DNA of 36,023 bases from an uncultured Oscillospiraceae bacterium (GTDB taxonomy: Bacteria > Bacillota > Clostridia > Oscillospirales > Oscillospiraceae), in contig CALWXB010000019.1 in assembly GCA_944385405.1 (NCBI GenBank), positions 1 to 36,023 of the forward strand. The letters run 5' to 3'. Under the pieces are notes generated by a model. That model worked only from the letters and a program-made list of their open reading frames with translations. It was not told where the DNA came from and did not search any database. The position numbers were made by a program, and so were the translations under genes. Below, in pieces: positions 1-36,023 of this stretch. Numbering within the stretch: position 1 is the first letter of the stretch; each line of letters starts with the position of its first letter.

Positions 1-282
1 GACATCGAGGTCATCAAGCCCATCCTGGAGATGCCCAACCTGCCCGTGGCCCGGGTCATGTGGAAGCCCGCCCCCGATCTTCTCACCGGCGTCAAGTGCT
101 GGATCCAGGCCGGCGGCGCCCACCACACCGTCCTCTCCACGGCCCTGACGACGGAGATGATGGAGGACTGGGCTGAGATGATGCAGATCGAGTGCGTCCA
201 CATCACCAAGGACACCACTCTCAGCGACTTCAAGAAGGAACTGTTCTTCAACGACATCGCCTGGAAACTGAAGGAATTCTGA
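1..282 (+). CDS. araA: L-arabinose isomerase, C-terminal fragment
   Basis: Only the last 93 codons are in the window; the reading frame is open from base 1. The enzyme converts L-arabinose to L-ribulose in the cytoplasm. The fragment carries the C-terminal signature of the family: a LPVARVMWKPAPDL stretch, then WIQAGGAHHTVLSTAL, closely resembling the E. coli AraA ending (WILAGGAHHTVFSHAL). The AGGAHHT segment includes a histidine expected to belong to the metal/active-site region. araD follows 73 bp downstream on the same strand, which supports the assignment. The full protein is normally near 490 residues, so most of the gene lies to the left. Confidence 0.95.
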   Translation, partial: DIEVIKPILEMPNLPVARVMWKPAPDLLTGVKCWIQAGGAHHTVLSTALTTEMMEDWAEMMQIECVHITKDTTLSDFKKELFFNDIAWKLKEF

Positions 283-294
283 GGGCGGTCCATT

Positions 295-327
295 GCGCCG
301 GACGGGGCCGCGGGTCCCGTCCGGCGC
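295..327 (+). other. Intercistronic stem-loop between araA and araD
   Basis: A perfect 12-bp stem (GCGCCGGACGGG at 295-306 with CCCGTCCGGCGC at 316-327) encloses a 9-nt loop. It is followed by TTCATCTTGA, not a T-run, so it is a poor terminator. It could stabilise the upstream message or set the araA:araD ratio. The role is inferred; the structure is seen directly. Confidence 0.55.
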
Positions 328-355
328 TTCATCTTGACATAAAGGAGAACGCATT

Positions 356-1066
356 ATGCTGGAAGAACTGAAAGAGGAAGTATGCCGCGCCAATCTGCTG
401 CTGCCCAAGCACGGCCTGGTGACCTTCACCTGGGGCAACGTGTCCGGCATCGACCGGGCCCGGGGCCTGGTGGTCATCAAGCCCTCCGGCGTGGAGTATG
501 ACGACATGAAGCCCGAAGACATGGTGGTGGTGGACCTGGACGGCAACGTGGTGGAGGGCCGCTACAAGCCCTCCAGCGACACCGACACCCACCTGGTGCT
601 CTACAAAGCGTGGCCCGCCTTAGGCGGCGTGGTCCACACCCACTCCCGCTGGGCCACCAGCTTCGCCCAGGCCGGACGGGGCATCCCCGCCATGGGCACC
701 ACCCAGGGCGACTATTTCCACGGGGAGATCCCCTGCACCCGCCTCATGACCCCCGCTGAGATCGGCAAGCCCGAGGACCGGAACAACTACGAGCGGGAAA
801 CCGGCAACGTCATCGTGGAGACCTTCACCCAGCGCGGCATCGACCCCGCCGCCGTCCCCGGCGTGCTGGTCAACAGCCACGGACCCTTCACCTGGGGCAC
901 CGACCCCCACAACGCCGTCCACAATGCGGTGGTGATGGAAGAGGTGGCCTTCATGGACTTCCACGCCCTGGTGCTGGAGCCCCAGCGGGGCTCCATGCAG
1001 CAGGAGCTGCTGGACAAGCACTACCTGCGCAAGCACGGCGCCCACGCCTACTACGGCCAGGTGTAA
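356..1066 (+). CDS. araD: L-ribulose-5-phosphate 4-epimerase
   Basis: This 236-residue class II aldolase/adducin-fold enzyme epimerises L-ribulose 5-phosphate to D-xylulose 5-phosphate, the last step of arabinose catabolism before the pentose phosphate pathway. Family features seen are TWGNVSGID near residue 25, KPSGV near 43, the metal-binding HTHS near residue 96 and a further histidine in the NSHGPFTWG segment. Its length matches AraD (about 231 residues). An AAAGGAG ribosome site precedes the ATG. It sits between araA and galM with only 12 bp to galM, an arabinose operon arrangement. The kinase araB is not in the window and may lie upstream or elsewhere. Confidence 0.96.
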
Positions 1067-1078
1067 GGAGGGACGGGC

Positions 1079-2110
1079 ATGAACGTGACCAGCCGGCCCT
1101 TCGGCCGGACCCAAAGCGGCATTCCCGTCACCTGCTATACCCTGGAAAACAGCAGCGGGATGCGGGTGGAGGTGCTGGACTGGGGCTGCGTGATCCGCTC
1201 CGTGGTGGTGCCGGACCGCGACGGCGTCCCCACCGACGTGGTGCTGGGCTATGACGGCCTGGAGGGCTACGAGAGCGGCTCGTGCTTCTACGGCGCCTTC
1301 GTGGGCCGCTACGCCAACCGCATCAAGGGAGCCGCCTTTACCCTGAACGGACAGACGTATCAGCTGGAGAAAAACGACGGGAACAACCACCTCCACGGCG
1401 TCTACTGCACCAGCGTGTTTGACGCCAAGGCGGAGGACGGCGCCCTGGTGCTGCGCCGCACCAGCCCCGACGGCGAGGAGGGCTATCCCGGCGCGCTGGA
1501 CGTGGAGGTGCGCTACATCCTCACCGACGACAACCAGCTGCACCTGGACTACACCGCCCTGGCCCACGGCGATACCGTGGTGAACTTCACCAACCATTCC
1601 TACTTCAATCTGGGCGGCAGCGGCACGGTCCAGGACCACTACCTCCAGCTCACCTGCGACCGCTTCACCGAGGGGGACCAGGAGGTCCTGCCTACCGGCC
1701 GGGTGCTGCCTGTGGACGGTACCCCTATGGACTTCCGTACCCCCCGGCCGCTGTCCGAAGGACTGGCCCTGACGGATCCCCAGCTGATCCAGTGCAAGGG
1801 CTACGATCACAACCTGATCTTCCCCCAGGACGGCCCCGCCTCCGGCTGGGCCTGCTGCCCCCGCACCGGCATCCGCATGACCCTTTCCACCACCCAGCCC
1901 GCGGTGCAGCTCTACACCGCCAACTATGTGGACGGCGACACCGCCGTGACCCCCGGCAAGGGCGGCGTCCGGTATCCCCGGCACGCAGGCTTCTGCCTGG
2001 AGACGCAGCACTATCCCTGCAGCCCCAACTTCCCCGACTTCCCCTCCACCGTGCTGAAGGCCGGGGAGACCTACCATGAGCGCACCACCTACGGATTCTC
2101 CGCAAAATGA
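1079..2110 (+). CDS. galM: Aldose 1-epimerase (mutarotase)
   Basis: A 343-residue galactose-mutarotase-like protein interconverting the alpha and beta anomers of aldoses. The GalM pattern is clear: FGRTQSG and Y-TLEN near the start, FVGRYANRI and GNNHLHG in the first third (the catalytic His region), NFTNHSYFNLGG in the middle, GYDHN near residue 240, and a C-terminal FCLETQHYPCSPN segment carrying the catalytic Glu. It is 12 bp behind araD with an AAGGAGGG site, so it is most likely co-transcribed and serves pentose or galactose anomers released with arabinose. A strong terminator follows directly. Confidence 0.95.
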   Translation: MNVTSRPFGRTQSGIPVTCYTLENSSGMRVEVLDWGCVIRSVVVPDRDGVPTDVVLGYDGLEGYESGSCFYGAFVGRYANRIKGAAFTLNGQTYQLEKNDGNNHLHGVYCTSVFDAKAEDGALVLRRTSPDGEEGYPGALDVEVRYILTDDNQLHLDYTALAHGDTVVNFTNHSYFNLGGSGTVQDHYLQLTCDRFTEGDQEVLPTGRVLPVDGTPMDFRTPRPLSEGLALTDPQLIQCKGYDHNLIFPQDGPASGWACCPRTGIRMTLSTTQPAVQLYTANYVDGDTAVTPGKGGVRYPRHAGFCLETQHYPCSPNFPDFPSTVLKAGETYHERTTYGFSAK

Positions 2111-2115
2111 TGAAA

Positions 2116-2146
2116 CGCCCGCGGCCGTAAGCCGCGGGCGTTTTTT
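2116..2146 (+). terminator. Intrinsic terminator after galM
   Basis: A 10-bp GC stem (CGCCCGCGGC 2116-2125 with GCCGCGGGCG 2131-2140) with a CGTAA loop is followed by six Ts. It ends the arabinose operon and abuts the stop of the convergent MATE gene. Confidence 0.9.
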
Positions 2147-2147
2147 C

Positions 2148-3512
2148 TCATTTTAAGGGCTCTGCCTCTCTGTTTCCCAGCCTGCGCCACACGGTGATCA
2201 TCATCACCAGGAAGCAGGCACTGCCGCCGATGAGGTTGGAAATAGGCTCAGACCAGAACACTCCCTCCACGCCCAGAAAATGGGGCAGCAGGAAGATCAG
2301 GGGCACCACCAGCACCACCTTGCGGAAGAGAGAGAAAAATACCGCATACCCCGCCTTTCCCAGGGCGGTGAAGGTGGACTGGCCGGAGAACTGCAGCGCC
2401 ATGAAGCAAAAGCCGAAGAAATAGATGTGGAGCATCCGGGCGCCCACCTCCACCAGTTCCGGAGCGTCGTTGAAAAAGAGGATCAGCTGCTCCGGGAACA
2501 GGAACACCACGCCCCAGGCCAGGAAGGTATAGGCCGTGCAGATGCCGGTGGTGATCAGGATGCCCCGGCGGACCCGCTCTCCGGCCCCGGCGCCGTAGTT
2601 GTAGCCCAGCACCGGCTGGGCGCCGCCGGTGATGCCGTTGACCGGCATGGTCACCACCTCCCGCACGGAGTTGATCACCGTCATGGCCCCCACGTACACG
2701 TCGCCCCCCAGGTTCAGCAGCGCCCGGTTGTAGGCGAACTGGGTGAGGCCGTTGGTGAAGGACATGACGAACTGGGAAAAGCCCAGCCGCACGATATCCC
2801 CCAGCAGCGCCGGCTGCCATTTGACGCACCGCCGCCGCAGCTTCAAAAGGGCCCTGGGCCCCGTCAGAAACCGCATCACCCACGCGGCGGAGAGCACCTG
2901 GGAGATCACCGTAGCCACGGCGGCTCCCCGGACGCCCATACCAAAGCCGTAGATCAAAATGGGATCCAGGATCACGTTCACCGCCGCGCCGGCGGCAATG
3001 GTGACCATCCCCGTGCGGCCGAAGCCCTGGCTGTTGATGAAGCCGTTCATCCCCAGGCTCAGCATGGCGAAAAGCGTTCCCCAGATATAGATGACGAAAT
3101 ACGCGTGGGCATAGGGGAAGGTATCCGCGCTGGCACCGAAGAGGAAGAGGATGGGCCGGGCAAAGAGCACCCCCGCCGCCGTCAGCGTCAGCGCCGTCAG
3201 GATCAGCATGAAGCAGGAAGCCCCCATGATCCGCTCCGCCAGATCGTCCTCCTTCCGGCCCCGGGCGATGGCGCACAGCGGCGCGCCGCCCATGCCGAAG
3301 AGGTTGGTGAAGGCGGTGATGACGTTGATGATGGGGAACACGATGCCCACACCGGTGAGCGCCAGGGAGGACGCGCCTGGGATGTGGCCGATGAAAAACC
3401 GGTCCGTCACATTGTAGAGCACGTTCACCATCTGGGCGATGGTCATGGGCACCGCCATGCTGAGGATATTCCGGGCCATACTGCCCTGACTGAAATCGTG
3501 GTCCTGTCCCAC
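2148..3512 (-). CDS. MATE family multidrug/Na+ antiporter
   Basis: A 454-residue polytopic membrane protein of the MATE (NorM/DinF-like) family, which exports drugs or metabolites in exchange for Na+ or H+. It shows the two-fold repeat and the opening M-A-VPMTIAQMVNVLYNVTDRFFIGH, which matches the MATE N-terminal helix, with about 12 hydrophobic segments. The start is a GTG at 3512 because GGGAGG sits 8 nt upstream; the next in-frame ATG is 12 codons in and lacks such a site. The gene stands alone with its own promoter. The substrate cannot be told from sequence. Confidence 0.9.
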   Translation of the reverse strand: MGQDHDFSQGSMARNILSMAVPMTIAQMVNVLYNVTDRFFIGHIPGASSLALTGVGIVFPIINVITAFTNLFGMGGAPLCAIARGRKEDDLAERIMGASCFMLILTALTLTAAGVLFARPILFLFGASADTFPYAHAYFVIYIWGTLFAMLSLGMNGFINSQGFGRTGMVTIAAGAAVNVILDPILIYGFGMGVRGAAVATVISQVLSAAWVMRFLTGPRALLKLRRRCVKWQPALLGDIVRLGFSQFVMSFTNGLTQFAYNRALLNLGGDVYVGAMTVINSVREVVTMPVNGITGGAQPVLGYNYGAGAGERVRRGILITTGICTAYTFLAWGVVFLFPEQLILFFNDAPELVEVGARMLHIYFFGFCFMALQFSGQSTFTALGKAGYAVFFSLFRKVVLVVPLIFLLPHFLGVEGVFWSEPISNLIGGSACFLVMMITVWRRLGNREAEPLK

Positions 3513-3568
3513 GCCACGCGCCTCCCTTCGGGCCCCAGGCGGCCCCGCTTCGACAATGATATTAGCTT

Positions 3569-3597
3569 AGTATAGCACACTTCCCGCCTGCCGTCCA
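3569..3597 (-). promoter_or_regulatory. Promoter of the MATE gene
   Basis: On the minus strand, TGGACG at 3597-3592, a 17-bp spacer and TATACT at 3574-3569 match a sigma-A promoter. It lies about 57 bp before the GTG start. Confidence 0.55.
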
Positions 3598-3610
3598 CCA
3601 GCAGCCCCCG

Positions 3611-3639
3611 TGGACAACGGCCCGTGTTCGTGATAAAAT
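3611..3639 (+). promoter_or_regulatory. Promoter of the small membrane protein pair
   Basis: TGGACA (3611-3616), a 17-bp spacer and TAAAAT (3634-3639) lie 31 bp before the ATG at 3671. This is a good sigma-A-like match that diverges from the MATE promoter. Confidence 0.6.
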
Positions 3640-3670
3640 CGTGGCAGCCATATTTGCGGAGGGGATCTGT

Positions 3671-3979
3671 ATGACGGAATGGATTGCGATGATCGTACTG
3701 GGACTGCTGCTGATCCTCATGGGGATCTTGAATCTGCGGGGAGACCTCTCCAGCATCCATTGGTACAACCGGAGAAAGGTGGCGGCGGAGCACCGGTCTG
3801 CCTACGGCCGGTGCATGGGCGCCGGCAGCGCTGCCATAGGCGGAGGGCTCCTGCTCACCGGTCTTCTGCAGCTGGCGCGGCCCATGGAGGCCTGGTACTG
3901 GATCGCCCTGCTGGGGGTCATCCTGGGGCTCGGCCTCATGCTCTATGGACAATTCCGGTACAACCGCGGGATCTTCTGA
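3671..3979 (+). CDS. Small two-to-three-helix membrane protein (DUF3784-like)
   Basis: A 102-residue protein with three hydrophobic stretches: residues about 4-22, 50-68 and 76-93. A conserved-looking cytoplasmic loop (SSIHWYNRRKVAAEH..YGRCMGAG) lies between the first two. This layout resembles small DUF3784-type membrane proteins of Firmicutes, but I cannot prove membership. The ATG at 3671 is chosen over an in-frame one 30 bp upstream because GGAGGGG lies just before it. It is followed 30 bp later by an SdpI-family gene, so the two are probably co-transcribed. No function can be assigned. Confidence 0.75.
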   Translation: MTEWIAMIVLGLLLILMGILNLRGDLSSIHWYNRRKVAAEHRSAYGRCMGAGSAAIGGGLLLTGLLQLARPMEAWYWIALLGVILGLGLMLYGQFRYNRGIF

Positions 3980-4009
3980 CGCTCCCGCGGACAGTGAAAG
4001 GAGTCCGCC

Positions 4010-4408
4010 ATGGGCTTTTGGCTGTTTATGCTCTTCACCGACCTGCTCATCCCGGCCATGATGATAGGCTTCGGCAGGCGGTTTCAAAAGCATCCGCCCC
4101 GGACCATCCAGTCCCTTTACGGCTACCGGACGCCCCGGTCCATGCAGAACATGGACACCTGGCGCTTCGCCCACCGGTATTTTGGGGGTCTGTGGCTGCG
4201 ATGGGGACTGATCCTGCTGCCCCTTTCCGTCATTCCTCTGCTCTGTGTCCTGGGAAAGCCCACCGCCGCTGTGGGGACCGTGGGCGGGATCGTGTGCGCC
4301 CTGCAGCTCCTTCCCCTGATCGGTGCCATCGTGCCCACAGAGCGGGCCCTGCACCGCACCTTCGACAAAAACGGCTTCCGGCGGGCAGGTCCCCCCGATC
4401 CTCCATAA
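4010..4408 (+). CDS. SdpI family membrane protein
   Basis: A 132-residue membrane protein. The motif GYRTPRSMQNMDTWRFAHRY near residue 40 is the hallmark of the SdpI/YhfL domain (G-Y-R-T-x-x-S-M-x-N-x-x-x-W-x-x-A). In Bacillus subtilis, SdpI is the immunity protein and signal receptor against the SdpC toxin. Many short homologues such as this one have only this domain and unknown roles. Hydrophobic segments flank the motif at about residues 4-20, 62-82 and 86-105. GAAAGGAG precedes the ATG. No sdpC-like toxin gene is adjacent, so an immunity role is not supported here. Confidence 0.82.
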   Translation: MGFWLFMLFTDLLIPAMMIGFGRRFQKHPPRTIQSLYGYRTPRSMQNMDTWRFAHRYFGGLWLRWGLILLPLSVIPLLCVLGKPTAAVGTVGGIVCALQLLPLIGAIVPTERALHRTFDKNGFRRAGPPDPP

Positions 4409-4413
4409 ACCGA

Positions 4414-4450
4414 CAGGCAGGTCCGGCAACGCCGGACCTGCCTGCTTTCG
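4414..4450. terminator. Shared bidirectional terminator
   Basis: A perfect 14-bp stem (4414-4427 with 4431-4444) with a 3-nt AAC loop lies between the convergent SdpI-family and pepD genes. CTTTCGTTC follows on the plus strand. It probably serves both genes. Confidence 0.75.
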
Positions 4451-4451
4451 T

Positions 4452-5903
4452 TCATTCCTTTGCCAGCCGCTCCAGCACCGCCGTCAGCAGCCGGTACGTC
4501 CGCTGGAAGGAGTCCAGGGGCATCCGCTCATCCGGGGTGTGGACCCCCAGGATGGTGGGTCCCACGGCGATGGCGTCCAGCCCGGGCATGGCCGCGGCAA
4601 ACAGGCCGCACTCCAGCCCCGCGTGCATGTGCTCAAAGCGCAGCTCCTCTCCGAAGAGCTGGCGGTAGCAGTCCCGGAACACACCACGCACCGGGGAGTG
4701 CTCCGCGTAGGCCCAGCCGGGGTAGCGGCCCGCGGTCTCCACGGAAAAACCGAAGGCCTCCGCCAACAGGGCCAGCAGGGATTCCGTCTCCCGCTGCAGG
4801 GAATCCACACTGCTGCGGGGCGAGAACACCAGCCGCGCCTCCGCCGCCTCCAACCGGACGATGCCCAGATTCAGAGACGCCACCACGGCCTCCGGCACCC
4901 GGGGATCCCGGCGCCGTACGCCATTGGGTGCCAGACACACCGCCCCTACCAGCGTCCGGCTCTCGGAGGGAGAGAGGGCCCTGGCCTCCCGCTCCGCCTC
5001 CACGGTGACGGCACAATCAAAGTCCGGCTCCAGCGGCAGCTCCGCGGCGATCTCCCGGACCTGCGCCCGGGCCTGCTCCGCCGCTGCCTCCGCCTCCGCC
5101 GCGGTGAGGAACAGCACCTCTGCCGCGCACTCCCGGGGAATGGCATTGTCCTTGCTGCCTCCGGCAAACGTCAAAAGCCGTCCCCGGTCCGTCATAGGAC
5201 GCAGCAGCCGTGCCATCAGCTTGCAGGCGTTGCCCCGCTCCCGGTGGATGTCGGTGCCGGAGTGGCCGCCCAGCAGCCCGGTGAGCTCCAGGCGCACCGG
5301 CACGCCCCGGACCCGGTCCCGCCACACCGGGCGGCGCAGGGTGACGCACATCCCTCCGGCGCAGCTGACGGTGGCGATGCCTTCCTCCTCAGAGTCCAGA
5401 TTGATCATGGTCCGGGCCTGCAGCCGGGATTTGTCCAGCACCCCGGCGCCCAGCAGCCCGATCTCCTCCTGGGTGGTGAACACACACTCCAGAGGCGGAT
5501 GCACCAGGGTACCGTCGTCCAGCACCGCCAGCATCAGCGCCACCGCCGCGCCGTTGTCGCCGCCCAGGGTGGTGCCGTCAGCCCGGAGGACGCCGTTTTC
5601 CACGATGAGCCGCGGCCCCTCCTTCTGGAAATCGTGGTCGACGCCTGCCCGCTTCTCGCAGACCATGTCCAGGTGGCCCTGCAGCATCACCGCCGGCCGG
5701 TCCTCTGCCTCCGGGGAGCCGGGCTTGCGGATCACCACGTTCCACGCCTCGTCCTGCCAGGCCTCCAGGCCCCGCTGCCGGGCAAAATCCATTAGATACT
5801 CGCTGACCGCCTGCTCGCTGCCGGAGCTTCTGGGGATGGCGCTGATCTCCTCAAAAAAGCGCCCCAGCGCCTCCGGTTCCAGTCCCTTGATCACAGTTCC
5901 CAT
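4452..5903 (-). CDS. pepD: Aminoacyl-histidine dipeptidase / cytosol non-specific dipeptidase (M20 family)
   Basis: A 483-residue di-zinc peptidase that hydrolyses dipeptides such as carnosine-like Xaa-His in the cytoplasm. Metal and catalytic residues of the PepD/M20C family are visible: H77 and D79 in QGHLDMV, bridging D116 in LGGDNGAA, E146/E147 in TTQEEIGLLG, D170 in INLDSEEEG, and a C-terminal VGPTILGVHTPDER with the last ligand His. The ATG at 5903 is preferred because GGAAGG lies 9 nt upstream; a longer start at 5927 would put that site inside the coding sequence. It has its own promoter and no evident partner. Confidence 0.94.
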   Translation of the reverse strand: MGTVIKGLEPEALGRFFEEISAIPRSSGSEQAVSEYLMDFARQRGLEAWQDEAWNVVIRKPGSPEAEDRPAVMLQGHLDMVCEKRAGVDHDFQKEGPRLIVENGVLRADGTTLGGDNGAAVALMLAVLDDGTLVHPPLECVFTTQEEIGLLGAGVLDKSRLQARTMINLDSEEEGIATVSCAGGMCVTLRRPVWRDRVRGVPVRLELTGLLGGHSGTDIHRERGNACKLMARLLRPMTDRGRLLTFAGGSKDNAIPRECAAEVLFLTAAEAEAAAEQARAQVREIAAELPLEPDFDCAVTVEAEREARALSPSESRTLVGAVCLAPNGVRRRDPRVPEAVVASLNLGIVRLEAAEARLVFSPRSSVDSLQRETESLLALLAEAFGFSVETAGRYPGWAYAEHSPVRGVFRDCYRQLFGEELRFEHMHAGLECGLFAAAMPGLDAIAVGPTILGVHTPDERMPLDSFQRTYRLLTAVLERLAKE

Positions 5904-5944
5904 ATGATAAAGCCTTCCTTTCCGCATGAATGCACTGCCTTGTT

Positions 5945-5973
5945 AGTATATCACGGAACAAGCCGCGTTCCAA
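5945..5973 (-). promoter_or_regulatory. Promoter of pepD
   Basis: On the minus strand, TTGGAA (5973-5968), a 17-bp spacer and TATACT (5950-5945) lie about 40 bp before the ATG. The -35 overlaps the region just past the lysR stop, so pepD is transcribed independently of the selenium genes. Confidence 0.65.
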
Positions 5974-5977
5974 TGCC

Positions 5978-6883
5978 CTACGCCGTCCCGGCGCCGTAAT
6001 AAGTCTCCACGAAGCGGATGAAGTGCCTGGCCTGCTCGTCCAGGTAATCTCCGGGCCGGTAGACCAGATACAGGCTCCGCTCCGCTCCGCCCCCCGGCAG
6101 AGTGAAGGTCAGCAGCCGTCCCGCCCGGGCAAAATCCTGGGCGGCCTTGGCGGAGATGATGGACACCCCCATGCCGCCCGCCACCAGATTCTTGATGGAC
6201 TCCTGGTCGTTGAGCCGGGCCGTCACCTGCAGGTCCGACTCCTCCACCCCCATGCGTTCCAGATAGGCCTCCGCGCACTTCTTGCTGCCGCTGCCCTGCT
6301 CCCGGAGGATCATGGGCTGGGCCAGCATCTCCGCCAGGGTGACGCCGCCCCGGTCCCGCAGGGCCCGGAAGTAGGGGGTGTCAGGAGTGATGAGCACCAT
6401 GGCGTCCCGGTAGAAGGGCACGCTCTCCACCGACGGCTCCCGGCTGGGCATCCCCACCAGCCCCACCTGAAAGGCTCCACTCACCAGCCCTTCAATGACC
6501 CCCTGGCTGTCGCTTTGGTGGATGTCGAACCGCACGCCGGGCCGCTCTGTGCGGTAGGCCGGCAGGAGCTCCGGCAGGATATAGGCTGAGGGGATGGTGG
6601 AGGTGCCCAGGCGGATGATCTCCCGGTCCCCCTCCGCCCAGCGCTCCAGGAGACGGTCCCGCAGGGCCAGCATCCCGCCGGCGCACTCGTAGAGCTCCCG
6701 GCCCCGGACAGTGACCTGGACGCTCTTGGTGGTGCGGACGATGAGCCGGGTGTGGAGCTCCTCCTCCAGTGCCCGGATATGGGCGCTGATGGTGGGCTGA
6801 GAGATGTAAAGCTTTTCCGCTGCACGGGTAAAGCTCTGGCAGTCCACCACCGCCACAAAGGACTGCAGCTGCTTCAGTTCCAT
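5978..6883 (-). CDS. LysR-type transcriptional regulator, selenium-metabolism associated
   Basis: A 301-residue LTTR. Residues 1-60 form the winged helix-turn-helix ([33 protein letters not shown] region); residues about 90-295 form the periplasmic-binding-protein-like effector domain. Its start overlaps the end of the desulfurase-like gene by 10 bp, so the two are one operon. They face yedE-selD across a 153-bp divergent region with a dyad suitable for LTTR binding. A LysR subfamily consistently found next to selenium genes is known; membership here rests on context, not on a signature I can verify. The ligand is unknown but could be a selenium or sulfur compound. Confidence 0.9.
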
Positions 6884-8046
6884 ATCCGTCCCTCCCGGCT
6901 CAGCTCCTCCAGAGCGGAGAGCGCCGCGTCCACCTCCTCCGGCGTGTTCCGCCAGCCGAAGGAGAAGCGGATGGTGCCGGTGGGGTAGGTCCCCAGGGTC
7001 TGGTGGGCGGCGGGAGCACAGTGGAGCCCCACCCGGGTCATGATGCCGTACTCCGCATCCAGGGCGTAGGCCGTCTGGGCGGGGTCTGCGAACAGGGTCT
7101 GGATGGACACCACGCCGGTGCGGTCCGTCAGGTCCCGGCGGCCCGCGATGCGGAACTTCTCGCCCGCCGGATCCAGCGTCTCCAGTCCAGAGAGGAACCG
7201 CCCCGTCAGCTCCAGCTCGTGGGCCCGGATCCGGTCCAGTCCCGTCCGCTCCAGGAAGGACAGCGCCGCCCCCAGCCCCAGGATCCCAGGCAGGTTCATG
7301 GTCCCCGGCTCGAACCGGTCCGGCAGGAAATCCGGGACCTCCTCCGTGTGGCTGAGGCTGCCGGTGCCGCCGGAGAGCAGCGGGTCAATCTCCGATGCCA
7401 GCTCCTGCCGCAGCACGAAGCCGCCGATGCCCTGGGGCCCCAGCAGTCCCTTGTGGCCTGTAAAGGCCAGGGCATCCACACCCAGAGCCTCCATATCCAG
7501 GGGCCACACCCCGGCGGTCTGGGCAGTATCCAGGAAGAACCGCAGCCCGCGGGCCCGGCAGAAGGCCCCCACCTCCGCCGCCGGCAGCAGCGTGCCGCAG
7601 ACGTTGCTGGCGTGGGTCATCACCACCGCCCGGGTGTTCTCCCGCAGGCACCGGGGCAGGGCCTCCAGCTGCAGTGTGCCGTCGGCGCGGCAGGGGATGC
7701 GGGTAAAGGACACCCCTCCTTTCTCCAGCTGCCGCAGGGGCCGCATGACGGCGTTGTGCTCCATGGCGGACACCAGCGCATGGTCCCCCGGGCGGAGGAA
7801 GCCCTTGAGCAGCACGTTCAGGCTCTCCGTCACGTTTTTGGTGAAGATCACCTCCCGGCAGTCCCCGCCGCCGAAGAGATCACGCAGCTGCTGGCGTGTC
7901 TCGTACACCAGCTCCTCCGTCCGGTAGGCCATGGCGTAGCCTCCCCGATTGATGTTGCAGCCCCCCTCCGTCAGATAGCGGGCCATGGCCTCCGCCACTT
8001 CCGGCGGCTTGGGGAAGGTGGTGCTGGCGTTGTCCAGATAGATCAT
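6874..8046 (-). CDS. Class V aminotransferase, cysteine desulfurase / selenocysteine lyase-like
   Basis: A 390-residue PLP enzyme of the cysteine desulfurase family (SufS/CsdA-like). The PLP lysine is K199 in [11 protein letters not shown], the PLP-pairing Asp is D173 in FLDTAQ, and the candidate catalytic cysteine is C343 in RVGLHCAP. Such enzymes strip sulfur or selenium from (seleno)cysteine and pass it as a persulfide or perselenide. Placed in an operon with a LysR gene and facing yedE/selD, it plausibly feeds selenium to SelD. The ATG at 8046 has GGAGGG 8 nt upstream. Selenium versus sulfur preference cannot be read from the sequence. Confidence 0.9.
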
Positions 8047-8078
8047 CGAGAGGTCCCTCCTCGTTTGTTGCTGCCATC

Positions 8079-8107
8079 AGTATACACCCGATTTATTTGA
8101 TTTTCAA
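8079..8107 (-). promoter_or_regulatory. Promoter of the desulfurase-lysR operon
   Basis: On the minus strand, TTGAAA (8107-8102), a 17-bp spacer and TATACT (8084-8079): a near-consensus sigma-A promoter 33 bp before the ATG. Confidence 0.75.
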
Positions 8108-8126
8108 ATCAGTTCAGCAGGCTGAT
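8098..8126. promoter_or_regulatory. Candidate LysR operator region
   Basis: Two dyads sit between the divergent -35 elements: TGATTT-TC-AAATCA (8098-8111), which overlaps the desulfurase -35, and ATCAG-N9-CTGAT (8108-8126). An LTTR site placed here could repress its own operon and activate yedE. The dyads are seen; binding is inferred. Confidence 0.5.
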
Positions 8127-8139
8127 AAATGATTCCGAT

Positions 8140-8168
8140 TGGACACACCCCCGCAGACATGATATGCT
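8140..8168 (+). promoter_or_regulatory. Promoter of the yedE-selD operon
   Basis: TGGACA (8140-8145), a 17-bp spacer and TATGCT (8163-8168) lie 31 bp before the yedE ATG. Confidence 0.65.
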
Positions 8169-8199
8169 GAAGGTGTATTTGGGAAGGAGTGTGTACGTT

Positions 8200-9288
8200 A
8201 TGCAACTCAAGGGAGAAAAAACCGTCATCGTCCTGGCCGGCTGCGTCATCGGCGTGCTGGCCTCGCTGCTGGTATTCTGGGGGAACCCGGTGAATATGGG
8301 CTTTTGCATCGCCTGCTTCCTCCGGGACATCTCCGGCGCGCTGGGCTTTCACTCCGCCGCCGCAGTGCAGTATCTGCGGCCGGAGATCGTGGGGCTGGTG
8401 CTGGGCAGCTTCCTGCTGGCAGTGTGCCGGAAGGAGTTTTCCGCCCGGGGCGGCAGCTCGCCCCTGACCCGCTTCGTGCTGGGCATGCTCGTGATGATCG
8501 GGTGCCTGATGTTTTTGGGCTGCCCCTTCCGGATGATCCTGCGGATCGCCGGCGGCGATCTCAACGCCCTGTTCGGCCTGGGCGGCTTCGTCTGCGGCAT
8601 CCTGGCCGGCGTCTTTTTCCTGAACCGGGGCTACACCCTGCGCCGCAGCTACGCCCTGCCCCGGCTGGAGGGCGCGCTGTTCCCCACCATCATGGCCGTA
8701 CTGCTGGTGCTGCTGGTGGCGGTCCCCTCCCTGCTGCGCTTCACGGAGGCCGGCGGCGGCCCCGGCGCCCTCCACGCGCCGGTACTTATCAGCCTGGCGG
8801 CGGGCCTCATCGTGGGCGCCCTGGCCCAGCACACCCGCCTTTGCATGGTGGGCGGCATCCGGGACATGGTGCTCTTCCGGGAGTCCAAGCTGCTGCTGGG
8901 CTTCATCGCGGTGTTTGCCAGCACCCTGGTGTGCAACCTGATCCTCTCCGCCGTCACCGGCACCAGCTACTTCAATCTGGGGATGGCGGGCCAGCCCGTG
9001 GCCCACACCGACGGCCTGTGGAACTTCCTGGGCATGCTGCTGGCGGGCTGGGGCTGCGTGCTGCTGGGCGGCTGCCCCCTGCGGCAGCTGGTGCTCTCCG
9101 GCGAGGGCAATGCCGACAGCGCCCTGACGGTGCTGGGCCTCATGGCCGGCGCCGCCGTGTCCCATAACTTTTCCCTGGCCTCCAGCGCCGACGGCCCCAC
9201 CGCAAACGGCAAGATTGCGGTGATCCTCGGCCTTTGCGCCGTGGCGGTCATCGCCTGCCTGGGGACCTTCCGCAAGGACCGCACATAA
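8200..9288 (+). CDS. yedE: YedE family putative selenium transporter
   Basis: A 362-residue integral membrane protein of the YedE/YeeE (sulfur transport) superfamily, selenium-linked subgroup. It has about ten hydrophobic helices and the paired conserved motifs of the fold: NMGFCIACFLRD near residue 32, LGCPFRM near 105, HTRLCMVGGIRDM near 215 and LLGGCPLRQL near 288. The cysteines in these motifs are the likely chalcogen-relay residues in the family. The ATG at 8200 is preferred because GGAAGGAG lies about 11 nt upstream; the in-frame ATG at 8164 overlaps the -10 box. It is the first gene of a tight operon ending in selD, which strongly supports a selenium role. Confidence 0.92.
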   Translation: MQLKGEKTVIVLAGCVIGVLASLLVFWGNPVNMGFCIACFLRDISGALGFHSAAAVQYLRPEIVGLVLGSFLLAVCRKEFSARGGSSPLTRFVLGMLVMIGCLMFLGCPFRMILRIAGGDLNALFGLGGFVCGILAGVFFLNRGYTLRRSYALPRLEGALFPTIMAVLLVLLVAVPSLLRFTEAGGGPGALHAPVLISLAAGLIVGALAQHTRLCMVGGIRDMVLFRESKLLLGFIAVFASTLVCNLILSAVTGTSYFNLGMAGQPVAHTDGLWNFLGMLLAGWGCVLLGGCPLRQLVLSGEGNADSALTVLGLMAGAAVSHNFSLASSADGPTANGKIAVILGLCAVAVIACLGTFRKDRT

Positions 9289-9300
9289 GGAGGTACGATC

Positions 9301-9507
9301 ATGAACATCATTGACGCAAGAGGACTTTCCTGCCCGGAGCCCGTGATCCTGCTGCGCCGGGCCATGGCCTCCGGCGAGGCGTCCTACCAGATCCTGGTGG
9401 ACAACCACGCCTCCCGGGAGAACACCACCCGCTACGCCCAGCACCAGGGTTATCAGGTGTCCGTGACGGAGGCGGACGGGGTGTACACCCTGACCTTTAC
9501 GAAATGA
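9301..9507 (+). CDS. TusA/YedF-like sulfur (selenium) carrier protein
   Basis: A 68-residue single-domain TusA-fold protein. The conserved LSCPEPVI motif puts the carrier cysteine at C11. Such proteins accept persulfide or perselenide from a desulfurase and hand it on. The selenium-linked YedF proteins are usually about 190-200 residues, a TusA domain plus a DsrE-like domain; this copy has only the TusA part. AAGGAGG precedes its ATG 12 bp after yedE, and its stop overlaps the next start (ATGA), so the products are probably made in a fixed ratio. A role in delivering selenium to SelD is inferred from context. Confidence 0.88.
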   Translation: MNIIDARGLSCPEPVILLRRAMASGEASYQILVDNHASRENTTRYAQHQGYQVSVTEADGVYTLTFTK

Positions 9508-9746
9508 CCTGCATCGCCACCTTTTTCTCCCACTTCGGCGCCGTCCGCTGCCAGCGGACCTGCCGGGCGCTGGGCCGTCCCGCCCGGATGATGCCGGTGC
9601 CCCGGACCTTGAGCAGCAGCTGCGGCACCTGCGTGCAGTGGGAGGGAGAACCGGAGCTGCCGGAGGACGTGCTGGCGGACGTGGAGCAGATCGTGGAAAT
9701 TACCACGCAGGGCTACCGCCCCATTTACCGGGCGGGCAGCCTGTAA
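9504..9746 (+). CDS. DUF3343 putative Se/S carrier-like protein
   Basis: An 80-residue protein of the DUF3343 type (Pfam describes the family as a putative Se/S carrier). A short N-terminal segment (CIATFFSHFGAVRCQR) is followed by VPRTLSSSCGTC, where C40 and C43 form a CxxC pair that could carry a chalcogen. It starts 4 bp inside the TusA-like gene and ends 21 bp before selD. The position between carrier and SelD fits selenide or perselenide hand-over. No experimentally proven activity is known to me for this family. Confidence 0.85.
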   Translation: MTCIATFFSHFGAVRCQRTCRALGRPARMMPVPRTLSSSCGTCVQWEGEPELPEDVLADVEQIVEITTQGYRPIYRAGSL

Positions 9747-9767
9747 GACGGGAAAGGAGGAACGCCT

Positions 9768-10802
9768 TTGGAGACGGAAGTGAAACTCACCAAGCTGGCC
9801 AGCTGTGCCGGCTGCGGCGCCAAGGTAGGCGCCGGGACGCTGGTATCCATGCTGGAGGGGTTCCGCACCCACTTGGACCCCCGATTGCTGGTGGGCTATG
9901 ACAAAAGTGACGACGCCTGCGTCTATCAGCTGGATGAAACCACCGCCCTGGTGCAGACCACGGACTTTTTCCCCCCCATCGTGGACGATCCCTTCCTCTA
10001 CGGCCAGATCGCCGCAGCCAACGCCCTCAGCGACGTGTACGCCATGGGCGGCGAGCCCCGGCTGGCGCTGAACATCCTGTGCCTTCCGGAGCAGATGGGG
10101 GAGGATGCCGTCCGGGAGCTGCTGCGGGGCGGCTACGACAAGGTCTATGAGGCCGGGGCCGTCATCGCCGGGGGCCACACCATCCACGGCGCGGAACCCA
10201 TCTACGGCCTGGCGGTCACCGGATTCGTGGATCCCCGGCGGATGCTGACCAACAGTGCCGCCCGGCCCGGGGACGCGCTGATCCTCACGAAGCCCCTGGG
10301 CATTGGGGTCCTCACCACCGCCGCCAAGGCGGATCTGGTGGCCGAGCCGGTGCTGCAGCGGATCTACCGGCAGATGGCCGCGCTGAACCGGGCTGCCCGG
10401 GACGTGATGGTCCGTCACGATGTCCACAGCTGCACCGACGTCACCGGCTTCGGCCTGCTGGGCCACAGCTTCGAGATGGCCCAGGGCAGCGGCTGCACTC
10501 TGCGCATCCGCACCGCCGACGTGCCCTTCCACCCGGAGGCCTGGGAGCTGGCGGACATGGGCTTCCTCCCCGCCGGGGCCTACCGCAACCGGGACTACGC
10601 CGAATACGGCGTGGAGGCCGGAGCGGTGTCCCGCACCATGCAGGACCTGCTCTACGACCCCCAGACCAGCGGCGGGCTGCTGATGGCCCTGCCCATGGAG
10701 GAGGCGGCAGACTGCCTGCGGGAGCTGCGGATCGTGGCTCCGGACGCGGCATGCATCGGCCGCGTCACGGAACGGGCCGAAAACTGGATCGTGCTGGAAT
10801 GA
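9768..10802 (+). CDS. selD: Selenide, water dikinase (selenophosphate synthetase)
   Basis: A 344-residue AIR-synthase-like enzyme that uses ATP to turn selenide into selenophosphate, the selenium donor for selenocysteine, selenouridine and selenium-dependent molybdenum hydroxylases. The catalytic pair is C16 and K19 in CAGCGAK, matching C17/K20 of E. coli SelD, so this is the cysteine form and no UGA recoding is needed. Further family motifs are VQTTDFFPPIVDDP, GQIAAANALSDVYAMGG and GGHTI. The start is a TTG at 9768 with AAAGGAGG 7 nt upstream. No selA or selB is visible in the window. Confidence 0.97.
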   Translation: METEVKLTKLASCAGCGAKVGAGTLVSMLEGFRTHLDPRLLVGYDKSDDACVYQLDETTALVQTTDFFPPIVDDPFLYGQIAAANALSDVYAMGGEPRLALNILCLPEQMGEDAVRELLRGGYDKVYEAGAVIAGGHTIHGAEPIYGLAVTGFVDPRRMLTNSAARPGDALILTKPLGIGVLTTAAKADLVAEPVLQRIYRQMAALNRAARDVMVRHDVHSCTDVTGFGLLGHSFEMAQGSGCTLRIRTADVPFHPEAWELADMGFLPAGAYRNRDYAEYGVEAGAVSRTMQDLLYDPQTSGGLLMALPMEEAADCLRELRIVAPDAACIGRVTERAENWIVLE

Positions 10803-10837
10803 AAAAAGGACCGCTCCCGATGGGAGCGGTCCTTTTT
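10803..10837. terminator. Bidirectional terminator between selD and kdgK
   Basis: A 16-bp perfect stem (10803-10818 with 10822-10837) with a GAT loop, A-rich on one side and T-rich on the other, works in both directions. It separates the convergent selD and kdgK genes. Confidence 0.9.
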
Positions 10838-10849
10838 GGAACTCTGTTC

Positions 10850-11875
10850 TCAGCGCTGGACGCGGCCGGAGGCGTTGCCGCCCGCCAGGGACTCCACCTC
10901 GGAGACGGACATGAGGTTGAAGTCGTGCTCCACGCTGTGCTTGAGGCAGGAGGCCGCCACGGCGAAGTTGATGGCCTTCTGATCGTCATAGCCGGAGAGC
11001 AGGGCGTAGATGAGGCCGCCGCCGAAGCTGTCGCCGCCGCCCACGCGGTCCACGATGTGCACCCGGTAGGTGGGAGAGAAATAGGCCTGGCCACCGCTGT
11101 ACAGCATGCCCGCCCAGTCGTTGTCCGTGGCGGAGATGCTGCCCCGCAGGGTGATGGCCACCTTCTGGAAGCCGAAGCGGTCCGCCAGCTGGCGGGCCAC
11201 GCTGATGTAGCCCTGATGATCCACCTTGCCGGCGTTGAGGTCGGTGTTCTCCGCGGCGATGCCGAACACGTCCTTGGCATCCTCCTCATTGGCGATGCAC
11301 ACATCCACATAGGGCATCAGCTCCGCCATCACCCGGCCTGCCTCTTCCCGGGACCAGAGCTTCTTGCGGTAGTTCAGGTCGCAGCTGACGGTCAGTCCCA
11401 TGGCCTTGGCCTGCTTGCAGGCCTCCAGGCAGATCTGGGGCAGCTGGCCGCCCAGGGCGGGCGTGATGCCGGTGAAGTGGAACCAGTCCGCCCCGGCAAA
11501 GGTCTCTTCCCAGTTGAATTCCTCAGGCTGGGCCTTGGCAATGGCGGAACCAGCACGGTCATAGATGACCTTGGAGGCCCGCTGGGAGGCGCCTTTTTCC
11601 ACGAAGTACAAGCCCAGCCGGTCGCCGCCCCGGACGATGCCCCGGGTGTCCACGCCGAAGCGGCGCAGCTCATTGACGGCGCACTGGCCGATCTCGTGGG
11701 CGGGGACCTTGGTGACAAAGGCCGCGTCCATGCCGTAGTTGGCCAGGGACACCGCCACATTGGCCTCGCCGCCGGCATAGGTGGCCTCAAACTTCTCGGC
11801 CTGGACGAAGCGCAGGTAGCCCTCCGGATTCAGCCGCATCATGATCTCGCCAAAAGTAACGATCCGTTTCATCAT
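10850..11875 (-). CDS. kdgK: 2-keto-3-deoxygluconate kinase, PfkB family
   Basis: A 341-residue ribokinase/PfkB-family kinase. The N-terminal sugar-binding glycines are in YAGGEANVAVSLANYG (residues 33-48), and the C-terminal ATP/anion-hole motif GGGDSFGGG (279-287) carries the catalytic base D282. It is predicted to phosphorylate 2-keto-3-deoxygluconate (or the galacto epimer) to KDPG/KDPGal. The partner aldolase eda lies 19 bp upstream in the same operon, which makes KDG the best substrate. AGGAG precedes a double ATG (11875 or 11872). Other hexose substrates cannot be excluded from sequence alone. Confidence 0.92.
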   Translation of the reverse strand: MMKRIVTFGEIMMRLNPEGYLRFVQAEKFEATYAGGEANVAVSLANYGMDAAFVTKVPAHEIGQCAVNELRRFGVDTRGIVRGGDRLGLYFVEKGASQRASKVIYDRAGSAIAKAQPEEFNWEETFAGADWFHFTGITPALGGQLPQICLEACKQAKAMGLTVSCDLNYRKKLWSREEAGRVMAELMPYVDVCIANEEDAKDVFGIAAENTDLNAGKVDHQGYISVARQLADRFGFQKVAITLRGSISATDNDWAGMLYSGGQAYFSPTYRVHIVDRVGGGDSFGGGLIYALLSGYDDQKAINFAVAASCLKHSVEHDFNLMSVSEVESLAGGNASGRVQR

Positions 11876-11894
11876 TGTCTCTCCTTTTCTTTCC

Positions 11895-12548
11895 TTACGC
11901 GTTCTTCGCCGCGTCTACGAGCTTGCGGGCCGTCTCCGTGATCTTGTGATACTCCCCGGCCTCGATCCACTTCTTGTTGGCAAGGTTGCCGCCTACGCCG
12001 GCGCCTACCAGGCCCGCGTGCAGGAAGTCCGCCACGTTGTCTTCATTGACGCCGCCCACCGCCAGCAGCTTCACGTGGCTGATGGGGGCCCGGATGGCCT
12101 TGACATAGGGAATGCCCAGGTTCCCCACCGGGAACAGCTTCACGAAGTCCGCACCGGCATTGTGGGCCGTCATCACTTCGGTGGGGGTCATGGCGCCGGG
12201 CAGGGACACCATTCCCAGCTCCCGGGTCCGGCGGATCACGTCCACGTTCACATCCGGGGAGATGATATACTTCGCCCCGGCGGAGGCCGCCAGCTCCACC
12301 AGCTCCACAGAGGTGACAGTGCCCGCGCCCACCAGCATCCGGCCCGCATAGGCCTCCCCGATGGCACGGATGGCGCCTGCGGTGGCGTCAAAGGACGCCG
12401 GGTCCTTCTGGTCGAAGGTGATCTCCATCAGCCGGATCCCGCCCTCGTACAGTGCGTCGGCCACCTTCCGGCAGGCCTCTGCGCCCACGCCGCGGACGAT
12501 GGCGATGATCTTCTCTTCCTGGATCTTTGCAATGACTTCTTCGCGCAT
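11895..12548 (-). CDS. eda: 2-dehydro-3-deoxy-phosphogluconate (KDPG/KHG) aldolase
   Basis: A 217-residue class I aldolase of the Eda family splitting KDPG (or KDPGal) into pyruvate and glyceraldehyde 3-phosphate. The Schiff-base lysine is K137 in GADFVKLFPV and the catalytic Glu is E42 in MEITF; VGAGTVTS (73-80) and LAVGGVN complete the active-site loops. It is the first gene of the eda-kdgK operon, with a near-consensus promoter and repeats in its leader. It is divergent from an IclR-family gene. Together with DgoD further along it completes a galactonate-type route to central metabolism. Confidence 0.95.
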   Translation of the reverse strand: MREEVIAKIQEEKIIAIVRGVGAEACRKVADALYEGGIRLMEITFDQKDPASFDATAGAIRAIGEAYAGRMLVGAGTVTSVELVELAASAGAKYIISPDVNVDVIRRTRELGMVSLPGAMTPTEVMTAHNAGADFVKLFPVGNLGIPYVKAIRAPISHVKLLAVGGVNEDNVADFLHAGLVGAGVGGNLANKKWIEAGEYHKITETARKLVDAAKNA

Positions 12549-12569
12549 AGCGGTTCCTCCATTTTTTAC

Positions 12570-12600
12570 ATCGTGAAACTTTTTGCCGAATCGTGATATT
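12570..12600 (-). promoter_or_regulatory. Candidate operator in the eda leader
   Basis: On the minus strand AATATCACGATT (12600-12589) is followed by GTTTCACGAT (12579-12570), giving the direct repeat TCACGAT with a 20-bp period, about two helical turns. It starts just after the -10 box, a repressor position. AATATCAC recurs just after the divergent iclR promoter. Confidence 0.5.
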
Positions 12601-12610
12601 TTCTAATCTG

Positions 12611-12639
12611 GTTATACCCTGTTTCCCTCCTGCTGTCAA
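12611..12639 (-). promoter_or_regulatory. Promoter of eda-kdgK
   Basis: On the minus strand, TTGACA (12639-12634), a 17-bp spacer and TATAAC (12616-12611): a perfect -35 and strong -10, about 60 bp before the eda ATG. Confidence 0.85.
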
Positions 12640-12688
12640 GGGCCCACTGCCGCCGAAATTTTACCGCTCCTTCTGGACAAATTGATGG

Positions 12689-12717
12689 TTGCACCTGATC
12701 GGGATTCATGATATCCT
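12689..12717 (+). promoter_or_regulatory. Promoter of the IclR gene
   Basis: TTGCAC (12689-12694), a 17-bp spacer and TATCCT (12712-12717) lie 37 bp before the ATG. Confidence 0.55.
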
Positions 12718-12723
12718 AACTAC

Positions 12724-12735
12724 AAATATCACATT
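12724..12735 (+). promoter_or_regulatory. Candidate autoregulatory operator of the IclR gene
   Basis: AAATATCACATT begins 6 bp after the -10 box and shares AATATCAC with the eda leader element, in the same orientation relative to its own promoter. Binding by the IclR protein is inferred. Confidence 0.42.
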
Positions 12736-12754
12736 ATGAAAAAGAGGCTGTATT

Positions 12755-13528
12755 ATGCGTTCCTCACCTGGTTCCGTTCAATCCATCGACCGTGTGCTGG
12801 AGATCCTGGAGACGCTGTCCACTGCGCCGCTGGGGATGTCCCTTTCCGATCTGGCCGCCGCCACCAATCTTCATGTCAGCACTACCCACCGTCTGGTCAA
12901 CGTCCTGACGGAGCACGGCTATGCCCTGAAGGATTCCTCCAGCGGAAAGTACCGGCTGACTCTGCGGACTTTTGAGATCGGCAGCCGGGTCTCCAGCGTG
13001 TGGAACCTGCTCTCCGCAGCCAAGCCCCATCTGGACGAGCTGGCGGCAGAGTGCCAGGAGGCGGTCCACCTGGTGGAGCGGGACGGCATGGGCATCGTCT
13101 ATCTCTACAAGGCCGAGCCTTTCCAGCAGCTGGTGCGCATGTCCTCCCACGTGGGATTGCGCAATCCCATGTACTGCACCGGTGTGGGCAAGAGCATCCT
13201 CTCCCTGCTGCCCCAGGACGAGGCAGAGGAGATCTGGAACAACGAGGAGATCCAGACCTTCACCCCCAACACCATCACCACCTTCCCGGATATGATCCGG
13301 GAAATGGAGCGGATCCGGGCCCGGGGCTACGCCATCGACGACGAGGAGCACGAGGTGGGGGTGCGCTGCATCGCCGCAGCCATCCGCAACTGGGCAGGCA
13401 ATCCTGTGGCGGCGGTGAGCATCTCCGCACCGGTCTCCCGGATGGACGAGGCCACCATGCAGCGCCTGCTGCCCTCCCTTCTGCGGACGGTGGATGAGAT
13501 CAGTCGCATGCTGGGCCACCGGGCCTGA
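12755..13528 (+). CDS. IclR family transcriptional regulator (KdgR-like)
   Basis: A 257-residue IclR-type regulator. The N-terminal winged HTH spans about residues 8-70 (QSIDRVLEILETL ... LHVSTTHRLVNVL), and the effector-binding GAF-like domain spans about 85-250 with the family stretch YCTGVGKSILSLL and a C-terminal AVSISAPVSRM. AAAGAGG precedes the ATG. It is divergent from eda-kdgK with a motif shared by both promoters, so it most likely controls that operon and itself; KDG or a related acid is the likely ligand. The ligand assignment is inference from the neighbours. Confidence 0.92.
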   Translation: MRSSPGSVQSIDRVLEILETLSTAPLGMSLSDLAAATNLHVSTTHRLVNVLTEHGYALKDSSSGKYRLTLRTFEIGSRVSSVWNLLSAAKPHLDELAAECQEAVHLVERDGMGIVYLYKAEPFQQLVRMSSHVGLRNPMYCTGVGKSILSLLPQDEAEEIWNNEEIQTFTPNTITTFPDMIREMERIRARGYAIDDEEHEVGVRCIAAAIRNWAGNPVAAVSISAPVSRMDEATMQRLLPSLLRTVDEISRMLGHRA

Positions 13529-13558
13529 CGCCTCTCCCCTTTTCCGTCAAAACGGCTG

Positions 13559-13590
13559 CGAGGGCCGCACCCCATGGGGTGCGGCCCTCG
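13559..13590. terminator. Bidirectional terminator between iclR and larA-like
   Basis: A perfect 32-bp palindrome, halves CGAGGGCCGCACCCCA and its complement, centred on ATG/CAT at 13574-13575, with CCTTTTGC following on the plus strand. It lies between convergent genes. Confidence 0.75.
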
Positions 13591-13613
13591 CCTTTTGCTT
13601 CGATCCTGCCGGA

Positions 13614-14894
13614 TCAGGCCTCAACAGCCCGGAATCCGGTGTAGTTGTCGTCCTGGTCGAAGGCCAGCTCATAGAGCTTGCCGTCGGTGGACAGATTGGG
13701 ATTGGCCTCCACATCGGCCAGCATGCTCTCAGAGACATAGAATTCGCCCATGTGCAGCGTATCCTTGGTCCAGAACACCTTCAGGGGCACGCCCAGATCC
13801 GGGCAGGTCCGCAGGCACATCTGCAGGCAGAGCTTGTCGTTGTCCATGACAGCGGGGATGCGCAGGTACTCCGTGATGATGGAAGTGATGGCGTTGGGAT
13901 AAGTCTCCTCAAAGGAGCCCGCTTCCAGCACCTTGCGGGTGGTGACGTCGGCATTGCCGATGCCGTTGAAGTTGGAACCGGTCTTGGGAGACAGGTGCAG
14001 CACGCCGATGCGGTGGATGAAGGGCTTGTCCTTGTAGTTGTAGGCCCGGCCCACCACGTTGGGGTCCATGCCGTCGCCGCTGATCTCCTTGCCGATCTGC
14101 TCCAGCATCAGCACGTCCACCTTCTCAAAGGGGATGGAGGCCATGAGGCTCTTGGCCAGCAGCAGCAGCTCCGGCTCCTCCGTCTCCACACACTCATTGG
14201 GGATGGCCCGGATGGTGTGGGTCTGGTGGAAGGCGTTCTCCACGATGCCGATGGCAAAGGGGATGTTGGCATTCTTCAGAGCAGTGCGTCCAAAGGAGGG
14301 CACGTTGATGGGCATCAGGTCCCAGCCCCGCTTGTGGCAGATGCTGGCGCCGTACTGCTTGCCCAGGCCGATGGCCAGCATCTTCATGATGCCGCTTTCA
14401 TACTTGCCGTGGAAATCGGTGTGGGGCTTGATGCGGCCCACGGGCACGATGTAGTCGCAGGAGAGGGCGAAGGCGTCCAGCCGGACGTCCAGGCCTTCCT
14501 CGGACACGCCCACCTTGCCGGTCTCCATAGTGGCATGGATCTCGCAGCCGCAGGCCTCCTCGGTGATGCCGTAGTGGTCCAGGATGGCCTTCTGGCCCTC
14601 GGCGGTGGCGCCGCCGTGGCTGCCCATGGCAGGCACGATATAGGGCGTGGCGCCGATGCGCTTGAGCTCCTCGGCGAAGGTCCGCAGGATCACCACGCTG
14701 TTGGCGATCTCACGGCTGGCGGCGGTAAAGCACACCGTGCTGCCGGGCTTGATGCGGTCCAGGGTACCCTCGCGCTTGAGAGCGTCCCGTACAGCCTGGG
14801 GCACATCCTCAATGTGGGTATCGTCCATCCGGTTGCTCACTTTGTAAAACTTGGGGATCTCAACATCCTTCAAAAGGTCTTTTACAACGCCCAT
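13614..14894 (-). CDS. LarA-family nickel-dependent 2-hydroxyacid racemase/epimerase
   Basis: A 426-residue DUF2088/LarA protein. LarA uses a nickel-pincer nucleotide cofactor to racemise lactate; homologues act on other 2-hydroxy acids, including a gluconate 2-epimerase. Residues that line up with Lactobacillus plantarum LarA are R61 (R75), H93 in GSHGG (H108), H158 in KPH (H174), K171, which would carry the cofactor (K184), and H187 (H200), with near-identical spacings. The ATG at 14894 has AAGGG 8 nt upstream; a GTG 9 bp earlier is less likely. Cofactor genes larB, larC and larE are not in the window. Its place among sugar-acid genes suggests an aldonate substrate rather than lactate. Confidence 0.88.
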   Translation of the reverse strand: MGVVKDLLKDVEIPKFYKVSNRMDDTHIEDVPQAVRDALKREGTLDRIKPGSTVCFTAASREIANSVVILRTFAEELKRIGATPYIVPAMGSHGGATAEGQKAILDHYGITEEACGCEIHATMETGKVGVSEEGLDVRLDAFALSCDYIVPVGRIKPHTDFHGKYESGIMKMLAIGLGKQYGASICHKRGWDLMPINVPSFGRTALKNANIPFAIGIVENAFHQTHTIRAIPNECVETEEPELLLLAKSLMASIPFEKVDVLMLEQIGKEISGDGMDPNVVGRAYNYKDKPFIHRIGVLHLSPKTGSNFNGIGNADVTTRKVLEAGSFEETYPNAITSIITEYLRIPAVMDNDKLCLQMCLRTCPDLGVPLKVFWTKDTLHMGEFYVSESMLADVEANPNLSTDGKLYELAFDQDDNYTGFRAVEA

Positions 14895-14938
14895 TTCAAT
14901 CACCCTTTTTCATAATAGTTTGGCACGTTCCGCGTGCA

Positions 14939-14966
14939 GGACACGCCGCGGACACGCCGCGGACAC
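14939..14966. repeat. Short tandem repeat upstream of the larA-like gene
   Basis: GGACACGCCGC occurs twice head to tail (14939-14949 and 14950-14960), followed by a partial third GGACAC. The 11-bp unit is one helical turn. It may be an operator or simple slippage. No convincing promoter for the larA-like gene is seen beside it. Confidence 0.6.
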
Positions 14967-15079
14967 CCTGTGCGCCGCGCCGTCTCCTGTCCGCAGACTC
15001 TACTTTAAGTAAACCACAAGCCAGGGAAAATCGCAAGCCCTTTCCAGCTCTTCATCCAGAATTCTCCAGAGAAACAGAC

Positions 15080-15109
15080 CCGGCGGCGGAGGCGCACCTC
15101 CGCCGCCGG
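15080..15109 (-). terminator. GC-rich hairpin after dctM (weak terminator)
   Basis: A 13-bp stem (15080-15092 with 15097-15109) with a CGCA loop lies 36 bp after the dctM stop. The minus-strand tail GTCTGTTTCTC has few Ts, so read-through into the larA-like gene is possible. Confidence 0.45.
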
Positions 15110-15144
15110 GGAGGCTGGCAGGAATCGTCTATTCCGGTGCCGCG

Positions 15145-16425
15145 TCAGCCCATGAACAGATTCGGCAGGAATGTGATCAATCCTGGCACCACCGTCATCA
15201 GGAACAAAACTGCGACATACAGTAGCACCATTGGCCAGATCTTCTTCAGCAAATCCAACAGAGTGATCTTGGAAATGCCAATGCCGATGTACAGCACGTT
15301 GCCCACCGGAGGCGTGATCAGGCCGATGCACAGGCCGTACACCATGGTCACACCGAAGACGATGGGATCCATGCCGATGCCGGTGACAATGGGCAGGAAG
15401 ATGGGCGTGAGGATGGTCAGAGCGGGAGTCACGTCCATAAACAGGCCGACGATCAGCACGAACACGTTGATCAGGCACATGACAACCAGAGGATCGCTGG
15501 AAACGGCGCTGATGGCCGCTGCGATCGCCTGGGGGATCCGGGCCACCGTGATGACCATGGCCAGAGCCTGGCAGGCCGCGACGATCAGCATGATGACGGC
15601 GGTGGACTTGGCGGAGTTGATGGCCACCTTCTTGAGGATCTTCAGGTTCATCTTCTTGTAGATGAAGGTGGAGACGACCCAAGCGTACACGCAGGCCACC
15701 ACACCCGCCTCAGTGGGCGTGAAGATGCCGGAGAGAATGCCGCCCATCATGATGATGGGCATCATCAGGGCCGGGAACGCTTTCTTGAAAGCGGCCCAAA
15801 TCTGCTTGGGAGTTGCCTTGGGCTGGAGGGCATAGTTCTTCTTCTTGTTCATGAAATACCAGGCCAGCATGCAGACCAGGCCGGTGATGATGCCGGGGAT
15901 CACGCCGCCGATGAACATCCTCGTCACGGACGCGCCGCTGAGAACGCCAAAGATGACCATGGGCAGGGACGGGGGAATGATGGGTCCGGTAATGGAACCG
16001 GCACACACGCAGGCAGTGGAATCCGATGCGTCATACCCCTCTTTGATCATGATCGGCAGCATGATACCGCCGATGGCGGAGATCGTCACGACTGCCGCGC
16101 CGGTCAGAGCCGCGAAGATCATACATGCCAGAATGGCGGCATAGCCGATGCCCGCTCTGACGTGTCCCAACAGGACCCGGCAGAATTCCACGATGCCCTT
16201 GGACAGGTCGCCTGCCGTCATCAGGTCGCCGCAGAACACGAAGAAGGGGATGGCCAGCAGGGCGAAGTTGTTCACACCGCTGTACAGGTAGGAAGGCACA
16301 ATCTCATACGAGGTGACGCCGGAGGCTTCCGCCATGGTCAGCACCGTCAGCAGGATCGAGAACGCGACAGGGATCCCCAGAAACAGGAATGTGAAGATCG
16401 AGATCAAAAAGACTGCCAGAATCAT
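15145..16425 (-). CDS. dctM: TRAP transporter large permease subunit
   Basis: A 426-residue DctM/SiaM-family membrane protein, the main transport subunit of a tripartite ATP-independent (Na+-coupled) importer. It opens with ILAVFLISIFTFLFLGIPVAFSILL and holds about 12 helices. Family patterns include LLAIPFFVFCGDLMTAGDL near residue 57, SGAAVVTISAIGG-like around 110, and GLITPPVGNVLY near 370. Its ATG overlaps the dctQ stop by 4 bp. With dctP and dctQ it forms one operon. TRAP systems import organic acids, including sugar acids, which matches the neighbours. Confidence 0.95.
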   Translation of the reverse strand: MILAVFLISIFTFLFLGIPVAFSILLTVLTMAEASGVTSYEIVPSYLYSGVNNFALLAIPFFVFCGDLMTAGDLSKGIVEFCRVLLGHVRAGIGYAAILACMIFAALTGAAVVTISAIGGIMLPIMIKEGYDASDSTACVCAGSITGPIIPPSLPMVIFGVLSGASVTRMFIGGVIPGIITGLVCMLAWYFMNKKKNYALQPKATPKQIWAAFKKAFPALMMPIIMMGGILSGIFTPTEAGVVACVYAWVVSTFIYKKMNLKILKKVAINSAKSTAVIMLIVAACQALAMVITVARIPQAIAAAISAVSSDPLVVMCLINVFVLIVGLFMDVTPALTILTPIFLPIVTGIGMDPIVFGVTMVYGLCIGLITPPVGNVLYIGIGISKITLLDLLKKIWPMVLLYVAVLFLMTVVPGLITFLPNLFMG

Positions 16426-16916
16426 GCCGTTTTCTCTCCTCCTTCCTCAGCGGGCTGCTTACGGAACATCTGGATCAGATGGAAGATATTGATGACCAGC
16501 ATAAACACCATGGACAGGGGGATGATGCCCTGGACAACACCGTAGGGGATCTTGGTCAGAGGCATCGGGTAGGTCAGGTTCTCCATCACCAGATTCATCG
16601 TCACCCGGATGGTCAGGATCATGATGCCGTCCATCAGCAGGTTGGAGACGATGTCAAATACCTTCCGGACTGCCGGCGGAACCAGAGAAACCACAATATC
16701 CACGCGGATATGGGTCCCTTCCTTCATCGCAACAATCGAGCCGATATAGGTCAGCCAGACAAATGCCATTCGGGCAATCTCATCGGCAGCGGCAATACTG
16801 TGGTTGAACACATATCTGCCGATGACGTTGGCGAAGGTCACGATCACCATGATGATCATGGACAGATACAGGACCCAGTCCACCGCCTGCCACAAAACAT
16901 TTTCTACTTTTTTCAT
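16422..16916 (-). CDS. dctQ: TRAP transporter small permease subunit
   Basis: A 164-residue four-helix protein of the DctQ family. It contains the typical W-x-x-Y-x-G-S region (AFVWLTYIGSIVAMKEGTHIRVD), in which acidic and positively charged residues follow the second helix. The ATG at 16916 has AGGGA 7 nt upstream; an earlier in-frame TTG at 16940 lacks a ribosome site. It lies between dctP (43 bp gap) and dctM (4-bp overlap). It partners DctM in the membrane. Confidence 0.92.
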   Translation of the reverse strand: MKKVENVLWQAVDWVLYLSMIIMVIVTFANVIGRYVFNHSIAAADEIARMAFVWLTYIGSIVAMKEGTHIRVDIVVSLVPPAVRKVFDIVSNLLMDGIMILTIRVTMNLVMENLTYPMPLTKIPYGVVQGIIPLSMVFMLVINIFHLIQMFRKQPAEEGGEKTA

Positions 16917-16959
16917 AAGCTTTTCCCTGAAGCAAAACAACCGCAGCGCTTCGCTCTCG

Positions 16960-18033
16960 TCAGGCCGCCGTATCGGCAGTGCCGACGTTGTTGGCTCTGT
17001 ACTCCTCCTGGAGGGCTTCGATCTTGGTCATAACGTCGTCGAACTCGGGATATTCCGCGCGGTACTCGTCGATAACGCCGCCGCCGGCAGCCTTCATCTC
17101 TTCACGATCGGGATAGGTGACCTCCAGTCCGTGCTCTTCCAGAGTCGCGACGTCATCCACCATGGCCTGCAGGAACAGCTCCAGCTGTCTTTCGACGAAC
17201 GCGGCGCTGGCCTCGTCCACCACAGCCTGGTCCTCAGCAGACATGCTGTTGTAGAAATCCTCGTTGAAGAGGACGAAGTTCATGGCGATCTGATGGTTGG
17301 TCATGGCCAGATAGTCCTGGACCTCATACCAGCCGTTGGCCAGCAGGGTGGAGGGGGGATTCTCCTGGCCCTCGATGGTGCCCTGCTGCAGAGCGGTGAA
17401 GATCTCGGTCATGGGCATGGTAACGGGGGCGGCGCCCAGCAGCTCGAAGTTTCTCACATAGTGGGAAACGGTGGGCAGGCGCAGCTTCAGGCCCTTCAGG
17501 TCCGCCAGGCTGTTGATGGGACGCACGTTGTTGGAAACGCAGCGGTTGCCGTTGATGCTGCAGCCGCGCAGGATGTAGTGGGACTGGATCAGGGCATCCT
17601 GGAAGATCTGCTGGATCTCGGGATCGTTGCAGACTGCGGAGGCCTCTTCCACGCTGTCAAACACCCAGGGGAAGTCGGCGGCATACAGAGCGGGATAACG
17701 GTCGGCCATCAGGTTGCCGGTCACGCAGCACTCGATGGTGCCCAGAGACACGCCCTCGTTGAACTCGGTCTCAGAGCCCAGGCCGCTGTTGTTGTACAGC
17801 TCCACGGTGTAGCGGCCCTCGGTGCCCTCGTCGATCATGGGCTTGAAGACCTCTGCCAGCGCGATCGCGGTGGGATGGGTGTCCGCATAGTAGTTGGCGA
17901 CCTTCAGGGGGATGGCGTTCGCGCTGCTGCCGCCGCCCTCGCTGCCGCCCTCTTCGGAAGAGGAACCGCCGCAGGCCGCCAGGGACAGCATCATCGCGCC
18001 GGCCAGAACCAGGGACAAAATTCTTTTCTTCAT
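16960..18033 (-). CDS. dctP: TRAP transporter solute-binding protein (lipoprotein)
   Basis: A 357-residue DctP-family extracytoplasmic receptor. The N-terminus is a lipoprotein signal (KKRILSLVLAGAMMLSLAACGG) with the lipobox LAAC, then a Ser/Gly/Glu linker to about residue 38. The mature domain has the family arginine segment (LKGLKLRLPTVSHYVRNFELLGAAPVTMPMTEIFTALQQGTIEGQENPP), in which the conserved Arg binds the ligand carboxylate. AGGAGG precedes the ATG. It is the first gene of dctPQM. The ligand is a carboxylate, here probably an aldonate or keto-aldonate, by context only. Confidence 0.94.
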   Translation of the reverse strand: MKKRILSLVLAGAMMLSLAACGGSSSEEGGSEGGGSSANAIPLKVANYYADTHPTAIALAEVFKPMIDEGTEGRYTVELYNNSGLGSETEFNEGVSLGTIECCVTGNLMADRYPALYAADFPWVFDSVEEASAVCNDPEIQQIFQDALIQSHYILRGCSINGNRCVSNNVRPINSLADLKGLKLRLPTVSHYVRNFELLGAAPVTMPMTEIFTALQQGTIEGQENPPSTLLANGWYEVQDYLAMTNHQIAMNFVLFNEDFYNSMSAEDQAVVDEASAAFVERQLELFLQAMVDDVATLEEHGLEVTYPDREEMKAAGGGVIDEYRAEYPEFDDVMTKIEALQEEYRANNVGTADTAA

Positions 18034-18149
18034 ATCGCTTTCCTCCTAAAATAAATGTACGGAACGCTCTTCAAACCCGACCCCTTCTCCGAGAGGCGGG
18101 GAATGAACCACTCACAGCTTCGGGCGCGCAGCGCTGGAACACAGGAGTG

Positions 18150-18174
18150 TTTCGTTTCACGAAGTGAAACGAAA
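18150..18174. promoter_or_regulatory. Large palindrome in the dctP leader
   Basis: Halves TTTCGTTTCAC (18150-18160) and GTGAAACGAAA (18164-18174) are perfect complements around GAA. It lies between the predicted promoter and dctP. It shares GTTTCACGA with the eda leader. It could be an operator for the KdgR-like IclR protein or an RNA hairpin. Confidence 0.6.
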
Positions 18175-18175
18175 T

Positions 18176-18189
18176 AGCGGGTACCCGCT
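18176..18189. repeat. Second palindrome beside the first
   Basis: AGCGGGTACCCGCT is a perfect 14-bp palindrome starting 2 bp after the 18150-18174 dyad. In the minus-strand leader RNA the two would form back-to-back hairpins. Confidence 0.6.
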
Positions 18190-18324
18190 GTGCGCCCTCC
18201 CGGGGAAGTTTTTTCGTATCGCGGAAAATTATTTCATAAATGCAGGAAAGAAAAAACGGGTAATCGCGGTATGCTGTACGTAAATTTCTCAACCTTCCCG
18301 CAGATATCCCCTGCTATGTGATGT

Positions 18325-18354
18325 ATCATAGCATAATTTGACATCTGAAAGCAA
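18325..18354 (-). promoter_or_regulatory. Probable promoter of dctPQM
   Basis: On the minus strand, TTGCTT (18354-18349), an 18-bp spacer and TATGAT (18330-18325). It implies a leader of roughly 285 nt. A closer promoter could exist but none matched as well. Confidence 0.45.
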
Positions 18355-18587
18355 CTGCTTACGCTATGTTACGTTCATTTTCGGAAATTTCGCCAAAAGC
18401 GCCACGCTTTTTTTGGCAAGCAAAGCGCACTGACATCTCCGTCTGCAGCAGCGGAACAAATCCCCGCTTTTCATTGCGGTGCAACGGGTTTACTGGATTT
18501 CGGGTGTATTCCCCGCATTTTTCGCAGCTTCATTTGCGCAAGATATGAAATCTGCAAAGGTGAAATGAAAACTTCTTCATGGTAAAG

Positions 18588-18620
18588 CGGAGACCGCGGC
18601 GCACAGAGCCGCGGTCTCCG
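18588..18620 (-). terminator. Hairpin after the Ldh-family gene
   Basis: A 13-bp stem (18588-18600 with 18608-18620) with a 7-nt loop lies 6 bp after the stop. The following CTTTACC is only weakly T-rich, so termination may be partial and allow some read-through to dctP. Confidence 0.55.
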
Positions 18621-18626
18621 AAAAGA

Positions 18627-19718
18627 TCAGTCCAGATACGGTGGCAGATAGGCCTCCGCGCCGGTATAAGCAGCGATCATCTTCATTTCGTCATAGGTCT
18701 TTTCATTCAGGGACACGCCCTCGCGCAGAACCCGCGCCCGGGACTCGGCGGATTTTTCGCCGTGAATGTAGATCCGCTCCTGGCCTTCAGCCTTGTCGGA
18801 GTCCCGTACCTCCTGGAGGTACTTGTCCAGAGCGGCACGGATAGCCTGCTTGTCGCCGAACATACCGTAGTCCAGGGCAATGAAGCACTGGGCAATGTTG
18901 GCCCGACCGGGGGTCTTGTAGATATAATTGGAGGTCGTGCCGCCGGAGAGGATGGCGGTACAGATCTCGCAGAGCATAGCAAAGCCGTAGCCCTTGTAGC
19001 CGGAGGTCAGCTCTCCGGAACCGCCCAGAGGCAAAATGCCGCCGCCGGCCTTGGAGATGATGTTTTTGAGCACCCGGTCCGCCTCGGTGCTGTCGTGACC
19101 ATTTTCATCCAGAGCCCAGCCCAGAGGCAGGCCGTTGCCACGCTTCACATAGACCTCCAGCTTGCCCCGGGGCACCACAGTGGTGGCCGCGTCGAAGGAG
19201 AAGGGCACCGGATCGGCGGGCATGGCGAAGGCAATGGGGTTGGTGCCAAGCATGGCCTGGCGGCCGAAGGTGGGGACCATAATGGCCTCGGTGTTGGTCA
19301 TGCACATACCGATCATATCGGCCTCCACTGCCATTTTGGCGTAGTAGCCGGCGATACCGTAGTGATTGGAGTTGCGCACGGTGATCATGCCGAAGCCATG
19401 CTGCCGGGCCTTGTCGATGGCCATGTTCATGGCCCGGATGCCCAGCGTCTGACCCATGCAGTCGTTGCCCTCGATGACAGCGGACAGCGGCGTCTCAAAC
19501 ACCACCTCGGGCTTGGCGTCCAGCTTCACCAGGCCGCCGGTGATCTCCTGATGATAGCGGATCAGCCGCTGGATGCCGTGGGATTCGATCCCGGACAGGT
19601 CAGCCGCCAGGAGGACGTCCGTGATCTGCCGGCTCTCCTCCTCGCTGAAGTGATAGCCCTTGAACACCTCGTGGCAGAAATTCTCCAGCTTCTGGTAATC
19701 CACATGATGATACTGCAT
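18627..19718 (-). CDS. Ldh family oxidoreductase (malate/L-lactate/diketogulonate reductase type)
   Basis: A 363-residue NAD(P)-dependent dehydrogenase of the Ldh_2 family (PF02615), which includes YiaK 2,3-diketo-L-gulonate reductase, ureidoglycolate dehydrogenase and sulfolactate dehydrogenases. Visible signatures are SGIESHGIQRL (catalytic His region near residue 45), NSNHYGIAGYYAKMA near 115, LGTNPIAFAMPA near 160, and GYKGYGFAMLCEI near 255. The ATG at 19718 fits the family N-terminus; an upstream in-frame start would add 18 residues without similarity. It sits upstream of a TRAP operon on the same strand, the same pairing as yiaK with yiaMNO in E. coli, so a keto-aldonate substrate is likely. 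Confidence 0.88.
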   Translation of the reverse strand: MQYHHVDYQKLENFCHEVFKGYHFSEEESRQITDVLLAADLSGIESHGIQRLIRYHQEITGGLVKLDAKPEVVFETPLSAVIEGNDCMGQTLGIRAMNMAIDKARQHGFGMITVRNSNHYGIAGYYAKMAVEADMIGMCMTNTEAIMVPTFGRQAMLGTNPIAFAMPADPVPFSFDAATTVVPRGKLEVYVKRGNGLPLGWALDENGHDSTEADRVLKNIISKAGGGILPLGGSGELTSGYKGYGFAMLCEICTAILSGGTTSNYIYKTPGRANIAQCFIALDYGMFGDKQAIRAALDKYLQEVRDSDKAEGQERIYIHGEKSAESRARVLREGVSLNEKTYDEMKMIAAYTGAEAYLPPYLD

Positions 19719-19792
19719 GTCTCTCGCCCCGTTTCTTTCATATTTTTGCCGGGCAGACGTGCCGCCGGACACGGCGGACAGCCCTTATTTTT

Positions 19793-19821
19793 ACTATATC
19801 CCCCCTTTCCCTGCCCGTCAA
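19793..19821 (-). promoter_or_regulatory. Promoter of the Ldh-family gene
   Basis: On the minus strand, TTGACG (19821-19816), a 17-bp spacer and TATAGT (19798-19793): a near-consensus match about 75 bp before the ATG. Confidence 0.75.
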
Positions 19822-19900
19822 TACGGCACCTCGCAGAATAACGTCCCCGCCTTTTTGCAACAATTCCACAAAAGTCCGGCACCTCCGCCGTTTTATTTTC

Positions 19901-19915
19901 TGAAAAACGTTTTCG
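19901..19915. promoter_or_regulatory. Candidate cre-like (CcpA) site
   Basis: TGAAAAACGTTTTCG is a near-palindrome around CG, close to the cre pattern TGAAARCGYTTTCA. It ends 4 bp before the -35 of the GldA-type operon. Catabolite control is inferred. Confidence 0.35.
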
Positions 19916-19919
19916 CATA

Positions 19920-19948
19920 TTGAAATTTTGAAAGGGGTGTTGTATACT
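19920..19948 (+). promoter_or_regulatory. Promoter of the gldA-like/SDR/dgoD operon
   Basis: TTGAAA (19920-19925), a 17-bp spacer and TATACT (19943-19948): a strong sigma-A promoter 72 bp before the first ATG and divergent from the Ldh-family promoter. Confidence 0.8.
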
Positions 19949-20020
19949 GGCGGCAACCGGAGGCACCGCCGGGTGATTCGTTCTGCCCGGCGGCCTCAAA
20001 CTACCAAGGAGGTCGTCTCT

Positions 20021-21142
20021 ATGCCCAGCGGAAAAGCATCGGAATCCCGCGCCTTCCAGTCCCCCTCCCGCTACATCCAGGGTCCCGGCGAGATCCGGAA
20101 CCTGCCCCGGTTCGCCGCTCAGTACGGCAAGACCGCTCTGGCCATCATCGACACGTTTTTCTATCCCGAGTACAGCCAGCGCATCCCCCGCATGTTTGAA
20201 GCGGCGGGGATGACCGCCTGGACGGTGGAGTTTTCCGGCGCGTCCTCCGATGAGGCACTGGCGCGTCTGGTGGACTTCTGCCGGACGCTGCCTCAGATCC
20301 CGGACACCTTCATCGGCATGGGCGGCGGCCAGACCTGCGACATCAACAAGGCCGTGGGCGCCACCTTCGGCAAGGCGTTTTTCAGCGTGCCCACCGCCCT
20401 CACCACCGACGCGCCCACCTCTACCCACACCATCATCAACAACCCCCATCAGCAGCCCCGGCTGATGGTCCACTGCAAGAACCCGGACTACGTGGTGGTG
20501 GACACGGAGATCACCGTCCAATCCCCGGCGTGGATGCTGGTCTCCGGCATCGGCGACGCTCTGGCCACCTATGTGGAGGCCCAGGCCTCCTTTGCCAACA
20601 ACAACGTCTGCAACGCCGGAGCGGGGGACTACCGCCCCACGCTGCTGGGCATGGCAGCGGCCCGCCTCAGCTATGACATCCTGCTGGAAAAGGGCCGGGA
20701 CGCCATGCGGGCCGCCCGGAACCACCTGCGCACCCCCGCCTACGAGGACGTGGTGGAGGCCACGGTGCTGCTCTCGGGGCTGGGGTTTGAGTGCACTGGC
20801 GTGTCCATTGCCCACGGCCTCCAGGCCGGGTTCCACGTGCTGCCCGTCAAGCCGCTGCTCCACGGCACCGGCGTGGGCTACTGCACGCTGGTGATGCTGG
20901 TGATCCAGAACGACACGGAGCGTCTGGCGCAGCTGTTCCCCTTCTGCCGGGACATCGGATTGCCGGTGTGCACGGCGGACCTGGGCCTGACGCCGGAAAA
21001 CCGGGACGCCGCCATCGACGCCCTGGTGGAGGAGGTCTACGGCAAGCGGTGGAACGTCACCAACGTGCCGTTCTTCTTCTCCGCCGACACCCTGGCGGAC
21101 GCCATCCGCTACCTGGACGCCTATGCAGCGGAACAGCGCTGA
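20021..21142 (+). CDS. Iron/zinc-containing alcohol dehydrogenase, glycerol dehydrogenase type
   Basis: A 373-residue family III metal-dependent NAD+ dehydrogenase, closest in pattern to GldA. GMGGGQTCDINKAVG (residues 99-113) binds the nucleotide. PTALTTDAPTS matches the GldA PT-x-x-STDAP segment. Metal ligands are D179 in GDALATYVEA, H265 in AHGLQAGF and H281 in LHGTGVGY. The ATG at 20021 has AAGGAGG 8 nt upstream. It leads an operon with a KduD-like SDR and dgoD, so it may act on a polyol or on glyceraldehyde-like intermediates of sugar-acid breakdown. Glycerol itself is possible but no dhaK genes are nearby. Confidence 0.88.
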   Translation: MPSGKASESRAFQSPSRYIQGPGEIRNLPRFAAQYGKTALAIIDTFFYPEYSQRIPRMFEAAGMTAWTVEFSGASSDEALARLVDFCRTLPQIPDTFIGMGGGQTCDINKAVGATFGKAFFSVPTALTTDAPTSTHTIINNPHQQPRLMVHCKNPDYVVVDTEITVQSPAWMLVSGIGDALATYVEAQASFANNNVCNAGAGDYRPTLLGMAAARLSYDILLEKGRDAMRAARNHLRTPAYEDVVEATVLLSGLGFECTGVSIAHGLQAGFHVLPVKPLLHGTGVGYCTLVMLVIQNDTERLAQLFPFCRDIGLPVCTADLGLTPENRDAAIDALVEEVYGKRWNVTNVPFFFSADTLADAIRYLDAYAAEQR

Positions 21143-21188
21143 GACAAGATCAATTTTGAATGTTGAATACGGGAGGGATCGGAGCATC

Positions 21189-21956
21189 ATGTCGACAAAC
21201 CGGTTTGATATCCACGGGAAAAAAGCCATCGTCACAGGCGGTACCCGGGGCCTTGGCAGGAGCATGGCGGAGGCCCTGCTGGAAGAGGGCTGCGAAGTGG
21301 TGATCGTGGGCAGCTCGGAAGGCGTATACCGCTCGGCAGAGGAGTTCTGCGGCCGGGGCTTTGCCTGCCGCGCCGTCCGGGCCGACCTCGCCAGCCGGGA
21401 GGAGACCCTGGCCTGCTTCCGCACCTGCATGGAGCTGCTGGGAAATGACCTGGATATTCTGGTCAATGCCCATGGCATCCAGCGCCGCCATATGCCGGAG
21501 GACTTCCCCCTTTCGGACTGGGACGATGTCATCAACGTCAACCTGAATGCAGTGTTCGTACTCTGCCAGGAGGCCGGGCGGGTGATGCTGCCCAAGGGAC
21601 GGGGAAAGATCATCAACATCGCGTCCATGATCTCGTTTTTCGGCGGCCAGACCATCCCCGCCTATGCCGCAGCCAAAGGCGGCGTGGCCCAGCTGACCAA
21701 GGCCCTGAGCAACGACTGGGCCGGCAGCGGCATCCAGGTCAACGCCATTGCCCCCGGCTACATGGCCACCGATATGAACGCGGCCCTGCTGGACCCCGCC
21801 AATCCCCGCTTCCAGCAGATCTCCGACCGGATCCCCGCCCACCGCTGGGGCACCGGCGAGGATATGAAGGGCGCATGCGTGTTCCTGGCATCGCCCGCCA
21901 GCGACTACATCACCGGCGTCGTCCTGCCAGTGGACGGCGGATATTTGGTCAAATAA
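21189..21956 (+). CDS. SDR oxidoreductase, KduD-like (deoxy-ketoaldonate 5-dehydrogenase)
   Basis: A 255-residue classical short-chain dehydrogenase. The NAD-binding motif is TGGTRGLG (residues 16-23), NAHG is at 93-96, the catalytic triad is S146, Y159 and K163 (YAAAK), and the C-terminus has DYITGVVLPVDGGYL. The stretches WDDVINVNLNAVF, INIASMISFFGG and VNAIAPGYMATDMN track E. coli KduD closely, so the expected reaction interconverts 2-keto-3-deoxygluconate and 3-deoxy-hexulosonate or a similar keto acid. The ATG at 21189 has a GGAGGG/GGAG site just upstream. It is 46 bp after the gldA-like gene and 18 bp before dgoD. Substrate specificity is not provable here. Confidence 0.88.
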   Translation: MSTNRFDIHGKKAIVTGGTRGLGRSMAEALLEEGCEVVIVGSSEGVYRSAEEFCGRGFACRAVRADLASREETLACFRTCMELLGNDLDILVNAHGIQRRHMPEDFPLSDWDDVINVNLNAVFVLCQEAGRVMLPKGRGKIINIASMISFFGGQTIPAYAAAKGGVAQLTKALSNDWAGSGIQVNAIAPGYMATDMNAALLDPANPRFQQISDRIPAHRWGTGEDMKGACVFLASPASDYITGVVLPVDGGYLVK

Positions 21957-21974
21957 TAAAGGAGTTTGATGGAT

Positions 21975-23123
21975 ATGAAAATCACGAATCTGAACCTCTA
22001 CCTGGTCCGTCCCAGATGGTGCTTCCTGGAAATGGAAACAGACGAGGGCATCACCGGATGGGGCGAGCCCGTGCTGGAGGGCCACTGCGACGCCGTCAAG
22101 GCCTGCGTGGAGGAAATGAAGCCCTACCTCATCGGCCAGGACCCGGGCCGCATCGAGGATCTGTGGAGCACCATCTACCGCGCCGGCTTCTACCGGGGCG
22201 GCGGCGTACTGATGAGCGCCATCGCCGGCATCGACCAGGCCCTCTGGGACATCAAGGGCAAGCGCTTCGGCGTGCCGGTCTATGAGCTGATGGGCGGCGC
22301 GTGCCGCGACTCCATCCGGGTGTACTCCTGGATCGGCGGCGACCGTCCCGCCGACGTGGGCAAGGCCGCCCGGGAGAAGATGGACGCGGGCTTCACCGCC
22401 GTGAAGATGAACGCCACGGAGGAGCTGCAGTTCATCGACACCTATGCCAAGATCGACCAGGTGCTGGAGCGGGTGGCCTCCATCCGGGAAGCCTGCGGCA
22501 AGCACTTCGGCATCGCCATCGACTTCCACGGCCGGGTCCACAAGCCCATGGCCAAGGTGCTGGCCAAGAAGCTGGAGGAATTCGATCCCATGTTCCTGGA
22601 AGAACCCGTGCTGTGCGAGAACATGGAGTACTTCCCGGAGATCGCCGCCTGCTGCAACATCCCCATCGCCACCGGCGAGCGGCTCTTCACCCGCTGGGAC
22701 TTCAAGCGGCTCTTCCAGACCGGCGGTGTGGACATCATCCAGCCGGACCTGTCCCATGCCGGCGGCCTCACGGAGGTCAAGAAGATCGCCGCCATGGCGG
22801 AGGCCTATGACATTGCCCTGGCGCCTCACTGCCCCCTGGGCCCCATCGCCCTGGCCTCCTGCCTGAACGTGGACGCCACCAGCTACAACGCCGCCATCCA
22901 GGAGCAGAGCATCGGCATCCACTACAATGTGGGCAAGAGCGTGCTGGACTACGTCAAGAACCAGGCGGACTTCACCTTCGTGGACGGCATGGTCCAGATG
23001 CCCCGGCTGCCGGGCCTGGGCGTGGAGGTGAACCGGGAGCTGGTGCTGGAGGAGGCCAAGACGCCCCACAGCTGGAAAAACCCCGTCTGGCGCCACAAGG
23101 ACGGCTCCGTGGCGGAGTGGTGA
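21975..23123 (+). CDS. dgoD: D-galactonate dehydratase, enolase superfamily
   Basis: A 382-residue mandelate racemase/enolase-superfamily enzyme that dehydrates D-galactonate to 2-keto-3-deoxygalactonate. Similarity to E. coli DgoD runs end to end: RAGFYRGG, LMSAIAGIDQALWDIKGK, YSW-GGDRPADV, QPDLSHAGG, APHCPLGPIALA and the final SVAEW. Counting from the ATG at 21975, the Mg2+ ligands and catalytic residues fall at D183, E209, E235, H185 and H285, the same numbers as in E. coli, which supports that start. ATGs 6 bp earlier and a TTG at 21966 sit too near the AAAGGAG site. It is last in its operon. KdgK and Eda in the window could finish the route. Confidence 0.95.
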   Translation: MKITNLNLYLVRPRWCFLEMETDEGITGWGEPVLEGHCDAVKACVEEMKPYLIGQDPGRIEDLWSTIYRAGFYRGGGVLMSAIAGIDQALWDIKGKRFGVPVYELMGGACRDSIRVYSWIGGDRPADVGKAAREKMDAGFTAVKMNATEELQFIDTYAKIDQVLERVASIREACGKHFGIAIDFHGRVHKPMAKVLAKKLEEFDPMFLEEPVLCENMEYFPEIAACCNIPIATGERLFTRWDFKRLFQTGGVDIIQPDLSHAGGLTEVKKIAAMAEAYDIALAPHCPLGPIALASCLNVDATSYNAAIQEQSIGIHYNVGKSVLDYVKNQADFTFVDGMVQMPRLPGLGVEVNRELVLEEAKTPHSWKNPVWRHKDGSVAEW

Positions 23124-23140
23124 TCCTCCCCAAACTGCAA

Positions 23141-23175
23141 AAAACGAGGCTGCGGAATCCCGCAGCCTCGTTTTT
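23141..23175. terminator. Terminator between dgoD and xdhC
   Basis: A stem of 11 GC-rich pairs (CGAGGCTGCGG 23145-23155 with CCGCAGCCTCG 23160-23170) extended by AAAA/TTTT, with five Ts after it. It lies between convergent operons and can act both ways. Confidence 0.9.
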
Positions 23176-23181
23176 ATGCGT

Positions 23182-24141
23182 TTAAGCCGGACAGACGCCG
23201 CCCTTGCGCCCGCCCCGGCGGGCGGCCCGGACCGCGATCAGCTCCGACGCCACGCTGACAGCGATCTCCAGGGGGGTCTCGGCCCCGATCTCCAGCCCGA
23301 TGGGCAGATGCAGGGCCTGGATCTGGGCCTGGGGGCAGCCGTCCGCCTCCAGATGCCGCCGGACAAAGTCCAGCTTCCTCCGGCTGCCCATGCATCCCAC
23401 ATAGGCCGGCTTGCAGGGCAGCACCTGCCGCAGCACCGCCAGATCCGCCTCATGGCCCGGGGTCATCACCACCACATAGTCCGCCGGCGTGATATCCACG
23501 AAGTCCGCAACGCGGCCGAAGTCCCCCAGCACCACCCGGGCCGCGCCGGAGAACCGTTCCGGCCGGGCCAGTTCCGGCCGCTGGTCAAACACCACCACCC
23601 GAAAGTCCAGCTGCGCCAGCAGCGGTGCCAGGGCCGTTCCCACATGTCCGCCGCCGAAGAGGTACAGCGTCTCCCCAGGCCTGACGGGTTCAGTGTAGAC
23701 GCCGCCGGCAAAGGCAATGCCCTCTGCCCCGGCGCCCTCTTCCACTGAAAGCCCCCGGACATCCAAGCGGACCATGGCCTCCGCCCCATTGTTCAAGGCC
23801 GCAGCCCACCGCTCCAGCTGGGGCAGTGCCTCCGGCTCCAGGCACACCAGCAGCACCGTCACCGCTCCGCCGCACACCGCACCGGCATCGCCGCCGTTTT
23901 CCAGTCCGTAAGTCCGGACGCAGCCGCCGCCGTGTTCCAGCAGCGTTTCCGCCTCCCGCCGGACCAGCAGCTCCACCCGGCCGCCGCCTACGGTGCCCAC
24001 CGCATCCTCCGCAAAGACCGCCATCCGGGCCCCCGGACCCCGGGGAGCGGAGCCCTCCGCCGCCGCCACGGTGCAGAGAACGGCCCGCGTCCCCTGCCGC
24101 AGCCGGGTGCACACTGCTTCCAGCAATGCGTGATCTCCCAT
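23182..24141 (-). CDS. XdhC/CoxI family molybdenum-hydroxylase maturation factor
   Basis: A 319-residue XdhC-type protein; these bind molybdenum cofactor and help insert sulfur into it before loading xanthine-dehydrogenase-family enzymes. The N-terminal XdhC/CoxI domain has AEGSAPRGPGARM near residue 28 and GTVGGGRVE near 50. A Rossmann domain follows, with LYLFGGGHVG near 158, and the end has PAYVGCMGSRRK. The ATG at 24141 follows the yqeB stop by 4 bp with AAGGGG before it; a longer start would overlap yqeB. Pairing with yqeB points to selenium-dependent hydroxylases, but no hydroxylase structural gene is in the window. Confidence 0.92.
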   Translation of the reverse strand: MGDHALLEAVCTRLRQGTRAVLCTVAAAEGSAPRGPGARMAVFAEDAVGTVGGGRVELLVRREAETLLEHGGGCVRTYGLENGGDAGAVCGGAVTVLLVCLEPEALPQLERWAAALNNGAEAMVRLDVRGLSVEEGAGAEGIAFAGGVYTEPVRPGETLYLFGGGHVGTALAPLLAQLDFRVVVFDQRPELARPERFSGAARVVLGDFGRVADFVDITPADYVVVMTPGHEADLAVLRQVLPCKPAYVGCMGSRRKLDFVRRHLEADGCPQAQIQALHLPIGLEIGAETPLEIAVSVASELIAVRAARRGGRKGGVCPA

Positions 24142-24145
24142 GGCG

Positions 24146-24946
24146 TCACACCCCTTCCCCGGGGCGGCAGCCAAAGTGCAGCAGCGCCTCCAGCACGCCG
24201 CCGCCCACCGCCAGGGACTTGTCCGAGGCGCACAGGCAGTGGTCCGCCTGACACCGGGGGTCGATGTCCCCGCTCTTCATCCCCGCCGTCACATGGCATC
24301 CTTCCTGCAGCAGTCCCCGCAGGCAGCCGTCAATGGTACAGCGCATGGGAACGCCGTCCACTGTGGCGGCCACCTCTCCGGCATGCACCATCTGTCCGAT
24401 CTCCATTTTCGGCTCAAACACACCGTCCGCCGGGGCCCGGAGCACCCGCTCCGTCCCGTAGCCGCCGATGATCCCCGGCACGCCGGTGTTGGGCAGCGGA
24501 GACCCTGTGTACAGCGCCCGGCCCAGGGTGTGGCCCCGCTTCGTCTCCACGGCGGCGTGGCAGTCCGCGCCCGCCGTGAAGCCCGGCCCCACGCCGATGA
24601 CCACCGGCGCGTCGGTGATGGCGGTACCCAGGTTCCGCTTGGCCAGGATGGCATCCACCACTCCGCCGGGCCGCAGCGCCCGGATGCACCCCCCCGCCGG
24701 GTCCACTAACACCGCCACCCGGCCCTGCCGGGTCAGTGCCAGGGCCTCCTCCGGGTCGGATGCACGGACGGCGGTGATGCCCTCTACCTCCGTCCGGCCC
24801 AACCGGACGGCCTCGGAAAAGCTGACGGTGCGCCGCACGGCGGTGGGTTCCGGCAGGTCCGTCATCACCAGGGAAAAACCGGCGCGGAAAAGCCGCAGGG
24901 CGATGCCTGTGGCCAGATCCCCCGCGCCGCGGATCACGATCAGCAT
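24146..24946 (-). CDS. yqeB: Selenium-dependent molybdenum hydroxylase system protein, YqeB/EF2563 family
   Basis: A 266-residue protein starting LIVIRGAGDLATGIALRLFRAGF, the Rossmann-like opening of the YqeB/EF2563 family. Its genes co-occur with selD and with molybdenum hydroxylases that carry a labile, non-selenocysteine selenium. Other recognisable stretches are LPEPTAVRRTVSFSEAV near residue 34, the middle VDPAGGCIRALRPGGVVDAILAKRN, and GPGFTAGADCHAAVET. The exact reaction is unknown; roles in selenium insertion or cofactor modification are proposed. GAGGAGGAAG precedes the ATG. It has its own strong promoter overlapping the modC stop and is followed by the xdhC-like gene. Confidence 0.92.
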   Translation of the reverse strand: MLIVIRGAGDLATGIALRLFRAGFSLVMTDLPEPTAVRRTVSFSEAVRLGRTEVEGITAVRASDPEEALALTRQGRVAVLVDPAGGCIRALRPGGVVDAILAKRNLGTAITDAPVVIGVGPGFTAGADCHAAVETKRGHTLGRALYTGSPLPNTGVPGIIGGYGTERVLRAPADGVFEPKMEIGQMVHAGEVAATVDGVPMRCTIDGCLRGLLQEGCHVTAGMKSGDIDPRCQADHCLCASDKSLAVGGGVLEALLHFGCRPGEGV

Positions 24947-24964
24947 GATACTTCCTCCTCGCTT

Positions 24965-24980
24965 CCGGGCAGGCGCCCGG
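24965..24980 (-). other. Small hairpin in the yqeB leader
   Basis: CCGGGC-AGGC-GCCCGG forms a 6-bp stem with a 4-nt loop between the yqeB promoter and its ribosome site. It lacks a T-run, so it is not a terminator. It may affect translation or stability. Confidence 0.4.
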
Positions 24981-24988
24981 TTACCGTC

Positions 24989-25018
24989 ATTGTAAGCCGG
25001 AGCAGCAGCGCCTGTCAA
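24989..25018 (-). promoter_or_regulatory. Promoter of yqeB-xdhC
   Basis: On the minus strand, TTGACA (25018-25013), an 18-bp spacer and TACAAT (24994-24989). The -35 overlaps the modC stop codon. It lets the hydroxylase maturation pair be expressed apart from mod/moa. Confidence 0.75.
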
Positions 25019-26037
25019 CCAGGCAGCACCCACACCCGCTCCGGGTCCAGAGAAAGGGCCACCTCCGTGCCCGGTGATGCGTCCGCTGAAGGCGGCAGCT
25101 CTGCCCACAGCAGCGCCTCCCGCTCAGCTCCCGACAGGCGCACCAGCAGCGCGGTGCGCCGCGTGTCCCGGCGTACCCGCTCCACGGTGCCCCGCAGGGG
25201 CCCCTCCCCCAATCGGACGGCCTCAGCGGGCACCGCCAGCGTCCACGTTCCCGCCGGTCCCTTCCAGGGAATCGTCACGCCCCAGGACGGCGCCGTCACG
25301 GTCTCCCCGTCCGCCACGGCCCGGGCAAAGTTCCGGCAGCCCGCCAGTCGGGCGGCCTCCGCCGTTTCCGGGCGCCGCAGCATCTCCTCCATGCCGGTGA
25401 TCCGGCCGGTGCGCCCCGCCTCCAGGACACACACCCGGCGGCAGTTGCGGCAGCACTCCTCCGGATCGTGGGAGACCCACAGGATGGGGCCGGGAAAACC
25501 GGCCAGCAGATCCGTCAGCTCCGTCTCCAGGTTCCACTTGAGGTACCCGTCCAGGGCGGAGAAGGGCTCGTCCAGCAAAATGGCCTGTGGGCGGCTGGCC
25601 AGGATCCGTGCCAGAGCCACCCGCTGCTGCTGTCCGCCGGAGAGCTGGGCGGGATAGTGATGCTCCAGCCCCTCCAGCCGGAAAGAGCGCAGATACTCCG
25701 CCGTCAGGCGGTCCCGCTCCGCTCCCTTCGCCGGGACGGCGCAGCGGATGTTCTGCGATGCCGTCATGTTGGGGAACAGCGCGTACTGCTGGAAGAGATA
25801 TCCCACCTGCCGCTGCTGGGGCCGCAGATCGATGCCTGCCTCGCTGTCAAAAAGCACCCGGTCTCCCAGGGTGATGCGGCCCTGGTCCGGGGTCAGGATG
25901 CCCGCGATGCACCGAAGCGTCACGCTTTTCCCGCAGCCGGAGGCCCCCAGCAGCGCCAGCGTCTCCTCCTCCGCCGTGAAGGACACCCGCAGGTGAAAGT
26001 CCCCCAGGCGCTTTTCGATGTCCACACACAGCTTCAT
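25015..26037 (-). CDS. modC: Molybdate ABC transporter ATP-binding protein
   Basis: A 340-residue ABC ATPase with a C-terminal regulatory extension. Walker A is GASGCGKS (31-38), the signature is LSGGQ (132-136), Walker B is ILLDEP (153-158), followed by the H-loop SHDPEE. The C-terminal ~100 residues resemble a Mop/TOBE module that may sense molybdate. The ATG at 26037 overlaps the modB stop in an ATGA, showing translational coupling. Tungstate or sulfate relatives are possible, but the molybdopterin genes upstream favour molybdate. Confidence 0.93.
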   Translation of the reverse strand: MKLCVDIEKRLGDFHLRVSFTAEEETLALLGASGCGKSVTLRCIAGILTPDQGRITLGDRVLFDSEAGIDLRPQQRQVGYLFQQYALFPNMTASQNIRCAVPAKGAERDRLTAEYLRSFRLEGLEHHYPAQLSGGQQQRVALARILASRPQAILLDEPFSALDGYLKWNLETELTDLLAGFPGPILWVSHDPEECCRNCRRVCVLEAGRTGRITGMEEMLRRPETAEAARLAGCRNFARAVADGETVTAPSWGVTIPWKGPAGTWTLAVPAEAVRLGEGPLRGTVERVRRDTRRTALLVRLSGAEREALLWAELPPSADASPGTEVALSLDPERVWVLPG

Positions 26038-26720
26038 GCCATCCGCCTCCTGACATGGGCCGTCTCCCGCTGCCGCCGCTCCAGCAGGTTCACCGCCAGC
26101 AAAATCACGGCGGAGATGGCCACGTTCACCAGCACCCACCGGAAGGCCAGGGCGTCGTCGTTGGTGCGCCAGAGCTGGTAGACGGTGGTGGAGATGGTGG
26201 CAGTGCGGACGGGGGTGTAGCCCGCGATCATGGAGGTGGCGCCGTATTCTCCCAGCGCCCGGGCGAAGGAGAGCACGGTCCCCGCCAGGATGCCCTGGCG
26301 GCAGCAGGGCATCCGTACCCGCCAGAAGATGTACGTGTTGGAGAGCCCCAGGGTCCGCCCGGCGTCCGCCAGCGTCTCGTCGAAAGCCTCGAACGCCCCC
26401 CGCACCGTGCGGTACATCAGGGGGAAGATCACCACGGCGGTAGCGAAGATGGCGGACCACCAGGTCATCACCAGCTTCACGCCGAACACCTCCAGCGCCC
26501 ATGCGCCGATGATCCGCTTGGGCCCCAGCACCCGCAGCAGCAGATAGCCCACCACGGTGGGCGGCAGCACCAGCGGCAGCGTCAGCACCACATCCAAAAG
26601 GCCCTTGATGACCCGGGGCAGCCGTGCCACATAGTAGGCCGCGGCAATGCCGGCGAAGAAGATCACAGCGGTGGAGATGGCGGCGATGCGCAGGGAGTTC
26701 CACAGGGGATACCAGTCCAT
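26034..26720 (-). CDS. modB: Molybdate ABC transporter permease
   Basis: A 228-residue permease with five to six helices. The EAA-loop, which contacts the ATPase, is seen as FARALGEYGATSMIAGYTP near residues 145-165; YxxLWNSLRIA opens the protein as in ModB. The ATG at 26720 has GGAGG 6 nt upstream; an in-frame GTG 15 bp earlier lies inside that site and is rejected. It lies 54 bp after modA and overlaps modC by 4 bp. Confidence 0.94.
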   Translation of the reverse strand: MDWYPLWNSLRIAAISTAVIFFAGIAAAYYVARLPRVIKGLLDVVLTLPLVLPPTVVGYLLLRVLGPKRIIGAWALEVFGVKLVMTWWSAIFATAVVIFPLMYRTVRGAFEAFDETLADAGRTLGLSNTYIFWRVRMPCCRQGILAGTVLSFARALGEYGATSMIAGYTPVRTATISTTVYQLWRTNDDALAFRWVLVNVAISAVILLAVNLLERRQRETAHVRRRMA

Positions 26721-26774
26721 AGGACACCTCCTCACCGGAAGGGCCGGGAGATCCCGGCCCTTCTCACAAATTCA

Positions 26775-27635
26775 TCAGAACGCAGGAGAGAACCCCACGC
26801 TCTCAAAAACGGCCATGGCCGCGTCGGTCTGCAGGTAGTCCAGCAGCGCCTGGGCCTGCTCCGTCCTGCCCGCCTTCAGCACGGCGGCGGGATAGATCAC
26901 CTGGCCGCACATCTCGCCGGTGGCGCTGTCCACCACGGTGAGCCCCGCAGAAAAGGCGTCGGTTGCATAGATGATGCCGCAGTCCACAGCCCCTTCGCTG
27001 ACCTGGGTGGTGACCTCCTTCACATCGGAGCCGTAGGTCAGCTTGCCCGCGGCCTCCATGTCCGCCACGGAGAGACCGTAGTAGTCAAAGATCTTCAGGG
27101 TATACTGCCCCACCGGCACGTCGCTGTTGCCCATTGCCAGCAGCACACTGTCCGCACCGCCCAGCAGCTGGGAGAGCTGATCGAAGCTCTCGATCCCGGC
27201 GGGGTTCCCCTCCGGTACCGCCAGCGTCACCTTGTTCTCCAGCAGGTCGATGCGGCTGCCCTCCAGCAGCATGTCCAGGCCGTCAGGGTTCTTCTCCGCG
27301 TCATCTGCCAGGGCGCCGTCCAGGGCGTTCATCTGGGTAGGAGCGGCGGAGATGAAGAGATCGCAGTCCGCGCCCTCCTTGATCTGGGTCAAGAGATCCC
27401 CGGAGGAGGCGAAGTTGAAGGTCAGCGTCACCTCCGGGGCAACCTCTTTATAAAGCTCCGCGATCTCCGTCAGCGTCTCCGTCATGGAGGCGGCGGCAAA
27501 GATCATCAGTTCCGTCTGCTCCTCCCCGTTCTGCTCCGTCTCCGGAGCCTCTTCCTTGCTGCCGCCGCAGGCCGTGAGGCCCATGGCCAGGACCAGGGAC
27601 AACGCCAGGGACATCCACTTTTTCATTTTCTTCAT
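26775..27635 (-). CDS. modA: Molybdate-binding lipoprotein
   Basis: A 286-residue extracytoplasmic receptor. The signal peptide MKKMKKWMSLALSLVLAMG ends in the lipobox LTAC, followed by an acidic linker. The mature part starts ELMIFAAASMTETLTEI, the usual ModA opening that supplies oxyanion-binding residues; FNFASSGDLLTQI and a late DCGIIYATDA give the other ligand loops. AAAGG precedes the ATG at a slightly long spacing. It heads modABC and is separated from the moeA-like gene by a 106-bp gap with a hairpin, so modABC may have extra local control. Confidence 0.94.
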   Translation of the reverse strand: MKKMKKWMSLALSLVLAMGLTACGGSKEEAPETEQNGEEQTELMIFAAASMTETLTEIAELYKEVAPEVTLTFNFASSGDLLTQIKEGADCDLFISAAPTQMNALDGALADDAEKNPDGLDMLLEGSRIDLLENKVTLAVPEGNPAGIESFDQLSQLLGGADSVLLAMGNSDVPVGQYTLKIFDYYGLSVADMEAAGKLTYGSDVKEVTTQVSEGAVDCGIIYATDAFSAGLTVVDSATGEMCGQVIYPAAVLKAGRTEQAQALLDYLQTDAAMAVFESVGFSPAF

Positions 27636-27706
27636 CGTCCAGCACACCTTTCTCCCATCGCTTTTCGGCGTGATATTTTTTAAAGGGATACGCTTTTCAA
27701 AGGTCT

Positions 27707-27731
27707 GCCGCTGCCGCACCACGGCAGCGGC
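27707..27731 (-). terminator. Hairpin between moeA-like and modA
   Basis: A 10-bp perfect stem (27707-27716 with 27722-27731) with a 5-nt loop lies 10 bp after the moeA-like stop. The minus-strand tail AGACCTTTG is weakly T-rich. It may cut transcription into modABC in part, or mark a processing site. A weak TTGAAA-17-AATATC follows. Confidence 0.5.
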
Positions 27732-27741
27732 GCCTCCATTT

Positions 27742-28761
27742 TCATTTTCCGAAGGGACAGACGGGATACCGGCAGGGCTTGCACCCCAGGCACAGTCCCC
27801 CCTCTCCCATAGCCGCCAGGTCCGCCCGGGTGATCTCCACCCCGGCAGCCACCCGGGGCAGCACCAGATCGAACACCGTGGCCCCGGCATACATGACACA
27901 CCCCGGCAGCCCCATCACCGCCGTGCCGTCTTCAAAATATCCCATGAGGAACATGGCCCCGGGCAGCACCGGCGCACCGTAGGCCACCACCCGTGCCCCC
28001 GCGGCCCGGATGCCGCCGGGGGTATTGTCGTCGGGGTCCACGCTCATACCGCCGGTGCAGAGGATCAGCTCCGCGCCGGTGTTGCGCATCTCCCCGATGG
28101 CATCCCGCACCGCCTCCACCCCGTCGCCGGAGTAGGTGACGGCCAATGTCTCGATGCCGTAGGACGCCAGCTTGTCCCGCACCACCGGGGTAAAGGTGTC
28201 CTGAATGAGGCCCTTTTTCACCTCGCTGCCGGTGGCCACGATGGCCGCCGTCTTTTTCACATAGGGCAGCAGCTCCAGAAGGGGTCCCGTTCCGGCGGCT
28301 TCTTCGGCGGCCCGGAGGACCTCCTCCCGGATCACCAGAGGGATCACCCGCATCCCCGCCAGCTTGTCTCCCCGGCGGACGGCGGTGTTGCCGCGGCGGG
28401 TGGCGATCATCACCTCGTCGCTGGCGTTCACCGCCAGCAGCCGCCGGCTGTCCACCCGGAAGAGGCCGTCGCAGGCGGCGGTGAGCTCGATCTTGCCCTC
28501 CTTGACATCGCTGCGGTCCATGTGGTCATTGCGGCAAAGGGCCAGCAGCCGTTCCGCCGCGTCGTTTTCATGGACCATGCCCGGCTCCATCTCCCAGACG
28601 TAGAGGTGCTCCTTGCCCATTTCCAGCAGCACCGGGATGTCCTCCGGCTGCACCACGTGGCCCTTGCGGAACCGGGCGTCTTTGTACTGGTCCTTGATGA
28701 TCTGGGTCAGGTCGTGGCAGAGCACGTGGCCCACCGCCTGACGGGTCTCGATCAGCTTCAT
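27742..28761 (-). CDS. Molybdopterin-binding (MoeA-like/MoaB-domain) protein with C-terminal cysteine motif
   Basis: A 339-residue protein whose residues about 165-310 form a MoaB/Mog-type domain (AAIVATGSEV, ILCTGGMSVDPDDNTP, GMSVDPDD being the pterin-binding loop). MoeA normally inserts molybdenum into molybdopterin-AMP. This protein is shorter than canonical MoeA (about 400 residues) and differs at the N-terminus. It ends in CLGCKPCRYPVCPFGK, four closely spaced cysteines that could bind metal. Its start overlaps the MOSC stop (ATGA). A molybdenum-insertion or cofactor-handling role is inferred. Confidence 0.85.
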   Translation of the reverse strand: MKLIETRQAVGHVLCHDLTQIIKDQYKDARFRKGHVVQPEDIPVLLEMGKEHLYVWEMEPGMVHENDAAERLLALCRNDHMDRSDVKEGKIELTAACDGLFRVDSRRLLAVNASDEVMIATRRGNTAVRRGDKLAGMRVIPLVIREEVLRAAEEAAGTGPLLELLPYVKKTAAIVATGSEVKKGLIQDTFTPVVRDKLASYGIETLAVTYSGDGVEAVRDAIGEMRNTGAELILCTGGMSVDPDDNTPGGIRAAGARVVAYGAPVLPGAMFLMGYFEDGTAVMGLPGCVMYAGATVFDLVLPRVAAGVEITRADLAAMGEGGLCLGCKPCRYPVCPFGK

Positions 28762-29207
28762 GTCGTCGCCTCCAGGATCGTGATGGGGTCCCCCTTGCGC
28801 ACCGTCCCCTCCCGGACCACGATGGCAAAGATCCCCTCGGTGGGCATGACGCAGGTTCCGGTGATGCGGCGGATGGCACAGTCGTTGTGGCACTCCTTGC
28901 CGATCTGGGTCACCTCCACCACGGTCTCCCCGATCTGCAGCCGCGTCCCCACCGGCAGCGCGGTGAGGCAGATGCCCTCCGTATTGATGTTCTCAGCAAA
29001 AATACCGTGGGGCAGATCCACGCCCAGGCCCCGCATCCGATCCACGCTCTCCTGAGCCAGGAGGCTGATCTGACGGTGCCAGTCCCCGGCGTGGGCGTCC
29101 CCTACGATGCCGTGGCGGAGCCGCAGCTGGATCTCCGGCACCTCCTGCTTAGGCGTCCCCTTCTCCCGGCTGATGTTCACCGCTGTCACCTTCGCGCTGG
29201 TAGACAC
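28758..29207 (-). CDS. MOSC domain protein
   Basis: A 149-residue stand-alone MOSC domain, related to the C-terminal domain of molybdenum cofactor sulfurase. It has [13 protein letters not shown] near the start, [23 protein letters not shown] near residue 33 (family motif G-D-x-H-x-G, with RQ-S-L), and C-terminal [16 protein letters not shown], where C109 or C118 could carry sulfur. The start is a GTG at 29207 with GGAAGGAGG 8 nt upstream, and it begins 59 bp inside moaC. Such proteins may hand sulfur or selenium to the cofactor; that is a proposal. Confidence 0.88.
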
Positions 29208-29655
29208 CGCTTTTTCCTCCTTCCTTGTACAAAAGCCGCACGTCTGTGATCTCCATGTCCCGCTGCACCGCCTTGCACATGTCGTATACCGTCAGCGCTG
29301 CGGCGGACGCCGCCGTCAGCGCCTCCATCTCCACGCCGGTCTCGCCCCGGCAGGAGACTTCGCTGTAAATCGTCAGCACCTCCGGCTCCAGGGTGAAATG
29401 CAGGTCCACCCGGCTCAGCAGCAGCGGGTGGCACATGGGGATGAGGTCGCTGGTGCGCTTGGCAGCCATGATCCCCGCCACCTGCGCCACCGCCAGCACA
29501 TCGCCCTTGCCGATGGTGCCCGCCCGGATACGGTCCATGGTCTCCGCCGCCATCCTCACCCGGGCCATGGCCCGGGCGGTGCGGTGCGTCACAGGCTTTC
29601 CACCCACATCCACCATGTGGGCCCGGCCCTCGTCATTGAAATGCGTCAGCTCCAT
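29149..29655 (-). CDS. moaC: Cyclic pyranopterin monophosphate synthase
   Basis: A 168-residue MoaC that converts the MoaA product 3',8-cyclo-GTP into cyclic pyranopterin monophosphate. Signatures are [16 protein letters not shown] near residue 14, K50 in GTIGKGDV (K51 of E. coli), IPMCHPLLL (72-80), GVEMEALTA (108-115) and [12 protein letters not shown] with K128 (K131 of E. coli). The tail [10 protein letters not shown] is typical, then about 13 extra residues overlap the MOSC gene. It starts 3 bp after the moaA stop. Confidence 0.96.
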
Positions 29656-29658
29656 GCC

Positions 29659-30600
29659 TCAGCCTCCGATCTCGTTCATGTCCCGGCCCGTGTCGCTGCC
29701 GCTTTCCAGATGGTGCCCCAAGGGCTTGCGGGCAATGCCTTGCCGCACCGCCTCTGTCAAGTCTGTCCCCTTGAGCCCCCGGAGGGGGATCTCCTCCATG
29801 GAGTGGAGGCAGGGCTTGAGCCGCCCATCCGCCGTGATGCGGATGCGGTCGCACGTCCCGCAGAAGGCGTGGCTCATGGGGGTAATGAGCCCCACGGTGC
29901 CCGCCGCTCCGGGGAGGCGGTAACATTCCGCCACGCCCTGGCTCCGCTCCGACCGCAGCTCCGGGCACCGCTCCAGTACCCGGATCACCGGCACAAAGCG
30001 ATCCCGGTCCCACCCGGCGCAGGGCCCCATGGGCATCAGCTCGATGAACCGCACCTGCCAGGGCCGTTCCCGGGTAAGCGCCACGAAATCCGCGGTCTCG
30101 TCGTCGTTGACGCCGCCCATCAGCACGCAGTTGAGCTTCAAATGGGAAAAGCCCGCCGCCTCGGCGGCCCGGATGCCCCGGCGCACGTCCGCCAGCTCGC
30201 CCAGCCGGGTAATGGCGCGGAACCGGTCCGGCCGCAGGGTGTCCAGGCTGATGTTCAGCCGGTCCACCCCGGCCTGCCGCAGCGGCTCCGCCATAGATTC
30301 CAGCAGCGCGCCGTTGGTGGTGATGCACAACTCCTCCACTCCGGGCAGCGCCCGCAGCATCCGGCACAGGTCCACCACGCCCCGGCGCACCAGCGGTTCT
30401 CCGCCGGTGACCCGGATCTTCCGCACGCCGCATACCACCGCAGCCGCTGCCATATCCCGCAGCTCCTCCAGAGAGCAGATGTCCCCGTGGGCCTTGTGGG
30501 GCACGCCCTCCGGGGGCATACAGTAGCGGCAGCGGTAATTGCAGCGGTCCGTGACAGACAGCCGCAGATAAGTGATGCTCCTTCCAAACTGATCCCGCAT
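29659..30600 (-). CDS. moaA: GTP 3',8-cyclase (radical SAM)
   Basis: A 313-residue radical-SAM enzyme that starts molybdopterin synthesis from GTP. The SAM cluster cysteines are C20, C24 and C27 in CNYRCRYC; the second cluster is held by C247, C250 and C264 in FCGTCDRIRITADGRLKPC. The protein ends in NEIGG, keeping the C-terminal double glycine needed for activity in the family. AGGAAAGG precedes the ATG. It is the first gene of the long molybdenum operon, with a promoter only about 20 nt upstream of the ribosome site region. Confidence 0.97.
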   Translation of the reverse strand: MRDQFGRSITYLRLSVTDRCNYRCRYCMPPEGVPHKAHGDICSLEELRDMAAAAVVCGVRKIRVTGGEPLVRRGVVDLCRMLRALPGVEELCITTNGALLESMAEPLRQAGVDRLNISLDTLRPDRFRAITRLGELADVRRGIRAAEAAGFSHLKLNCVLMGGVNDDETADFVALTRERPWQVRFIELMPMGPCAGWDRDRFVPVIRVLERCPELRSERSQGVAECYRLPGAAGTVGLITPMSHAFCGTCDRIRITADGRLKPCLHSMEEIPLRGLKGTDLTEAVRQGIARKPLGHHLESGSDTGRDMNEIGG

Positions 30601-30627
30601 AGCGTCATCCTTTCCTGAGTATCACCC

Positions 30628-30656
30628 ATTTTACCAGAACCGCCGACGCTTGGCAA
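30628..30656 (-). promoter_or_regulatory. Promoter of the moaA operon
   Basis: On the minus strand, TTGCCA (30656-30651), a 17-bp spacer and TAAAAT (30633-30628). The leader is only about 20 nt, too short for a molybdenum-cofactor riboswitch. Confidence 0.65.
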
Positions 30657-30664
30657 AGCAGATG

Positions 30665-30705
30665 TCCGGTATTTTCGAATTATTATTCGGTATTGTCGGA
30701 AATTC
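30665..30705. promoter_or_regulatory. Candidate IclR operator between moaA and iclR promoters
   Basis: Two imperfect direct repeats, TCCGGTATTTTCGAA (30665-30679) and TTCGGTATTGTCGGAA (30686-30701), start 21 bp apart, so they lie on one helix face. They fill the gap between the two divergent -35 elements. Regulation of both operons by the adjacent IclR protein is inferred. Confidence 0.55.
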
Positions 30706-30735
30706 TTGACATTACGACGCATGGGCGGCTATGAT
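30706..30735 (+). promoter_or_regulatory. Promoter of the second IclR gene
   Basis: TTGACA (30706-30711), an 18-bp spacer and TATGAT (30730-30735), 45 bp before the ATG. Confidence 0.8.
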
Positions 30736-30780
30736 AAAGAAAAAACCACCCCCTAGGGGCGGAAATGGGAGGGACTTCAC

Positions 30781-31551
30781 ATGCCGGACGGCAACACGAT
30801 CCGCTCCGTGGCCAAGGCCATGGAGCTGCTGCAGCTCCTCTGCGACGCCGGAGAGCCGCTGGCGCTGGGACAGATCAGCGCCCGGGCGGGGCTTCCCCGG
30901 AGCACAGTGTTCGGTCTGCTGACCACCATGCGGGATTACGACGTCGTCACCCAGCACGCCGACGGGAAATACGCCCTGGGTCTGCGGCTGTTCGAGTACG
31001 GCTGCCGGGTCAGCAGCTCCTGGGACATTTCGGCGGTGACCCGGCCGTACCTGGAGCATCTGGCGTCGGAGGTAGGGGCGTCGGCCATGCTGTGCGTCCA
31101 CGAGGGAGGCCGCGCCATCACGTTGGAGCAGGCGGAGGGCCGGGGAGACCTGCGGGTGGTCTCGGAGATCGGGGCCCGGCTGCCGCTGTACTGCACCTCA
31201 CAGGGCAAGCTCTTCCTCTCCGCCCTGCCCCGGCACGAGGCGGCGGGACTGCTGCATAAGCTGCAGCTGATCCCCTACACCCCTCACACCCTGACGGATC
31301 CGGAGGTCCTTTTGGCCCAGCTGGAGGAAATCCGGCAAAACGGCTACGCCGTAGAGAACGGCGAATACAAGATCGGCCTGCGGTCCATCTCCGCGCCGGT
31401 GTACCAGCGGGATGGGGCGCTGCGCTACACGGTGGGCGTCATCGGCATGTTCCGCTCCGTGCATTCCCCGGAATTCCACCGGGCCATCGGCGCGGTGGTC
31501 TCCGCCGGACAGATGATCTCCGCGGCGCTGGGCTATGAACCGGTACACTGA
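30781..31551 (+). CDS. IclR family transcriptional regulator, divergent from the molybdenum operon
   Basis: A 256-residue IclR-type protein. The winged HTH occupies about residues 6-66 (RSVAKAMELLQLL ... LPRSTVFGLLTTM) and the ligand domain about 80-245, with YCTSQGKLFLSAL near residue 138 and ENGEYKIGLRSISAPVY near 198. GGGAGGGA precedes the ATG. It is divergent from moaA with paired repeats between the promoters and convergent with mogA. Known molybdenum control usually uses ModE or a riboswitch, so an IclR protein here is unusual. Its ligand may be a hydroxylase substrate (for example a purine or N-heterocycle); this is speculation. Confidence 0.92.
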   Translation: MPDGNTIRSVAKAMELLQLLCDAGEPLALGQISARAGLPRSTVFGLLTTMRDYDVVTQHADGKYALGLRLFEYGCRVSSSWDISAVTRPYLEHLASEVGASAMLCVHEGGRAITLEQAEGRGDLRVVSEIGARLPLYCTSQGKLFLSALPRHEAAGLLHKLQLIPYTPHTLTDPEVLLAQLEEIRQNGYAVENGEYKIGLRSISAPVYQRDGALRYTVGVIGMFRSVHSPEFHRAIGAVVSAGQMISAALGYEPVH

Positions 31552-31592
31552 AAAACGCAGCGGACCCACATGAGGGCCGCTGCGTTTTTCAG
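31548..31592. terminator. Bidirectional terminator between iclR and mogA
   Basis: A 16-bp stem (31548-31563 with 31577-31592) with AAAAA and TTTTT arms encloses a 13-nt loop that holds a further CCC/GGG pairing. It covers the stop codons of both convergent genes. Confidence 0.85.
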
Positions 31593-32071
31593 TCGTGTCC
31601 GCCGCCCCGGAGCATGGCCAGGGCGTGGTCCAGGGTATCCAGCACGGCGGCAAGATTCTCCCGAGCCGCCTTTTCCGACCCCGGCAGATTCAGGATCAGG
31701 CTTCGCCCCCGGGTTCCCGCCTTGGCCCGGGACAGCATGGCCCGGGGGGTGATGGCCAGCGACGCCCACAGCATGGCCTGGGGGATGGCGGGGATCTCCC
31801 GGTCCACCACTGCCGCCGTGGCCTCTGGGGTCACGTCCCGGGGGGAGAGGCCGGTGCCGCCGGTGGTGACGACCAGATCCGCCCCCAGTACGTCCGCCGC
31901 CTCGATGAGCGCGGCCTCGATGGCTGGCTGATCATCCGGCACCACGGCGGCATGGATCACCCGGCAGCCCGCCTCCTCCAGCATGACCCGTACCCGTGGG
32001 CCGCTGGTATCCTGCCGCTTCCCGGCGGCGCAGGAATCGCTGATGGTGTAAACGGCAGCAGTATGATTCAT
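31589..32071 (-). CDS. mogA: MogA/MoaB family molybdopterin adenylyltransferase
   Basis: A 160-residue MoaB/Mog-fold protein predicted to adenylate molybdopterin before molybdenum insertion. The conserved loop TTGGTGLSPRDVTPEAT spans residues 69-85 with the key Asp D79; YTISDSCAAGKRQDTSG opens the fold, and ILNLPGSEKAARENL closes it. GGAGAGGAG precedes the ATG. It is monocistronic, between the S-layer gene and the iclR gene, about 1 kb from moaA. The family contains both MogA and MoaB types with the same reaction, and the symbol is chosen by length and context. Confidence 0.9.
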   Translation of the reverse strand: MNHTAAVYTISDSCAAGKRQDTSGPRVRVMLEEAGCRVIHAAVVPDDQPAIEAALIEAADVLGADLVVTTGGTGLSPRDVTPEATAAVVDREIPAIPQAMLWASLAITPRAMLSRAKAGTRGRSLILNLPGSEKAARENLAAVLDTLDHALAMLRGGGHD

Positions 32072-32103
32072 CGTTCGGCTCCTCTCCGGCGCGACGCGCC
32101 GTT

Positions 32104-32133
32104 TTTTCTATCCTACCCCATTTGGATAGAAAA
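32104..32133. promoter_or_regulatory. Inverted repeat upstream of mogA
   Basis: TTTTCTATCC (32104-32113) and GGATAGAAAA (32124-32133) are perfect complements separated by 10 bp, so the half-site centres are 20 bp apart. It lies 33-62 bp before the mogA ATG. It fits a dimeric repressor site, though an RNA hairpin is possible. Confidence 0.5.
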
Positions 32134-32173
32134 GAAAAGAGGGCCGTCCTGCAGAACAGCCCTTAACGGACAG

Positions 32174-32207
32174 AAAACCCCCCGCGCCATAAGGCGCGGG
32201 GGGTTTT
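32174..32207 (-). terminator. Terminator after the S-layer gene
   Basis: A 15-bp perfect stem (32174-32188 with 32193-32207) with an ATAA loop. On the minus strand it ends in four Ts after six Cs and Gs. It separates the S-layer gene from mogA. Confidence 0.85.
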
Positions 32208-32249
32208 GTGACTTGCGTCAGGTCAGTCGCAATCGAAGCGAAGCTTCAA

Positions 32250-34766
32250 TTAGCGGTTGTAGACCCAGTACACACCGGTCAGCTCAGCGTCGTTGTTGAC
32301 GGTGTAGAAGACCTGCAGGTAGTACTCGCCAGCGCCGACATCGTCGGTGCGGACGCCGTTGATGCTGGAGGCACGCAGGTTGCCGTCCGCATCCACACGG
32401 AAGAACACGCAGTCGTCAGCAGTGTAGTAGGCAGCACGGTCGAAGTCGATGCAGTTGCCGGAGACCTTCTCGATAGTGCCGGAGGTCAGGTTGGTGGTCT
32501 TATCAGCGATATCAACGGTGTAGAAGCCGTTGTCCACAGAGTAGCTGTCCAGAGCAATGCTGGCGCCAGACTTCAGCACAGTGTCGATCACGGTGGCAGT
32601 CTTGCTGTCGGTGTAGTCCAGCATCACGCCGTCCTCCATCAGCTCGCCGTCCACGACCGCGTCGAAGACATAGTACTTGTCGGAGGCGGTCTCCACCACG
32701 GTGGCGCTGGTGTCGCCCACCAGGAAGATCACCTTGTCGCTGCCGCTGTCGATCTCAACACCAGAGGAAGCCAGGTCGATGTAGACCAGCTTCTGGAAGG
32801 TGCCGGTGGCGTAAGCGGAGTAAGCGTCCACAGCGCCCGCAGTGTTGGCAGTGCCGTTGGTGATGGTGGGAATGCCCTTGACGCCCTCATAGACCTTGAA
32901 GTCGTCGCCCTGCTTCACGATGACCACAGTGGCGCTGTTGATCTTCAGAGCGTTGCCGCCCAGAGAGATGTTGGTATCGCCGTTCTTGGTCAGAGCGGTG
33001 GAGCTGGAGAAATCAAACGTGTCAGTGCCGGTGGGATTGGTCAGAACGACCTCGCCCTTGGAGTTGGTCTTGTAGGTGACCCACTGACCAACCAGGCCGC
33101 CGGTGCCCTGGCCATTGGAGTAGCTGCTATAGTACGCTTTGTCGGTATCCACAACAGCGGTGCTGCCGTCAGTGTACAGCAGCCAAGCCTGATGATCAGT
33201 GCCGGTCAGAGCGGTCTCGGGACCAGCGTTCAGGACCAGAGCATAGTTCTTCAGGTTGTCAGCGCCCTCCTTGGCATACAGCACGTAGCCGTTCTCGTCC
33301 ATGTAGACGGTGGACTGAGTGCCGATGTCGGAAGAACCGTAGTAGTTGACGGCCTTGGCGCCGTACTCATAGGAAGTGCCGTCCATGGAGAACTTCTTGT
33401 TGGTGGTGAAGCTCTCCACATCGCCGGTGACAGACTCGGCGGCCTTGACGCTCTTGACGGCGTCGTCAGCCAGGCTGTAGGTGAAGGTCACGATATCGCC
33501 GACCTCGAAGGCCTCGGTATCGAACTTCTCGTTGTCGAGAACAGCCACGGTGCCCATGTAGTCGTTGTCATACTTGGTGGCATCGCCCAGGGTGCCCAGC
33601 TCGATGTAAGCATCGCGCTTGGAGGTAGCCTCCTCGAAGTCCACGACCTCACCAACATAGGTGTTGATGATGGTGATGATGCGGTCCTCCTTGAAGACCT
33701 CAACGATGGCGCCGTTGCCCTCGCCGATCTTGTCGTCCTCCTCGCCCTTGTGGATCACGACCTCAGAGGTGTAGTTGCCCTTGCTGTCCTGGGCATCGTA
33801 CTTGTCGTTGTCGTAATTGTAGGCGGGGATACCGTCAACGTAAACCTTGAACGCGTCGTTGCTGGTCATGCCGATGTCGCTGTAGATGTCGGCCTCAGCA
33901 GTGTTCTTGGTATAGGTGGCGTCAGCGGTCTTGGCATAGGTGCCGATCTTGTCGTTCTTGTAGGTCCAGGTGTTGGAGGGACGGCCGAAAGCATCCTCGT
34001 CGCCGTCGTTCAGCACCAGCTTGGTGAAGTAACGCTCGGCAAACTGCACGATGCCGTCGCCAGCCACGATGTTGTCCTTGCCAGCGCCCTCGTCGTCATC
34101 CCAACGACGCTCGCCGGTCACGCTCACCTGAGCGTCGCCGATGACCACGTTGGTGGTCTCGCCGTAGCGGACCATGTTGGCGGACAGGGTGTTGAAGGCA
34201 TACAGGCAGGCCTCTTCACGGGTCACAGCCTTCAGGCCGTTGAAGTCGTCAACCAGGCCCTTGTCCAGCTCAATGCCCAGAGCGGTCTTGGCGACCTGAA
34301 CGGACCAGTTGGCGCCCACATAGCCCTCGCGCTCGGCGTCATAGCCCAGAGCGCCCAGCAGCATCTTCATGAACGCATAGCTGGTCAGGGTGCCGGCGGG
34401 ACGGAAGGTGCCGTCAGCGTAGCCGGAGATGATGCCCTGCTGAGAGCAGTAAGCAATGTAGCCGGCAAAGGTGTTGGTGGTGGGGACGTCGCTGAAGGGA
34501 GCGGCGTCAGCGGACAGGGCAGACGCGGTGGTGGGGCCCAGCAGCAGGTTGCAGATGATCTTGGCTGCAGCGCCGCGGGTCAGGGTCGCGTCGGGATTGA
34601 AGCTGCCGTCGGTGTAGCCGTCGACAACCTCAATGGCGGAGATCACGTCAACAGCTTCGGTATACTGGATATCGTCGCCGTCCGTGAAGTCCTTGGCACC
34701 GGCACTGATGGTGACCAGAGACATGGTCATAACCAGAGCCAGAACCAGAGAAAGGAACTTCTTCAT
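32250..34766 (-). CDS. S-layer homology (SLH) domain surface protein
   Basis: An 838-residue secreted protein. The signal peptide is KKFLSLVLALVMTMSLVTISAGA. Two clear SLH domains follow: about residues 27-78 (EAVDVISAIEVVDGYTDGSFNPDATLTRGAAAKI) and 88-145 (FSDVP.. GIISGYADGTFRPAGTLTS). A third, degenerate one lies near 150-200 (TREEACLYAF). SLH domains bind pyruvylated wall polymers. The remaining ~630 residues are rich in Asp, Thr, Val and Ser with no domain I recognise, as in S-layer proteins. AAAGGAGG precedes the ATG, and the leader is about 135 nt. Codons look more uniform than in the neighbours, which suggests high expression. Confidence 0.92.
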   Translation of the reverse strand: MKKFLSLVLALVMTMSLVTISAGAKDFTDGDDIQYTEAVDVISAIEVVDGYTDGSFNPDATLTRGAAAKIICNLLLGPTTASALSADAAPFSDVPTTNTFAGYIAYCSQQGIISGYADGTFRPAGTLTSYAFMKMLLGALGYDAEREGYVGANWSVQVAKTALGIELDKGLVDDFNGLKAVTREEACLYAFNTLSANMVRYGETTNVVIGDAQVSVTGERRWDDDEGAGKDNIVAGDGIVQFAERYFTKLVLNDGDEDAFGRPSNTWTYKNDKIGTYAKTADATYTKNTAEADIYSDIGMTSNDAFKVYVDGIPAYNYDNDKYDAQDSKGNYTSEVVIHKGEEDDKIGEGNGAIVEVFKEDRIITIINTYVGEVVDFEEATSKRDAYIELGTLGDATKYDNDYMGTVAVLDNEKFDTEAFEVGDIVTFTYSLADDAVKSVKAAESVTGDVESFTTNKKFSMDGTSYEYGAKAVNYYGSSDIGTQSTVYMDENGYVLYAKEGADNLKNYALVLNAGPETALTGTDHQAWLLYTDGSTAVVDTDKAYYSSYSNGQGTGGLVGQWVTYKTNSKGEVVLTNPTGTDTFDFSSSTALTKNGDTNISLGGNALKINSATVVIVKQGDDFKVYEGVKGIPTITNGTANTAGAVDAYSAYATGTFQKLVYIDLASSGVEIDSGSDKVIFLVGDTSATVVETASDKYYVFDAVVDGELMEDGVMLDYTDSKTATVIDTVLKSGASIALDSYSVDNGFYTVDIADKTTNLTSGTIEKVSGNCIDFDRAAYYTADDCVFFRVDADGNLRASSINGVRTDDVGAGEYYLQVFYTVNNDAELTGVYWVYNR

Positions 34767-34906
34767 GGGTGTCTTCCTCCTTTGAAATTTAGCGGAAATT
34801 ACCGCCATCTTTGTCAGAACGCTTCCCAGCTGCTTCCGGCGCACATACAGTGGCTAGCCGGCCCGTATCTACACCGGGAGGGCTGCGGGATTCGTTCCGC
34901 ATGATG

Positions 34907-34935
34907 AATATAACACGGCAAAATCCGAAAATCAA
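34907..34935 (-). promoter_or_regulatory. Promoter of the S-layer gene
   Basis: On the minus strand, TTGATT (34935-34930), a 17-bp spacer and TATATT (34912-34907). Confidence 0.7.
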
Positions 34936-34951
34936 TACGGCACAATCGTTT

Positions 34952-34969
34952 GTAACATAACCGTAACAT
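34952..34969. promoter_or_regulatory. Paired GTAACAT repeats upstream of the S-layer promoter
   Basis: GTAACAT at 34952-34958 and 34963-34969 have an 11-bp period and lie 16 bp upstream of the -35. That is the usual place and spacing for an OmpR/PhoB-type activator. Binding is inferred. Confidence 0.45.
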
Positions 34970-35075
34970 TCCAGGTATAATTCTGCAATCCCTTTGATAT
35001 CAATGGATACAAGGACTTCCAGCCCTTATTTTCCACGCCATGGCAAGCCCTTCTTGTCCATGTCTGTAACCGGAA

Positions 35076-35109
35076 CACAGCCCCGGCGGAGCATCCCGCC
35101 GGGGCTGTG
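35076..35109 (-). terminator. Hairpin after the small secreted protein gene
   Basis: A 14-bp stem (35076-35089 with 35096-35109) with a 6-nt loop lies 40 bp past the stop. The tail TTCCGGTT is T-poor, so it is a weak terminator. Confidence 0.55.
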
Positions 35110-35148
35110 CGGCCGTCGTCCGCGCCTTGCTTTCGGGCGCTTTCCGCT

Positions 35149-35457
35149 TCAGATCTTCTCTTCCTTTCTCCGGACTGTAAGAGAGGCCAGACCCAGGCCG
35201 GAGAGCAGCGCACCAGGCACCTGGGGCCCCAGCTCGTCCTCGATCTGCAGGGCCTCCGCCAGGGACGGCTGCTCCCGCGGAAACGCCATGAACTTGGCTC
35301 CCTCATGCAGCACCTCCGCCGCTTCCGTCGGCGTCTCCATAACCCGGGTGGCTTCATCCAGATCTGCCGCAAAAGCGGCGACACCCAATACACTCATTCC
35401 CACGCTCAGGGTCAGCATCCCTGCTACCATCCACTTATATGTCCTCACCACGATCAT
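35149..35457 (-). CDS. Small secreted protein with possible C-terminal anchor
   Basis: A 102-residue protein I cannot assign to a family. A signal peptide covers about residues 1-31 (TYKWMVAGMLTLSVGMSVLGVAAFAAD, cleavage likely after AFA). The mature part is only about 70 residues and is acidic. It ends in VPGALLSGLGLASLTVRRKEEKI, a short hydrophobic run followed by Arg/Lys, reminiscent of a shortened wall-sorting tail without a clear LPxTG. GGAGG is only 3 nt from the ATG at 35457, so the GTG at 35451 may be the true start. Its promoter region shares GTWACAT repeats with the S-layer gene. Confidence 0.65.
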   Translation of the reverse strand: MIVVRTYKWMVAGMLTLSVGMSVLGVAAFAADLDEATRVMETPTEAAEVLHEGAKFMAFPREQPSLAEALQIEDELGPQVPGALLSGLGLASLTVRRKEEKI

Positions 35458-35527
35458 TCTCCTCCCTGAACGTCTCCCCGGCTTTCCAGCGTCCGCCGCA
35501 GAGACGGCTTTTCTGTTTTCAATGAGA

Positions 35528-35562
35528 AGTATAGCATATCGTGGTTACATTACTAGTTACAT
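35528..35562 (-). promoter_or_regulatory. Promoter region of the small secreted protein
   Basis: On the minus strand a good -10 (TATACT, 35533-35528) has no matching -35. Instead two GTTACAT repeats (plus-strand 35544-35550 and 35556-35562, 12-bp period) cover the -35 zone. This pattern suggests an activator-dependent promoter. Confidence 0.45.
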
Positions 35563-35583
35563 TTTGAATAATAATATTCAAAA
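35562..35583. repeat. AT-rich perfect inverted repeat
   Basis: TTTTGAATA (35562-35570) and TATTCAAAA (35575-35583) are complements around ATAA, just upstream of the GTTACAT repeats. It could be a second regulator site. Confidence 0.5.
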
Positions 35584-35652
35584 TTTTTGTATCAAAGATT
35601 TCTTGTAACGTCAATCATCCGTTCTCCCCCCTGCCGCAGACATCCCAAGCAT

Positions 35653-35697
35653 GAACCAGATCCCCGGCTCCCGCGTCGGGAACCGGGGATCTGGTTC
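35653..35697 (-). terminator. Long hairpin after the oxidoreductase beta subunit gene
   Basis: A 15-bp outer stem (35653-35667 with 35683-35697) and an inner CTCCCG/CGGGAA pairing lie 23 bp past the stop. The minus-strand tail TTCATGCTTG has few Ts. It is the likely end of the por-type operon. Confidence 0.65.
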
Positions 35698-35720
35698 ATT
35701 TTCGGAGAGTCCAATGGGCC

Positions 35721-36023
35721 TTACAGCGCGCAGAGCTTGAGGAGCTCCTCCCAGTTACGGTCCACTTCCTGCTGGACCTGCTCGATCATCCACTCGTTGC
35801 CGGGCTTGAACATGTGGGCGAAGCGGCCCTGCATCTTCAGGTACTCCTCCACCGGCAGCTTGTTCTTGGGCTTGTAGCTGAGGATGTACTTGCCCTCGAC
35901 CACCTCATACAGCGGCCACACGCAGGTCTCCACCGCCATCTTGGTGACCTCCATCAGCTTCTCGCTGGGATACCGCCAGCCCCGGGGACAGGGGGCCATC
36001 ACGTTGAGGAACGCCGCGCCGGG
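35721..36023 (-). CDS. Pyruvate/2-oxoacid:ferredoxin oxidoreductase beta subunit, C-terminal fragment
   Basis: 101 codons open to the window edge. The sequence FLNVMAPCPRGWRYPSEKLMEV, then AVETCVWPLYEVVEGKYILSYKP and PVEEYLKMQGRFAHMF, is the C-terminal pattern of the TPP-binding beta subunit (PorB/VorB) in the multi-subunit ferredoxin oxidoreductases. APCP holds a cysteine conserved in the family. It would decarboxylate pyruvate or a branched 2-oxoacid, reducing ferredoxin, in an anaerobe. Pyruvate versus 2-ketoisovalerate cannot be decided from this part. The other subunits should lie to the right. Confidence 0.9.
   Translation of the reverse strand, partial: PGAAFLNVMAPCPRGWRYPSEKLMEVTKMAVETCVWPLYEVVEGKYILSYKPKNKLPVEEYLKMQGRFAHMFKPGNEWMIEQVQQEVDRNWEELLKLCAL

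Follow-up and report, generated by a model that had tools for sequence, protein, structure and literature searches.

A probable supply locus for the selenium cofactor of a molybdenum hydroxylase in an Oscillibacter-type genome

The window analyzed here, a stretch of 36,023 nucleotides from an uncultured Oscillospiraceae bacterium, carries a galactonate/KDG operon between two gene blocks, one for selenium (5978-10802) and one for molybdenum that includes yqeB (23182-32071; Table 1). This arrangement raises the question of what its selenophosphate synthetase, SelD, serves. The use of an orphan SelD for cofactor selenium was published in 2008 by Haft and Self (PMC2276186, in its available part), and the genome of the window represents this already known orphan SelD/selenium-cofactor trait. 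The window itself very probably encodes the supply side of the trait, in an Oscillibacter-type metagenome-assembled genome (MAG) that shows neither a selenocysteine (Sec) nor a selenouridine (SeU) system. There, selD seems to be kept only to load selenium onto a molybdenum enzyme, e.g. xanthine dehydrogenase, and not for selenoproteins or tRNA.

Table 1. Features of the window with their best-supporting profile matches
Feature	Coordinates	Strand	Evidence
LysR_Se regulator (selenium metabolism-associated LysR, LysR_Sec_metab)	5978..6883	-	NF040786 298 bits, cut-off 250
Cysteine desulfurase/selenocysteine lyase-like PLP enzyme (EF2568 family)	6874..8046	-	TIGR01977 438 bits, cut-off 377
yedE, putative selenium transporter	8164..9288	+	TIGR04112 491 bits, cut-off 200
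tusA-like sulfurtransferase, single domain, possible Se/S carrier	9301..9507	+	PF01206 61 bits, cut-off 28.6
Se/S carrier-like protein (DUF3343 family)	9504..9746	+	PF11823 42.5 bits, cut-off 25
selD, selenophosphate synthetase	9768..10802	+	TIGR00476 396 bits, cut-off 125
Sugar-acid operon between the blocks	10850..23123	.	Set outside the selenium/molybdenum system
XdhC-family maturation factor (Moco sulfuration/selenation chaperone-like)	23182..24174	-	PF13478 138 bits, PF02625 63 bits
yqeB	24146..24946	-	TIGR03309 351 bits, cut-off 220; aligned with relatives
modC, molybdate ABC ATPase	25015..26031	-	TIGR02142 185 bits, below cut-off 285; ABC_tran + TOBE
modB, molybdate permease	26034..26735	-	TIGR02141 202 bits, cut-off 182.6
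modA, molybdate-binding protein	26775..27626	-	TIGR01256 103 bits, cut-off 62.5
Molybdopterin-binding MoCF_biosynth protein ("moeA-like")	27742..28893	-	PF00994 72 bits
MOSC-domain protein	28758..29207	-	PF03473 44 bits
moaC	29149..29655	-	TIGR00581 208 bits, cut-off 141.5
moaA	29659..30600	-	TIGR02666 340 bits, cut-off 284
mogA/moaB-type molybdopterin adenylyltransferase (MoCF protein)	31589..32071	-	TIGR00177 121.5 bits, cut-off 85

Profile matches over cut-off place selD, yedE and the TusA-like and DUF3343 genes where the initial annotation had put them; we take PF11823 to be the DUF3343 family. Alignment to 3u0o identifies SelD as the Cys form (AGCGAK), with no in-frame TGA. The LysR_Se and lyase-like genes (5978-8046), left unnamed earlier, belong to the selenium block as well. 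With the SclA model the lyase-like protein scores 429 bits, below the cut-off of 525.

In the molybdenum block, profile matches likewise agree with the earlier assignments of yqeB, the XdhC-like gene, modABC, moaA, moaC, MOSC and mogA. The "moeA-like" gene is present and has a MoCF_biosynth domain, but its PF00994 match is confined to C-terminal residues 217-348 and it reaches no MoeA cut-off. The XdhC-family protein scores 252 bits with NF045664 (cut-off 350). Three open reading frames are over-extended upstream: those of modC (to 26727), modA (to 27899) and yqeB (to 25108), whose true start lies near 24946. Control of the window genes by a riboswitch (e.g. Moco RNA) was rejected, as a search of the window gave no Rfam match at or above the gathering score; the other stretches searched gave three ordinary matches.

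The window contains no match to SelA or SelU, no SelB over cut-off and no hydroxylase, as had been stated, and the same Sec and SeU genes were looked for in the whole genome. SelA (PF03841) gave no match in a search with a positive E. coli control, and the best SelB score (TIGR00475) was 129.9 against a cut-off of 242. SelU/ybbB (TIGR03167) was found in 0/86 genomes of the genus, this one included, at E 1e-10, and the best tRNA-Sec candidate (RF01852) scored 43.0, below the gathering score of 47. In the genus, tRNA-Sec scores of 69.6-73.8 bits occur in seven genomes, exactly those with SelB over cut-off, while seven others score 47.3-49.1; this search used stricter filters over 40 genomes. With 84 contigs, the MAG reaches 88% completeness, so a gene not found may lie in a gap, and a Sec system lost in assembly would let SelD serve selenoproteins too. 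Such a loss would fit the occurrence of SelB and tRNA-Sec in seven genus members and the presence of LysR_Se, which is reported almost only alongside Sec decoding (available part of PMC5322559). However, the searches for SelA, SelB and tRNA-Sec, each a separate target, all came back negative, and SelB over cut-off is lacking in 79/86 genomes, including the 96% complete sister genome G044, which repeats the pattern with no SelB over cut-off, SelU or convincing tRNA-Sec. We regard a lost Sec system as very unlikely.

The initial annotation described the locus as being without its enzyme. This is true of the window, but the hydroxylase is encoded elsewhere in the genome. Contig C3 encodes xdhABC (XdhA 1216 bits, cut-off 780) and, with a TIGR03311 score of 1322 bits (cut-off 830), a selenium-dependent xanthine dehydrogenase; the genome's two MoCoBD_1 matches both lie on this contig. 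Between these two hydroxylases lies a mocA-like gene (154 bits, short of its cut-off of 186), and yqeC is found on contig C23 (TIGR03172, 130.6 bits, cut-off 73). A genome-wide search for hydroxylases, yqeC, mocA and the Sec and SeU genes had been set beforehand as a test; with hydroxylases and yqeC present, a mocA-like gene in the hydroxylase locus, and SelA, SelB over cut-off and SelU not found, it supports the proposal that SelD serves mainly cofactor selenium. The family name TIGR03311 is by itself no proof of selenium, because G003, G022 and G031 exceed the cut-off without a selD or yqeB match. Members of the genus without selD keep a hydroxylase 52-55% identical, offering a natural selenium-versus-sulfur comparison.

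Across 86 Oscillibacter genomes, selD is present in 65, of which 58 lack SelB; all 58 encode YqeB. Since these 58 carry yqeB and Sec and SeU genes were not found in the genome of the window, the cofactor reading holds, and selenium-cofactor use looks like the rule among selenium-using members of the genus. selD and yqeB agree (both or neither) in 84/86 genomes. A Mo-hydroxylase domain was detected in 44/45 selD-positive versus 7/16 selD-negative genomes examined; in G115 (88% complete) and G037 (73%), selD, yqeB and yqeC are present, yet no hydroxylase at all was found. Because yqeB accompanies every SelB-less selD, cofactor use is always at hand to explain SelD. A different selenium use, e.g. 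selenoneine synthesis, is thus most improbable as the role of SelD, although it may exist as a second one.

The two blocks could also be unrelated neighbors, the molybdenum genes serving sulfur-type hydroxylases or other molybdoenzymes. They are separated by 13.5 kb with the sugar-acid operon in between, XdhABC may be sulfur-type, and molybdenum genes adjoin TIGR03311-like hydroxylases in the selD-negative G003 and G022 too. Against this, yqeB sits directly behind modC in the run of molybdenum genes and tracks selD across the genus, and a moaA match occurs in 18/80 named yqeB loci, such as L062, L069, L081 and L095 with yqeC-yqeB-selD. We therefore consider unrelated blocks unlikely, and a common function in selenium-cofactor supply remains our reading of the locus.

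From gene content, the Sec and SeU genes not found, co-occurrence and synteny, we infer all biochemical steps of the most likely route as follows. YedE would take up or spare selenium, the lyase-like enzyme would release it, and TusA/DUF3343-type proteins would carry it to SelD for conversion to selenophosphate. ModABC would import molybdate, and MoaA, MoaC and MogA would make Moco, which the MocA-like protein probably converts to the cytidine form. YqeB and XdhC would then set selenium as terminal ligand of molybdenum in the C3 hydroxylase; the recipient would be the TIGR03311 enzyme and possibly also XdhABC, and the selenated hydroxylase would oxidize xanthine or a like substrate. The scores of MocA, XdhC and ModC below curated cut-offs, and that of the lyase-like protein with SclA, count against this explanation. 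In an alignment of 55 YqeB sequences, Cys129 is invariant and Cys237 and Cys232 are present in 50/55 and 40/55, respectively; a selenium-binding role for these residues is a guess. The YqeB profile gave weak matches alone in the PDB (best E 0.073). The role of YqeC is unclear: its deletion had no obvious effect in Clostridioides difficile, where selD and yqeB mutants both grew poorly on xanthine and uric acid (available part of PMC11448449).

The closest comparison is with the orphan SelD/selenium-dependent molybdenum hydroxylase locus of Enterococcus faecalis (EF2563, EF2566, EF2568, EF2570; here and below from the available part of PMC2276186). Both organisms have selD, yqeB, yqeC, an EF2568-family lyase-like protein, a protein related to SirA/TusA and a hydroxylase with fused FeS and Mo parts of the EF2570 type, to which we infer TIGR03311 to correspond, and neither shows a Sec or SeU system. 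Unlike in E. faecalis, the genes here lie on three different contigs (C19, C23 and C3), the TusA protein is single-domain in place of a TIGR03527 (YedF) protein, the selenium block also includes LysR_Se, YedE and a member of the DUF3343 family, and yqeB-xdhC lies behind modC.

C. difficile also uses selenocysteine, whereas the present genome shows no Sec genes. As here, its yqeB, yqeC and selD are mutually unlinked and it has several Mo-hydroxylases (available part of PMC11448449). In the PDB, one of the two best matches to the C3 hydroxylase is the Eubacterium barkeri nicotinate dehydrogenase (3hrd; E 1.9e-92 for the large Mo subunit), an enzyme with a different substrate and with a Mo subunit split in two chains. 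This E. barkeri enzyme contains Mo-Se, as a reference title in PMC11448449 also indicates.

The separation of the blocks is real and probably derived. The selD-yqeB distance is below 1 kb in 56/64 genomes, and the split is common to two sister species. The intervening operon (genes for a KDG-kinase-like protein, KDPG aldolase, IclR, a nickel-pincer isomerase of group 22, a TRAP transporter, Ldh_2, Fe-ADH, SDR and galactonate dehydratase) recurs in G044 (L025/L026) and, to the contig ends, in G032 (L028/L029). An assembly chimera was rejected because G044 (C1, C22) and G032 (C228, C139) show the same neighbors on both sides; no single contig of either spans both blocks, the middle of the G032 operon is not seen, and both G044 contigs end inside the same TRAP gene. 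The sugar-acid genes lie between the blocks, as first described, but their simple insertion is probably wrong, since the SelD of this clade (p-AU 0.014), and perhaps its YqeB-XdhC (p-AU 0.078, not significant), group outside most of the genus. The trees suggest that selD is a foreign copy, perhaps yqeB-xdhC too, and that the hydroxylase stayed native; the blocks would then probably lie apart because replacement copies flank the operon.

The route of selenium onto molybdenum has been called the least understood selenium route (available part of PMC11448449). With 58/65 selD genomes showing no other tested SelD use, this gut-bacterial genus provides a clean comparative set, in which genes that track selD are candidates for this route. 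The best new lead is A1, an unclassified three-subunit hydroxylase that lies outside the window and to which no curated family corresponds; this candidate new selenium-dependent hydroxylase makes a target for a selenium assay. The chances are about even that A1 does depend on selenium and that the clade of the window swapped in foreign selenium-insertion genes while keeping its own hydroxylase; such a swap would mean that this machinery can be exchanged between lineages. A1 could instead correspond to the purine hydroxylase long known from purinolytic clostridia. Co-occurrence was discarded as an argument: all five strong A1 genomes have selD, which chance alone would give with a probability of about 0.25 (by hand; 65/86 selD-positive), so its status as sole hydroxylase and its gene linkage alone count. 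Linkage to selenium-insertion genes was not seen in the Oscillibacter stretches L038-L040 and L043. In four orphan-selD genomes of the genus (G012, G036, G039 and G103), no MoCoBD hydroxylase other than A1 was found, and A1 stands beside csd-yqeC-yqeB-selD in two Negativicutes MAGs, one Schwartzia and one Phascolarctobacterium. In L096 and L117, its Mo-FeS-FAD genes are divergent from csd-yqeC-yqeB-selD; the L117 contig ends within selD.

Profile searches confirmed both the selenium block and the molybdenum block that the initial annotation had claimed for the window, which is the entire contig C19 of a metagenome-assembled genome (MAG) of 2.2 Mb in 84 contigs, 88% complete. In the first, minus-strand genes for LysR_Se and for a lyase-like PLP enzyme are divergent from yedE-tusA-DUF3343-selD on the plus strand. 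The aligned active loop of SelD has the Cys form (AGCGAK versus AGCGCK in PDB 3u0o). The molybdenum block is a single run on the minus strand, moaA-moaC-MOSC-MoCF-modA-modB-modC-yqeB-xdhC; mogA lies upstream, separated from the run by an IclR gene on the opposite strand. Several open reading frames in the window are over-extended; the true yqeB start is near 24946. The two blocks are separated by a galactonate/KDG operon, which also encodes a nickel-pincer isomerase and a TRAP transporter. A large SLH-domain surface protein adjoins the molybdenum block, and the sister genome G044 has a 41% identical gene in the same place.

The hydroxylase not seen in the window was found on another contig, C3. 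Its XdhC, XdhB and XdhA score 253, 416 and 1216 bits, and a fused FeS-Mo protein matches the selenium-dependent xanthine dehydrogenase model TIGR03311 with 1322 bits (cut-off 830). A MocA-like gene (154 bits, below the cut-off of 186) lies between the two large hydroxylase genes on the opposite strand, and a ModE-type DNA-binding protein (55 bits, below 98.5) is nearby. The best two PDB matches of the hydroxylase are aldehyde oxidoreductase 1sij and nicotinate dehydrogenase 3hrd. A yqeC gene is located on contig C23, among neighbours without evident link.

Coordinates of features in the window and in compared contigs and genomic stretches (L)
Feature	Location	Remark
Nickel-pincer cofactor-dependent isomerase group 22	window 13614-14903	464 bits, cut-off 400
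SLH-domain surface protein	window 32250-34844	
XdhC, XdhB, XdhA and fused FeS-Mo protein	C3 14524-21528	profile matches, all over cut-off
A1 three-subunit hydroxylase	L096 233-3777	Schwartzia
A1 three-subunit hydroxylase	L117 196-3731	Phascolarctobacterium
A1 three-subunit hydroxylase	L043 1727-5269	
A1 three-subunit hydroxylase	L038 6836-10538	
A1 three-subunit hydroxylase	L039 7272-10869	
A1 three-subunit hydroxylase	L040 8000-11553	
Second-clade TIGR03311 protein	L034 7908-10478	far over cut-off
Second-clade TIGR03311 protein	L035 1497-4166	far over cut-off
Second-clade TIGR03311 protein	L036 6675-9242	far over cut-off
Second-clade TIGR03311 protein	L037 6153-8723	far over cut-off
SelD with in-frame TGA	G056:C261:16649-17572	
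SelD with in-frame TGA	G100:C2:33194-34114	

No other tested use of SelD (Sec, SeU) was found in this genome: SelA gave no match, and selB, selU and tRNA-Sec were all negative in searches that covered 86 genomes of the genus (Oscillibacter or its GTDB equivalent). SelB exceeds its cut-off in seven of the 86, exactly those with a tRNA-Sec of 69.6-73.8 bits, and SelU is found in none at E 1e-10. Seven further genomes, all selD-negative, match the tRNA-Sec model at 47.3-49.1 bits (gathering score 47); these were taken as other long-armed tRNAs. Two of the seven genomes with SelB, G056 and G100, have an in-frame TGA in selD, possibly encoding selenocysteine, with SelB within 3 kb. In G118, where SelB was not found, a TGA also occurs in a selD fragment that lies at the end of a contig.

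Across the 86 genomes, selD and yqeB each occur in 65, a yqeC match in 63 (62 over cut-off) and TIGR03311 in 61 at E 1e-200, a threshold too strict for short fragments. SelB is absent from 58 of the 65 selD genomes, all 58 of which carry yqeB. The presence of selD and yqeB agrees in 84 of 86 genomes (Fisher p 2e-17, uncorrected for kinship). The full set of selD, yqeB, yqeC and hydroxylase occurs in 49 genomes without SelB and six with it; eight have the three marker genes without TIGR03311, 17 have none of the genes, and three have TIGR03311 alone. Single genomes lack only yqeC, carry only selD, hydroxylase and SelB, or carry yqeB and hydroxylase without selD (77% complete).

Four of the eight genomes without TIGR03311 (G012, G036, G039 and G103; 71-93% complete) have an unclassified three-subunit hydroxylase, A1, as their sole MoCoBD enzyme. 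A1 members are 72-87% identical and fall below every NCBIfam cut-off (best, XdhA, 612 versus 780). G060 carries A1 together with TIGR03311. These five genomes exceed 1600 bits; more distant relatives occur in G099 (933 bits), G059 (894 bits; selD-negative, 67% complete), G007 and G042. In one Schwartzia MAG and one Phascolarctobacterium MAG, the A1 Mo-FeS-FAD genes, with 66-67% identity in the Mo subunit, are divergent from csd-yqeC-yqeB-selD. No yqeB, yqeC or selD match lies near A1 in the four Oscillibacter stretches (L038-L040 and L043). Its gene neighbourhood in the two Negativicutes MAGs marks A1 as a candidate new selenium-dependent hydroxylase. G004 and G116 each carry an incomplete XdhA at a contig end, of the same type as the one in the window's genome (89% and 73%, respectively), so the missing TIGR03311 may be a gap. 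For G115 (88% complete) and G037 (73%), which have selD, yqeB and yqeC and in which no MoCoBD hydroxylase was found, either a gap or another client would account for the pattern.

Of the 64 genomes that carry both selD and yqeB, 56 have them on one strand and no more than 1000 bases apart; the gap in the window is 13,473 bases. Since the split recurs in both sisters, G032 and G044, it is real and inherited. In C. difficile, yqeB, yqeC and selD are likewise dispersed (PMC11448449). Named relatives (L062, L069, L081) have modCBA-MoCF-MOSC-moaC-moaA divergent from yqeC-yqeB-selD, and the SelB-positive G099 combines the selenium block, hydroxylases and mocA in a single locus.

Among 13 genus members, XdhA shares 84-98% and the fused hydroxylase 82-99% identity with the counterpart in the window's genome. 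SelD reaches 94% and 79% in the sisters, 75% in G025 (a MAG named Dysosmobacter) and 62-65% in the remaining nine compared. The SelD tree groups the window, both sisters and G025 with G017, with a MAG of Intestinimonas and with L099, and places them all outside the clade to which the other genus members examined belong. Constraining the window and its two sisters into the main genus clade was rejected (p-AU 0.014) in a test framed after the tree was seen and leaving out G025 and G017. The same kind of test for YqeB, leaving out G017, G099 and the Oscillibacter MAG G109, gave no rejection (p-AU 0.078); these three likewise branch outside the genus's main YqeB clade. Beyond the sisters, the best XdhC relatives are L051-L053 (51-59% identity), which the YqeB tree also places near the window (support 93/95). 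By identity alone, the molybdenum genes and yqeC look native. Together, the trees, tests, relatives and identities suggest that this clade probably took up a foreign selD, and possibly a foreign yqeB-xdhC, in place of its own copies while keeping its client hydroxylase.

The Se-cofactor trait found in the window's genome is itself already published. Haft and Self (2008, PMC2276186) set out the trait, the genes that mark it and the idea of an orphan SelD. An ISME J study of 2016 (PMC5029168) reports 312 organisms with the Se-cofactor trait out of more than 5200, a GBE paper of 2015 (PMC5322559) covers YedE, LysR_Se and DUF3343, and the 2024 C. difficile genetics study cited above describes E. 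faecalis as using this trait alone. No paper on the trait in Oscillibacter or on an A1-like family was among the matches listed in the open literature. This analysis adds the prevalence of the trait across the genus, the likely gene replacement, and A1.

Eight TIGR03311 proteins compared form two clades of four, with identities of 81-93% and 84-88% within and 52-55% between them. The second clade comprises proteins from G003, G022 and G031, which all lack selD and yqeB matches, and one from O. valericigenes, where it stands beside the first. For the second clade, the label "selenium-dependent" is therefore not reliable, and the model likely over-names a sulfur-type group.
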